From the NCBI GenBank assembly GCA_036874045.1, contig CM072335.1:20033501-20097500 (forward strand): 64,000 nucleotides of DNA, given 5' to 3'. Position numbers and translations under genes: made by a program. Positions 1-64,000 of the stretch are shown here, in pieces. This DNA comes from Cymodocea nodosa. Its lineage: Eukaryota > Streptophyta > Magnoliopsida > Alismatales > Cymodoceaceae. Within the stretch, counting starts at the first letter, position 1. Every line of letters begins with the position of its first letter. A model generated the notes under the pieces. The model made no database searches. It saw only the letters and a list, made by a program, of their open reading frames with translations, and was not told where the DNA came from.

Positions 1-81
1 GTCTTATTTGCGAAATACAATTTTTTTCCTTACATTGATTTTTGCATTATCAAAATCCAGAGGTCCTTTCAATCTCCCCCT
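1..81 (-). repeat. Start of the 3' LTR of a SIRE-like copia element, cut by the window edge
   Basis: Read on the minus strand, an LTR begins with TTGAAAGGACC and the word TTTTGATAATGCAAAAA. The same start is seen at 38904, and a related TTTTGATAATGCAAAAA start lies in the copia LTR at 59607. It lies directly 3' of a purine tract and of the copia RNase H remnant, so it is the 3' LTR of that element. The rest of the LTR is outside the window. Confidence 0.65.
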
Positions 82-96
82 TTTTGATAATGGCAA
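82..96 (-). other. Polypurine tract of the left copia element
   Basis: The minus strand reads AAAAAGGGGGAGA immediately before the LTR start. This is the usual plus-strand primer position of a copia element. The bases 97-426 between this tract and the pol remnant are its 3' untranslated region; I see no convincing gene there. Confidence 0.6.
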
Positions 97-426
97 AAAC
101 CTTACAATATTTTACATGTATTTCTCTCCCTATATAGATATATAGATAAACGCACAAAGAAGGAATATGATACAGAAATTGAAATTGAAATTACTCAAAA
201 TGCTCTCCCTATTTTTGAGTTTACTCCCCTTATTTTACTACAACCTATTGAAATAATATTGGGTTTTTCTCTCCCTATTTTGCCACTTGTCAAAAGGAGT
301 ATAAGTTGAAATAATTGCATTTGGACAGTTCGTGGCTGTCCTGAAATTTGACTAAGTTGTTGTAAAAGAAAAAGGTTAGTAGAACAAGCTCCTAGTTGTG
401 AGCTTGTAGAGTAAATAAGCATTGAA

Positions 427-1426
427 TCATAAATCATACAAAGAAGAAATTCCTAAATTTCGTCTAATATGATTAAATGTAGATTCAGATAATGGTTTAG
501 TAAAAATATCTACTAATTGTTCTTTAGTAGAGACATATTCTAAAGAAATATGACCTTTTTCAACATGGTCTCTTAGAAAGTGGTGCCTAATCTCGATATG
601 TTTTGCTTTAGAGTGTAGGACTGCATTTTTGGAGAGATTTATGGTACTACTACTGTTACAGTAAATAATTGTATTCTGAAATTTAAGTTTATAATCTGAC
701 AATGTTTGTTGCATCCATAGAATCTATGCACAACATAAATCTATTGCCATGTATTCAACTTCAGTTGTAGAGAGTGCTATAGAATTCTGTTTTCTACTGA
801 ACCATGATACAAGAGAGTGACCAAGTAGTTGACATGTACCATTGGTGCTTTTTCTATCTGATTTGCATCCTGCATAATTTGCATCATTGTAACCTGTTAA
901 TATTAGATGACTCTATGATACATAAAATAAGCCAAAGTCTTTTGTACCCTGTAAATATTTAAAGATACGTTTGACTGCTTTTAAATGTGATGCTTTTGGA
1001 GAGGCTTGATATCTTGCACAGGCACATACACTGAACATTATGTCTGATCTACTAGCTATTAAATATAGAAGTGATCCAATCATGCCTCTATATTTCTTTT
1101 GATCTATAGAAGTGCTAGAGATATCTTTATCAAGCTTTTCATTTGAGTTCATAGGTGTATTAGCTTCTTTGGATTTTTCCATACCAAATTTTAAGAGAAT
1201 CTCTTTGTAGAATTTTTCTTGATTCAGAAAGATGCCATGTTGTAATTGATGAATTTGTAATCCTAGAAAGAATTTCAATTCTCCCATAAGTCTCATTTCG
1301 AATTCATTTTGGATTAAAATCTAAAAGTCATGATAGTTTCTCATTTGTGGTATCAAAAATAATATCAACATAAATCTGAATGATCAACATATGAGAATTT
1401 TCTGACTTGATAAAAAGAGTATTGCT
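427..1426 (-). pseudogene. Ty1/copia pol remnant (RT C-terminal part and RNase H)
   Basis: The minus strand encodes the end of a copia polyprotein. Reverse transcriptase runs from 1426 to about 915, with MGELKFFLGLQI and SLLYLIASRSDIMFSVC, the copia RT signatures. RNase H runs from about 900 to 427, with STTEVEYMA, KHIEIRHHFLRD and a final VDIFTKPL. The catalytic block at 1361-1375 reads IYVDI where the family has YVDD, so one catalytic aspartate codon has been lost. A frame change follows it near 1310 and stops occur near 715 and 910. The 5' part of pol is cut off at 1427 by a gypsy LTR. It is a dead SIRE/Tork-type copia copy; the lineage is from remembered motifs. Confidence 0.85.
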
Positions 1427-1814
1427 TGACAGTTGTTAACTTCTATTTTTAAACTTGTTTAATTTATCTTTATGCTTATATCAATAATTACTTTTAGAAG
1501 TAAACAAACAACCATTCACACAAATTAGATATTAATTCTAATTTGTATGTTAACTGCAAGTGCACAGTGTATATTGTATTTGTGTGCAAGTATAGGTCAA
1601 ACCCATAGAGATTGAGTAATAATTGTGTACTATTCCGATTTTTATATTGGAGTATAAATGTGTTCAGTAAGCACTCCGTTGAGTTACAGTTAACACAACG
1701 GACTTAGTTCGTTGAGTTATGGATAACTCAACGGATTAACCTCGTGGACTTAAGTTAACTCCATGAGCCTATCTTTCAAGTTAAATACTGTTATTTACAA
1801 AGGAATTCGACCAA
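1427..1814 (-). repeat. Gypsy LTR piece D, 3'-terminal part (minus)
   Basis: From TGACAGTTG this is the 3' end of the gypsy LTR in reverse. It includes the three-palindrome cluster at about 1674-1770 (GTTGAGTTA arms answered by TAACTCAAC). It lies inside the copia RT and is interrupted at 1815 by a solo LTR of the same family. It resumes at 3695. Confidence 0.8.
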
Positions 1815-3694
1815 TGTTTAGAATGAAAAAGTGCATAATATTAAGGGTTAAATGATGGTTAATTGCATAATATTTAGCTTATCATATAAGAATTAAGCCA
1901 TTATGTTATAATTGCACTGTTATATGCTTTAATGAAAGAATCTACATAATTTCTAGAAATTAGCATGAATTAAGTACATTTCTGAACTGTCGGTAAGTTG
2001 CAGGTTTGTAATTCTTAAGTATCTGAATTTTTTATTATTTCGGAGAGTTATATTTAAAGTATCGGACAATTATGTTTTAAACACTAAAAGAATATTTAGG
2101 TACATAGTAACAACTCGTTGAGTTAGTGAGTAAAAATTGTAAGTTGTATATCTGAACTCGTTAAGTTAGAATTATGCACGTGTTGAATTTAAATGCTTTA
2201 TTATGTTACATGAGATGCACATGTATAACTCGTTAAGTTAGCATAACTGTACACGTTGAGTTACTTGAATACACACTAAGGTAACGTGTTGTGTTAGTAG
2301 CTTATAAGTTATTTCTTTATTGCACGTGTTTTATAGTTAAATCAATGAAGTAAGTCCGTTGAGTTATCTGTAACTCCACGAACCATATATTTTCTAATAT
2401 GCCATTGTAGTAGTTACAGAAATAGGAACTTCGAAGGAAAACCACGATTGCATGTATCACGCAGGAATTCACTCATGGAATGAAGAAGAAATCACCATCG
2501 TTGATATGAATGAAGGAAATCCAACCGATCATGTAAGTAAGAGTAGTTACTACTGTAAGAAATATAAAAGATGAAGAAAAATTATGTATGCAATAGTGGA
2601 GAGCCACGCTAACTACAAGCAGCGTCGGAAGTTCCTTGAAGCTCCACACCACCACCACCAAAATCACCAACCATCAGAGGTCTGTGAGAATACTTTTCTA
2701 ATGTCGGGTCGATTTCGAGCCAAACACAGTGCCTGACAACCACTGTGAGGAGTGATCGCGTCGCGGGTAGGGAAGCCATTTTCATCAAGCACTAACTCAT
2801 ATCTCAGGAGATCGTAAAGCTTCTAGTATTGGTTTCAGGTTGATGCCAGTATGCTAAAGAGGAGATCATCTTGCAATTTTGGACTCGTGATTCTATAGGG
2901 AGAGGAGATAAGATTGTAAGTGATTAAGTTTTCAATGGTGTATTCATGTCACATGTAGTGACAGAAGCATTTACTATCAATAGAGATTTTTACATTTCAC
3001 CTTTCATTCATCTTCAGGAATATATCAAAACAAAAATACCAAAAACAACAAATTATCTATGTTTACGTTTAGTATTAAAGTGTTGTATTATTTGTTTTGT
3101 ATCATGAGTAATGTTATCATTGTCAGTATTGTGAATGTGTTATGTTTGTTTGATTTAGAAAATAGAAAATAGTTTTACAGTTTACTGAAATTGATTCATT
3201 CCAAATACTTAAAGATTTTAATGGTTACTGCTTGAAATATCTGAATGTTAGTAGTGCTTAATGATAAATCTAATATTAACTAACATTAAAGAGCTTAATT
3301 GATGTTATTTACAATCTGTAGAATTGCCTAATGGTTGGCCGAATTCCTCTATAATTAGCAATATTCAATTGAAAAAATTAGGCTCATGGAGTTAACTTAA
3401 GTCCACAAGGTTAGTCTATTGAGTTAGCCATAACTTCACGAACTAAGTCTGTTGTGTTAACTGTAACTCAACGGAGTGTTTACTAAACACATAAACTCCA
3501 ATATAAAAATTGAAACAATACACAATTCTTACTCAATTTCTATGGAATTGACCTGTACTTGCACAAAAATACAATATATATTGTGCACTTGCAGTTAAAA
3601 ATACAAATTGAAATTAATATCTAATTTGTGTGAAAGGTTGTTTGTTTATTTCTAAAAGTAATTATTTTCTGATTTAACCTTTCGCAACCAAACA
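1815..3694 (+). mobile_element. Solo LTR of the gypsy family (1880 bp)
   Basis: It starts TGTTTAGAATGAAAAAGTGC and ends CAACCAAACA. It interrupts LTR D within the word GGCCAACCATTGGGC. The flanks are ACCAA (1810-1814) and GCCAA (3695-3699), a 5-bp target duplication with one later change. No internal region is present, so it is a solo LTR left by LTR-LTR recombination. It contains CACGTGTT words and many imperfect palindromes. The minus-strand open frame at 2473-2670 inside it is not a gene. Confidence 0.9.
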
Positions 3695-4250
3695 GCCAAC
3701 CATTGGGCAGTTTTACAGAATGTAAAGAACATCAATTAAGCTTTTAATGTTAGCTAATATTAGATTTATCATTAAGCAACACTAATATTTAGATATTTCA
3801 AATAGTAACCATTAAAATCTTTAAGGATTTGGAACAATTCAATTTTAGTAAACTGTAAAACTAGTTTCTATTTTCTAAATCAAACAAACATAAAACATTT
3901 ACAATACTGACAATGATAACATTAATCACGATACAAAACAAACAATACAACACTCTAATACTAAATGTAAACATAGATAATTTGTTGTTTTTGATATTTT
4001 TGTTTTGATATGTTCTTGAAGATGAATGAAAGGTGAAATGTAAAAATCTCTATCGACAGTAAAAACTTCCGTCACTACATGTGATGCGATTACACCACTG
4101 AAAACTTAATCACTTACAATCCTGCCTCTTCTCCCTATAGAATTGCGAATCCAGAATTGTAAGATGATCTCTTCTTCAGCATACTAGTATCAATCCAAAA
4201 CTAAGGCTAGAAGCTTTACGATCTCCTAAGATATGAGTCGGTACTTGGTG
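3695..4250 (-). repeat. Gypsy LTR piece D, continued; truncated
   Basis: Reverse-orientation LTR sequence continues from the solo-LTR insertion and stops abruptly near 4250, inside the segment downstream of the LTR promoter. There it joins ORF1 sequence of element C. The missing half of the LTR indicates a deletion at this junction. Confidence 0.75.
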
Positions 4251-4319
4251 AATAGACTGAAGCATTTAAATGGGAAAGCACACATGATAGCTAACATTTT
4301 GATTAAAAATGTCTACCAA
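4251..4319 (+). pseudogene. ORF1 fragment of gypsy element C, left of the element B insertion
   Basis: The plus strand reads KHLNGKAHMIANILIKNVYQ, matching the ORF1 segments at 48570-48646 (+) and at about 12215-12285 (-). Frame and sequence continue exactly at 30123 after element B is removed. The last five bases, ACCAA (4315-4319), are repeated at 30118-30122 and form B's target duplication. Confidence 0.85.
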
Positions 4320-6485
4320 TGTTTGATTACCCAGCATGACACCAGAAAACCTGATTGGATCTCCAACAACGCACCAGAAAAACATGGATTTGTTAACTTC
4401 TGTTTTTACTTAGTTAATTGATCTTTATGCCTATTCTTTTTTTTTAGAAGTAAACAAACAACCTTTAACACAATTTAGATATTAATTCCAATTTGTATTT
4501 TAATTGCAAGTGCATAGTGTCTATTGTATTAATGTACAAGTACATGTCGATCTCATAGAGAATTGTTTAAGAATTGAGAACTGTTCCGTTTGTTAACAAT
4601 CAAATTTATATCTTCAATAAGCCCTCTGTTGAGTTACAGTTAACTCAACGTACATAGTTCGTTGAGTTATGGTTAACTTAATGGACTAACCTCGTGGACT
4701 TAAGTTAACTCCACGAGCCTGTCTTTTCTTTTTAATAATGCTATTTACAGAGGAATTCGGCTAACCATTGGGCGATTCCACAGATTGTAAATAACATCAA
4801 TTAAGCTCTTTAATGCTAGTAAACACTAGATTTATCATTAAGCATACTAACATTCAGATAATTCAAACAGTAACCATTAAAATCTTTAAGTCTTTTGAAC
4901 GAACTAATTTCAGTAAACTGTAAAACTAAAACAAATATAAAACAATCACAACACTGACAAAGATAACATTAATCACGATACAACACAAACAATACAACAC
5001 TCAAATACAAAATACAAACACAGATAAATTGTTTTTGGTATTTTTGTTTTAATATGAACATGAAAATGGGCGAAAGGTGAAATGTAAAGTAATCTCAATC
5101 GACAGTAAATACTTCCGTCACTACATGCGACGTGATTACACCACTGAAAATTAAACTACTTACAATTCTGTCTTCTCTCCCTATAGAATCGTGAGTCTAG
5201 AATTGCAAGATGATCTCCTCTTCAATATACAGGCATCAATCCGAAGCTAAGGCTAGAAGCTCTACGATCTCCTGAAATATGTGTCAGCGATTGGTGAAAA
5301 TGGCTTCCCTTCCCGCGATGCGATCACTCCTCACAGTGGTTGTTAGGCACTGTGTTTGGCTCAGAATCGACTCGACATCAAGAAAGTATCCTTACAGACC
5401 TCCAATGGTTGGTGATTATGGTGGTGGTAATGATGGTTGGTGTGATACTTCAGAGAATTGCTGACACTGTCTGTAGAAAGCTCGGTGCTCCTCCTCTATA
5501 TACATTGGCCATACCCATCGATCACACCTTTTACTTCTTTTACTTCTTTTCTTTTATATTTCTTCAGTGGTAACTGCTTCTACTTAAATGGTCGGTTGGA
5601 TTTCCTTCATTCATATAAACGATGATGCTTTCTTCTCCCTGTGCGATACTTGCAATCGTGGTTTTTCTTCCAACAGTCCTGTTTCTACAACCGCTACAGT
5701 GGCATATTAGAAAATAAATAGTTCGTGGAGTTACAGATAACTCAACGGACTTGTTTCGTTGATTTAACTATAAAACACATGCATAAATTTAACTATCCGA
5801 TGCTCAGGTGCATTTCAGATACTTACAGATAACTCACCGATATATAACTTAAGTAAATCTACCAGATCTCGACACGTGTCAACAACAGCTTAATAATAAT
5901 AAAAGAAACATTTCGGAGAGTTACAGGTCTAACTATCCGATGCTCAGATGCATTTCGGATAGTTAGAGATAACTCACCGAAAATCTACTTAAGTCACTTT
6001 CCCAAAACATGACACGTGTCCTTCATCTATTTTATAAATAAAAGGAGATTTCGAAGAGTTACACATATAACTATCCGATGCCCAGCTGCAATTTCGGATA
6101 GTTATAGATAACTCACCGAAAGTTCACTTTGAGTCATGCATTATGGTTTCGACACGTGTACTTCAAGAAGTAATAAACTATTCTTTTAAAACATAACTGT
6201 TCGGTAGTTTAAACATAACTATCTGATACATGTTCGGTATGTTAAACATAACTATCCGAAATATCAAAAAATTCGGATACCTAAGGATTTCACAGCCTGC
6301 AACTTACTAACAATTTAGAAATGTACTAAATTAACATTAATTCCACCAAATTAAGCAAATTCTTTAATTAGAGCTTATAACAGTGCAATTATAACATAAT
6401 AGCTTAATTCTCATATGATAAGCTAAATATTATGCAATTAACCATCATTTAACCGTTAATAATATACACTTTTTCATTCTAAACA
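4320..6485 (-). repeat. 3' LTR of element B (2166 bp)
   Basis: It runs from TGTTTGATTACCC at 4320 to CATTCTAAACA at 6485; read on the minus strand it starts TGTTTAGAATG. The part farthest from the internal region carries three adjacent palindromes (about 4623-4722). The U3 side (about 5720-6250) carries repeated CGGATAGTTA/TAACTATCCG arms with GACACGTGTC words between them. The small open frames at 5279-5573 lie antisense to the LTR and are shadows. By eye the U3 side resembles the other B LTR closely. Confidence 0.9.
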
Positions 6486-6500
6486 CTTCCCCCATACCTA
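6486..6500 (-). other. Polypurine tract of element B
   Basis: The minus strand reads AGGTATGGGGGAAG directly before the LTR start TGTTTAGAATG. The same position in element H (57381-57389) reads TAAGGGAAG. Confidence 0.8.
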
Positions 6501-8259
6501 AATTTTGCTAGTCCCTTAGCAAACTAAGATCTCATTAATGGGTCTTTCTAAAAGTACTAGAATTAATTTTTCCCCCCTTTTTTTTCTTCTATTCAGCATA
6601 AGAACTAGTATTATTATATAGATATTCTGTATGTTTCAGTAATCAACCTGCAAATATACTTAGAATATATGCAAATTACATACAAAGTATATCATCATCA
6701 CATAAGTATTAATTATCTTATCATGTTTTCTTCTTTTCATCATCTATCATCCTGAATTTTCCAATAAGATTTCTAGTAGAAATTTCAACAACATACTAAT
6801 CAAAGTACAATCCAATTCAATATGATTAAGACAAGTAGAATAAAGAATTGTATCTCCATTAAACAACTTCAAAAGTCAATTCTAGGTTCATATTTTAGCA
6901 ATTCTAGATAATAGAAAATATACTCAATTCATAAGATATCTGTATTTCACAAAACACTTGTATCTTTTCAAAACAGTATATGTATTTTTTTTGTACTTTA
7001 AAAGTTAATTTGACAAGCTTAAATCATATAGGAGCTTTCTAATGTACCCATGTAACGAACTTTCAGTCAACAATCCTAGATCTGATCAGGATCTTAGGTT
7101 GCCAGATTTCAAGAGTCCTTTTTCAGGTCAACAATCCTTACATACTTATCTGCTCAAGTACAAAAGGCTCATGATCAAACAAGTCAATAAACTCTCAATT
7201 TTTTTTTTTTTTTTACAAAACAAAGACATTAATCACATACTGTATATGTACGTATTTCATTAATATAGAAGCAATAAAACACCAATCTCATATAGTCCTG
7301 CTTCTATCATTTACTGTAAATATGAATCCATAACAATAAGCTCATACTTTTTCTGTAGTTTAGTAAGATCTACACATAAATCATTCTACAAGTTTAATCA
7401 GTCAAATTAAATGTATCTTTAATCATATGTATTTCATTTAATCTAGAATTCATATTTCAGCTCCTTCAGGACTTCAGATAATTTTTTTCATTAAGCATTC
7501 TGATTTCATTTTAAAATCATGAAACTGTTAAACTCATGAAATTCAGAAAAAAACATAAGATACTATATCTAGATTTGCATAAATAATAAATTCTATAGCA
7601 TCTTATATAGCCTTCTAAATATAACATTCAAGTAGTTACAGTTTATATAAAAAGAAATTTACAGTCTCAATTATCGGATAGTTACAGCAAGTTCATAAAA
7701 ATTTTCAATTTCTACAAAACTTTGCAGTACCATTTTAATTCCTTTAGTTAACAAACTTACATGGCTGTTACTTTAATTACCTCCCCCCATACCTACATTT
7801 TGCATTATCCTCAATGTAAAAGATTTGACAATAAATATAGTAATTGTAGCAGGCATGAATACAGTTTTGTTGATTTAGCACCTAACTCAACGAATGAGTT
7901 TAAATTTAAATTTAGGATAAGTAATCAGTTACATACCTTGTTTCATTTGTATCTCCTTCTACATATTCTGATTTTTGAATCTGAAAAACTTTTCATTCAC
8001 AGATAAAAGCAGAATATAAAACAAAATAACATTTAACAGATATTGATAAATTAGTGTCTTTTATGGAACCCATGCTCCTATGCTGCTGGTGGCTCACAAG
8101 CAAGCTAGTTGGTTTCCCAGAATAGATACCAACAAACTGGATTGATATTTTGTTTTTTTTTCTTTTATAAAATAAAAATGAAAACTACATTTTTCTCTTC
8201 TTTTTTTTTCAAAAAATAAATGCAGAATACACACAACATTAAACACACAAAATCACAGC
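6501..8259 (-). other. 3' untranslated region of element B
   Basis: About 1.75 kb of AT-rich sequence lies between the F-box stop and the terminal polypurine tract. I see no coding region. It holds one palindrome word (TAACTCAACGAA near 7885) and a second polypurine-like block at 7780-7795. The stretch from about 6970 to 6486 has a close relative at 56889-57389 in element H. Confidence 0.7.
7780..7795 (-). other. Second polypurine-like tract inside the 3' UTR
   Basis: The minus strand reads GTAGGTATGGGGGGAGG, preceded by GCAAAAT, nearly the same words as the terminal tract at 6486-6500. Element C has the same block at about 36078-36092. Its distance from the LTR (about 1.3 kb) means it is not the terminal primer. 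Confidence 0.55.
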
Positions 8260-9396
8260 TTAAGAACATGATTGAAAAGTAGAAACAAATGGAATAAATG
8301 TGTCAATCCAAGCAAACTTTTTAGGCAAAATTCTTCTTGCTATTAATCCTGTTTTAATGTAGTTCTTGTTCCTTCTTAATTTGTAAACGTGTAATATATT
8401 ATAAATTCTAAATACAAGTGTATTACCATTAATGATATGAAATGCAGAAAGGGATCGTTTTCGGTTCCAAGGTAATGTAGCAGTTTCTATTTCTACATCT
8501 ATTTCAATATATTCATCTTCCCACTTCCATTCATTTATGTCTTTCATAATTCATATTTGAAATTTCATCAATTCATCCCACCATCTTATCAAACATAAAG
8601 TAGGATCATCATATTCATTATACCACATTACTATTTGAATTTTATCAAATTCTGCAGATGGTGGTTTAGTTATTTCTCTCGGTATAGGTAAAATTTCTAT
8701 ATATTCATCATAACAATCTATGCTCACTATGTAGAAATCAGATCCAAATGCTATTGATATATCTGTGACTAGATATACATATCCATCAAGTATGACATAC
8801 ATGTTGTTAATTAATGATTTTTGGCCTAGATATATCATAATATTTTCAGTCCAAGATCTATTCAGAAAATTATACACACTTAAGGGTAAATCTTCACCCC
8901 AATTTCCTGTAGGTCTCCAATAATATAATTTTTCAAGAATGGTAGAATTTTTATCAGAAAATATTAAAGCTGACCCACAATTTACAGTTGGTACTTCATA
9001 TCTATTAGGTCTTCCTATATTCCATTCTTCTCTTGTTATAGGATTTCTTATCAAAATATCAGGTAATAGACTTGCATACCTTGGTTTGGTCCTGTATATG
9101 ATTAATCCTTCATCCATCCCCATAATATGATCTATTCCTTCTAATGTGTTGGGTGGAATTTTAGTAGTTTCTTCCATAGTTAGATATTCATGGTTAATTG
9201 AACTACGATTAAATGACCTCCATATGAATCCATCTCTAATCTTAGTCATTTTTGTAGCTTGTAGTCCCTAAATATATTTTTCTTCAATACAGTCTTTAAT
9301 TTCCTTTGATACACAACACAGCCTATACATATCTTTAGCTGATAAGTTACTCAGCACTTCCCTTAGTGCATCCAACGGTAATTGCATCAATTCCAT
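8260..9396 (-). pseudogene. F-box protein gene carried by element B
   Basis: One frame of 379 codons runs from ATG (9396) to TAA (8260) with no frameshift and two in-frame stops, one near residue 44 and one (TGG to TGA) between FQI and MKDINEW. Residues 1-45 form an F-box: LPLDALREVLSNL, then YRLCCVSKEIKDC. The rest resembles the F-box-associated C-terminal region, with the NPITREEW block typical of these proteins. F-box proteins join SKP1 in SCF ubiquitin ligases and choose substrates; that role is inferred from the family. A second copy sits at the same place in element C (34449-35588). It lies between gag and the 3' UTR, in the same direction as the element. No substrate can be named. Confidence 0.85.
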
Positions 9397-9581
9397 TTGT
9401 CGATTCTGTATAACATAAACAAAAATTTAGCAAAGACAAAAATTAACTTAACTACTACACACCCTCGTGGAGTTAGGGCATAACTCAACGGACTAAGTTC
9501 GTTGAGTTAAGGACTAACTCTATGATACTATTAACTATAAATAAACTTATATATACATATAGTTACTTCAGTTATGCTGCT
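9397..9581 (-). promoter_or_regulatory. Spacer between gag and F-box gene with palindromes and a TATA-like box
   Basis: Two linked palindromes lie at 9472-9524: a CTCGTGGAGTTA arm, then TAACTCAACGGAC, then GTTCGTTGAGTTA. The minus strand has TATATATAAG at about 9546-9555, some 150 bp before the F-box ATG. Element C has the same layout (34268-34282 and 34351-34384). A promoter role is inference; the region is AT-rich. Confidence 0.45.
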
Positions 9582-10905
9582 TCATTCAACTACCCTCCCA
9601 GAAGAGGTATCAATTTCATTAACAGTTCTATTGGTAGGGTTAGGTATTGCTTGTACTGGCAATCCTCTAGTAGGTCTAACTTCCATTGATTCCTTCTGTC
9701 TAACTGGTATATTTCTATTCTAATTTTGAATTGTAGCATTTTCAAATACAAAATCTAGACGATTGTTTAATTGTTGGATTATCTTTTCTAATTTCTCTAT
9801 TCTAGATCCTTGTTCAAGTAATGCTTCGTAACTTATATTCTTTTCATTTACATTTTCTCCTCCTTGGAAATTGTTGTTTCTCTAAGATAAATTCGGGTGA
9901 TTTCTCCAATTAGGGTTATAAGAGTTTCCAAAGTTATCTAATATCATTTACATTTATGTTTGCATTCTTTTCTGCTAGCTTTTGATTTAATGATAACTCT
10001 TCTATTTTCTTTGTTAATTTAGTTAATTTCACTTCAAGCATAGTACTTGAATCTATTTCATGTATTCCTCTTAGCAATATTTTTTTATCTGCAATAGCTT
10101 CAGCTGAGTTTTCCCACTATGCAATTCCTTTTGCAAAGTTTTCTAAATAAGACCATGCTTCTTCACTACATAGTTTCAGAAATCCATTTTGACAAGTAGA
10201 TTCTAATAAAGATTTTGTTGAAACATCTATGCCTTCATAAATTATACTTATTAATTGTGCTTTACTCATTGCATGATGTGGACATTGAGTCAGTAAATCT
10301 TTAAATCTTTCAAAATATTTCCAAAATGATTCACCCTGTTTCTGGCTACACATTAATATTTCTTTTTTCTTTTTAATCGTTTGATGTGTTGGATAATATT
10401 TTTCCAGAAAAATAGAGCAAAATTCAGTCTATGTAGAAATTGAATCAGGTGACAAAGTATATAACCATCTCTTAGCTGTGTCTTTTAAAGAAAAAGGGAT
10501 ATATCTAAGTTTAATAGCATCTATACTCATGTTCTGCATTTTCATCATTTGACAAACTTCATTAAATTCTCTAAGGAAATAATAAGTATTCTCTCTTTCT
10601 AATCCATGAAAATGTGGCAATTGACTAATATAATTAGATTTCAGTTCAAACCTATCTCCCTCAAAGTTTGGCAATCGAATACATGAAGGTTCATCAACTA
10701 ATTCAGGATATGGAATTTCTCCTAATGATTTTTCTACTAGAGCAGCCATCTCTATGTTCTCTTTTAAAGAAAGGTTAGCTACACCCCAAAAAATTTCGTT
10801 AAAGTCCATTTTAGAAAATGTTTCAGTACGCCTCTATGTTGAATATTCCTGGTTAGGTGTTGTTACTAATCGTTTAGTGCTCAGAGAACTAGTCCATGTG
10901 CTCAT
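9582..10905 (-). pseudogene. Capsid-type gag of element B, located 3' of pol
   Basis: The start is ATG at 10905 (MSTWTSSLSTKRL) and the stop TGA at 9582. Residues ~100-270 match the plant retrotransposon gag (capsid) domain: LRYIPFSLKDTAKRWLYTL, ILMCSQKQGESFWKYFERF and IIYEGIDVSTKSLLES. A coiled-coil stretch follows (LTKKIEELSLNQKLAEKN), then a decayed SYNPN-HPNLSW block like that of Athila gags. No CX2CX4HX4C zinc knuckle is present where Athila-type gags carry one. There are several in-frame stops, and a deletion near 9945 breaks the frame relative to element C. It lies downstream of pol and ORF1, whereas gypsy gags are normally first. Confidence 0.85.
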
Positions 10906-11210
10906 AAATAAATAGTAGAAGATTAATTACATACTAGTCTGAAGCTTTCCATTCAGTAAATATTTGTTGACGGATGAAGTTGAATCAGCTGCTTCTCCTT
11001 CCAGTTCCTCCAACGCTTTTCTCCTTACTTTTAAAAGTGTTGGTAACTCGTAAATAACATTCTAGTTTATATATATAATGCACATCCATGATGTGAATAA
11101 ATCTCATTGCAAGAACGTGTCTTGCAACGTGCATCGTGGTTCCTGTTTTTAAGGGTACGTGTACCACTATTAATTTCAAATTTTGGTAACCACTAAATTG
11201 ACGAAGTTTC
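10906..11210 (-). promoter_or_regulatory. Leader of the capsid gag with a TATA box (11067-11078)
   Basis: The minus strand reads GCATTATATATATAAACTAG about 165 bp before the gag ATG. Elements C (TATAAATA, 32690-32697) and H (TATAAATA, 49798-49805) have a TATA box 185 bp before the same ATG, in a well-conserved leader. This suggests a separate internal promoter for gag. It has not been shown to be transcribed. Confidence 0.5.
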
Positions 11211-11422
11211 GTTCGTGGTTAAAAGAATAACCGTTCTACTTAATCCACGAACTAACCTCGTTGAGTTACAGATAACTCAATGGAACAAAGTCGGTTATTG
11301 TTGCTAACTCCACGAACTAACTTCGTTGAGTTATAGATAACCCAACGGAGTGACCCTATATTATATTACTTACCTCATGGAGTTAAGCTTAACTCAACGA
11401 ACTTACTTCGTTGAGTTAACAC
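11211..11422. repeat. Palindrome cluster between ORF1 and gag (element B)
   Basis: Four or more imperfect palindromes follow one another. Arms such as CTCGTTGAGTTA, CTTCGTTGAGTTA and CATGGAGTTA are answered by TAACTCAATGG, TAACCCAACGGAG and TAACTCAACGAA. Loops are 3-6 bases. The same cluster is at 49455-49662 in element H. Confidence 0.8.
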
Positions 11423-11873
11423 TTGGCAACTTCTAAATTTACTCCTCGTAAGTATCTTTCTGCTTTTTTTTCCTTTTCATTCTACTAACTAAAATAAAGT
11501 TAAATCTATGTCATTAATGCATCATTCTAATCAAAATTCATTTAAATCTGAACATTATATAAATATTTAACTTGCAGGACATTTTATGTTATGCAGAATT
11601 TACATTTTACCTTGTAGCATGCAGATATTTTCAAGCATCTATTATTTAATCCTGTCATTCAGCAAACTGTAAATCTTTTTAAACATTCATGCATAATGTT
11701 CCACAAATTATATAACATTCAATAAATTCCATTCATTTCACATTCAAAACATGTATGAAAAGTACATTTGAAAAATTTATATTCATTAACATGAATCAAT
11801 TTACATTACAAGTACATCAGACAATTTTCATACAGTTTTATACAAGTAGACAAACAATACAATTTAGTCTCTA
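11423..11873 (-). other. ORF1-gag spacer of element B
   Basis: About 450 bp of AT-rich sequence with no open frame of note. It is homologous to 30483-30783 in C and 49007-49454 in H, so it belongs to the element. Confidence 0.6.
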
Positions 11874-14070
11874 TTCCTAAGTTCATCTACTTCCTTCTGG
11901 AGTTTTTCTAATTGTTGCTCTAATTGATTAATTCTTTCTATAGCTCTTGTAATTCCTCTAGAAGGTACAACAATTTCTGCAGCTACAAAATTTCTGTATT
12001 CTTTCACTGAAATGGTTCTTTATTTCATCGTTTTTGATGCCCATTTAGTGAAATCGATATAATCCACCATCAGTAGTGGAATCAAATCTCCATAAAACAA
12101 TTTCTTCTTTACTATTCTCAGCTTGGAGACAAAAACTGTAGACTCAATTCTATTTACAACTGCATATGTGACCCATTTGACAAATTGACTCAATTCCATG
12201 TCATGGCCTTATTGTTGATAGACATTCTTAATCAAAATGTTGGCTACCATGTGTGCTTTACCATTTAAATGCTTCAGTCTATTTAATAAAGCACACCAAG
12301 ATTGATAGCTAAACTGTCCTTGATTTCCTATTCTGTCCATTCAACAGTAGTTGTACTTTCCAAAATTTCTTGTCCTTCATTTTTTAACCCAAAAATGTTG
12401 TGGAGAAGCTCAGGTGTTATCTGTACATCTACTTCCTCCATGTTGGAAATTAATTTTCCTTTTTCTTCTCTCAAATTTGTATAAAAACAGGGTACTAGAT
12501 TCTCATATACTACATGCCCTCTTTCTTAAGAAATAAAATTCAGTAGACCTTGGAATTCAAATAATTCTTTGATTTCTTGCATTCCAACCCAATTTACTGG
12601 TCTACTATAAATAATATCATAACCCCTAATCTCTTGATATTTATTATAAGCTTCCTGACTCCAAAAATGTACTTCATTCAAAACTGTTGTTTCAGTCAGG
12701 TTAGGAATGTGACTTTGTTGTTCCAGAGGGGTTTGTTCTTGATCTTCCTCTACCATAGGTTGAACTTGAACATGTTCTGTAGATTCCTGAATTTTTTCTT
12801 TTGCTTTTGTCTGTGGTGGTGAGCCGACAGAACTCTCCACTTTGTCTTGAATTGTTTCATTTAAATCAGTGGAATCTACAAAGTCATTTTTGTCCAAATG
12901 GCTTCGTTCAGCTTCTTCTTCATTTTCTGTCCTTTCTTCTTCCTCTTGACTACCAATCTGCTCTGTCACAGTTCTTTTTGATTCTATGGAAGATTGGGAT
13001 GGAGTCACGGGCAATTCAGTTTCTGTCCTAATTTTTGTTTCTTCTTCTTGTACAGGCTGTAGACTAATTTCAGCCTGATTTTCTTTTTCTCTTTGCTCCT
13101 ACTGCTGTTGCTCCTGCTCCTCCTCAAAATCGGATAGTAGGTTTATAAAAATTAGCTCCATAGGCCTTGTTGACATTGGTACTTCAGATTTAATCTCTTT
13201 TTGAAACTCAGGCACTATCTCTTTTCCTTTCCTTCGTATGATTAATTGTGCCTGTTCTTCCTCTTCTTCTTCTAAGATTAAATCTAGAAATAAAGGCTCT
13301 ACATGCCTTTGAGCCATAGGTACTAGCTCTTCCTATTTAATTTTTCCAATAATTGCTGGTCTCGAAGGACCAACTTTAGCTTCTTTTGCAGCAAATTTGA
13401 CAGTAATTCTAGTAGTAGCTTCTTGATGTTGTTCCACTTTAATTTTATATTGGGCTTGCAATTTTTCTACAGCCCTCTTTTTGCATAGTGCATCAAACAC
13501 CAGATGTGCTTTGGCTATTGCTAAATCTTCTAGTTCTCCTTGGTTTCTTCCAACTTGAACTAGTGCTTGAAATTCTTTTAACTCTTCTTCATTTGAAGGC
13601 CCCATCATTGTTGCTTGTGCCAACGACTTAAATGGTGGACCTAAAGGTCCTAGCTGTTGTTCCTCAAGAACAGGTCTTTCAGCAGTCGGCTCCTCCTGTT
13701 CTACCTCTACTTGTTCCTGCCACCTTATTGCACCCCTTGCACGACCAGCAATGCGCTTTTTGAACCATAATCTGGCTTTGCGCTGGATTAGTTCTAGGGC
13801 TACTTCATTGTTCGACTTGATTTTTCTTTCTTTGCTTAAACCAATTTCTGTCGCTACTTTTATTTTTGTTTCTACTATTTGGGGTATTTGTATACCCAAA
13901 TCAACCAAAAATTTCCTCAAGTTGAAGAGTTCTGATTCTACATTTTGTAGCTATTTCTCTCTTGTCGTATTCCGAATCTTTTGCCGCATGTGCCATTCTT
14001 CTGATTCCTTTAGAAACTGTGTTGTGTCAACTGCATCTTCCCAGAACTCAAGTGTCATCTTCCTCATCAT
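11874..14070 (-). pseudogene. ORF1 of element B (Athila ORF1 / plant transposon protein type)
   Basis: The frame starts at ATG 14070 (MMRKMTLEFWED), just 3' of integrase and its spacer. It is in one frame to about 12526 with few stops, then has one frameshift before the stop at 11874; length is about 730 codons. The first two thirds are charged and rich in Glu, Gln and Lys. The C-terminal third (from NWVGMQEIKELFEF, through the LVPCFYTNL and LNGKAHMVANILIKN blocks) resembles plant Athila ORF1 and putative plant transposon proteins as I remember them. The last 35 residues form a coiled coil (ERINQLEQQLEKLQKEVDEL). In Athila elements this position is called env-like; I see no signal peptide or membrane segment. 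Its function is unknown. Confidence 0.75.
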
Positions 14071-14250
14071 GGAGTTACACAATAGCACAGAATCGCTCTG
14101 ATCTCTGCTGTTCTAAATTCTAAATGGTTTACCGGATAATGCCCATAAAACCCTAGGTTTTAGTTTAAATAAGCCCTATGTTTAGGCGGGTAATCAGGTC
14201 ATTTCTCAAACCAATTATTACTCTCTCATCCACGGTCTTAGCTATAGTAC
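14071..14250 (-). promoter_or_regulatory. Putative ORF1 promoter: TATA-like box and telobox
   Basis: The minus strand has TATTTAAA at 14164-14171, about 95 bp before the ORF1 ATG. Between them is a telobox-type palindrome, AAAACCCTAGGTTTTA (14147-14162), an element common in plant promoters. It is a single copy, so this is suggestive only. Confidence 0.35.
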
Positions 14251-14340
14251 TCCGTTGAGTTACAGTTAACTCAACGGAATAAGCTCGTTGACTAACTCAA
14301 AACTCAACAGAGTAAGTTCGTTAAGTGTAACTCAACGGAC
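14251..14340. repeat. Palindromes between integrase and ORF1
   Basis: 14251-14278 is a near-perfect palindrome: arm TCCGTTGAGTTA, loop CAGT, arm TAACTCAACGGA. Two weaker relatives follow up to 14340. They are of the same type as those at the other ORF junctions and in the LTRs. Confidence 0.85.
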
Positions 14341-14649
14341 TTCTCGTACAAACAGATATAATAATAAAAATACTTAAGATAATAGTTTTTTTGTTTTTTT
14401 TTATCGGTTTAATAGATACTATGTTTCGGTAAGACCTATATATTTTTTTTCCTGAAAATTAATATACATATTTTTATGTTCTGGTCATATCGATGGATTC
14501 AGTCGGTTGAACCGCAACGATTTTTATATTTTATAATTTTTAATTTTTTTTTTTTATATTCACATAAAAACTGATTTCTTACTAAGTAAAGCTCGAGTAG
14601 TCCTCTACTTTAACTTCTTCTATAATTCCAAAGGAGCTTTTAGGTGTTT
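14341..14649 (-). other. AT-rich spacer after integrase
   Basis: The sequence is low-complexity AT-rich, with runs of T and TATATTTTTATAA words. I see no gene. Confidence 0.5.
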
Positions 14650-15047
14650 TCAAAATAGGTCTAGTCTTTGTCCATTTACTTTAAATATATTCTGATTTTT
14701 AGGATTTTCAATTTCAATAGCTCCATAAGGATATATATTTCGAACTATGTAAGGTCTTGCCCATCTAGATCTTAATTTTCCTGGATGGTTATGAAGTCTA
14801 ACCATATAAAGATATACTTCTTGTCCTATTTCAAAGCTTTTTGGAATAATTTTCCTATCATGCCAGAATTTCATTTTCTATTTTTCTCTTACAGTCTTCG
14901 AATAAGCTTCATTTCTAAATTCTTCTAATTTGATTAATTGCATTTTTCTATTTTCAACAGCTTGATTTAAATTAGTGTTCAGAGTTTTTAATGCCCAATA
15001 AGCATTATGTTCTATTTCAGCTGGTAAATGACAACTTTTTCCATATA
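14650..15047 (-). pseudogene. Integrase C-terminal part of element B
   Basis: The minus strand starts at VYGKSCHLPAEIEHNAYWAL, continues through a stop near 14880 (VREK then KMKFWHD), and ends after NIFKVNGQRLDLF. The GKLRSRWARPY and YPYGAIEIENP blocks are the C-terminal integrase signatures of Athila-type pol. Upstream it joins exactly to 24863 once element A is removed (SPFRLV, then YGKSCHLP). The target duplication CTAGC lies at 15048-15052 and 24858-24862. Confidence 0.9.
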
Positions 15048-15264
15048 CTAGCTGTTTAGAATGAAAAAGTGCATATTATTAACGGTTAAATGATGGTTAA
15101 TTTCATAATATTTAGCTTATCATATGAGAATTAAGCCATTATGTTATAATTGCACTATTATAAGCTTTAATTAAAGAATCTGCTTAATTTGGGGAAATTA
15201 ATGTTAATTTAGTACATTTCTGAACTGTCGGTAAATTGCAGGTTGTGAAATTCTTAAGTATCCG

Positions 15265-15870
15265 AATTTTCTGATATTTCGGATAGTTATGTTTAACATA
15301 CTGAACATATTTCGGATAGTTATGTTTAACATATCGAACATGTATCAGATAGTTATGTTTAAACTGCCGAACAGTTATGTTTTAAAAGAATAGTTTATTA
15401 TTTCCTGAAGTACACGTGTCGAAACCATAATGCATGACTTAAGTGAAATTTCGGTGAGTTATCTATAACTATCTGAAATTGCAGTTGGGTATCGGATAGT
15501 TATATGTGTAACTCTCCGAAATCTCCTTTTATTTATAAAATAGCTATGAACACGTGTCATGTTCTGGGAAAGTGACTTAAGAGGATTTTCGGTGAGTTAT
15601 CTCTAACTATTTGAAATGCATATGATAGTTAAACCTATAACTCTCCGAAATGTTTCTTTTATTATTAAACTACTGCTGACATGTGTCGAGATTTGGTAGA
15701 TTTACTTAAGTAATATATCGGTGAGTTATCTGTAACTATTCGAAATGCATCTAGGCATCAGATAGTTAAGTTGTAAGTATTCGAAATGCACTTGAGCATC
15801 GGATAGTTAAATTTATGCATGTGTTTTATAGTTAAATCAACGAAGCAAGTCCGTTGAGTTATCCATAACT
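15265..15870. repeat. U3 array of palindromes and ABRE-like G-boxes
   Basis: Units of roughly 130-138 bp each hold two imperfect palindromes: TTTCGGTGAGTTA answered by TAACTATCTGAAA, then ATCGGATAGTTA answered by TAACTCTCCGAAA. Each unit is followed by a CACGTGTC word (15413-15420, 15551-15558, and a mutated CATGTGTC at 15680-15687). CACGTGTC is the abscisic-acid response core (ABRE) of plant promoters. The array ends with the GTCCGTTGAGTTA/TAACTCCACGGAC palindrome at 15849-15878. It lies 170-770 bp upstream of the TATA box. Confidence 0.8.
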
Positions 15871-16040
15871 CCACGGACAATTTATTTTCTAATATACCAC
15901 TATAGCGGTTGCAGAAACAGGACAATTGGAAGAAAAACCACGATTGCATGTATCGCGCAGGGAGAAGAAAGCATCGTCGTTGATATGAATGAAGTAAATC
16001 CAACCGACCATTCAAGCAGAAGTAGTTACCACTGAAGAAA

Positions 16041-16048
16041 TATAAAAG
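16041..16048 (+). promoter_or_regulatory. LTR TATA box
   Basis: TATAAAAG lies in the word GAAATATAAAAGAAAAG, which recurs at the same place in the other LTRs (for example 53863-53874, and 23630-23642). It fits the promoter of the LTR, with transcription starting about 30 bp downstream. Confidence 0.6.
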
Positions 16049-16870
16049 AAAAGAAGAAAAAGAAGTAATGGGTGTGTGATCGATGGGTATGGCCAATGTG
16101 TACAGAGGAGGAGCACCAAGCTTTCTACAGATAGTATCGGCAATTCTCTGAAATACCACACCAACCATCATTACCACCACCATAATCACCAACCATCGGA
16201 GGTCTGTGAGGATACTTTCCTAGTGTCGGGTCGATTTCGAGCCAAACATAGTGCCTGACAACCACTGTGAGGAGTGATCGCGTCGCGGGAAGGGAAGCCA
16301 TTTTCACTAAGCGCCGACTCATATTTCAAGAGATCGTAGAGCTTCTAGCCTTGGCTTCGGGTTGATGCTTGTATGCTGAAGAGGAGATCATCTTGCAATT
16401 CTGGACTCACAATTCTATAGGGAGACGGGAGAGAATTGTAAGTGGTTTAATTTTCAATGGTGTAATCGCGTCGCATGTAGTGACAGAAGTATTTACTGTT
16501 GATTGAGATTACTTTACATTTCACCTTTCGCCCATTTCCATGTTCATATTAAAACAAAAATACCAAAAACAACTTATCTGTGTTTGTATTTTGTATTTGA
16601 GTGTTGTATTGTTTGTGTTGTATCGTGATTAACGTTATCTTTGTTAGTGTTGTGATTGTTTTTGTTTTACAGTTTACTGAAATTAGTTCGTTCAAAAGAC
16701 TTAAAGATTTTAATGGTTAGTGTTTGAATTATCTGAATGTTAGTATGCTTAATGATAAATCCAATGCTTACTAACATTAAAGAGCTTAATTGATGTTATT
16801 TACAATCTGTGGAATTGCTCAATGGTTGGCCGAATTCCTCTGTAAATAGCAGTATTAAAAAGAAAAGGCA

Positions 16871-16976
16871 GTCTTGTGGAGTTAACTTAAGTCCACGAGG
16901 TTAGTCCGTTGAGTTAACCATAACTCAACGAACTTTGTTCGTTGAATTAACTGTAACTCAATGGAGGGCTTATTGA
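16871..16976. repeat. U5 three-palindrome cluster
   Basis: Three palindromes stand in tandem: GTGGAGTTA/TAAGTCCACGAG, TCCGTTGAGTTA/TAACTCAACGAAC, and TTCGTTGAATTA/TAACTCAATGGAG. The cluster is present in every full LTR of the family in the window (for example 4623-4722, 24460-24560 and 54690-54790). Confidence 0.8.
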
Positions 16977-17275
16977 AGATATTAATTTGATTGTTAACAA
17001 ATGGAACAGTTCTCAATTCTTAAACAATTCTCTATGGGATCGACCTGTATTTGTACACTAATGCAATAGACACTATGCCCTTGCAGTTAAAATACAAATT
17101 GGAATTAATATCTAATTTGTGTGAAAGGTTGTTTGTTTACTTTTAAAAAAGGAATAGGCATAAAGATAACTTAACTAAGTAAAAACAGAAGTTAACAAAT
17201 CCAAGTTTTTCTGGTGCGTTGCTGGAGATCCAAACTAGTTTTCTAGTATCGTGCTAGGTAACCAAACAAGTTTTA

Positions 17276-17293
17276 TGGCACCGTTGCCAGGGA
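17276..17293 (+). other. Primer-binding site, tRNA-Asp type (element A)
   Basis: TGGCACCGTTGCCAGGGA lies 7 bp after the LTR end. It matches, with few changes, the complement of the 3' end of plant tRNA-Asp as I remember it (TGGCGCCGTTGCCGGGGA), the primer used by many Athila-like elements. Confidence 0.8.
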
Positions 17294-17367
17294 ATTAATA
17301 TAAGCAACTGTTAGAGTTGTTTCGTTTTAATAGCTAGAGTTGTGTGTTTTCTTCTATAATTGAGAAT

Positions 17368-18024
17368 ATGGCATATGTTTATGCTCAAAGATTTCTAAAA
17401 CCTGTAGTTAGCATATGTGAATTTTGCAATTCTGAAGGTCACGACATTTCTGAGTGTTTGAAACTGAGACGTTTGCAGATGGTTAGATCCCATGAACAAC
17501 AAATGAATTATCTTCAGTATAATAGAGCCGAGTATGAGAATCCTATAGTTTACGCAACTAATGGTCAGTATAGAATGCGTAATATGTTGAGAGACATTGA
17601 AGTTTCGGATAGGTATGACAGACTGGAGCGTAGTATAGAGCAAAACCTGGACAAACTAGAATACTTTATGTGTCAACAACAAGAAGTCAACCAATTAAAC
17701 TATAAGGAAGCATATTCAAAACCTAAAATGGATATAATTTACGAAACTGAAAAAACCATAATGAAAGTTGATCAAAAATTGAATGCAATGAGATTAGATG
17801 ATCTAGAAAGAAAACTAAAAGCATTGTACGAATATACAATGAAAATACAAGTTATGCAACAGGACAATGAAAATTGTAATGTTATAGATCTGCATAATTT
17901 GGAAAATATACAGCAAACAGAAAATAATAATGCAAGAGAATTTAAAGAATGCACTTTAAAACTAAAAACAATTGAAGATCATAATCACGAAATTGATATG
18001 CAAAAACATTATGAGAGTAACTAA
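17368..18024 (+). pseudogene. Nucleocapsid (zinc knuckle) start of the pol frame, element A
   Basis: The ATG at 17368 gives MAYVYAQRFLKPVVSI, then one zinc knuckle, CEFCNSEGHDISEC (CX2CX4HX4C), 75 bp after the PBS. I chose this ATG over the GTG at 17344 because the same start context is seen in element G. A long, charged, probably coiled-coil part follows (RLDDLERKLKALYEY; VIDLHNLENIQ). The frame meets a stop at 18022 and continues in frame towards VCVTLRSG, the block that precedes protease in Athila-type pol. No capsid domain precedes the knuckle, which is unusual: there is no room for one between the PBS and this frame. Confidence 0.8.
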
Positions 18025-18900
18025 AATCTGGAAGATGTATGTGTAACATTAAGATCTGGAACTAATATACCATCAAGAACTCAAAATGAAAATGATATGA
18101 ATGTGGATAAGAGTAAAAATCAAAATGATAATGAAAATGTAATAGTTGAAAATTTAGAAATCACTGGAGAACAATCTGAATTTGCTAATGAAGCTAAAAA
18201 TGATCAAACAAATCAACTGAAAGAAAAAGAATCTTTTAAATCACAATCTTTAGCACTCTATCTTGAAAGATTACAACAAACAATACCTGAAAAACAAGAA
18301 AAAATTAGAGAAATTTTTGAAAAAGTACAAGTTAACATTCCTTTGTTAGATCTATTGCAGAAAATGCCACCTTGTGCTAAATTTCTAAAGGATTGGTGTA
18401 CTAAGAAAAGAGAGCGAAAGGTTCTTAAGAAGGTCTTTTTAGCTGAGCAAAATAGTTCCCTATTTCTACCACAAATTCCTAAAAAGTTATCTGATCTTGG
18501 AATCCCTGTTATATCATGCACCATAGGAAATACCATTCTAGAGAGAACCTTAATAGACTTAGGTGCAAGTATAAATGTTATGTCAAGTGATATATTTGCA
18601 TCCTTAGGATTAGAAGGCTTAACTCCTACTAGTAGTTTATTCAATTAGCTGATAGAAGTATAAGATACCCTAGAGGAAAAATAGAGGATGTCTTAATTAA
18701 AATCAAAAACTTTATATATCCTATTGATATTGTAATTTTAGATTCCCAACAAATTAAGCATAAAAATAGTGATACATCTTTAATTTTGGGAAGACCATTT
18801 TTAACAATATTAGGGGCTGTTATAAATTGTAAAACTGGAGTAATGAAGTTAGCATATGGTAATGAGGGTACTTAATTAAACATTTTCAAACCAGAAAGGT
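18025..18900 (+). pseudogene. Retroviral-type aspartic protease region, element A
   Basis: The frame carries the Athila-style linker (VCVTLRSG, then LYLERLQQTIPEKQE, FLKDWCTKKRERK) and the protease core IPVISCTIGNTILERTLID-LGAS. The catalytic Asp-Leu-Gly-Ala is at 18556-18567. After SSLF a one-base change ends the frame at 18648; the rest (LGRPFL, then NCKTGVMKLAYGN) continues in another frame to about 18880. The enzyme would process the polyprotein in the virus-like particle. Confidence 0.85.
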
Positions 18901-19265
18901 TTGAGGAGTTAGAAAGGTCCTTACATACCATAGACTTTTTAGTGGATGAAGGAGATATGTTAGATGATGTGATTCAAGAAGAATTAAATAGGTAGATCAA
19001 TTCTAAAACTTTAGAGGAAAGTGAAAGCATAAATATAGAAGGAGATCAGGAAGAAATTAATTTAGAAAATGATGATATTCAATTAGGAGCTCTAGCTTCT
19101 AATGGGCAACATTTAGAATTAAAACCTTTACCTCCTGAATTAACCTATATATTTCTGGAAGAGAAATGAACCTGTCCAATCATTATTGCTTTAGATTTAA
19201 AAGAGGACCAAATAGCTAAATTAATAGATGTAGTGAAAAGTTATAAAGAAGTAATAGGATAGATT
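18901..19265 (+). other. Protease-RT linker, element A
   Basis: Decayed coding sequence with stops; the acidic words EELNR and ENDDIQLGALASNGQ match element B at 27297-27509. It joins protease to reverse transcriptase. Confidence 0.6.
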
Positions 19266-20698
19266 ATGACTGATATAAAAGGATTAAGTTCAACTTTATG
19301 CTGTCACCACATATATTTAGAAGAGAATGCTAAACCTGTTAGAATTCTTGAGAGGAGATTAAATCCAAACCTTAAAGAAGTAGTTAGGAAGGAAATAGTG
19401 AAATGGATAGATAATGACATAATTTATTCGATTTCTGATAGTTCGTGGGTTAGCCCAATCCATGTAGTTCCTAATAAATCAGGATTAACAGTTATTAGGA
19501 ATGAAAGTCAAGACTTGATACCTACTAGAATTCAATCAGGCTGGAGAGTATGTATAGACTATAGAAAGCTGAATGCTGTGACTAGGAAAGATCATTTTCC
19601 CTTACCTTTTATAGATCAAATGCTGGAAAGATTAGCAGGGCAAGAATATTTTTGTTTTCTAGACGGGTATTCAGGTTATAATCAAATTCCAGTAGCATTA
19701 GAGGATCAAGAGAAAACAACTTTCACCTGTCCTAATGGAACTTATGCTTTTAAGAGAATGCCATTCGGATTATGCAATGCACCAGCTACCTTTCAAAGGT
19801 GTATGCAGGGCATATTTATTGGAATGACTGAAGATTTCTTAGAAATATTTATGGATGATTTTACTGTATATGGCAACTCATATTAAGTCTGTTTAAAAAA
19901 TTTAGACCTAATATTAAAACGCTGTGTGGAAAAAAATCTAGTGTTAAATTGGGAAAAATGTCACTTCATGGTTAAACAAGGAATAGTCTTAGGGCATGTT
20001 GTTTCAAAGAAAGGGTTGGAAGTAGATAAAGCTAAAATAGTAGTAATTTCTAATCTACCAAAACCTAAATCAGTAAAAGATATTAGATCATTTCTAGGAC
20101 ATGCTGGTTTTTATAGAAGATTTATTAAAGACTTTAGTAAGATAGCTAGACCTTTAACTAATCTATTAAAAGATGTTCCATTTAACTTTGATAAAAATTG
20201 CAAGGAAGCATTTTTCAAACTTAAAACTAGCTTAATTTCAACTCCTATAATTCAAGCACTTGATTAGAGCCATCCATTTGAATTAATGTGTGATGCATCT
20301 GATTTTGCTGTAGGAGCAGTGTTGGGACATAAGATAGAAAAATCTCCTAGAGTGATTAATTATGCAAGCAAAACCTTAAATGATGCTCAAGTTAATTACA
20401 CAACTACTGAAAAAGAACTATTAGTTGTTGTGTTTGCCTTAGAAAAGTTTAGATCATATATGATTGGAGCTAAAGTAATAGTATACACGGATCATGCAGC
20501 TTTAAAGCATCTAATAGCAAAAAAAGAAACTAAACCTAGATTAATTCGATGGATATTATTATTACAAGAATTTGATCTAGAAATTAAAGATAAAAAAAGT
20601 TGTGAGAATGTAGTAGTAGATCATTTATCAAGATTACAAATAGAAAAATCAAATATTGAAATTAAGGATAATTTTCTTGATGAACAATTAATGACCAT
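19266..20698 (+). pseudogene. Reverse transcriptase and RNase H, element A
   Basis: RT runs from about 19266 to 20260. It shows [49 protein letters not shown] and the catalytic FMDD (19848-19859). A stop follows at about 19885 (GNSY then stop), and another at 20266 where the relatives have Trp. RNase H begins about 20270 ([17 protein letters not shown]) and continues through [15 protein letters not shown] and [15 protein letters not shown]. The frame is cut at 20698 by a solo LTR and continues at 22635. Motifs place it in the Athila/Tat part of Ty3/gypsy. Copying function is lost through the stops. Confidence 0.92.
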
Positions 20699-22629
20699 TG
20701 TTTGTGTTTTCCCAGCACTACACTAGAAAAACTTGGATTTGTTACTTCTATTTTTACTTAGTTAATTTATCTTTATGCCTATTCTTTCTTTTAGAAGTAA
20801 ACAAATAACCTTTAATACAATTTAGATATTAATTCCAATTTGTACTTTAACTGCAAGTGCACAGTGTTTATTGTATCAGTGTGCAAGTACAGGTCGATCC
20901 CATAGGGAATTGCTGACGAATTTAAGAAATGTTTGATTGTGAACAATTCAAATTTATATTCAACGGACTAAGTTCGTTGAGTTATGGCTAACTCAACGGA
21001 CTATCCTCATGGACTTAAGTTAACTCCACGAGCCTACCTCTTCTTTATAATACTGCTATTTACAGAGAAATTCGGCCAACCATTGGGCGATTCCACAAAT
21101 TGTAAATAACATCAATTAAGCTTTTTAATGCTAGTTAACATTGGATTTATCATTAAGCAATACTAACATTCAGATGATTCAAACAGTCACCATTAAAATC
21201 TTTAAGTTTTTTGTATGAACCAATTTCAGTAAACTGTAAAATTAAAACTAACATAAAATAATCATAAAACTGATATAGATAACATTAATCACAATACAAC
21301 ACAAACAATACAACACTCAAATACAACATACAAACAAAGATAAATTGTTTTTGGTATTTTTGTTTTGATGTAAACATGGAAATGGGTGAAAGGTGAAATG
21401 TAAAGTAATCTCACTTGACAGTAAATACTTACGACACTACTTGCAACGTGATTACACCACTGAAAATTAAACCACTGAAAATTAAACCACTTACAATTCT
21501 GTCTCCTCTCCCTATAGAATCGTGAGTCCAGAATTGTAAGATGATCTCCTCTTCAGCATACAGGCATCAACCCGAAGCCAAGGCTAAAAGCTTTACGATC
21601 TCCTGAAATATGAGTCGGTGCTTGGTGAAAATGTCTTCCCTTCCCGCGACGTGATCACTCCTCATAGTGGTTGTCAGGCACTGTGTTTGGCTAGGAATCG
21701 ACCCGACATCAGGCAAGTATCCTCACAGACCTCCGATAATTGGTGATTATGGTGGTGATACGATGGTTGGTGTGATACTTCGGAGAATCGCCAATACTGT
21801 CTGCAGAAAGCTCGGTGCTCCTCCTCTGTATACACTCCGTCCATCGATCACACTTTCTTCTTTTTTTCTTCTTTTCTTTTATATTTCTTCAGTAGTAACT
21901 GCTTTTGCTTGAATGATCGGTTAGATTTCCTTCCTTTAGATCAACGGCGATGCTTCCTTCTCCATGCGCGATTGAATTCCTGCGTGATACGTGCAAACGT
22001 GGTTTTTCCTTCCAACTATCTGTTCCTGCAACCGCTACAGTGGCATTTTGGAAAATAACTATAAAATACATGCAATAAAGAAATAAGCCGCTAACCTAAC
22101 GCGTTACCTTAGTGTATATTCATGTAACTCAACGCGTGTAGTTATGCTAACTTAACGTGTTAAACATGTGCATCTCACGTGATATTCTAAAGCATTTAAA
22201 TTCAACACGTGCATAAAATACATGCAATAAAGAAATAAGCTGCTAACCTAACACGTTACCTTAGTGTATATTCATGTAACTCAACGCGTGTAGTTATGCT
22301 AACTTAACGAATTATAACTTAAGTAAATCTACTAGCTCTCGACACGTGTCAGCAGTAGTTTAAAAATAACATTTCGGAGAGTTACAGGTATAACTATCCA
22401 ATGCTCAGATGCATTTTCGGATACTTAAGAATTTCACAGCCTGCAACTTACCGACAGCTCATAAATGTACTAAATTAACATTAATTCCCCAAAATTAAGC
22501 AGATTTTTCAATTAAAGCATATAACAGTGCAATTATAACATAATGACTTAATTCTCATATGATAAGCTAAATATTATGCAATTAACCATCATTTAACAGT
22601 TAATAATATGCACTTTTTCATTCTAAACA
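20699..22629 (-). mobile_element. Solo gypsy LTR inside element A (1931 bp)
   Basis: It is flanked by ACCAT (20694-20698 and 22630-22634). It lies in reverse: on the minus strand it starts TGTTTAGAATG and ends CCCAGCACTACACTAG reversed, i.e. AGTGCTGGGAAAACACAAACA. This 3' end differs from that of element A's LTR and marks another subtype. It also holds a doubled block (about 22060-22170 and 22205-22315) with CTAACCTAACGCGTTACC words. Confidence 0.92.
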
Positions 22630-22634
22630 ACCAT

Positions 22635-23204
22635 CAACACAATACCTTGGTATATAGACATAGTTAATTACTTAGTTACTAGTTTAACACCTAAGGATTG
22701 TAATAGATAGGATAAGAAATTATTTTTCTCAAGAGTAAAATATTACTATTGGGAAGACCCATACTTATTTAAGAAATGTCCTGATCTGGTTTTAAGGAGG
22801 TGTGTTCCAGAAACTGAATATCCGAGCATATTGTCTTTCTGTCATGACCAAGCTTATGGAGGGCATTTTGGCTCAGGGAAAACTGCTGCAAAAATTCTGC
22901 AATGTGGATTTTATTAGCCAACACTATTCAAAGATGCTCATAAATATTGCGTAAGTTGTTTAAGATGTCAACAAATAGGGAGAATATCAAAGAGGAATAT
23001 GATGCCTCTTAATCCTATTGTTGAGGTTGAAATCTTTGATGTGTGGGGAAAAGATTTTATTGGTCCATTTCCTATGTCTAATCAATTTAACTACATATTG
23101 TTGGGGGTGGATTATGTATCTAAATGGATAGAAGCTATACCTACAAAAACTAATGACAACAAAGTGGTAATACAATTTATAAGAACCAATATATTTGCTA
23201 GATT
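22635..23204 (+). pseudogene. Integrase N-terminal half, element A
   Basis: It resumes pol after the solo LTR. The zinc-binding HHCC domain is seen (FCHDQAYGGHFG, then CVSCLRCQQIG), then the start of the catalytic core, VWGKDFIGPFPMSNQFNY and DYVSKWIEAIPTK. A TGG-to-TAG stop lies near 22916. The coding sequence ends at about 23204 within RTNIFARL and switches to LTR sequence, so the second Asp and the Glu of the DDE site are gone. Confidence 0.9.
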
Positions 23205-24857
23205 GAGCTATATCGGATAGTTAGACCTATAACTCTCAGAAATGTTTCTTTTATTAATAAACTGCTGCTGACACGTGTCGAGATTTGGTAGATTTACTTA
23301 AGTTATATATCGGTGAGTTATTTGTAACTATCCGAAATGCATCTAGGCATCGGATAGTTAAGTTGTAAGTATCCGAAATGCACTTGAGCATTGGATAGTT
23401 AAATTTATGCACGTGTTTTATAGTTAAATCAACGAAGTAAGTCCGCTGAGTTATCTGTAACTCCATAGACTATTTATTTTCTAATATACCACTATAGCGG
23501 TTGCAGAAATAGGACAGTTGGAAGAAAAACCACGATTGCACGTATCGCGTAGGGAGAAGAAAGCATCATCGTTGATATGAATGAAGGAAATCCAACCGAC
23601 CATTCAAACAGAAGTAGTTACCACTAAAGAAATATAAAAGAAAAGAAGAAAAAGAAGTAATGGGTGTGTGATCGATGGGTATGACTAGTGTGTACAAAGG
23701 AGGAGCATTGAGCTTTCTGTAGATAGTATCGGCAATTCTTTGAAATACCACACAAACCATTATTACTACCACCATAATCACCAACCATTGGAGGTCTGTG
23801 AGGATACTTTCCTAATGTTGGGTCGATTCTGAGCCAAACACAGTGTCTGACAACCACTGTGAGGAGTGATCGCGTCATGGGAAGGGAAGGCATTTTCACC
23901 AAGTGTCGACTCATATTTCAGGAGATCGTAGAGATTCTAGCCTTGGCTTCGGGTTGATGCTTGTATGCTGAAGAGGAGATCATCTTGCAATTCTGGACTT
24001 GCGATTCTATAGGGAGAGGAGACAGAATTGTAAGTGTTTTAATTTTTAGTGGTGTGATCGCGTCGCATGTAGTGACGGAAGTCTTTACTATCGACTGAGA
24101 TTACTTTGCATTTCACCTTTCGCCCATTTCCATGTTCATATTAAAACAAAAATACCAAAAACAACTTATCTGTGTTTGTATTTTATATTTGAGTGTTGTA
24201 TCGTGATTAATGTTATCTTTGTTAGTGTTGTGATTGTTTTATGTTTGTTTTAGTTTCACAGTTTACTGAAATTAGTTTGTTTAAAAGACTTAAAGATTTT
24301 AATGGTTAGTGTTTGAATTATCTGAATGTTAGTATGCTTAATGATAAATCCAATGCTTACTAACATTAAAGAGCTTAATTGATGTTATTTACAATTTGTG
24401 GAATCGCCCAATGGTTGGCCGAATTCCTCTGTAAATAACAGTATTAAAAAGAAAAGGCAGTCTCGTGGAGTTAACTTAAGTCCACGAGGTTAGTCCGTTG
24501 AGTTAACCATAACTCAACAAACTTTGTTTGTTGAATTAACTGTAACTCAACAGAGGGCTTATTGAACATATTAATTTGATTGTTAACAAATGGAACAGTT
24601 CTCATTTCTTAAACAATTCTCTGTGGGATCGACCTGTATTTGCACACTAATGCAATAGACACTATTCACTTGCAGTTAAAATACAAATTGGAATTAATAT
24701 CTAATTTGTGTGAAAGGTTGTTTGTTTACTTCTAAAAAAGGAATAGGCATAAAGATAACTTAACTAAGTAAAAACAAAAGTTAACAGATCTAAGTTTTTC
24801 TAGTGCGTTGCTGGAGATTCAAACTAGTTTTCTAGTGTCGTGTTGGGTAACCAAACA
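23205..24857 (+). repeat. 3' LTR of element A, 5'-truncated
   Basis: LTR sequence starts in the U3 palindrome array (ATCGGATAGTTAGACC) and runs to GGTAACCAAACA at 24857, followed by the target duplication. The first ~500 bp of the LTR and everything between integrase and it are deleted. Open frames at 23254-23914 on the minus strand are shadows. Confidence 0.88.
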
Positions 24858-24862
24858 CTAGC

Positions 24863-25620
24863 CTAAAAGGTGACATACCTAAACTTGTTTTATAAGTAGT
24901 TCTATAAGCCCAAAGTGTATCTATCAATCTATTAGCCCAATTTGTTCTAGTAGGATTTACTACTTTTTCTAAGATTAACTTAATTTGTTTGTTTGCACTT
25001 TCTACTTGTCCACTTGTTTGCGGATGATATGATGTTGTAATTTTGTGGTTTACTCCATATTTCTTCATTAAGGCTTCAAAACTTCTATCACAGAAATGAG
25101 TTCCTCTATCACTGATAATAGCTTTAGGTATTCCAAATCTAGCAAATATATTGGTTCTTATAAATTGTATTACCACTCTGTTGTCATTAGTTTTTGTAGG
25201 AATAGCTTCTATCCATTTAGAAACATAATCCACCCCCAACAATATGTAATTAAATTGATTAGACATAGGAAATGGACTCATAAAATCTATTCCCCACACA
25301 TCAAAGATTTCAACCTCAACAATAGGATTAAGAGGCATCATATTCCTCTTTGATATTCTTCCTATTTGTTGACATCTTAAACAACTTAAGCAATATATAT
25401 GAGCATCTTTGAATAGTGTTGGCCAATAAAAACCACATTGCAGAATTTTTGTAGTAGTTTTCCCTGAACCAAAATGCCCTCCACAAGCTTGGTCATGACA
25501 GAAAGACAATATGCTCGGATATTCAGTTTCTAGAACACACCTCCTTAAAACCAGATCAGGACATTTCTTAAATAAGTATGGGTCTTCCCAATAGTAATAT
25601 TTTACTCTTGAGAAAAACAA
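24863..25620 (-). pseudogene. Integrase of element B (zinc-binding and catalytic core)
   Basis: The minus strand is open from MFFSRVKYYYWEDP to MSPFRLV. The HHCC domain (HDQACGGHFG and CLSCLRCQQIG) comes first. Next is the core with all three acidic positions: Asp in VWGIDFMSPFP, Asp in IISDRGTHF, and Glu in SGQVESANKQIK. The end joins 15047 after element A and its target duplication are removed. This is the best-preserved enzyme part in the window and shows no stop. The extra residues GYPTRH at the apparent end come from A's LTR. Confidence 0.93.
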
Positions 25621-25629
25621 TTTCTTATC

Positions 25630-27138
25630 CTATCTATTCCAATCCTTAGGTGTTAAACTAGTAACTAAGTAATTAACTATGTCTACATACCAAGGTATTG
25701 TGTTGATGGTCATTAATTGTTCATTAGGAAAATTATTCTTAATTTCAATATTTGATTTTTCTATTTGTAATCTTGATAAATGATCTGCTACTACATTCTC
25801 ACAACCTTTTTTATCTTTAATTTCTAGATCAAATTCTTGTAATAATAATATCCATTGGATCAATCTAGGCTTAGTTTCTTTTTTTGCTATTAGATGTTTT
25901 AAAGCTGAATGATCTGTGTATACTATTACTTTAACTCCAATCAGATATGATCTAATCTTTTCTAAGGCAAACACAACAGCTAATAGTTCTTTTTCAATAG
26001 TTGTGTAATTAACTTTAGCATCATTTAAGGTTTTGCTTGCATAATGAATCACTCTAGGAGATTTTTCTATCTTCTGTCCCAACACTGCTCCTACAGCAAA
26101 ATCAGATGCATCGCACATTAATTCAAATGGATGACTCCAATCAGGTGCTTGAATTATAGGAGTTGAAATTAAGCTAGTTTTAAGTCTGAAAAATGCTTCC
26201 TTGCAATTTTTATCAAAGTTAAATGGAACATCTTTTAATAGATTAGTTAAAGGTCTAGCTATCTTGCTAAAGTCTTTAATAAATCTTCTATAAAAATTAG
26301 CATGTTCTAGAAACGATCTAATATCTTTTACTGATTTAGGTTCTGGTAGATTAGAAATTACTTCTATTTTAGCTTTATCTACTTCCAACCCTTTCTTAGA
26401 AACAACATGCCCTAAGACTATTCCTTGTTTAACCATGAAGTGACATTTTTCCCAATTTAAAACTAATTTTTTTTCCACACAACATTTTAATATTAGGTGT
26501 AAATTTTTTAAATAGATTTCATATGAGTTGCCATATACAGTAAAATCATCCATAAATATTTCTAAGAAATCTTTAGTCATTCCAGTAAATATGCCCTGCA
26601 TACACCTTTGAAAGGTAGCTGGTGCATTGCATAATCCAAATGGCATTCTCTTAAAAGCATAAGTTCTAGTAAGACAGGTGAAAGTTATTTTCTCTTGATC
26701 CTCTAATGTTACTGGAATTTGATTATAACCTGAATACCTGTCTAGGAAACAAAAATATTCTTGCCTTGCTAATCTTTCCAGCATTTGATCTATAAAAGGT
26801 AAGGGAAAATGATCTTTCCTAGTCACAGCATTCAGCTTTCTATAGTCTATACATACTCTCTAGCCTGATTGAATTCTAGTAGGTATCAAATCTTGACTTT
26901 CATTCCTAATAACTGTTAATCCTGATTTCTTGGGAACTACATGGATTGGATTAATCCACGAGCTATCAGAAATTGGATAAATTATGTCATTATCTAACCA
27001 TTTCACTATTTCCTTCCTGACTACTTCTTTAAGGTTTAGATTTAATCTCCTCTTAGGAATTCTAACAGGTTTAGCATTCTCTTCTAAATATATGTGGTGA
27101 CAGCATAAAGTTGAACTTAACCCTTTTATATCAGTCAT
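25630..27138 (-). pseudogene. Reverse transcriptase and RNase H, element B
   Basis: RT begins near 27138 (MTDIKGLSSTLCCHHIYLEE) and is broken only by a TGG-to-TAG stop at about 26860, just before [12 protein letters not shown]. It continues for 398 codons with [16 protein letters not shown] and the catalytic FMDD (26545-26556). RNase H follows from [17 protein letters not shown] through [15 protein letters not shown]. The linker to integrase ends with a stop near 25630 (TPKDWNR then stop). Gene order and motifs are the same as in element A, and identity is high by eye. Confidence 0.93.
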
Positions 27139-27740
27139 AGTCCATCGTATTGCTTCTTTATAACTTTTTACTACATCTTTTAATTTTTAGCTTTTTGATC
27201 CTCTTTTAAATCTGAAGCAATAATGATTGGACAAGTTCGTTTCTCTTCCAGAAATATATAGGTTAATTTAGGAGGTAAAGGTTTTAATTCTAAATGTTAC
27301 CCATTAGAAGCTAGAGCTCCTAATTGAACATCATCATTTTCTAAATTAATTTCTTCCTGACCTCCTTCTATATTTATGCTTTCACTTTCCTCTAAATTTT
27401 CAGAATTGATTTGCCTATTTAATTCTTCTTGAATCACATCATCTAACATATCTCCTTCATCCTTTAAAAATTCTATGGTATGTAAGGACATTTCTAACTC
27501 CTCAAACATTTCTGGTTTGAAAATATTTAATTGAGTATCCTAATTACCATATGCTAACTTCATTACTCCAGTTTTACAATTTATAACAGCCCTTGATGTT
27601 GCTAAAAATGGCCTTCCCAAAATTAAAGATGTATCACTATTTTTATGCTTAATTTGTTGGGAATCCAAAATTACAATATCAATAGGATATATAAAGTTTT
27701 TGATTTTAATTAAGACATCCTCTATTTTTCCTCTAAGGTA
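27139..27740 (-). pseudogene. Protease C-terminal part and linker, element B
   Basis: On the minus strand from 27740: the region after protease (LGRPFLATSRAVINCKTG), then an acidic linker (INLENDDVQLGALASNG) with stops and a small frame change. It is homologous to 18650-19265 in A. Confidence 0.7.
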
Positions 27741-28379
27741 TCATATACTTCTATCAACTAATTGAATAACTGTACTAGTAGGAGTTAAGCCTTCTAATCC
27801 TAAGGATGTAAATATATCACTTGACATAACATTTATACCTACACCTAAGTCTATTAAGGTTCTCTCTAGAATGGTATTTCCTATGGTGCATGATATAACA
27901 GGGATTCCAGGATCAGATAAGTTTTTAGGAATTTGTGACAGAAATAGAGAACTACTTTGCTTAGCTAAAAAGTCCTTTCTAAGAACTTTTCGCTCTCTTT
28001 TCTTAGTACACCAATCCTTCAGAAATTTAGCACAAGGTGACATTTTCTGCAATAGATCTAACAAAGCAATGTTAACTTGTACTTTTTCAAAAATTTCTCT
28101 AATGTTTTCTTGTTTTTCAGGTATTGTTTGTTGTAATCTTTTAGGATAGGGTGCTAAAGACTGTGATTTAAAAGATTCTTTTTCTTTCGTTTGATTTGTT
28201 TGATCATTTTTAGCTTCATTAGCAAATTCAGATTGTTCTTCTGTAATTTCTAGATTTTCAGCTATTACATTTTCATTATCGTTTTGATTTTTACTCTTAT
28301 CCACCTTCATATTATTTTCATTTTGAGTTCTTGGTGGTATATCAATTCTAGATCTTAATGTTACACATACATCTTCCAA
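27741..28379 (-). pseudogene. Aspartic protease region, element B
   Basis: The frame of 212 codons carries VCVTLRSR, SLAPYPKRLQQTIPEKQE and FLKDWCTKKRERK. The protease core IPVISCTIGNTILERTLID is followed by LGVG where A has LGAS, so the residue after Asp-Leu-Gly is changed. The frame ends after TSTVIQLVDRSI. It overlaps the preceding gag-like frame because one base has been lost near 28380. Confidence 0.85.
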
Positions 28380-28741
28380 TTTTCGTTATTCTCATGATGT
28401 TTTTGTATATCATTTTCGTGCTTATGATCTTCAATTGTTTTTAGTTTTAAAGTGCATTCTTTAAATTCTCTTGCATTAGTATTTTCTATTTGCTGTATAT
28501 TTTGCAAATTATGCAGATCTATAACATTATAATTTTCATTGTCTTGTTGCATAACTTGTATTTTCGTTGTATATTCGTCTAATGCTTTTAGTTTTCTTTC
28601 TAGATCATCTAATCTCATTGCATTCAATTTTTGATCAATTTTCATTATGGTTTTTTCAGTTTCGTAAATTATATCCATTTTAGGTTCTGAATATGCTTCC
28701 TTATAGTTTAATTGGTTGACTTCTTGTTGTTGACACATAAA
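28361..28741 (-). pseudogene. Post-knuckle region of the pol frame, element B
   Basis: The minus strand opens at MCQQQEVNQLNYKEAYSEP and matches the part of element A after its zinc knuckle (from about 17668). The knuckle itself, the PBS and the end of the LTR are missing. At 28742 the sequence passes through ~40 bp of mixed filler into LTR sequence. Confidence 0.8.
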
Positions 28742-28780
28742 GTCATTTACAATTCTGAAATTTTTGATAGGTTCAATTTT

Positions 28781-30117
28781 TGAAAATTAAACCATTTACA
28801 ATTCTGTCTCCTCTCCCTATATAATCGCGAGTCCAGAATTGCAAGATGATCTCTTCTTCAACATACAGGCATCAACCCAAAGTCAAGGCTAGAAGCTCTA
28901 CGATCTCTTGAAATATGAGTCGGTGCTTGGTGAAAATAGCTTCCCTTCCTGCAACGCGATCACTCCTCACAATGGTTGTTAGGCATTGTGTTTGGCTCGG
29001 AATTGACTAGACATTAGGAAAGTATCGTCACAGACCTCCGTTGGTTGGTGATTGTGGTGGTGGTAATGATGGTTGGTGTGGTACTTCAAAGAATTGCCAA
29101 CACTATCTGCAGAAAGCTCGGTACTCCTCTATACACACTGGCCATACCCATCGATCACACCTTTTACTTTTTTTTTTTCTTTTCTTTTATATTTCTTCAG
29201 TGGTAACTGCTTCTGCTTGAATGGTCGGTTAGATTTCCTTCATTCATATCAACAACGATGCTTTCTTCTCCCCGTACGATACGTGCAATTGTGGATTTTC
29301 TTCCAACTGTCCTATTTCTGCAACTACTACAATGGCGTATTAGAAAATAAATAGTCTGTGGAGTTACAGATAACTCAACGGACTTGCTTCGTTGATTTAA
29401 CTATAAAACACGTGCATAAATTTAACTATCTGATGCTCAGGTGCATTTCGGATAGTTACAGATAACTCACCAATATATAACTTAAGTAAATCTACCAGAT
29501 CTCGACACATGTCAGTAGCAGTTTAATAATAATAAAAGAAACATTTCGGAGAGTTACAGGTCTAACTATACGATGCTCAGATGCATTTCGGATAGTTAGA
29601 GATAACTCACCGAAAATCTACTTAAGTCACTTTCCCAAAACATGACACGTGTCCTTCAGCTATTTTATAAATAAAAGGAGATTTCGGAGAGTTACACATA
29701 TAACTATCCGATGCCCAGCTGCAATTTCGGATAGTTATAGATAACTCACCGAAAGTTCGCATAAGTCATGCATTATGGTTTTGACACGTGTACTTCAGGA
29801 AGTAATAAACTATTCTTTTAAAACATAACTATTCGGTAGTTTAAACATAACTATCCGATACATGTTCGGTATGTTAAATATAACTATCTGAAATATCAGA
29901 AAATTCGGATACCTAAGGATTTCATAGCTTGCAACTTACTGATAGTTCAGAAATGTACTAAATTAGCATTAATTCCCCCAAATTAAGCAGATTCTTTAAT
30001 TAAAGCTTATAACAATGAAAGTATAACATAATGACTTAATTCTCATATGATAAGCTAAATATTATGCAATTAACCATCATTTAACCGTTAATAATATGCA
30101 CTTTTTCATTCTAAACA
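28781..30117 (-). repeat. 5' LTR of element B, 3' part deleted
   Basis: It starts (minus strand) TGTTTAGAATG at 30117 next to the target duplication ACCAA. It ends inside the transcribed part of the LTR near 28781. U3 palindromes and GACACGTGTCC words are at 29340-29900. The deletion took U5, the PBS and the zinc knuckle. Confidence 0.88.
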
Positions 30118-30122
30118 ACCAA

Positions 30123-30482
30123 CGACAAGGCTATGATATTGAATTAAGTCAATTTGTCAAGTGAGCCACATATGCAGTTGTGAACAGAATTTAGATTAAT
30201 TGGTTTGCAGTTTTTATCTCCAAACTGATAGCAGTAAAGAAGAAATTATTTTATGAAGATCTGATTCCACTACTGATGGTGGATAGTATTGATTTCACAA
30301 AATGGGCATCTAAAAGGATAAGATCAAGAACCATTTTAGTGAAAGAATACAAAAATTAGGCTACTACCGAGATGATTGTACCTTCTAGAAGCATTATAGG
30401 AGCTATAGAGATGATAAATCAATTAGAGTAACAACTAAAAAAACTCCAGAAGGAAGTAGATGAACTTAAGAGAAATGACTAA
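30123..30482 (+). pseudogene. ORF1 C-terminal part of element C
   Basis: It continues the fragment at 4251-4319. The blocks GYDIELSQFVK and FTKWASKRIRSR are followed by the C-terminal coiled coil (LKKLQKEVDELKRND) and a stop at 30480. Stops are scattered. The same protein is ORF1 of B and H. Confidence 0.85.
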
Positions 30483-30783
30483 TTGTATCGTTCATCTACT
30501 TGTATTAAAAAAATCTAATTGCTTGTATTGTAAAATAATATTTATATAAATAAATGTTTGAATTTCAGATGTTTTTGCATTCGTGTTTGAGAATGAATGA
30601 TAGAATTGATGAACTGTATTGAATATTATATAACTGTTTGAACAATGTGCAAGACTGTTTAAAAGATTTACAAATTTTCTAAATGACAGGTTTAAATGCA
30701 TGATAATTAGTTAATGTTGAAAATATCTACATACTGAAAAGTAAAATGTAAATTCTACACAACAGTAAATGAACTGTAAGTTA
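30483..30783 (+). other. ORF1-gag spacer of element C, truncated
   Basis: AT-rich, no gene. It matches 49007-49310 in H and stops where an LTR fragment begins. Confidence 0.6.
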
Positions 30784-32490
30784 TACCTGTAACTCTCCGA
30801 AATGTTATTTTTAAACTGCTACTGACACGTGTCGAGAGCTGGTAGATTTACTTAAGTTATAACTCGTTAAGTTAGCATAACTATACGCGTTGACTTACAT
30901 GAATATACACTAAGGTAACGCATTAGGTTAGCGGCTTATTTCTTTATTGCATGTATTTTATGCACGTGTTGAATTTAAATGCTTTAGAATATCACGTGAG
31001 ATGCACATGTTTAACTCGTTAAGTTAGCATAACTGTACGTGTTGAGTTACATGAATATACACTAAGGTAACGCATTAAGTTAGCGGCTTATTTCTTTATT
31101 GCATATTTTATAGTTATTTTCTAAAATGCCACTGTAACGATTGCAGGAACAGACAGTTGGAAGGAAAAACCACGTTTGCACGTATCACGCAGGAATTCAA
31201 TCGCGCATGGAGAAGGAAGCATTGCCGTTGATCTGAAGGAAGGAAATCCAACCGATCATTCAAGTAGAAGTAGTTACTACTAAAGAAATATAAAAGAAAA
31301 GAAGAAAAAAAGAAGAAAGTGTGATTGATGGACGGAGTGTATATAGAGGAGGAGCACCGAGCTTTTTGCAGACAGTATCGGCGATTCTCTGAAGTATCAC
31401 ACCAACCATCGTTATCACCACCATAATCATCAATCATCGAAGGTCTGTGAGGATACTTGCCTGATGTCGGGTCGATTCCGAGCCAAACACTATGCTTGAC
31501 AACCACTGTAAGGAGTGAGCGCGTCGCGAGAAGGGAAGCCATTTTCACCAAGCGCCGACTCATATTTCAGGAGATCGTAAAGCTTTTAGCCTTGGCTTCG
31601 AGTTGATGCCTGTATGCTGAAGAGGAGATCATCTTGCAATTCTAGACTCGCGATTCTATAGGGAGAGGAGACAGAATTGTAAGTGCCTTAATTTTCAATG
31701 GTGTAATCGTGTTGCAAGTAGTGTCGAAAGTATTTACTGTCAAGTAAGATTACTTTACATTTCACCTTTCGCCCATTTCCATGTTCACATCAAAACAAAA
31801 ATACCAAAAACAATTTATCTTTGTTTGTATGTTGTATTTGAGTGTTGTATTGTTTGTGTTGTATCATGATTAATGTTATCTATATCAGTTTTATGATTGT
31901 TTTATGTTAGTTTTAATTTTACAGTTTACTGAAATTGGTTTGTACAAAAAACTTAAAGATTTTAATGGTTACTGTTTGAATCATCTGAATGTTAGTATTG
32001 CTTAATGATAAATCCAATGTTAACTAGCATTAAAAAACTTAATTGATGTTATTTACAATCTGTGGAATCGCCCAATGGTTGACTGAATTCCTCTGTAAAT
32101 AGCAGTATTATAAAGAAGAGACAGACTCGTGGAATTAACTTAAGTCCACGAGGATAGTCCGTTGAGTTAGCCATAACTCAACGAACTTAGTCCGTTGGGT
32201 TAACTGTAACTCAACGGAGTGCTTATTTAATATATATTTGAATTGTTCACAATCAAACATTTCTTAAATTCGTCAGCAATTCCTTATGGGATCGACCTGT
32301 ACTTGCACACTGATACAATAGATACTGTGCACTTGCAGTTAAAGTACAAATTGGAATTAATATCTAAATTGTATTAAAGGTTATTTGTTTACTTCTAAAA
32401 GAAAGAATAGGCATAAAGATAAATTAACTAAGTAAAAATAGAAGTAACAAATCCAAGTTTTTCTAGTGTAGTGCTGGGAAAACACGAACA
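30784..32490 (+). repeat. 5'-truncated gypsy LTR inside element C
   Basis: It begins in the U3 array (CCTGTAACTCTCCGAAATG) and ends AGTGCTGGGAAAACACGAACA, the same 3'-end subtype as the solo LTR at 20699-22629. It contains a doubled AACTCGTTAAGTTAGC block (about 30860-31100). Its right edge cuts a palindrome of the ORF1-gag cluster. Its left side is a deletion junction, so no target duplication remains. Confidence 0.82.
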
Positions 32491-32875
32491 GTTAACTATA
32501 ACTCAACGAGGTTAGTTTGTGGATTAAGCTAAACGGTTATTCTTTTAGCCACAAACGAAACTTCGTGGGTTTAATGGTTATTGAAATTTGAAATTAGAAG
32601 TGAAACATGTATCCATAAAATGAGGAACCACACTACACGTTACAAGACACATTCTTGCAATGAGATTCATTTGCTTTATGAACGTGCATTATAAATATAG
32701 AACAGAATGTTATTTACAAGTTAACTAGCACTTTTGAAAGAAAAGAAAATTCATTGGGGAATTGGAAGGAGAAGCAGTTGATTCAACTTTGTACGTCAAC
32801 AACTATTTACTGAATACAAAGCTTCAGATTGGTATGTAATTAATCTTCTGATATTTTACTTTATGATAAGAGTTT
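32491..32875 (+). promoter_or_regulatory. gag leader of element C with TATA box (32690-32697)
   Basis: It starts with half of the palindrome cluster (TTAACTATAACTCAACGAGG). The word ACGTGCATTATAAATATAG follows, and ATG comes 186 bp after the TATA box. The leader is closely similar to those in B and H, which supports a functional role for this non-coding stretch. Confidence 0.5.
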
Positions 32876-34222
32876 ATGAGCACATGGATTCGTTCTCCTA
32901 GTACTAAACGATTAGTAAGAACACCTACATAGGATTATTCAACACAGAAGCCTACTGAAATATTTTCTAAATTGGACTTTAACGAAATCCTTAGAGGTGT
33001 AGCTAACCTTTCTTTAAAAGAGAACGAAGATATGACTGCTCTAATAGAAAAACCATTAGGAGAAATTCTGTATCCTGAATTAGTTGATGAGCATTCATGT
33101 ATTCGATTGCCAAACTTTGAGGGAGATAGGTTTGAACTGAAATCTAATTATATTAGTCAATTGCCACACTTTCATGGATTAGAAAGAGAGGATGTCTATT
33201 ATTTCCTTAGAGAATTTAACGAAGTTTGTCAAATGATGAAAATGCCAAACATAAGTATTGATGCTATTAAACTTAGATATATCCCTTTTGCTTTAAAAGA
33301 CAGATAAGAGATGGTTATATACTCTATCACCTGATTCAATTTCTGCATGGATTGAATTTTGCTCTATTTTTCTGGAAAAATATTATCCAGCACATCAAAC
33401 AATTAAAAAGAAAAAGGAAATATTAATGTGTAGCCAAAAACAGGGAGAATCATTTTGGAAATATTTTGAAGGATTTAAAGATTTACTAACTCAATGTCCA
33501 CTTTATGTAATGAGTAAAGCACAATTAATAGGTATAATTTATGAAGGCATAGATGTTTCAACGAAATCTTTATTAGAATCTACTTGTCCGAATGAATTTT
33601 TAAAACTGTGTAGTGAAGAAGCATAGGCATATTTAGAAAACTTTGCAAAAAGAACTACATAGTGGGAAAATTCGGCTAAAACTATTATAGATAAAAAAAT
33701 ATTGCCAAGGGGAATGCATGAAATAGATTCAAGTACTATGCTTGAAGTTAAATTAACTGAATTAACAAAGAAAATAGAAGAGTTATCATTAAATCAAAAG
33801 CTAGCAGAAAAGAATGCAAATGTTAATGACTTAGATATTATTTATGCTAGAAACCAGAAAGATAACTTTGGAAATTCTTATAACCCTAATTTGAGAAATC
33901 ACCTAAATCTATCTTGGAGAAACAACAATTTCTAGGGAGGAGAAAATATAAAGGACAAAATATAAGTTATGAAGCATTAATTGAACAAGGATCTAGAATA
34001 GAGAAATTAGAAAAGATAATTCAACAATTAAACAATCGTCTAGATCTTGTATTTGGAAATGCTGCCATTCAAAATCAAAATATGAATAGAAATATACCCC
34101 CTAGACAGAAGGAATCAATAGAAGTTAGACCTATGGGAGGATTGCCAATGCAAGTAGTACCTAACCCTATCAGCAGAACTGTTAATGAAATTGATATCTC
34201 CTATGGGAGGGAAGTTGAATGA
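32876..34222 (+). pseudogene. Capsid-type gag of element C
   Basis: It runs from ATG at 32876 (MSTWIRSPSTKRL) to a stop at 34220, 449 codons. The capsid domain includes LRYIPFALKD, ILMCSQKQGESFWKYFEGF and IIYEGIDVSTKSLLES. A coiled coil follows (LTKKIEELSLNQKLAEKN), then NSYNPNLRNHLNLSW and a second coiled coil (RIEKLEKIIQQLNNRLD), ending with RPMGGLPMQVVPNP, an Athila-like gag ending. No zinc knuckle lies between the first coiled coil and the SYNPN block, where Athila gags carry it. About five stops and a small frame change near 33300 break it. The F-box gene follows after 226 bp. Confidence 0.87.
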
Positions 34223-34448
34223 AGTAGTATAACTAAAGTAACTATGTATAATATAGTAAGTAAAAAATATATATATATAAAAAGAAAAAAATATAAGTTT
34301 AATTATAGTTAGTAGTATCGTAGTGTTAAAAAAATATAACTTTGAATGTAGTCCGTTGAGTTATGACCTAACTCTACGAGGGTGTTAAGTAGCTATGTTA
34401 ATTTTGTCTCTATGAAATTTTTGTTTATGTTATACAAAATCACAACAG
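34223..34448 (+). promoter_or_regulatory. Spacer between gag and F-box gene, element C
   Basis: It holds a TA-repeat TATA-like stretch (34268-34282) and one palindrome (GTCCGTTGAGTTA/TAACTCTACGAGG, 34351-34384). Layout matches 9397-9581 in element B. Confidence 0.45.
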
Positions 34449-35588
34449 ATGGAATTGATGAAATTATCACTAGATGCATTAAGGGAAGTACTAAGTAACT
34501 TGCCAACTAAAGATTTGTGTAGATTGTGTTGTGTATCAAAGGAAATCAAAGACTGTGTCAGAGAAAAATATTTTCATGGACTACAAGCTGCAAAAATGAC
34601 TAAGATTAGAGATGGATTTTTATGGAAGTCATTTAATCGTAGTTCAATCAGCTATGAATATTTGAATATGGAAGAAACTGCTGGAATTCCACCTAATACA
34701 TTAGAAAGAATAGATCATATTATGGGGATGGATGAAGGATTAATTATTTACAGAACCAAATCAATGTATGCAATTCTGTTACCTAACATTTTGATTAGAA
34801 ATCCTATCACAAGAGAAGAATGGAATACAGGAAGGCCTAATAGATTTGAAGTACCAACTGAAAATTATGGGTTAGCTTTAACATCTTTTAACAAAAATTC
34901 AACCATTCCTGAAAAATTGTATTACTAGAGACCAACTAGAAATTGGGATGAGGATTTATGCTTAAGTGTGTATAATTTTCTGAATAGATCTTTGACTGAA
35001 AATACTATGATATTTCTAAGACAGAAAGCATTAATTAACAACATACATGTCATATTTGATTGATATATATATCTAGTTATAGATATATCAGTTGCATTTA
35101 GATCTGATTTATACATAGTAAGCATAGACAGTTAGGATGATGACTTTATAGAAATATTGCCTATATCGAGTGATATAGCTAAACCACTAACTGTACAATA
35201 TGATAAAATTCAATTAGGAATGTGGTATAATGAATATGATGATCCTACTTTATGTCTGATAAGATAGTAGGATGAATTGAGGAAATTTCAAATATGGATT
35301 ATGAAAGACCTAAATGAATGGAAGTGGGAAGAAGAATATATTGAAATATATGTAAAAATAGAAATAGCTACATTATCTTGGAATAGAAGAGGATCCCTTT
35401 TTGCATTTCATTTCATTAATGGTAATACACTCATATTTAGTATTGATAACATATTGCAAGTTTACAAGTTAAAAAGGAAAACAGACTACATTGAAATAGA
35501 ATTAATAGTAAGAAGAATTATGCCTAAAAAGTTTGCTTGGACTAACACATTTATTCCATTTGTTACTACCTTTCAATCATGTTCTTAA
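34449..35588 (+). pseudogene. F-box protein gene carried by element C
   Basis: One frame of 380 codons from ATG to TAA has no frameshift and five in-frame stops, three of them TGG-to-TAG when compared with element B. The F-box is at residues 1-45 (LSLDALREVLSNLPTKDL, then CCVSKEIKDCV). The C-terminal part carries NPITREEWNTGRPNR and ends FVTTFQSCS, as in B. Length and position between gag and 3' UTR are the same in both copies. Frame preservation over 1.1 kb in two independently decayed copies suggests that it was a working gene of the family until recently. A role in an SCF ubiquitin ligase is inferred from the F-box alone. Confidence 0.87.
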
Positions 35589-36240
35589 ACTGTGATTTTG
35601 TGCTTTTAATGTTGTGTGTATTCTGCATTTATTTTTAGAAAAAAAAAATTCTTAATTTTAGTTTTATTTTATAAAAAGTAAAAGAAAAGAAAAACAAAAT
35701 ATCAATCCAGTTTGTTGGTATCTATTCTAGGAAACCAACTGACTTGCTTGTGAGCCACCAAAGGCATAGGAGCTTAAGTTCCACACAAGACACTAAATTA
35801 ACAATTTATGTTTTGTTATTTTGTTATATATTCTACTTTTATTTGTGAATGAAAAATTTTTCAGAATCAAAAATCGAAAGATATGGAAGGAGATACAAAA
35901 GAACAAGGTATGTAATTGATTACTTATCCTAAATTTAGGTTTAAACTCAGTTTGTGGAGTTATTCATTAACTCAACAAATTAAGTTCGTTGAGTTACGTG
36001 CTATGTCAACGAAACAATATTCCTGCTTGCTAACATTTATTGTAAAGTTTTTACATTGAGGACAATACAAAAGTAGGTATGGGGGGGAGGTAATTAGATT
36101 AGCAGCCAAGTAATTTTGTTAATTAGAGGAATTAGAATGGTACTGTAAAAGTTCTGTAGAAATTGAAATTTTTTTATGAATTTGCTGTAATTATCTGATA
36201 ATTGAGACTGTAAAATTTTTAAGAACTGTAACTACTTGAA
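35589..36240 (+). other. 3' UTR of element C, truncated
   Basis: It matches the start of element B's 3' UTR. A palindrome pair is at 35948-36013 (GTGGAGTTA/TTAACTCAAC, then TTCGTTGAGTTA). A polypurine-like GTAGGTATGGGGGGGAGG is at about 36074-36091. It stops near 36240, where LTR sequence begins, so the terminal polypurine tract is lost. Confidence 0.7.
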
Positions 36241-36729
36241 TGTTATCTGAATGTTAGTGTTGCTTAATGATAAATCTAATATTAACTAACATTAAAGAGC
36301 TTAATTAATGTTATTTACATTCTATGGAACCGCCCAATGGTTGACTGAATTCCTCTGTAAATAGTAGAATTTAACTTGAAAGATAAGCTCGTGGAGTTAA
36401 CTTAAGTCCACGAGGGTAGTCCATTGAGTTAACCATAACTCCACGAACTAAGTCCATTGTGTTAACTGTAACTCAATGGAGTGTTTACTGAACACATAAA
36501 CTCCAATATAAATATCAGAATAGTACACAATTCTTACTCAATCTTTGTAGGTTCGACCTGTACTTGCACACAAATACAATATACACTATGCACTTGTAGT
36601 TAAAATACAAATTGAAATTAATATCTAATTTGTGTGAAAGGTTGTTTATTTACTTCTAAAAGTAATTATTGATATAAGCATAAAGACAAAGTAAACAAGT
36701 TTAAAAACAGAAGTTAACAACCCCAAACA
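36241..36729 (+). repeat. 3' LTR end of element C (fragment)
   Basis: Only the U5 side of an LTR remains, including the three-palindrome cluster (about 36388-36485). It ends GTTAACAACCCCAAACA, the same 3'-end subtype as element H's LTR. Confidence 0.75.
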
Positions 36730-37265
36730 CATGTAGTTTTCGGAAAGTTAATGGTAGAACCTTTCGAATGGATTGAGAGAGATGTAATTGGGTTTTCAGA
36801 TAGTTAAGTCTATAACTATCTGAAAGATCGAATCTCTCTAGACAGTTAGCTTGCTACAGTACCGTCTATTACAACAAATGAAGAAAGAAGAATTTTCTTC
36901 GAATAGTTAAGTTTTGTAACTATCCGAAGTGTTGTAGTTTTCAGAAAGATAGAAAGATAAGGCTCTAAAATTGAGAGTTCCTTCTCCGAAGCATTTTTTC
37001 TCTACTATAATGGTTTAAGTGTAATTAAAGGTTTATTAACCCTAAGTTGGGTAGTATATAAACCTTTATGATGTTGTAAAACTAGTGCGGTTGATTGTGC
37101 CGAAGCTCATAGTAGAACCCTCAACTCTCCATGGACGTAGGCTATTGCTGAACCATGTAAATCTTGTGTCTTTAGTGTTCCTTCTTCCTCTTTCTCTTCA
37201 CTTCTAGTTTCGGTGAGTTTAGAAGTGAGCCTTTCAGAATCGTGTTATAGTGAGTTGACTGAATG
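36730..37265 (+). repeat. Copia-type LTR remnant
   Basis: It contains GTATATAAACC (TATA, about 37048) and CCATGGACGTAGGC...GAACCATGTAAA, a signature common near the end of plant copia LTRs. Its upstream half carries palindromes of the TTTCAGATAGTTA/TAACTATCTGAAA type. Both ends are cut by other repeats. No gene. Confidence 0.6.
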
Positions 37266-37886
37266 ATTGGGTTTAAATACAACAATCGGTTGGGTCTTCT
37301 TCATTTGTATCAATGATGGTGATTTCTTCTTCATTCCATGATTTAAATCCTGCATGATACATGCAATCTTGGTTTTCCTTCAAATTTCCTATTTCTGCAA
37401 TTGCTCACATTTGAATATTAGAGAATAACTAGTCTGTGGAGTTAGTGTAACTCAATGGACTTACTCTATTTAGCTTTATAGTTTAATAAAACAAATATTT
37501 TTATAACATTTCATATGTAAAAGAAGCAATTCTCTATCATTTAAAAGTTGATGTGTGTAATAATTTCTAAATTGATGAGGTTTCATAAACTTACTTGAGT
37601 AACATTACGAAGGTTCGTAAACTTACCAGCATAATATTATGAATTGGCACGTGATAATTTTGCACATTTAAACTTGTAACTCAACAAGTTGTTACTGAGC
37701 ACCTATACATGATATAAATATATGTATTTAATAAATGTTAATTCCTTGAAATTATGCATATTCTTTAATTAAGGCATATAATCGTGTAATTATAACATAA
37801 TGGCTTAATTCTCATATGATAAGCTAAATATTATGCAATTTACCATTCATTAACCATTAATATTTTGCACTTTTTCATTCTCAACA
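37266..37886 (-). repeat. Gypsy LTR fragment (minus)
   Basis: It ends CATTCTCAACA at 37886 (family LTR start in reverse, with one change). The part present covers U3 up to the TATA region and is more diverged than the other copies. Confidence 0.75.
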
Positions 37887-38904
37887 AGAGCTTGTAACAC
37901 TTGAAATTGACTTGACAAAATTCTATTTAATGCTTGGTGTTGATCATGAATTATTGTGATTTTGGATTTTCCCTTTTTACCTATAGAATTGCTCTATCTA
38001 TATGTATATGTTCATTGATTTTTATGAATGTTCTACATTCCTTCTTATATCAAGGAATGCAATGATTGAATTTCCTTCAATGTTATTGAATCTATTGTAC
38101 TTACTAATCTAATAGTCCAATAAATAGAAAGTTATCATTTAACTGACTATTGAAGATTCTAATTGTATTTATGCCAAACTTGGATAGTTATCTCATGACT
38201 CTCTGAGAAACTTGAATAGTTAGACCATAACTATACCAATTTTCCTTCTAATGCTCTCTTTTCTTTGTCACGTGATGACTTAAGTTACCTGCATGTGAGT
38301 TCTTAAAAAGTCATAAAGTTAGTGTAACTCTTTGAGAAACTCAAACAGTTAACACATAACTATGCGAGTTTTCCTTCTTTTATTCCTCTCTTTTCTATCA
38401 TGTGATAACTTAGGTTACCTACATGTGAGTTCTTAAAAAGTCATAAGGTTATCGTAACACTTCGAGAAACTAGAATAGTTAACACATAACTATACAAGTT
38501 TTCCTTCTTTTATTCCTCTATTCTCTATCACATGATAACTTAAGTTACCTACACGTGAGTTCTTAAAAGTCGTAAAGTTATTGTAACTCTTCAAGAAACT
38601 CAAACAGCTAATACATAACTATATGAGCTTTCCTTCTTTTATTTCTCTCTTCTTCATCACGTGAAAACTTTTTTATACATGAGTTGTTTGTAACTCTACG
38701 AGTTTTCCAAGTAACTGTTATAGAAACTCGTATAATTATCCTATAACAATCTAAATTTCTTCTTCTTTAGTTTTTCTCTTAGACCTACATTTCTTTCTAT
38801 GTAGTCTTTAGTGTTCTTTAGCAACTTCTATTTATGCCTATGAAATACATTATAATACTTCACATAGATTTTTGCGTTATCAAAATACAAAGGTCCTTTC
38901 AACA
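37887..38904 (-). repeat. SIRE-like copia LTR fragment with tandem repeats
   Basis: Read on the minus strand it starts TGTTGAAAGGACC at 38904, like the LTR at the left window edge. It contains four tandem units of about 129-130 bp, anchored at 38242, 38371, 38501 and 38630 (TTCCTTCTTTTATTCCTC). Each unit has a CACGTGA-like word and an AGTTAACACATAACTAT palindrome. The left end is cut by a gypsy LTR. Confidence 0.7.
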
Positions 38905-39610
38905 ACAAATTGAGCTGATGTTGGATTAAGATTGCTTTAAAGGGGGGTGACCTAAGGAGTTGATGACTTTTTAAAAACTATTCACCCTTTAATAAATACA
39001 ATTGATTAAGACATTAAATAATCTAAGAAACTATGAAAGTAGAATACACAAAATTTTATAGTGGTTCCCCTAATTTGGGTATGTCCACTCCTTAAGCTCC
39101 ACTTAAGATTCCACTATGCACTTGGAGTTTGTTGTTTATTCTACATCCTAGTGTTACACATAACTTGGTACAAACCATAACTTAAGGACAAATACCATGA
39201 ACTTACAAAGTACCAACTTTGTCAAGTTCACCTAAACATCACAAACTAATAGAGTACTGACTATGTTAAGTTCACACAAACACTAGAAACCAACAAGGCA
39301 CTATACTTATTGTATTCATGTAAACACTATGAAGGCACCAACCTTTAATGTTTAGATACCATGAGCTAATGAAATAACTTTTTGTTAGGTTCGTTCTCCA
39401 CAAACAACCCTAATGGAATAGGTTTAGAGAAATAGTTGTAAGCATAGGAAAAAAACTTAGAAAATTAAAAATATATGTAAAAACTTGTTTTTCTCTAAAA
39501 CAATTGAAGCTCGATCAAGTTGGAAAGCCTTCTCTAGATCTCCTATAAACTTCAAGTTCTCCAAGGATTGATCTTCGCAACGTTCTTGATCAAATGCTTC
39601 TATATGATTG
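38905..39610 (-). repeat. Copia LTR-like remnant
   Basis: The minus strand carries GGAGTGGACATACCC and GGGGAACCACTATAAAA, the signature near the ends of several plant copia LTRs. A run of CAAACATCACAAAC-like words follows. No coding capacity; the open frame at 39457-39696 spans its edge and is not a gene. Confidence 0.5.
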
Positions 39611-42050
39611 TGTTGGACTATAGTATCACAAGAAGGGGGGTGAATTGTGTCTTTTGAAATTAAGAATCTAATAGATAAAGCAAGAGCACAAAACAATCAC
39701 TATTTATAATTCTAAACTTTTTATTGATAAAGTAAGAATTTACAATCATTTATAGCACAATTCCCTACTTGTCAGTTCTGATACAATTTTTGAGTTACAA
39801 TTCAATATGAAATAAAAACTATCTTATTCTAACCTTGATTAAATTGTATATTCAAACTTGAACTTCTACACACAACTTTCTGATTCTTCTGAAAATTTTT
39901 GCTCAGCTTCTATATCTCTTTGCTTCCTTCTTCAAATCTTTGAGACTTCTTTCATAGTAGCTCTTTCTTTAATTTTGCTTGGGATTTGATGAGATAAGAT
40001 TTCTCTCTTAAATTTTGGGATATTTCTCTATTTTGTTTAGGGATATCTCTCTATTGAATTTTGGATATCTTTATTTCAATTGGTATAGGGATATCTCTCT
40101 TTATGTAGGGATGAATGAAGTGTATCTCGTATCTTTTATTTATAGTAGTAGAACTGTGATTTCACTTTCAGCATATTCATCTACTTAATAGATAATTCAT
40201 GATCTCATGTACTATTTCAAATTTAAATTATCCATGATCTCCACTATCTTTTTGAATTTCCATGATTTCCACTATATTTTTGAATTTCCATGATCTCCTA
40301 TCATAGAACAATCAAAATTTTTCTTTTTGGAGAGTTGTAGAATATATTTTCTAAGTCACCACTTTAGTTGAACACTTATCCTTCAAGACTTATAAAAACT
40401 CATACATTTATTTGTAACTCTTCAAGATTTTTCACATACAAAACATGTGACTAATACAACAAAACTTAACTTTTCTTTAGTCACATAAAAGAACTCGAAC
40501 AATTATCCATGTGTAGAAACTCAAATAGTTATCTAACTCTTCAATTTTTCTTTATCGAATGCATATGGAAAATACATGAAAAGTTAAAATGTTAAAAACA
40601 CATGTATAGATAACTTAACTATACGAGTTTTTAATATAACTCTTTGACTAATGTAAGGAGTAAAATTGTGCATTTTTATGTGATATTATTTGTGCTTCTT
40701 ATGACTTAAATGTTAAATAATGCATGATTATAATTGAAATATCATCACATAGGCATTTACATGAGTATGCATGATTAAGGGATTTAATGACTTAAATTTG
40801 CACAACTTAGCCCTTTTGTTGATTATTGACTTAATGATCATGGGAATGAATAGTGATTATTTACTTAGATGTCTTAGATGTTTTCTTCTTGTTATATTTT
40901 GATTTGTTTGCTTAAGTTTTAAAGGTTATTTGAAGGAAATAAGATAGATGAATCTCAACTGTTGGATCTACCAAGGAAGAGATCAACTACCAAGTCTATT
41001 TAAAGAGGACAACCCAAAACTAGGCTTGGTCTTCTCCTCTCCAAGCAAAAACGTGGCTCCTTCTCCTTGGATGACTGGTGGCCAAAGCTCCTTGAAAGCA
41101 AGTCACTTCCTCTCCGATGTTGTTGATTTCGGTGGTGTGTGGAGAGAGCAAGTTGGACCCAAGGGAGGCGTGTTCGTGGAAGCTCCAAGGAAAGACGTGG
41201 GTGCATAGAAGGTGATTTTGTTGGGTGCAACTCCCCTTCTTCTTCGGTGTACAACTTTCTTACGTGGAGGATAGTAGGAACCTCTTGTGGAGAGGCCTCT
41301 TCATCCGGTTTGGAGGTGGTATGCGTGGAGAAAGCAAGGAAGGAGCCAACTAGGGCATGGTTGGTAGACGTCCATGAGAAGGAAGCTTGTTGCCTTCATC
41401 CTTTGGTGAAATCTTGAAGCCCCTTAGTATTTCAAGAGGAAAATGTGGTGTGATAGGTCATGTTGGAGTCTTGAGGACGTGAGGGAGGCCAACTTTAGAA
41501 GCTTACTTCAAGGTGTTGGAGATTTAAAGGTATAACTTGGAGTGGGTTGACCAAAAACTATCATTATGTTTGTATATGTTGTGTGTTATCATTGTGTTTG
41601 ATGTTGTATTTGTATTGCATATGTCTTTGCATGTTTAGGTTTATTTTTAATAGTATAATCTTCATTTTTATGTTGTAAAACTCTTAGTTTGTTTAATGAA
41701 ACTTGCCTCTAAAAAAAATAAAAAAAAACTCGAATGCAACAAGCATAAAAAGAATGCATGTGTAGAAACTTGAACAATTATCCATGTGTAGAAACTCAAA
41801 TAGTTATCTAACTCTTCAATTTTTCTTTATCGAATGCATATGGAAAATACATGAAAAGTTAAAATGTTAAAAACACACGTATAGATAACTTAACTATATG
41901 AGTTTTTAATATAACTCTTTGACTAACTCGAAACGTTAACTTATAATTATATGACTTTTCAAAATGTATTAATGCCTAACTATGCAATTGCTATACTTAG
42001 AATTATTTAGACTTAGTAAAATATTCATCATCAAAAGAGAATTATTAATA
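39611..42050 (-). repeat. SIRE-like copia LTR L, with an internal insertion
   Basis: The 3' end in reverse reads TGTTGGACTATAGTATCACA and then AAGGGGGGTGAATTGTGT, typical for these LTRs (compare 42204 and 61131). The 5' side abuts a purine tract at 42051. About 1.1-1.3 kb inside it (from 40652) is foreign. Net LTR length is roughly 1.2 kb. Confidence 0.65.
40652..41735 (+). other. Unclassified A-tailed insertion in LTR L
   Basis: It begins TGTAAGGAGTAAAATTG and ends in an A-rich tail (41711-41729). It is less AT-rich than its surroundings at 40950-41450. The flanks share a ~160-bp direct repeat (40494-40651 and 41769-41927). Small open frames (40948-41208, 41139-41417) overlap each other and show no known domain. 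It could be a non-autonomous retroelement or an LTR of another family; I do not recognise it. Confidence 0.4.
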
Positions 42051-42203
42051 ATCTCCCTCTTTTTGATGATGACAAAACCTAATAAGTCTAACTTTCAAAA
42101 TAATCTTTCTCCTCCTTTTTGTCATTATAAAATCAATAATTCATGTAAGGAAGATGTAGGATTGGTACCTTAATTGGATTTATAAACCAACTTTGATACC
42201 AAT
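42051..42203 (-). other. Tiny internal region between copia LTRs: polypurine tract and PBS
   Basis: On the minus strand, TGGTATCAAAG (42191-42201) follows the LTR end as an initiator tRNA-Met type PBS. Only ~130 bp later comes AAAAAGAGGGAGAT (42051-42065), a polypurine tract. Nothing coding lies between, so the element is internally deleted or a chimera of two. Confidence 0.6.
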
Positions 42204-43136
42204 TGTAGGATTGAAAGGCTATACAAGAGGGGGGTGAATTGTGTATTTCAATATTTTCAGATATAATCGAAACTTTAAAATTAAAACAATTTGAAACACT
42301 ATTTTATTCCATTTTTTTTATTCAAGGTTTCAATTACAATATATAATTCAACTTTCCTTAGAAATTATAGATGCAATGATATAACAATACAATGCTTCAT
42401 CTAATCAATTTCATAATTACAAATAGAGAAAACTAAATTGCAAAATTAAAAACATTTCTCCCTATTTGAGATTTTCCTTTTTTCTTCTTCTTTTATAAAT
42501 CTTTAGTGACAAATATCTGACATTCTCCTCTTCATTGAAGTTACTTCCTTCTAAGAGTTTTTCTCCCTCGAGAGGTTGATCTTTGAAAGTATATTTCTTT
42601 AAGTGTGTTGGGATACTTTGATCAACAAGAATTCTATGCCTTTTATACTTGATTTTTATTTTATGCATATCCTCCACGTTCATCCACTATCAGTCTCCAC
42701 TTTTCATGTCTTCTATTTTACTTTCAAATTCAAATTTCAAAACACACATGTTCTAGTCCACATTTTCCTCTCAAATTTTCTTGAATCATTGATCCTAGAT
42801 CCTTTGAAAAATTTCTTACAAAATAACCTTTCTCGTCCAAAATTTTTCATCAAATGTAATAATAAGATGTTGTGTTAATACTAACTAAACATGTAAAACA
42901 AATAGACTTATAATTCAACACGTCTAACTCAACGAGTTCAGCATGTGCCATACATGTGACAAACTTCATTGGATAAGATGATAACTCAATGAATTAACTC
43001 CATTGTGTTACTGATAACTCAACAAACCAGTATAGATAAATGTTAAATAATAACGTATTTATCATGTGCATGATAATAACTTTATCAGTTTATAACGCTA
43101 ACTTAATGTGTTGTCTTAGTGTTCAATATAGTAATT
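42204..43136 (-). repeat. Copia LTR K (minus), cut by gypsy element G
   Basis: The 3' end in reverse is TGTAGGATTG, then AGAGGGGGGTGAATTGTGT. The body matches LTR J (61400-62128): the shared TATA word is CTTTTATAC in reverse at about 42639. LTR K stops at 43136 where gypsy LTR G starts; the remainder is beyond the window. The open frames at 42462-42878 are shadows. Confidence 0.8.
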
Positions 43137-45143
43137 TGTTTAGAATGAAATTATGCATAATATTAGTGGTTAATGAATGATTAATTGCATAGTATTTAGC
43201 TTATCATATGAGAATTAAGCCATTATGTTACAATTATACAATTATGAGCATTAATTAAAGAATATGCATAATTTAAAGGAATTAAATGTTAATTAAGTAT
43301 CATTTTTGAAAGATTGAAAACCTAATTTACATGTGGTTTTATAGTATTAAACATGGTATGCTTTATTTTTACATATTTGTATCATGTATTGTGCACAGTA
43401 ACAACTTGTTGAGTTAGTGTTCTTTTTTGTAAAAAGATCACATGACAACTTGTTGAGTTACAGGTTTAAAGGGTAAAAGATCATGTGAGAACTTGTTAAG
43501 TTAGCGAACAAAACTATAAGTTGTATATTTGAACTTGTTAAGTTAGCATTATACACGTGTTGAATTTAAAGTTTATTAATGTTATACTATACCACATAAG
43601 TTGCACATGTTTAACTAGTTAAGTTAACATAACTATAAGTGTTAAGTTGCTTAAGTAAATACTAAGATAACACATTAGGTTAGCATTATAAACTAATAAG
43701 TTATTTCTTTATTGCACATGATACATATATTATTGTTTATATATGCGAGTTTGTTGAGTTAAGCTTAACTCAACAAAGTCGGTTTGTTGAGTTATACTTA
43801 AGTTAATAGAGTAAGTTTATTTAGTTACACTAACTCCATGAACTAGTTATTTTCTAATATTTGATTGTCAGCAATTGCAGCAAATTCGAAAGAAACCATG
43901 TTGTAGGTACCACACATGAATTTTATCATGGAATGAAGAAGTAATTACCATTATTGATATGAATGAAGAAAATCCAACCAATCATTTAAGCGGAAGTAGT
44001 TATTACAAGAAAAAAATATAAAGGAAAAGAAAAAGAAGGAAGAGAGGGAGGAGGGGGAACCACACTCATTGCAAAAAGTGTTGAACATTCCTTAAGCTCC
44101 CACCAATACCACCATTACCACCATCCATCAGAGTTTTATGAGGATACTTTCCAGATGTCGGGTCAATTTCAAGCAAAACACGGTGACTAATAACCACTAT
44201 GAGGAGTGATCGTGTCAAAGGAAGGAAGGACATTTTCACCAAGCATCGAATCATCTCTCAAGAGATAGTAAAGCTTCTAACCTTGGTTTTGTGTTGATGT
44301 TGCTATGTTGAAGAGGAGATCAACTTACAAAAGTCTAGGTTTGCAATCTAATAGGGAGAGGAGTGCTTGATAGTAAGTGGTTAAGTTTTGAGTAGAATAA
44401 TTGTATTGCATATAGCGATAGAAGTTTCTTGCTGTCAATAGAGAATTTTACCAATCACTGCTCGTTCATCTTAAGGAACAGAACAAAAATAAAACAAAAA
44501 CCATTATCTATTTTCACTAACAAATTTATGTTTATTAAGTCTGTGTTGTATCATTTGTGTTTGTATTATTAGTAAATGTTGAATGTTTAGTGTTTATTTT
44601 ATTCCAGTTAATAGAAAATCGTATTACTAATTGTTTAAACCAGTTAATATAAATCTCTAAAATCTTGGTTGATATATTTACTATTTGGAGTATTGAATGC
44701 TAGAATGGATCAATGATGAATGTAATATAAAATAACATTCGAAAGCTTAAAAGATGTTGTTTGTAATATATAGAATTACCCAATGGATAACCATATTCTT
44801 TTGCAAGCAGTAATATTAATTAGAAGTTACTAGGAAGGCTTGTTGAGTTAATCATAACTCAATGAGGGTAGTCTGTTGAGTTAACTATAACTCTACGAAC
44901 TAAGTTTGTTAAGTTAACCATAAATCAACGGAGTGAGCATATTGTGAATATACACTAAACCTAGGCTATGAAAATTTAAAGAGTCAAATGGATTTTGATC
45001 ATTCCTTGTAGGTTCGACTTGTACTTGCACACTTATATAATAGATGTTGTGCACTTGCAGTCAATTTAATAAACTAAGTTATTGAAATTAGAAATTGTTT
45101 GTGAAAGTACTTGTTACTTATAAAAAATACACTTAAGTTGACA
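43137..45143 (+). repeat. 5' LTR of gypsy element G
   Basis: It starts TGTTTAGAATGAAATTATGC. It is more diverged than the other LTRs, so it is probably an older copy. U5 still holds GTTGAGTTA/TAACTCTACG palindromes (44838-44935). The LTR ends near AAGTTGACA, 13 bp before the PBS. Confidence 0.8.
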
Positions 45144-45156
45144 AGATAAGTTTTTC

Positions 45157-45174
45157 TAGCACCGTTGCCAAGGA
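45157..45174 (+). other. Primer-binding site of element G
   Basis: TAGCACCGTTGCCAAGGA differs from element A's tRNA-Asp type site by two bases. Confidence 0.7.
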
Positions 45175-45244
45175 ATGAAAGTCTGAAAATTGTAGTACTA
45201 TTTTGTTTTCATAGCGATAAGAGTGTTGTGTGATTTTATCATTA

Positions 45245-45658
45245 AGACATATGCTTATGCTTAAAGATTTTTGAAACCTGTAGTTAGCATATATGAATTT
45301 TGCAATTTAGGACATGACATTACTGATTGTTTAAAGTTGAGATGATTGCAAATGGCTAGATCAAATGAGCAATAGATGAATTATATCCAATATAGGACTA
45401 AGTATGAAACACCTATAGTTTACTAAACTAACAATCACTTTAGGATGAGTAATATGTCCAAAAAAAAAGAAATTTGGGATAGGTATGATAAACTTGAATG
45501 AAGTTTAGAACAAAACCTAGATAGACTGGAAGAATACATATATAATCAAGAAGTTAACCAAGTAAATTATTGAGAAAATTATTTAGAACCTAAAATAAAT
45601 ATTGTTTCTGAAACTAAGAAAACTATAATGAAAATTGATCAAAAATTGAATGTAATGA
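45245..45658 (+). pseudogene. Nucleocapsid start of the pol frame, element G (decayed)
   Basis: The sequence matches 17368-17790 of element A, including the words for FLKPVVSI and the knuckle positions EFCNLGHDITDC, where the first Cys is now Tyr. It starts about 80 bp after the PBS, as in A. Many stops are present. It is cut at 45658 by copia element J. It matters because it shows, in an older copy, that the knuckle frame follows the PBS directly without a capsid domain. Confidence 0.7.
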
Positions 45659-46254
45659 TGTTAAGTTTATGTTTTGATGATGTATGCAAAATGAAAGTAA
45701 TCATATTTAATCAATTAATATTATTTATGAAAGTAAATTAAGAACATCAATTAATATAGAAAAAGTTTAATGATATATATACTTGTCTGTAATGGATATG
45801 AAATTATGTTAAGTTAAATAACTAGTCGTTAAGTTATACTAACTTTTCATTTAACTAAATGTTAAGTTAACGTGTATTTTTATTGTAAAGCATGATATGT
45901 TTTAAAGTTACAGTTCTGTATTATGTATAACGCATGTTAAGACAACTTGTTGAGTTAGTGCTTTGTAAAAAGGTTGCGTTAGAACTCATTGAATTATAGG
46001 CTTAAAAGTTAAAATAGGTCACGTGAGAACTCGTTGAGTTAGTGAATAAAATGTTAAATTTCATGAACGAACTCGCTAAGTTAGCATTATGCACGTAATG
46101 AATTTAAAGTTTACGAATGTTATATTGTATCACGTGAGTTGCACATGTTTAATTTGTTAAGTTAACATAATTACATGCATTGAGTTGTTATATTGAATAC
46201 TAAGGCAATGTGTTAAGTTAGCATTATAAACTTAAAGTTATTATTATTGCACGT
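45659..46254 (+). repeat. 5' LTR of copia element J, part 1
   Basis: It starts TGTTAAGTTTATGTTTTGATGATG, a SIRE-like LTR start. It is interrupted by gypsy element H; the CACGT at 46250-46254 is repeated at 59510-59514. GTTGAGTTAGTG and CACGTGAGAAC words occur here too. Confidence 0.75.
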
Positions 46255-48251
46255 TGTTTAGAATGAAAAAGTGCATAATATTAAGGGTTAAATGATGGTT
46301 ATTTGCATAATATTTAGCTTATCGTATGAGAATTAGGCCATTATGTTATAATTGCATTGTTATATACTTTAATGAAAGAATCTACATAATTTCAGAGAAT
46401 TAGAGTTAATTAAGTACATTTCTGAACTATCAGTGAGTTGTAGGTTCTTAAGTCTTAAGTATCCAAATTTTCTGTTATTTCGGAGAGTTATATTGCATGT
46501 ACTGGACAATTATGTTTTAAACGCTTAAAGAATATTCTATTATTTCTTGGAGTACACGTGTTGAAACCGTAATGCATGACTTAAGTGAACTTTCAGTAAG
46601 TTATTTGGTAACTATCTGAAATGCATCTGAACATCAGATAGTTAGATTTTTAAGTATCCGAAATATCTTTTTAACATAAAACTACCTAAGGACATGTGTC
46701 GCATTCTGGAAACTTGACTTAAGTTATCTTTCAGAAGGTTAGGTGCTAACTATCCAAAATGCATATAAGTTTCAGATGCTTATAGTTATAACTATCCGAA
46801 ATATTTGAACTCTTTAAGTTAGAATTATGCACGTGTTGAAATTAAATGCTTTATTATGTCACGTGAGCTACACATGTTTAACTCGTTAAGTTAACATAAC
46901 TATACGCGTTGAGTTACTCAAATATACACTAAAGTAACGCGTTGTGTTAGTAGCTTATAAGTTATTTCTTTATTGCACGTGTTTTACAGTTAAATCAACG
47001 AAGTAAGTCCATTGAGTTATCTGTAACTCCATGGACCATTTAATTTCTAATATGCCACTATAGTAGTTGTAGAAATAGGACATTTGAAGGAAAATCACGA
47101 TTGCACATATCACGCAAGAATTCACTTGTGGAATGAAGAAAAAATCACCATCGTTGATATGAATGAAGGAAATCTAACCGATCAATTAAGTAGAAGCAGT
47201 TACTATAGAAAGAAATATAAAAGAAGAGGAGAAAGATGAAGAAAGTGTGTGTGTAGAGGTGGAGAACCATGCTAACTATAGGAAGCGTCAAAAGTTCCCT
47301 GAAGCTCCACACCACCACCAAAATCACTAACCATCGAAGGTCTATGAGGATACTTTTTTGATGTCGAGTCGATTTCGAGCCAAACATGATGACTGACAAC
47401 CATTGTGAGGAATGATCACGTCATGGGAAGGGAAGCCATTTTCACCAAGCATTGACTCATATCTCAGGAGATCGTAAAGCTTCTAGCCTTGGTTTCGGGT
47501 TGATGCTAATATGCTGAAGAGGAGATCATCTTACAATTCTTGATTCGCGATTCTATAGGGAGAGGAGGTAAGATTGTAAGTGATTAAGTTTTTAGTAGTG
47601 TAATCGCGTCGCATGTAGTGACGAAAGTTTTTACTATCAATATAGATTTTTACATTTCACCTTTCGTTCATCTTCAAGAATATATCAAAACAAAAATACC
47701 AAAAATAACAAATTATCTGTGTTTACATTTAGTACTAAAGTGTTGTATTGTTTATTTTGTATCGTGATCAATGTTATCATTGTCAGTATTGTGAATGTTT
47801 TTATGTTTGTTTGATTCATAAAATAGAAAATAGTTTTATTGTTTACTAAAATTGATTTGTTCCAAATACTTAAAGATTTTAATGGTTATTGTTTGAAATA
47901 TTTGAATGTTAGTGCTGCTTAATGATAAATATAATATTAACTAACATTAAAGAGTTTAATTGATGTTATTTACATTCTATGGAACCGCCCAATGGTTGGC
48001 TGAATTCCTTTGTAAATAGCAATATTTAACTAGAAAGGTAGACTCATGGAGTTAACTTAAGTCCACGAGGTTAGTCTGTTGAGTTGGCCATAACTCCACA
48101 AACTAGGTCTATTGTGTTAACTGTAACTCAATGGAGTGCTTATTAAACACATATAAACTCCAATATAAAAATTGGAATAGTACACAATTCTTACTCAATC
48201 TCTATGGGATCGACTTGTACTTGCACACAAATACAATATACATTGTGCACT
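46255..48251 (+). repeat. 5' LTR of element H, 3'-truncated
   Basis: TGTTTAGAATGAAAAAGTGC starts it. It breaks off near 48252 inside U5 (ATTGTGCACTT) and joins ORF1 directly. U3 has CACGTGTTGAAACC and CATGTGTCGC words between palindromes, and TATAAAAGAAG lies at about 47216. Confidence 0.85.
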
Positions 48252-49006
48252 TAACCTCTTGTACATACAGTATGCAAGAAATTAAGGACTTATTTGAGTT
48301 CTAGGGTCTACTGCAATTTATTTCTCAACAGAGAGGGCATGTAGTTTATGAAAATCTAGTGCCTTGTTTCTATACAAATTTAAAAGAAGGAGAAAGTGGA
48401 TTAATTTCCAATGTGGAGCAAGTTGATGTACAAATAACACCAGAGCTTCTCCACAATATTTTCAGACTAAGAAATGAAGGAAGTGAAATTCTGGAAGACA
48501 CAACTATAGTCGAGTGGACAGAACAGAAAATAAAGGATTGTTTAGCTATCAATCCTGGTGTGCCATTATTAAACAAACTGCAGCACTTAAATGGTAAAGC
48601 ACACATGGTAGCTAACATTTTGATTAAAAATGTCTACCAACAATAGGGCCATGATATTGAACTTAGTCAATTTGTCAAGTGGGCCACATATGCAGTTGTG
48701 AACATAATTCAAATTAATTGGTACAAAGTTTTTATCTCAAAATTGAGAATAGTAAAGAAGAAATTATTTTATGGAGATTTGATTCCACTATTGATGATGG
48801 ACAATATTGACTTCATGAAGTGGACGTCTAAAAAGATAAGATCTAGAGCCATTTCAGTGAAAGAATACAGAAATTATAATACTGCAGTTGTTGAGATATC
48901 TTGACCTTTTGGAGACATTATTGGAACTATTGAACGGATAAATCAATTAGAGCAACAATTAGAAAAGCTTTAGAAGGAAGTAGATGAACTTAGGAAAAAG
49001 GACTAA
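48252..49006 (+). pseudogene. ORF1 C-terminal third, element H
   Basis: From MQEIKDLFEF to a coiled-coil end (EKL, then KEVDELRKKD) and a stop. The blocks LVPCFYTNLKEGES, VDVQITPELLHNIFRL, LNGKAHMVANILIKNVYQQ and FVKWATYAVVN are well preserved, with a few stops (TGG or CAG to TAG). It gives the clearest reading of the conserved ORF1 domain. That domain resembles Athila ORF1 / putative plant transposon proteins from memory. gag follows downstream, as in B and C. Confidence 0.85.
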
Positions 49007-49454
49007 ATGTATTGTTTGTCTACTTATATTTGTATTGACAAATATTTGACTGAATGTAAATGTAACTATTCATATAAATGAATGTTTTTAAGATAGTTTT
49101 GAATTTGTGTTTGAGAATGAATGATATAATTGATGACTGTAGTGAATATTATATAACTATTTAAAGATGTGCAAGACTGTTTAAAAGATTTATAAATTTT
49201 ATGAATGACATGATTAAATGCACGATAATTAGTTAATGCCTGAATATATCTACATATTGAAAAGTAAAATGTAAATTTTGCATAACAGGAAATGAACTAT
49301 AAGTTAAATATGCATATAATGTTTAGATTTAAATGAGTTAAATTAGAAACTATATTAATGACATGTATTTAACTTTATTTAAGTTGACAAAATGCAGAGA
49401 AAAATATACATAGAAGTCAATACGAGGAGTAAGTTTTAGAAAAATTTGCTAAGT
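49007..49454 (+). other. ORF1-gag spacer of element H
   Basis: AT-rich and non-coding. It is homologous to the spacers in B (11423-11873) and C (30483-30783). Confidence 0.6.
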
Positions 49455-49662
49455 GTTAACTCAATGAAGGAAGTCCGTTGAGTTACGCTTAACTCCACGA
49501 GGTCAATAAGAGAATATAAGGTCACTCTGTTGAGTTATCTGTAACTCAATGAAGTTAGTTCGTGGAGTTAGAAATAGTAACTGAAGTTAGTCCATTGAGT
49601 TAACTATAACTCAACGAGGTTAGTTCATGGATTAAGCTAAATGGTTATTCTTTTAGCCATGA
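49455..49662. repeat. Palindrome cluster between ORF1 and gag (element H)
   Basis: Successive arms include GTCCGTTGAGTTA/TAACTCCACGAGG, CTGTTGAGTTA/TAACTCAATGAAG and GTCCATTGAGTTA/TAACTCAACGAGG. They match the cluster in element B. Confidence 0.8.
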
Positions 49663-49982
49663 ATGAAACTTTGTAAGTTTAGTAGTTACTGAAATTTGAA
49701 ATTAGAAGTGGAACACGTATCCATAAAAATAGGGACCATACTACACATTACAAGATATGTTCTTGCAACGAGATTCATTTGCCTTATAGACGTGCATTAT
49801 AAATATAGAATAAAATGTTATTTACGAGTTACCAGGATTAGAGGAAGGAAAGAAAATTTGTTGGGAAACTAGAAGGAGAAGTAGCTGATTCAACTTCATC
49901 CGTCAACAATTATTTACTAAGAACAAAGCTTCAAACTAGTATGTAATTAATCTTCTACTATTTTACCTTATGTAAAGAGTTT
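49663..49982 (+). promoter_or_regulatory. gag leader of element H with TATA box (49798-49805)
   Basis: The word CGTGCATTATAAATATAG is identical to that in element C over this stretch. The gag ATG lies 185 bp downstream. Confidence 0.5.
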
Positions 49983-50536
49983 ATGAGCACATGGATTCGT
50001 TCTCTTAGCACTAAACAATTTAGTAAGAATACCTACACAAGATTATTCAACACAAAGGCATACTAAAATATTTTCTGAAGTGGACTTTAACAAAATCCTT
50101 AGGGGTGTAGCTAACCTTTCTTTAAAAGAGAATGAAGATATGGCTACTCTAGTAGAAAAACCATTAGGAGAAATTCTGTATCCTAAATTAGTTGATGAAC
50201 ATTTATGTATTCGATTGCCAAACTTTGAGGGAGATAGGTTTGAATTGAAATCTAATCATATTAGTCAATTGCCACACTTTCATGGATTAGAAAGAGAGGA
50301 TGCTTATTATTTCCTTAGAGAATTTAACGAAGTTTGTTAAATGATGAAAATGTCGAACATGAGTATTGATGCTAATAAACTTAGATATATCCCTTTTGCT
50401 TTAAAAAACACAACTACGATAGTTATATACTTTGTTGCTTGATTTAATTTTTGCATGGACTGAATTTTGCTTTGTTTTTTTGGAAAAATATCATCCAACA
50501 CATCAAACAATTAAAAAGAAAAAGGAAATACTAATG
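49983..50536 (+). pseudogene. Capsid-type gag of element H (N-terminal part)
   Basis: It starts MSTWIRSLSTK, shifts frame once, then reads ILRGVANLSLKENEDM and IRLPNFEGDRFELKS as in C. Stops follow near 50338, and copia I cuts the gene at 50537 in the words for KKKEILMC. The rest of gag and the F-box gene are missing. Confidence 0.85.
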
Positions 50537-50836
50537 TGTTATTATGTGTCTTGAATTAATTAGTTACACGTAGGGGTATTTTTGTCTTTGGCCACTTGGG
50601 GTGCACAAATGTAATATTTAGGCCCCCAACGTGTGCTTTGAAAAAAAGATGAATCTTGTATCCCATTTGTGATCACCTAAAGAAGAATCAATCAGCTGAA
50701 CTCCATCCATGGACATACCCAATTGGGGAACCATGTTAAATTTGTTGTGTTTGCACACGTTATTCCTCCTTTATCTTCTTCTTTCTTCTCCACGTGTCCA
50801 AACTTCTCCCTTTCCGCACTCGCTCTTCACATAACA
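50537..50836 (+). repeat. 5' LTR of copia I (300 bp)
   Basis: It runs from TGTTATTATGTG to CTTCACATAACA, followed 2 bp later by the PBS. The 3' LTR at 56629 has a TATA-like ATAAATAGGCC (56706-56716) where this copy reads TAATATTTAGGCC. Confidence 0.88.
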
Positions 50837-50838
50837 AG

Positions 50839-50850
50839 TGGTATCAAAGC
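50839..50850 (+). other. Primer-binding site of copia I
   Basis: TGGTATCAAAGC, the initiator tRNA-Met complement used by plant copia elements (usual form TGGTATCAGAGC). Confidence 0.85.
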
Positions 50851-50960
50851 AAAGCTTGAGGAGTTGGTCATGGACTAGTCTTGGAAAGAAGAAAGAAAGA
50901 TCTTGGCCAACACATGTAGCTAGCGCCCAAGACCAACAATGCCACCGCTCGACGCCAACA

Positions 50961-51216
50961 GCCATTGCCTGCATCTTTCGCCTGTGCTAGTGCCTGTCGC
51001 TCGCGTCCTCACCCAATGCCAGTGGCCATCATCTGCGTCTTTCGCTCGCGCCAACACCTATGACTCGCATCCTCACCCAATGCCAACGACCATCGCCCGC
51101 ATCTTTTGCCTACACCAATGCCTGTTGCTCGCGTCCTCGCTCGATGCCAACAGCCATTGCTCGCGTCTTTTGCCTGATGCCAATGCCTGCGATTTGCTCA
51201 TGCAACCTTCGCTAGC
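50961..51216. repeat. 64-bp GC-rich tandem repeat in the leader of copia I
   Basis: Four copies are anchored at 50961, 51025, 51089 and 51153 (GCCATTGCCTGCATC-type words), all 64 bp apart. Shorter CTCGCGAC words continue to about 51330. The GC content contrasts with everything around it. Open frames here (50939-51328) are products of the repeat; no start is needed before the gag ATG at 51753. Confidence 0.8.
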
Positions 51217-51752
51217 GACTTGCGCTCGTGATCACCGTTCACAACCTACGCTTGTGATTTGCACTCGCGACCTTTGCTTGCGACAAGCGTCCGTGACTAG
51301 AGCTTTTGTTCGACGCCCACGATCTTGAATCTTGTCAGCATGCACTTGGTCATCTATCATTTTCACGTTGGTGGGATGAGTAGTAAGAATTCCTATCATA
51401 ACTTTTGAAGTTTGTTGTTGTGATTCTACAGAATTCTTTTTCATTTTTTCAATTATAGACCAAGGGTGGCTAGTTCTTTGGAATTCTTTGGAATTCTTTT
51501 GAAGTCTTGGAATTCTTTGGAATCTCTTTTGGGAATTCCTTTTGTTTTCTTAAGGCATTATGTGTGATCTTAGCTCATCTTTGTTTTCTTGGGATTCTTT
51601 GCGAGTGATCTTTTGAATTCGGTAGTTGCACTTGTTGGTTGGGATATTTTGAATGAAAGATTCGTCTACAACTTTGGGATAACAAATTTGGTGCTTGTTT
51701 GTTGTCCGAATTCTTTGTTATTTGCTTGCTGTATTTGTGTTGTTCTATTATC

Positions 51753-52814
51753 ATGGCATCTTCTGCCTTGAAGGTTGAGAAGTTCAATGGCAAGAACAAC
51801 TTTAGTTTGTGGCAAATTAAGATGAAAGCACTTTTGAAACAGCAAGGTATTTGGGCTCCCTTAAATGTGGAGACAACCCTAGATAAAAAGTCTACTGAAT
51901 CTAAACAGCAAGAGGAGAAGGCACATTCGACTATTCTGCTATGTTTATTAGATGAGATAATCATTGAGGTAGTAGATGAAAATACAGCTTTGGGTCTTTA
52001 GAATAAGTTGGAATCTCTGTATATGACTAAGTCTCTCATGGATAAGCTGTTGTTAAAGCAAAGGTTGTTCTCTCTCAAAATGAAGGAAGGTACACCATTG
52101 AAGCAACATTTGGATCAGCTCAACACCATTCTCATGGAACTGAGGAACATTGGTATTACTATGGAAGATGAGGATGCTGCTCTCATCTTATTGGTATCTC
52201 TCGCTCTCTCATTTGAGAACTTTGTGCAATCTTTTGTGGTTGGCAAAGATACTATTACCTTGGAGGAGGTAAGATCGAGTCTTCATTCTAGGGAATTGAG
52301 ACATTTGGCTACTCATGGTAGCAATAATGCTAGCAGATTAGGTTTGACAGTGCATCATTCAGAGTCTAAAGGATAGTAGAGTAGAAGAGACAACAAGTGA
52401 AGAGGCAGAAGTAAATCTAGAGGTAGAATTTCCAAGGACACTTGCAATTATTGCAAGGAAAAGGGGCATTGGAAGGTGAACTGCCCTAAATTGAAGACTA
52501 AGGGAAATGCAATAGTTGCTGAAAATGGAGACTCAAGATCTGACTGTGATTTTTCCCTTACTGTTTGCTATAATGCCTACTTCGATTAGAGTTGGATAAT
52601 GGATTTTGGTGCATCACATCATATGACTCCCAACAGAGAATATTTCCATACATATGAGGAGGTAGATGGTGGACAAGTCACTTTAGCAGATAATGATGTT
52701 TGTGACAGAGAAAGTATTGGATTTGTCAGATTCAAGATGCATGATGGGACAGTCATAGTCTTGGAGGATGTTTGGCATGTGCCAAGGTTGGGCAAGAGCC
52801 TTATTTCATTGATG
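51753..52814 (+). pseudogene. Copia I gag and protease
   Basis: gag starts at ATG 51753 (MASSALKVEKFNGKNNFSLW), a copia UBN2-type gag, and continues through MDKLLLKQRLFSLKMKEG. A zinc knuckle, CNYCKEKGHWKVNC, lies at 52443-52484. The protease follows: WIMDFGASHHMTPN, where the family has DSGA, so the active-site Ser is Phe while Asp is kept. Stops occur at 51999, 52375, 52398 and 52587, mostly where Trp or Gln is expected. The protease ends around LGKSLISLM and passes directly into RT sequence. Confidence 0.88.
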
Positions 52815-52902
52815 GCTACCGTTAGCGAACTAGAAGCCATATATTGGATGGGAGCTATGTAAGAAGAACTACAATCTTTGCATAAGAATAGGACTTAGGA
52901 GT
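52815..52902 (+). pseudogene. Start of copia I reverse transcriptase, before the solo LTR
   Basis: Protease sequence runs straight into EELQSLHKNRT, the usual beginning of the copia RT. The integrase that should lie between protease and RT is absent. The reading continues after the solo LTR at 55096 (ELVKHLKDK). Confidence 0.8.
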
Positions 52903-55090
52903 TGTTTAGAATGAAAAAGTGCATATTATTAACGGTTAAATGATGGTTAATTGCATAATATTTAGCTTATTATATGAGAATTAAGTCATTATGTTATAAT
53001 TGCACTATTATAAGCTTTAATTAAAGAATTTGCTTAATTTGGGAGAATTAATGTTAATTTAGTATATTTTTGAATTGTCGGTAAGTTGCAGACTGTGAAA
53101 TCCTTAAGTATCTAAATTTTCTAATATTTCGGACAGTTATGTTTAACATACCGAACATGTATCAGATAGTTATGTTTAAACAACTGAATAGTTATGTTTT
53201 AAAAGAATAGTTTATTATTTCCTGAAGTACACGTGTCGAAACCATAATGCATGACTTAAGTGAACTTTCGGTGAGTTATCTATAACTATCCGAAATTGCA
53301 GCTGGGCATCGGATAGTTATATGTGTAACTCTTTGAAATCTCCTTTTATTTATAAAATAGTTGTGAACATGTGTCATGTTTTGGGAAAGTGACTTAAGTA
53401 GATTTTCGGTGAGTTATCTCTAACTATCCGAAATGCATCTGAGCATCGGATAGTTAGACCTATAACTCTCCGAAATGTTTCTTTTATTATTAAACTACTG
53501 TTGACACGTGTCGAGATCTAGTAGATTTACTTAAGTTATATATCGGTGAGTTATCTGTAACTATCCGAAATGCATCTAGGCATCAGATAGTTAAGTTGTA
53601 AGTATCCGAAATGCACTTGAGCATCGGATAGTTAAATTTATGCAAGTGTTTTATAGTTAAATCAACGAAGCAAGTCCGTTGAGTTATCAATAACTCCATG
53701 GACTATTTATTTTCTAATATGCCACTGTAGCGGTTGCAGAAACAGGACAGTTGGAAGAAAAATCATGATTGCACATATCACGCAGGGAGAAGAAAGCATC
53801 GTCGTTGATATGAATGAAGGAAATCCAACCAACCATTCAAGTAGAAGCAGTTACCACTGAAGAAATATAAATGAAAAGAAGAAAAAGAAGTAAAGGGTGT
53901 GATCGATGGGTATGGCCAGTGTGTACAAAGGAGGAGCACCGAGCTTTCTGTAGACAGTATCGGCAATTCTCTGAAGTACCACACCAACCATCATTACCAC
54001 CACCATAATCACCAACCATTAGAGGTCTGTGAGGATACTTTCCTGATTTTGGGTCGATTCCAAGCCAAACACAGTGCTTGACAACCACTGTGAGGAGTGA
54101 TCGCGTCGCGGGAAGGGAAGCCATTTTCACCAAGCGCCGACTCATATTTCAGGAGATCGTAGAGCTTCTAGCCTTGACTTCGGGTTGATGCTTGTATGTT
54201 GAAGAGGAGATCATCTTGCAATTCTGGACTCGCAATTCTATAGGGAGAGGAGACAAAATTGTAAGTGGTTTAATTTTCAATGGTGTAATCATGTTGCATG
54301 TAGTGACGAAAGTGTTTACTATCGATTGGGATTACTTTACATTTCACCTTTCGCCCATTTCCATGTTCATTTTAAAACAAAAATACCAAAAACAACTTAT
54401 CTGTGTTTGTATTTTGTATTTGAGTGTTGTATTGTTTATGTTGTATCATGATTAATGTTTTCTTTGTTAGTGTTGTGATTGTTTTAGTTTTACAGTTTAC
54501 TGAAATTAGTTCGTTCAAAAGACTTAAATATTTTATGGTTATCGTTTGAATTATTTGAATGTTAGTATGCTTAATGATAAATCCAATGTTTACTAACATT
54601 AAAGAGCTTAATTGATGTTATTTACAATCTGTGGAATCACCCAATGGTTGGCTGAATTCTTCTGTAAATAGCAATATTAAAAAGAAAAGGCAGGCTCGTG
54701 GAGTTAACTTAAGTCCACGAGGTTAGTCCATTGAGTTAACCATAACTCAATGAACTTTGTCCGTTGAGTTAACTGTAACTCAACGGAGGGCTTATTCAAG
54801 ATATAAATTTGATTGTTAACAAATGGAACAGTTCTCAATTCTTAAACAATTCTCTATGGAATCGACCTGTACTTGCACACTAATACAATAGACACTATGC
54901 ACTTGCAGTTAAAATACAAATTGAAATTAGTATCTAAATTGTGTTAAAGGTTGTTTCTTTACTTCTAAAAAAAGAATAGACATAAAGATAAATTAACTAA
55001 GTAAAAATAGAAGTTAACAAATCCAAGTTTTTCTAGGGCGTTGTTGGAGATCCAATCAAGTTTTCTAGTGTCGTGCTCGGTAATCAAATA
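52903..55090 (+). mobile_element. Solo gypsy LTR in copia I (2188 bp)
   Basis: It is flanked by GGAGT (52898-52902 and 55091-55095). It starts TGTTTAGAATG and ends GGTAATCAAATA (final CA now TA). It is a complete LTR of element A's subtype with U3 array (53100-53720), TATA region (about 53865) and U5 palindromes. The open frames inside (53778-54599) are shadows. Confidence 0.95.
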
Positions 55091-56546
55091 GGAGTTGGTA
55101 AAACATCTCAAGGACAAGAATGTTGTTGGTTGCAAATGGGTGTTCAAAAGGAAATTAGGAACACAAGGCAATCATGGAATTTAGTACAAGGTAAGATTGG
55201 TAGCAAAAGGTTTTTCATAGAAGGAGGGTGTGGACTTCAATGAAGTCCTTGCACTAGTAGTTAGACACACCTCCATTTGAGTCTTTTTGGCAATTGTTGC
55301 AGTAAAGGATTTAGAACTTGAGCAATTAGATGTGGAAACAGCTTTCTTGCATGGTGATTTAGATGAGGACATCTAGATGGAACAACCAACAAGTTTTGTA
55401 GAAGGAGGTAAATCAAACCTTGTTTTTAAGTTGCAGAAATCTTTGTATGGGTTGAAATAGTCTCCCAAGTAGTGGTATAAAAGATTTGATTCTTTTATCA
55501 CAGATGTTGGTTTTGTTTATAGCAGTTTTGATTCATGTGTCTATATTAAACAAATTAAAGATGAATTTGTTTATTTGCTCTTGTATGTAGATGACATCTT
55601 GATTGCAGCCAAAGATGTCAATGAGATATAGGTTTTGAAAGACACATTGAAATCTGAATTTGTAATGAAGGATTTAGGACCGATAGGTAAAATCGTTGGG
55701 ATGGAGATTTATCGTGATAGGAACATTGGAAGGTTATTTCTCCATCAGCACAGTTATGTTTTAAAAATTCTGAGTAGGTTTGGCATGGCTTCAAGCAAGG
55801 CCATCGAAACGCCCTATGACAAGAACCTGGGATTATCAGTTGCTATGGCACCTTAGATGTAGTTAGAGAAGGAGTACATGAAGAAAGTTTCATATTCATA
55901 GGCAGTTGGCAGTCTCATATATGCTATGGTTTGTACTTGTACAGATCTTGCTTACCCTCTTAGTGTTGTAACCAGGTTTATGTCAAATCTAGGGAAGAGT
56001 CATTGGTAGGCCGTGAAGAGGATCTTTAGGTACTTGAAGGGCACGTTTGATGTAGAACTGATTTATGGAGTTAAGCATAACTATAGTATGGTTGGATATT
56101 CTGATTCAAATTTTGCAAGTGATGTTGATCAACATAGGTCATTAATAGGATATGTCTTCACATTGGCAGATTCCATTGTCAATTGGAAATCTACTCTATA
56201 GCCTACAATTTTGTTATCCACCATAGAGGCTGAATATATGGCGATGATAGAAGTTGTAAAAAAAGGTATTTGACTGAAGGGATTACTTAGAGACTTTGGT
56301 TTGCAATATGATAAGGCAGAATTTTTTTGTGACAATCTCAGTGTCATTAGCTTAACAAAGGACATTGTGTTTCATGACAGGACAAAACACATTGATGTTC
56401 GTTATCACTTTCTTAGAACTGAAGATCACATGAAGATTTTGAAGATCAACACACATGACAATCCAGCCGATATGTTTATGAAAGGCGTTCTTGAAAGCAA
56501 GTTTAAGCATTGCTTAGACTTATTTAATGTGTTTGCTTATAGTTGA
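55091..56546 (+). pseudogene. Copia I reverse transcriptase and RNase H
   Basis: RT shows VVGCKWVFKRKLG, LDVETAFLHGDLDEDI, LVFKLQKSLYGLK and an intact YVDD (55584-55595, LLLYVDDILIA). RNase H follows, with VGYSDSNFASDVD, STIEAEYMA and HIDVRYHFLRTE, ending LESKFKHCLDLFNVFAYS. About ten stops are present, most at positions of Trp, Gln or Arg (TAG). Size and order fit the 3' half of a copia pol. Confidence 0.9.
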
Positions 56547-56616
56547 CCCTTCAGGTCTTTTGTGATGGAGTATTGTTATTGTTGTTTGGTTCTAGGTGGA
56601 GTTTGTAAATTCAAGA

Positions 56617-56628
56617 CAAGGTGGAGAT
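56617..56628 (+). other. Polypurine tract of copia I
   Basis: AAGGTGGAGAT directly precedes the LTR start TGTTATTATG. Confidence 0.75.
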
Positions 56629-56888
56629 TGTTATTATGTGTCTTGAATTAATTAGATACATGTAGGGGTATTTTTGTCTTTGGCCACTTGGGGTGCATAA
56701 ATGTTATAAATAGGCCCCCAACATGTGCTTTGAAAAAAAGATAAATCGTGTATCCCATTTGTGATCACCTAGAGAAGAATCAATTAGTTGAGCTCCATCA
56801 TTAGATGTACCCAATTGGGGAACCACGCTAAATTTGTTGTGTTTGCACACGTTATTCCTCCTTTGCCTTCTTCTTTCTTCTCCACGTG
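56629..56888 (+). repeat. 3' LTR of copia I, last 40 bp missing
   Basis: It matches the first 260 bp of the 5' LTR and stops at CTCCACGTG. The next base belongs to element H's 3' UTR. Confidence 0.85.
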
Positions 56889-57389
56889 AAAAGATAAAAG
56901 TGTTTTGTGAAATACAGAAATCTTTTGAATCAAGTATATTTTTTGTTATCTAAGATTATTGAAGTATGGACCTAGAATAGACTTTTGAAGTTGTTTATTC
57001 GAGATACAATTCATTATTCTACTTGTTTTAACTATATTGAATTGGATTGTGTTTTGATTCATATGTAGTTGAAATTTATTCTGGAAATCATATGGGAAAA
57101 TTCAAGATAGCAGATGTTTGAAAAGAAAAAAATGATAATACAATTACCACCTATGTGATGCTAATATATTTTGTATGTAATTTACATATGTTTTAAATAT
57201 ATTTGCAAGTTGAAGAGGAGAAAACAATGTTAAAATAGATTACTTAAAAATACAGAATATCTATATAGTAATCTAATTTATGTATTCTGAAGAAAAACAA
57301 AATGAAGAATTAATTCTAGAACTTTAGAAAGACCAACTAGTTAGATCTTAGTTTGCTAAGGGACTAGCAATATTTAAGTATAAGGGAAG
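56889..57389 (+). other. 3' UTR end and polypurine tract of element H
   Basis: It matches element B from about 6970 to 6486 (GTGTTTTGTGAAATACAGA and TTAGTTTGCTAAGGGACTAG). The polypurine tract TAAGGGAAG is at 57381-57389. No coding region. Confidence 0.8.
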
Positions 57390-59509
57390 TATTTAGAATG
57401 AAAAAGTGCATAATATTAAGGGTTAAATGATGGTTATTTACATAATATTTAGCTTATCATATGAGAATTAGGCCATTATGTTATAATTGCACTATTATTT
57501 GCTTTAATGAAAGAATCTGTATAATTTTAGGGAATTAGAGTTAATTAAGTATATTTTTGAACTATCAGTGAGTTGCAAGTTTTTAAGTCTTAAGTATCTG
57601 AATTTTTTGTTATTTCAAAAAGTTATATTACATGTATTGGACAATTATGTTTTAAACGCTTAAAGAATATTCTATTATTTCTTGGAGTACACGTGTTGAA
57701 ACCATAATGCATGACTTAAGTGAATTTTCGGTAAGTTATCTGGTAACTATCCGATTTGAGCATCGGATAGTTAGATTTTTAAGTATCTAAAATATCTTTT
57801 TATCATAAAATTGCCTGAGGACATGTGTCGCATTCTGGAAACTTTACTTAAGTTATCTTTTGGAAGGTTAGGTGCTAACTATCCGAAATGCATATAAGTT
57901 TTGGATGCTTATAGTTATAACTATCCGAAATATTTGAACTCTTTAAGTTAGAATTATGCACGTGTTGAAATTAAATGCTTTATTATGTCACATGAGCTGC
58001 ACATATTTAATTAGTTAAGTTAGCATAACTATACGCGTTGAGTTACTCGAATATACACTAAGGTAACGCGTTGTGTTAATAGCTTATAAGTTATTTCTTT
58101 ATTGCACGTGTTTTAGAGTTAAATCAACGAAGTAAGTTCGTTGAGTTATCTATAACTCCACAGACCATTTATTTTCTAATATGCCATTGTAGCAATTGCA
58201 AAAATAGGGCATTCAAAGGAAAACCATGATTGCACGTATCACGCAGGAATTCACTCGTGGAATGAAGAAGAAATCACCATCGTTGATATGAATGAAGGAA
58301 ATCCAATCGATTAATTAAGCAGAAGCAATTACTATAGAAAGAAATATAAGAGGAGAAAGGTGAAGAAAGTGTGTGTGTAGAGGTGGAGAACTGCGCTAAC
58401 TATAAGAAACGTCGAAAGTTTCCTAAAACTCCACACCACCACCAAAATCACCAACCATCGAAGGTCTATGAGGATACTTTCCTGATGTCGGGTCAATTCC
58501 AAGCAAAACACGGTGATTGACAACCATTGTGAGGAGTGATCGCGTCGCGAGAAGGGAAACCATTTTCACCACGCACCAACTCATATCTTAGGAGATCATA
58601 AAGCTTCTAGCCTTAGTTTTAGGTTGATGCCAGTATGCTAAAGAGGAGATCATCTTACAATTCTTGATTCGCGATTCTATAGGGAGTGGAGGTAAGATTG
58701 TAAGTGATTAAGTTTTTAGTGGTGTAATCGCATCGCATGTAGTGATAGAAGTTTTTATTGTCGATAGAGATTTTTACATTTCACCTTTTGTTTATCTTCA
58801 AGAACATATCAAAACAAAAATACCAAAAACAACAAATTATCTATGTTTACATTTAGTATTAAAGTGTTGTATTGTTTGTTTTGTGTTGTGATTAATGTTA
58901 TCATTGTTAGTATTGTGGATGTTTTTATGTTTGTTTGATTCAAAAAATAGAAAATAGTTTTATTGTTTATTGAATTTGATTTGTTCCAGATACTTAAAAA
59001 TTTTAATGGTTACTATTTGAAATATCTGAATGTTAGTATTGCTTAATGATAAATCTAATATTAACTGACATTAAAAAGCTTAATTGATGTTATTTACATT
59101 TTGTGGAACTGCCCAATGGTTGGCTGAATTCCTCTGTAAATAGTAGTATTTAACTAGAAAGGTAGGCTCATGGAGTTCACTTAAGTTCATGAGGTTAGTC
59201 CGTTGAGTTGGTCATAACTCCACAAACTAGGTCTGTTGTGTTAACTATAACTCAATGGAGTGCTTACTGAACACATATAAACTCCAATATAAAAATCAGA
59301 ACAGTACACAATTCTTACTCAATCTCTATAAGATCGACCTGTACTTGCACATAAATACAATATATACTATGCACTTGCAGTTAAAATACAAATTAGAATT
59401 AATATCTAATTTGTGTGAAAGGTTGTTTGTTTACTTCTAAAAGTAATTATTGATATAAGCATAAAAGCAAATTAAACAAATTTAAGATTTAACTTAACAA
59501 CCCCAAACA
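57390..59509 (+). repeat. 3' LTR of element H (2120 bp)
   Basis: It starts TATTTAGAATG (TG changed to TA) after the polypurine tract and ends GTTAACTTAAC-like sequence then CAACCCCAAACA. U3 palindromes with CACGTGTTGAAACC (57690) and CATGTGTCGC (57822) words, and U5 palindromes (59160-59265), are present. It pairs with 46255-48251. Confidence 0.9.
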
Positions 59510-59514
59510 CACGT

Positions 59515-59606
59515 GATAAATACATTATTGTTTAAAACATTTATTTATATATATTGGTTCATTGAGTTATCAGTAATACAACAAAGTTAGTTTGTTGAGT
59601 TAACTA
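59515..59606 (+). repeat. 5' LTR of copia J, part 2
   Basis: It continues LTR J after element H (GTGATAAATACATTATTG) and has TTGAGTTATCAGTAAT words also found in LTR K. It is interrupted at 59607 by a solo copia LTR. Confidence 0.7.
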
Positions 59607-61131
59607 TGTTAGAATCCTAGTATTTTGATAATGCAAAAACCTGTGTGAGGAAACAAATTGTATTTCACAGTTAAGACAGCTCAGCAAAAGATCAGAAGGC
59701 AAATAAATAGATGCAGGTAGTTCCAGAATTTGCTGCTATAGAGCTACAGGAAAATCAGACAGTTCTAGACTTAAGTATTCGAATGAAAGTTAATCTTCGA
59801 TAAGTTACAGGCTCAAGTATTCGAAGAGTAAGTTTAAAGCAGCAGCAACACCGTCGGATAGTTAGAAGAATAACTATCCGAAATTACAAGGCCTTTGGAG
59901 AGTTGTGAAAGATAGTTGGTTGAATGATCAGAGAGTTAAGGAGTTAACTATCCGAAAGCTCAAGGAAATTCAGAAAGTTAGAAAGGCTAACTATCCAAAA
60001 CTTAAGTCATTCAATTACCCACGTGCAGAAATCCAGAATAAAAGCTTAAAGGAGTTTTCGAAGAGTTAGAAAGCTAACTATCCAAAAAATAGGAAGTTTC
60101 GAAAGGTTACAGACTTAACTATCCGAAACTTAAGTTATCTTATTATGCACGTGTAGAATTAAAAAGACAGTAGTCGGAAGCTTAAAAGGAAAATTGGAGA
60201 GTTACTATAGCTAACTATCCGAAAGTCAAGAGAGTTTTGGTGAGTTATAGTTATAACCATCCGAACTTAAGACTTGTCACGTGTATGACTTAAATCTCAC
60301 GTGACAAAAGAACTTAAGTGGATTTTCGGTGAGTTACGATAATCCTTGGGAAAGTTACACAAATAACTATCCAAAAGTTTGAGAAAATTGGAAGGTTATC
60401 TTGAAACACCTTTCCAAATGGTAACTTACCATATTTGGATATGCAAATTAGTAAGTACAGCAGAATAAATCTGTTGAGGAGAAAATATGATCGTTGGACG
60501 TTCTAGCATAAATACAGATAGATCATTCAATATTCAGTAGAGCTAACAAGTGAGATTACAGATACAATTGCATATAGAGATACAATATGCATTGCAGATC
60601 AATTAATGTTATAGAAGAAAGCTCAATTTAGATTAACAAGGAATCGATTGAAAGCTAGATTTACAAGAAGATTCTCAAAGCTCTTCAAGTGCTGAAAGTC
60701 TGATCCAAGAAGGATCATTTGGTTCGTGGCTTCAACCTTAAAGCTTCATTCAAATTGTTGGTTTGAGTTTCAACTTAAAAACTCAAAAGATTGGTTTACT
60801 GAAGTTTATACCTAAAAACTTCTGTGTGGTTGGTTAAAGCTATGACCAGAAAGCTCAAGTGAATGGTTGGTTCTTGCTTTGACCTAAAAGCAAGTGTGTA
60901 TAAGTGTTGAGACACTTAGTAAAGCCCAAGTGATCCTTGGGGGTGGACTAGCTGAGTTGGTGAACCACCTAAAATTCCTTTGTGTTTCTTGTTTATATTT
61001 CCACTATGCATGTTTTATCTTCTATCTAACACTTGTCAAAACTACTTAATCTAATTAGTTAGTAAAAAGTTTTTAAAGTATACATAGATCACCATTCACC
61101 CCCCCTCTAGTGAGCCATACAATTCCTAACA
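59607..61131 (+). mobile_element. Solo SIRE-like copia LTR (1525 bp)
   Basis: It runs from TGTTAGAATCCTAGTATTTTG to CATACAATTCCTAACA, with TTCACCCCCCCTCTAG just before the end. The flanks AACTA (59602-59606) and AATTG (61132-61136) both differ by one base from AACTG, the likely original target. Its first 750 bp carry GGATAGTTA-n-TAACTATCCGAA palindromes and CACGTGTAG words like those of the gypsy LTRs. Confidence 0.8.
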
Positions 61132-61136
61132 AATTG

Positions 61137-62128
61137 TAACACCACAAAGCTGGTTTGTTGAGTTAGCGTAACACCATGAAGTTGGTTCGTTGAGTTAGCG
61201 TAACACCATGGACTTAATTTGTTGAGTTAGCAACTTATACAATAGAGCATGTCATGTGAATGGCACATGCTGAGCTGGTTTGTTGAGTTAGGGTAACACC
61301 ACAAAGTTGGTTCGTTGAGTTAGCGTAACACCATGGACTTTGTTCGTTGAGTTAGCAACTTAAACAACAGAGCATGTCGCATGAATGGCACATGCTGAAC
61401 TCGTTAAGTTAGATACGTTGAGTTAAAAGTCTACTTGTTTTACTCCTTTAGTTAGCATTAACACAATGACTTGTTATTACACTTGATGAAAAATTTTGGA
61501 TAAGAAAGTTTATTTTATAGGAAATTTTTCAAAGGATGTAGGATTGATGATTCAAGAAAATTCAAGAAGAAAGCGTGGACAAGAACGTGTGTATTATGAA
61601 ATTTGAATTTGAAAGTAACATAGAAGACATGAAGAGTGGAGATTGATCGTGGATGAATGTGGAAGTTATACATGAAATGGAAAGTGACTATAAAAGGCAT
61701 AGAATTCTCACTGATCAATGCATCCCTACATACTTGAAGAAATATACTTTTAGGGATCAACACCTCTTAGGAGAAAAACTCTCAAAAGGAAGTAAGTTTG
61801 ATGAAGAAGAGAAAGCCAGATATTTATCACTAAAGATTTGCAGAAGAAGAAGAAGAAGAAAAGGAAAAATATCAAACAGGAAGAAATGTTTTAAATTCCT
61901 CAAATTAGTTTTCTCTATTTTGAAATTATGAAATTGATTAGATGAAACGTTGTATAGATATATCATTGCATCTACAATTTTTAAGGAAAATTGAATTGTA
62001 TATTGTAATTGAAACCTTGAATAAAATAAAATAGTATCTCGACTTGTTTTAACTTTGAAGTTTCAATTATAGTTGAAAATGTTGAAAAATATAATTCACC
62101 CCCTCTTGTGTAGTCATTCGATTCTACA
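61137..62128 (+). repeat. 5' LTR of copia J, part 3
   Basis: It holds a 125-bp tandem duplication and a TATA box (CTATAAAAGGC, about 61688). It ends TCACCCCCTCTTGTG then GATTCTACA. It is homologous to LTR K. The three parts add up to about 1.68 kb. The open frame at 61653-61931 is untranslated LTR sequence. Confidence 0.82.
61149..61398. repeat. 125-bp tandem duplication in LTR J
   Basis: Two units (61149-61273 and 61274-61398) both start GCTGGTTTGTTGAGTTAG and end GGCACATGCTGA. Each holds three GTTGAGTTAGCG/TAACACCATG half-palindromes. Confidence 0.85.
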
Positions 62129-62130
62129 AT

Positions 62131-62143
62131 TGGTATTAGAGCC
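62131..62143 (+). other. Primer-binding site of copia J
   Basis: TGGTATTAGAGCC, two bases after the LTR end: initiator tRNA-Met type. Confidence 0.85.
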
Positions 62144-62327
62144 TTACTAATAATCTTTGACATAAAATCAATACCAACATAATTAATATCAGAGCTTATT
62201 TTACCTTCCTTGATTTTAAACAAAAATGAATATCTATGCATAAGTTTAACTTTATTGACTTTAGGCCCAACTAATATCGAAAGTTTTAAACTATTTAAAA
62301 TCTTATAGGTTGAAAAATCTAAGTTAG

Positions 62328-64000
62328 ATGGCTACTAGAAATAGTAATTTTTCTTTCTATGAAGGCCAGAATCTTAACTGTCTTCCTTTATTTAATGGAA
62401 TACATTTTGAATATTGGAAATATAGCATGACAATCTTTCTTCAAAGTATAGGTCATAAGTTATGGTTTATGATTTCTAAACCATATACTTTTTTAACTAC
62501 TCCTTATAATATTTGGATAGTTACTAAAAAAGAGAATGAAACTCTAAATGCAAAAGACTTAAATATATTATTTTGTGCATTAAGTTATGATCAGTTCAGT
62601 AAAGTGTCGACATATAAATCTACTTATAAGATATGGGATGCATTAGAAATTTCATATGAAGATACTTCTCAAGTTAAAGAGACTAAGATTAATATGTTAA
62701 TTCATAAATATGAACACTTTAAGATGCATGAAAATGAAAGTATTTCTGAGATGTTTTCCAGATTCCTAGATATTATAAATTCTTTAAAATACTTAGGAAA
62801 TAATTTTGAACAAAAGGATTTAGTGAGAAAAATTCTTAGATCCCTAAGTTCTAAATCGTCTAAAAAGTAACTTCAATTGAGGAATTATGAGACTTAAATA
62901 TTTATACTATAAATGAGCTTATAGGAAATTTGATTGCTTATGAAGTTCAATTAATTTCATACAAATTAAAATTGAAGAAAGAAATTACCTTCAAAATTAA
63001 TTCAAATTCTGATATCTCAACTAATTCTAATGAGGATTTGATTTTGCTAACTAGAAAATTCAAGAAATCATGGAAAGCTAGGAGACAGCAAAGGAATGGA
63101 AATGAAAAACTCTCAACATCAAAATCTTTGAATGAAAAGAATTCTTCATCTAGAAAGTATGTATGTTACAACTATAAGAAACCTAGACATCTTTCTCTAG
63201 ATTGTCCTATAAGGAAAAATGAAAATAGGACAAATAAGAAGAAGAATGCTTAGAAAACTCAAGAAAAGTTTTACAAGAAAAAAACTTTAAAAGTCACTTG
63301 GGATGACACGTTAGAAGAGTCTAAATCTGAAGAATCATCATCAAAATTTTTATATTCAAAAGAAGAACAAGAGTCAAAAGATGTTGGTCATGTGTACTTC
63401 ATGGTAGATGAGTCTAAGGTAATTTTTGATCTTAAAAATCATTCAGATTTTGACTTTGATGAATAATTATGTGCTTATAATGCATTATTGCATAAATTTA
63501 AAGCTTGTAAACTGAAAAATAAGAACATTAGAAATTCTTTGTCCATTATGGAAGAAGAAAATTGTTTCCTGTCTACTACTTTAGAAAAATTTAAATGTGA
63601 TAATGAAAATCATGCTGTCGATTTGCATAAATTTAGATTTAATAAATGTGTCTTGCATGAATAAATATAGAATATAAATGTTGAGAAATTAAAGATAGAA
63701 TCTAAAAATAAAAATTTGAGAATCAACATAAATGATCTTGAGTTAGAAATTAACAAACTAAAAATGAGAGAGCTAGAGTTAAATTTCACAATTGAGAAAT
63801 GAAATTTAAGTCAAACTAAGTTAGACAATCTAACTAGCACTCCGAGGGTGTCATATAAATTTGGCTTAGGATTTGATTATCGTGAATACCTTGAATCTCA
63901 AGCCAACAAAGGATTTATTAGTTGTAGTTCAAGTAAATCTAAAACTAAAATTCATTTTATGTTAAAACAAGGTAATAAATATGCAGAAGTAGATACTTCT
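62328..64000 (+). pseudogene. Copia J gag (SIRE-like), runs off the window
   Basis: The ATG at 62328 opens MATRNSNFSFYEGQNLN. A UBN2-type gag domain follows (FEYWKYSMTIFLQS, IWDALEISYEDTSQVKETK, FSRFLDIINSLKYLG), and the frame stops at 62868. A second stretch (62930-63253) carries FKKSWKARRQQRNG and a degenerate zinc knuckle, CYNYKKPRHLSLDC (second Cys is Tyr). After 63250 the charged, coiled-coil region typical of SIRE-type gag is seen (TLEKFKCDNENH, VSYKFGLGFDYREYLES) with stops at 63252, 63464 and 63661. Protease and the rest of pol would lie beyond 64000. It is broken but moderately preserved. Confidence 0.85.

What the first reader, a model, noticed from the sequence alone, without database searches (positions are those of the whole stretch)
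4320..30117. A giant gypsy family with a permuted, split gag: zinc knuckle at the start of pol, capsid gene 3' of pol and ORF1
Seen: in A (17276-18024) and in the older copy G (45157-45658) the PBS is followed within ~90 bp by a frame that starts with a zinc knuckle and, in A, continues into protease; there is no capsid domain and no room for one. In B, once nested A is removed, the order is protease, RT, RNase H, integrase, ORF1, capsid gag, F-box, LTR. C and H repeat ORF1 then gag, and C repeats gag then F-box. The downstream gag (9582-10905, 32876-34222) lacks the knuckle that Athila gags carry before the SYNPN block. Known: Ty3/gypsy elements normally encode gag first, capsid and knuckle together. 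Inference: the two halves of gag have been separated to opposite ends of one element and would have to be made from different mRNAs. No single copy here keeps both halves, so this is a composite.
Basis: partly seen in the sequence, partly recalled or inferred. Interest (0 to 1): 0.88.

Follow-up and report, generated by a model that had tools for sequence, protein, structure and literature searches.

The report
Retrotransposon with its capsid gene relocated
In this plant genome an abundant family of virus-like jumping genes carries its shell (capsid) gene at the far end, after the copying enzymes, while a small RNA-binding finger normally found in the shell protein sits in front of the enzymes; this reverses the gene order on which such elements are usually recognised.

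Summary
The source genome is held (374.6 Mb, unnamed). In the window, B is one insertion (TSD TTGGT) reading pol-ORF1-capsid gag-F-box-LTR; A (TSD CTAGC), nested in B's integrase, reads LTR-PBS-zinc knuckle-PR. Elsewhere, 4 of 5 fetched 10-kb stretches starting at the PBS hold knuckle, pol, ORF1 and capsid in that order on one strand (one lacks RT; two are near-identical); the fifth ends in ORF1. None has a capsid between PBS and knuckle. Two were followed to both ends, about 2 kb of each unfetched: 17.1 kb, matching TSDs, LTR pieces 96.6% and 93.3% identical, F-box before the 3' LTR. In 20 of 20 sampled knuckle hits the LTR end and leader lie directly upstream. In 8 of 8 loci of two related families gag follows integrase; one of these seems to keep a knuckle in both places, so relocation or duplication of gag with complementary loss fits better than a clean cut. 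In the copies checked, arrays of an LTR palindrome precede each downstream gene. How capsid is expressed is untested.

The parts
4320..30117 (-). Element B, one insertion (A nested inside), TSD TTGGT
   Evidence: ends, TSD; LTR pair; LTR pair 92.2%
28781..30117 (-). B 5' LTR, truncated; deletion joins it to the frame just after the knuckle (28743)
24858..28743 (-). B: post-knuckle part of the first frame, PR, RT, RH, INT (first part)
   Evidence: 94.7% identical to A 17663-20698; Pfam RVT_1, RNase H, rve
14653..15047 (-). B INT C-terminus, on the other side of nested A
   Evidence: short flanks joined read FRLVYGKSCHLP
13951..14652 (-). Spacer 1 (INT-ORF1) with palindrome array
11867..13950 (-). 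B ORF1, weak PF20167 (Transposase_32) match, several frames
10911..11866 (-). Spacer 2 (ORF1-capsid) with palindrome array
9585..10905 (-). B downstream gag: capsid (PF03732) and C-terminal part, no knuckle in its frames; Met at 10905 at the same place in B, C and H
9394..9584 (-). Spacer 3 (capsid-F-box) with palindrome array
8263..9420 (-). B F-box gene region
   Evidence: 75% identical in protein to C's F-box (C Pfam F-box E 3e-10); B's own piece alone gave no Pfam match
4320..6485 (-). B 3' LTR
15053..24857 (+). Element A nested in B, TSD CTAGC; internal deletion at 23204/23212; minus-strand solo LTR 20699-22629 inside
15053..17268 (+). A 5' LTR
17276..17293 (+). A primer binding site (tRNA-Asp type by recall)
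17368..18021 (+). A first frame: Met, knuckle CEFCNSEGHDISEC (17416-17457), coil
18025..18645 (+). A LRSG-like motif and protease (DLGAS motif)
30118..36734 (+). Element C remnant: ORF1 30120-30783, solo LTR 30779-32490, gag 32876-34219, F-box 34416-35585, LTR end
45152..45658 (+). G: PBS and decayed knuckle frame of an older copy
46255..59509 (+). Element H, TSD CACGT: 5' LTR, pol deleted, ORF1, gag (50056-50539), insertion 50537-56888, 3' LTR

Best explanation
SHOWN: an abundant Athila-like Ty3/gypsy family, about 17 kb long, has the order LTR - PBS - zinc knuckle-PR-RT-RH-INT - ORF1 - capsid gag - F-box - LTR and has integrated as one unit with 5-bp TSDs. At least two related families in the same genome also carry gag 3' of integrase. 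INFERRED: a whole gag was relocated or duplicated to the 3' side of pol in their ancestor. A knuckle stayed (or was duplicated) on the 5' end of pol; the giant family then lost the knuckle of the downstream gag, leaving nucleocapsid on pol and capsid in its own gene. The full-length RNA would be translated into a knuckle-PR-RT-RH-INT polyprotein with no capsid, whose knuckle could tether the enzymes to genomic RNA. Capsid would come from a separate transcription unit: palindrome arrays like those of the LTR stand in the spacers in front of ORF1, capsid and F-box and suggest internal promoters, with spliced subgenomic RNA as the alternative.
For:: five 10-kb stretches; 4 of 5 hold PBS-knuckle-pol-ORF1-capsid on one strand (L031 lacks RT), 5 of 5 have no capsid between PBS and knuckle; two copies with matching TSDs (TCAAG, GGTTT), LTR pieces 96.6% (1000 bp) and 93.3% (1010 bp) identical, F-box and 3' LTR in place; 150 of 150 scored knuckle-frame hits (of 5766 candidates) span query residue 1-3 to 227-228; 20 of 20 sampled hits have LTR end and leader upstream; of 150 knuckle x 131 capsid hits, 6 same-strand pairs with capsid 3-25 kb downstream (five at 7.6-8.4 kb), none upstream, 4 on opposite strands. 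INT C-terminus lies upstream of gag in 8 of 8 loci of two other families; a CX2CX4HX4C frame without capsid about 4.3 kb upstream of the integrase end of one of them; fewer amino-acid changes than a spectrum-matched null in the knuckle frame (A-G 0.76, p<0.001) and capsid (B-C 0.85, p 0.009; B-L033 0.80, p 0.006), against 0.96-1.08 in 7 control comparisons; palindrome 47 times in 7.2 kb of spacers, 28 in 7.4 kb of LTR, 2 in 35 kb of coding pieces.
Against: No RNA or protein data: expression is inferred. Every copy whose frames I read is broken somewhere, so autonomy is unshown. The knuckle rests on motif and position: Pfam does not call it in A, and in L030 only weakly (zf-CCHC_2, E 0.18), though Pfam also misses the same motif in the related whole gag L002. 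The L065-to-A knuckle comparison is weak (E 0.15). Selection: capsid not significant in 2 of 4 comparisons (p 0.059, 0.196), knuckle frame not in 4 of 5, PR in 0 of 4; 42 comparisons were made without correction. L031 and L032 are about 99% identical, so the stretches are not five independent cases. With PF03732 hits in place of capsid hits the coordinate test gave 3 downstream, 2 upstream and 1 opposite (that list mixes families).
Confidence: 0.72

Rival explanations
1. Same anatomy, but capsid is made from a spliced subgenomic RNA starting in the 5' LTR, as proposed for env-like genes; the palindrome arrays are not promoters.
For: The downstream gag has its own Met at the same place in B, C and H; retroviral and plant env-like genes are thought to use splicing (recalled).
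Against: No conserved donor or acceptor was demonstrated here; arrays precede all three 3' genes in B, L030 and L033, and Sireviruses carry palindromic boxes in LTRs and in front of env (PMC2829016 passages).
Confidence: 0.4
2. The permuted elements are non-autonomous: capsid for their particles comes in trans from other families, and their own downstream capsid is a passenger or has a new role.
For: In Arabidopsis many Athila families lack pol and are thought to be moved in trans (PMC2410132 passages); many scored copies carry stops.
Against: The capsid is present in 4 of 5 stretches, the fifth not reaching it, and shows constraint in 2 of 4 comparisons.
Confidence: 0.15
3. Knuckle-pol and ORF1-capsid belong to separate elements, and B is a nesting or assembly artefact.
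For: No copy in the window holds both.
Against: Two TSD-flanked elements elsewhere hold both; two more stretches, near-identical to each other, show the same linkage, and a divergent remnant E has RH, capsid C-terminus, F-box and LTR start in that order.
Confidence: 0.02
4. A and G are deletion derivatives; intact copies have a conventional capsid between PBS and knuckle, and the downstream gag is an extra copy.
For: A carries other deletions and G is decayed.
Against: PBS to knuckle is direct in 5 of 5 stretches, and LTR end and leader lie directly upstream in 20 of 20 sampled hits.
Confidence: 0.02

Closest known systems
Athila / Calypso / Diaspora lineage (plant Ty3/gypsy)
   Same: PBS a few bases after the LTR, pol order PR-RT-RH-INT, CX2CX4HX4C knuckle, DLGAS protease motif, long LTRs (Diaspora passages); an extra ORF 3' of pol as in env-carrying members
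   Different: Diaspora has one gag-pol frame with capsid and knuckle first, and the same is said there of Athila and Calypso (PMC1142308 passages); here capsid gag is 3' of pol and ORF1, and the knuckle opens pol
Pol-less Athila families of Arabidopsis and their recombinants (Marco and Marin 2008, PMC2410132)
   Same: Modular exchange of gag, pol and env-like parts
   Different: No permuted order is mentioned in the passages read
Sireviruses with env (HOPIE, Inga)
   Same: Palindromic repeated boxes in LTRs and again in front of a 3' gene (PMC2829016 passages)
   Different: Ty1/copia; the boxes there have another core (CGG-CCG), and a displaced gag is not mentioned
Tat elements with an additional RNase H in a separate ORF (PMC10508981 passages)
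   Same: A domain moved out of the polyprotein into an ORF of its own
   Different: It is an RNase H placed upstream of gag or of pol, not the capsid placed 3' of pol
Spumaviruses (recalled, not tested)
   Same: Pol made separately from Gag
   Different: Gag is still 5' of pol, with capsid and RNA-binding parts in one Gag

Membership tests
Ty3/gypsy superfamily | pol order PR-RT-RH-INT | tested here: met
   (PR by motif and by match to A's frame)
Ty3/gypsy superfamily | gag first: GAG-PROT-RT-RH-INT | tested here: not met
   capsid lies 3' of INT and ORF1 in 4 of 5 stretches; the fifth ends in ORF1
Athila lineage | PBS complementary to tRNA-Asp close to the LTR end | tested here: inconclusive
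   PBS-like sequence 7 bp after the LTR; core within 3 substitutions in 17 of 20 leaders, 16 of them at the expected place (L046's match lies before it); pairing to tRNA-Asp rests on recall and Diaspora
Athila lineage | gag-pol in one frame with capsid followed by knuckle | tested here: not met
Athila lineage | RT groups with Athila in a tree | not testable with these tools
   no labelled Athila RT was at hand
Athila lineage | no second RNase H (unlike Tat) | not tested
   not examined separately
Athila lineage | extra ORF 3' of pol | tested here: inconclusive
   ORF1 is there, but has only a weak PF20167 match, E 0.0006-0.03, below cut-off

The most novel reading that the evidence does not exclude
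A clade of plant LTR retrotransposons has given up the Gag-Pol fusion: the nucleocapsid knuckle is fused to the polymerase and tethers it to genomic RNA, while capsid is a separate 3' gene with its own LTR-like control array. One family with a knuckle in both places records the intermediate step of gag duplication and complementary loss.
Probability: 0.4. Interest if true: 0.92.

Novelty: new variant of a known kind. Interest (0 to 1): 0.82.

Why it matters
Gag-first order and the Gag-Pol fusion are treated as basic to LTR retrotransposons and explain how polymerase gets into the particle. A successful, abundant family without them shows that capsid and polymerase need not be made as one product. 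It also exposes a blind spot: the reference survey of plant elements removed every element with domains in unexpected order as a likely misprediction (PMC6317226, passage seen), so such families may be hidden elsewhere.

Tried and rejected
Rejected: conventional 5' gag lost in A and G; separate elements; tandem or nested artefact (see rivals). Considered and dropped: that the spacers are LTR relics; only the short palindrome is shared, in both orientations, not a collinear stretch. Led nowhere: viral-contig searches with RT and capsid (0 relatives confirmed); protein searches outside the genome gave 4 gag relatives and 1 relative of the tail half of the knuckle frame; a census of what follows every PBS did not complete. 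Pfam did not call the knuckle in A, nor the motif in whole gag L002.

Paper searches for gag 3' of pol. No such element was seen in the listings or passages read. Passages were read in PMC7264820, PMC6317226, PMC2410132, PMC1142308, PMC9904347, PMC10508981, PMC2829016; no paper was read whole. Subscription literature is mostly missing from the library.
Full report
WHAT IS IN THE WINDOW. The window is a nest of related LTR elements. LTRs start TGTTTAGAATG and end CAAACA; one complete LTR is 15053-17268. Target-site duplications separate the insertions: A 15053-24857 (CTAGC), B 30117-4320 on the minus strand (TTGGT), H 46255-59509 (CACGT). A lies inside B's integrase; the two short B flanks read on as FRLVYGKSCHLP. 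LTR-pair distances (K) are 0.066 for A, 0.084 for B and 0.100 for H, so nested A is younger than its host B, as it must be.

A reads LTR, PBS, a frame with Met and CX2CX4HX4C, protease, RT, RNase H, then a solo LTR insertion, part of integrase, and a deletion into the 3' LTR. B has lost the end of its 5' LTR, the PBS and the knuckle, and reads post-knuckle frame, PR, RT, RH, INT, ORF1, gag, F-box, LTR. A and B are 94.7% identical over 3035 aligned bases of pol. C and H repeat the ORF1-gag order; G repeats PBS-knuckle at 73.6% DNA identity.

The downstream gag matches PF03732 (E 2.7e-13 in B and in C). Its Met stands at the same place in B, C and H, and in copy L033 the start reads MSTWTRSLSTKRLVRTP, like MLSWTRDNTSRLIRT of outside gag P0003. 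Outside gags P0002 and P0004 carry a knuckle-like stretch after the coil (P0004 keeps only part of the motif); the window gags lack it.

GENOME-WIDE TEST. The genome is held as G000, 374.6 Mb in 28 contigs, unnamed; the window is C1:20033501-20097500. The A knuckle frame (228 aa) gave 5766 first-look candidates; 150 were scored, and all 150 align from residue 1-3 to 227-228, 85-90% identical apart from A itself. The capsid piece P0001 gave 6966 candidates; 131 were scored, at 87-91% apart from B itself. Candidate numbers are not copy numbers, and the scored hits are the best ones.

I fetched 10 kb from the PBS of the first five stop-free knuckle hits other than A (rows 3, 4, 8, 13, 17). L030, L032 and L033 hold PBS, knuckle, PR, RT, RH, INT, ORF1 and capsid; L031 holds the same but lacks RT and part of PR; L029 reaches ORF1 at the end of the stretch, a minus-strand LTR sitting in its integrase. 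Capsid DNA starts at 8479, 6455, 8532 and 8493 (L030, L031, L032, L033). L031 and L032 are about 99% identical, and in both the gag C-terminus is interrupted, so these are not five independent events. The only CX2CX4HX4C in forward frames of 40 residues or more is at the start of pol, in 4 of 5; L033 has a Cys to Tyr change there.

Separate small pieces gave the ends of two copies: C1:16367903-16385055 (TSD TCAAG, 17153 bp, LTR pieces 96.6% identical over 1000 bp) and C9:2313009-2295931 (minus; TSD GGTTT, 17079 bp, 93.3% over 1010 bp). Both have F-box, 3' region and 3' LTR in the expected order; about 2.2 kb of each (part of the 5' LTR and of the 3' region) was not fetched. In the third copy (L032) the piece where F-box was expected, L058, matched no module; the next piece, L059, has F-box, 3' region and only the first bases of an LTR.

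A systematic sample of 20 knuckle hits (rows 5, 12 ... 138) showed LTR end and leader directly upstream in 20 of 20. A PBS-like core within three substitutions was found in 17 of 20; in L046 it lies 33 bp before the expected place, so 16 are well placed. Crossing coordinates of 150 knuckle and 131 capsid hits gave six same-strand pairs with capsid 3-25 kb downstream (five at 7.6-8.4 kb, one at 22.9 kb), none upstream and four on opposite strands. With the 150 PF03732 hits there were three downstream, two upstream and one opposite. Since only the best hits of each search are listed, few pairs are expected.

OTHER FAMILIES. The eight loci returned for PF03732 (L001-L008) fall into two further families by their gags (my grouping): L001 and L003-L006, where the gags of L003, L004 and L005 could be read past the usual place and lack a knuckle; and L002, L007, L008, where the gag of L002 has CEGCGLDNHSIDQC. 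In 8 of 8 the integrase C-terminus lies upstream of gag on the same strand, the capsid match beginning about 420-455 bp after it. These are the best-scoring eight of 150, not a random sample. A 901-bp piece upstream of L002 (L065) has a frame with CTKCMLFDHENDEC, its first Cys at residue 19 from the Met (17 in A), with an LRLGK-like motif near its end; no capsid is seen in the roughly 500 bp upstream and no PBS was recognised there. The stretch between L065 and L002 was not fetched, so their belonging to one element is inferred from spacing. If right, this family has a knuckle in both places. Whether this genome also holds families with gag first was not tested.

SELECTION. I compared observed amino-acid changes with changes of the same base types placed at random: 42 comparisons, no correction for their number. 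Controls in spacer and LTR: 0.96-1.08 (7). Knuckle frame: A-G 0.76 (p<0.001); the other four 0.78-0.93, not significant; its tail significant in 1 of 4. RT: 0.67, 0.72, 0.82 significant, 1.00 for L029. INT: 0.85-0.88, 1 of 3 significant. Capsid: 0.80 and 0.85 significant, 0.87 and 0.92 not. ORF1 C-part: 0.55, 0.62 and 0.73 significant, 0.85 not; ORF1 middle part 2 of 4. F-box: 0.86 against C significant, two others near 1. PR: 0 of 4. Recent copies mostly record decay after insertion. An earlier simple dN/dS gave 0.21-0.25 for the knuckle frame A-G and 0.37, 0.60 and 0.61 for capsid pairs, but LTR pseudo-frames gave 0.45-0.76, so I rely.

CONTROL ARRAYS. The palindrome CGTTGAGTTA/TAACTCAACG (at most one mismatch) occurs 47 times in 7.2 kb of the spacers before ORF1, capsid and F-box, 28 times in 7.4 kb of LTR, and twice in 35 kb of coding pieces, in B, L030, L032 and L033 taken together (for L032 only two spacers and an LTR tail were counted); B's 3' region has one in 1.8 kb, and the 264-kb neighbourhood 1.2 per kb. 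Positions within spacers agree between copies. LTRs found no match in 45 shuffled sequences. Sireviruses show a similar logic: palindromic boxes in LTRs and in front of env (PMC2829016 passages). The CAACGG core recalls MYB sites (recalled, untested).

INTERPRETATION. Shown: order, unit insertion, gag after integrase in other families. Inferred: relocation or duplication of gag with complementary loss, separate capsid expression, RNA tethering of polymerase by the knuckle. Athila families recombine often (PMC2410132 passages), which gives a route. The reference survey of plant LTR elements removed those with domains in unexpected order (PMC6317226), which may explain why none was found in my paper searches.

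Noticed in passing
window 50537-56888: A copia-like element (by eye) with 260-bp terminal repeats (91.5% identical) interrupts H's gag and itself hosts a solo LTR of the giant family (52903-55088).
   Followed up: partly
window 8263-9420 and 34416-35585; L055, L059, L061: An F-box gene sits between capsid and 3' LTR in B, C and the three copies checked, so it belongs to the family; its origin was not traced.
   Followed up: partly
L001-L008: Two other Athila-like families with gag directly after integrase; the gag of L002 keeps a knuckle.
   Followed up: partly
L023, L021, L010, L011, L013, L015 (C1:19986166-20160927): Six places with relatives of ORF1 at 33-45% identity; no pol or capsid hit next to five of them (the sixth lies 1.7 kb from copy D): possibly pol-less families.
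   Followed up: no
C1:20014-20019 kb (L020): Remnant E: RNase H, capsid C-terminus, F-box, 3' region and LTR start in that order, a divergent copy.
   Followed up: yes
L031 and L032 (C15, about 0.28 Mb apart): Copies about 99% identical over 7.9 kb: recent duplication or recent transposition, not resolved.
   Followed up: no
window 913-1320 (-) and 62328-63253 (+): Copia-type RT and gag fragments (by eye) at the window's ends.
   Followed up: no
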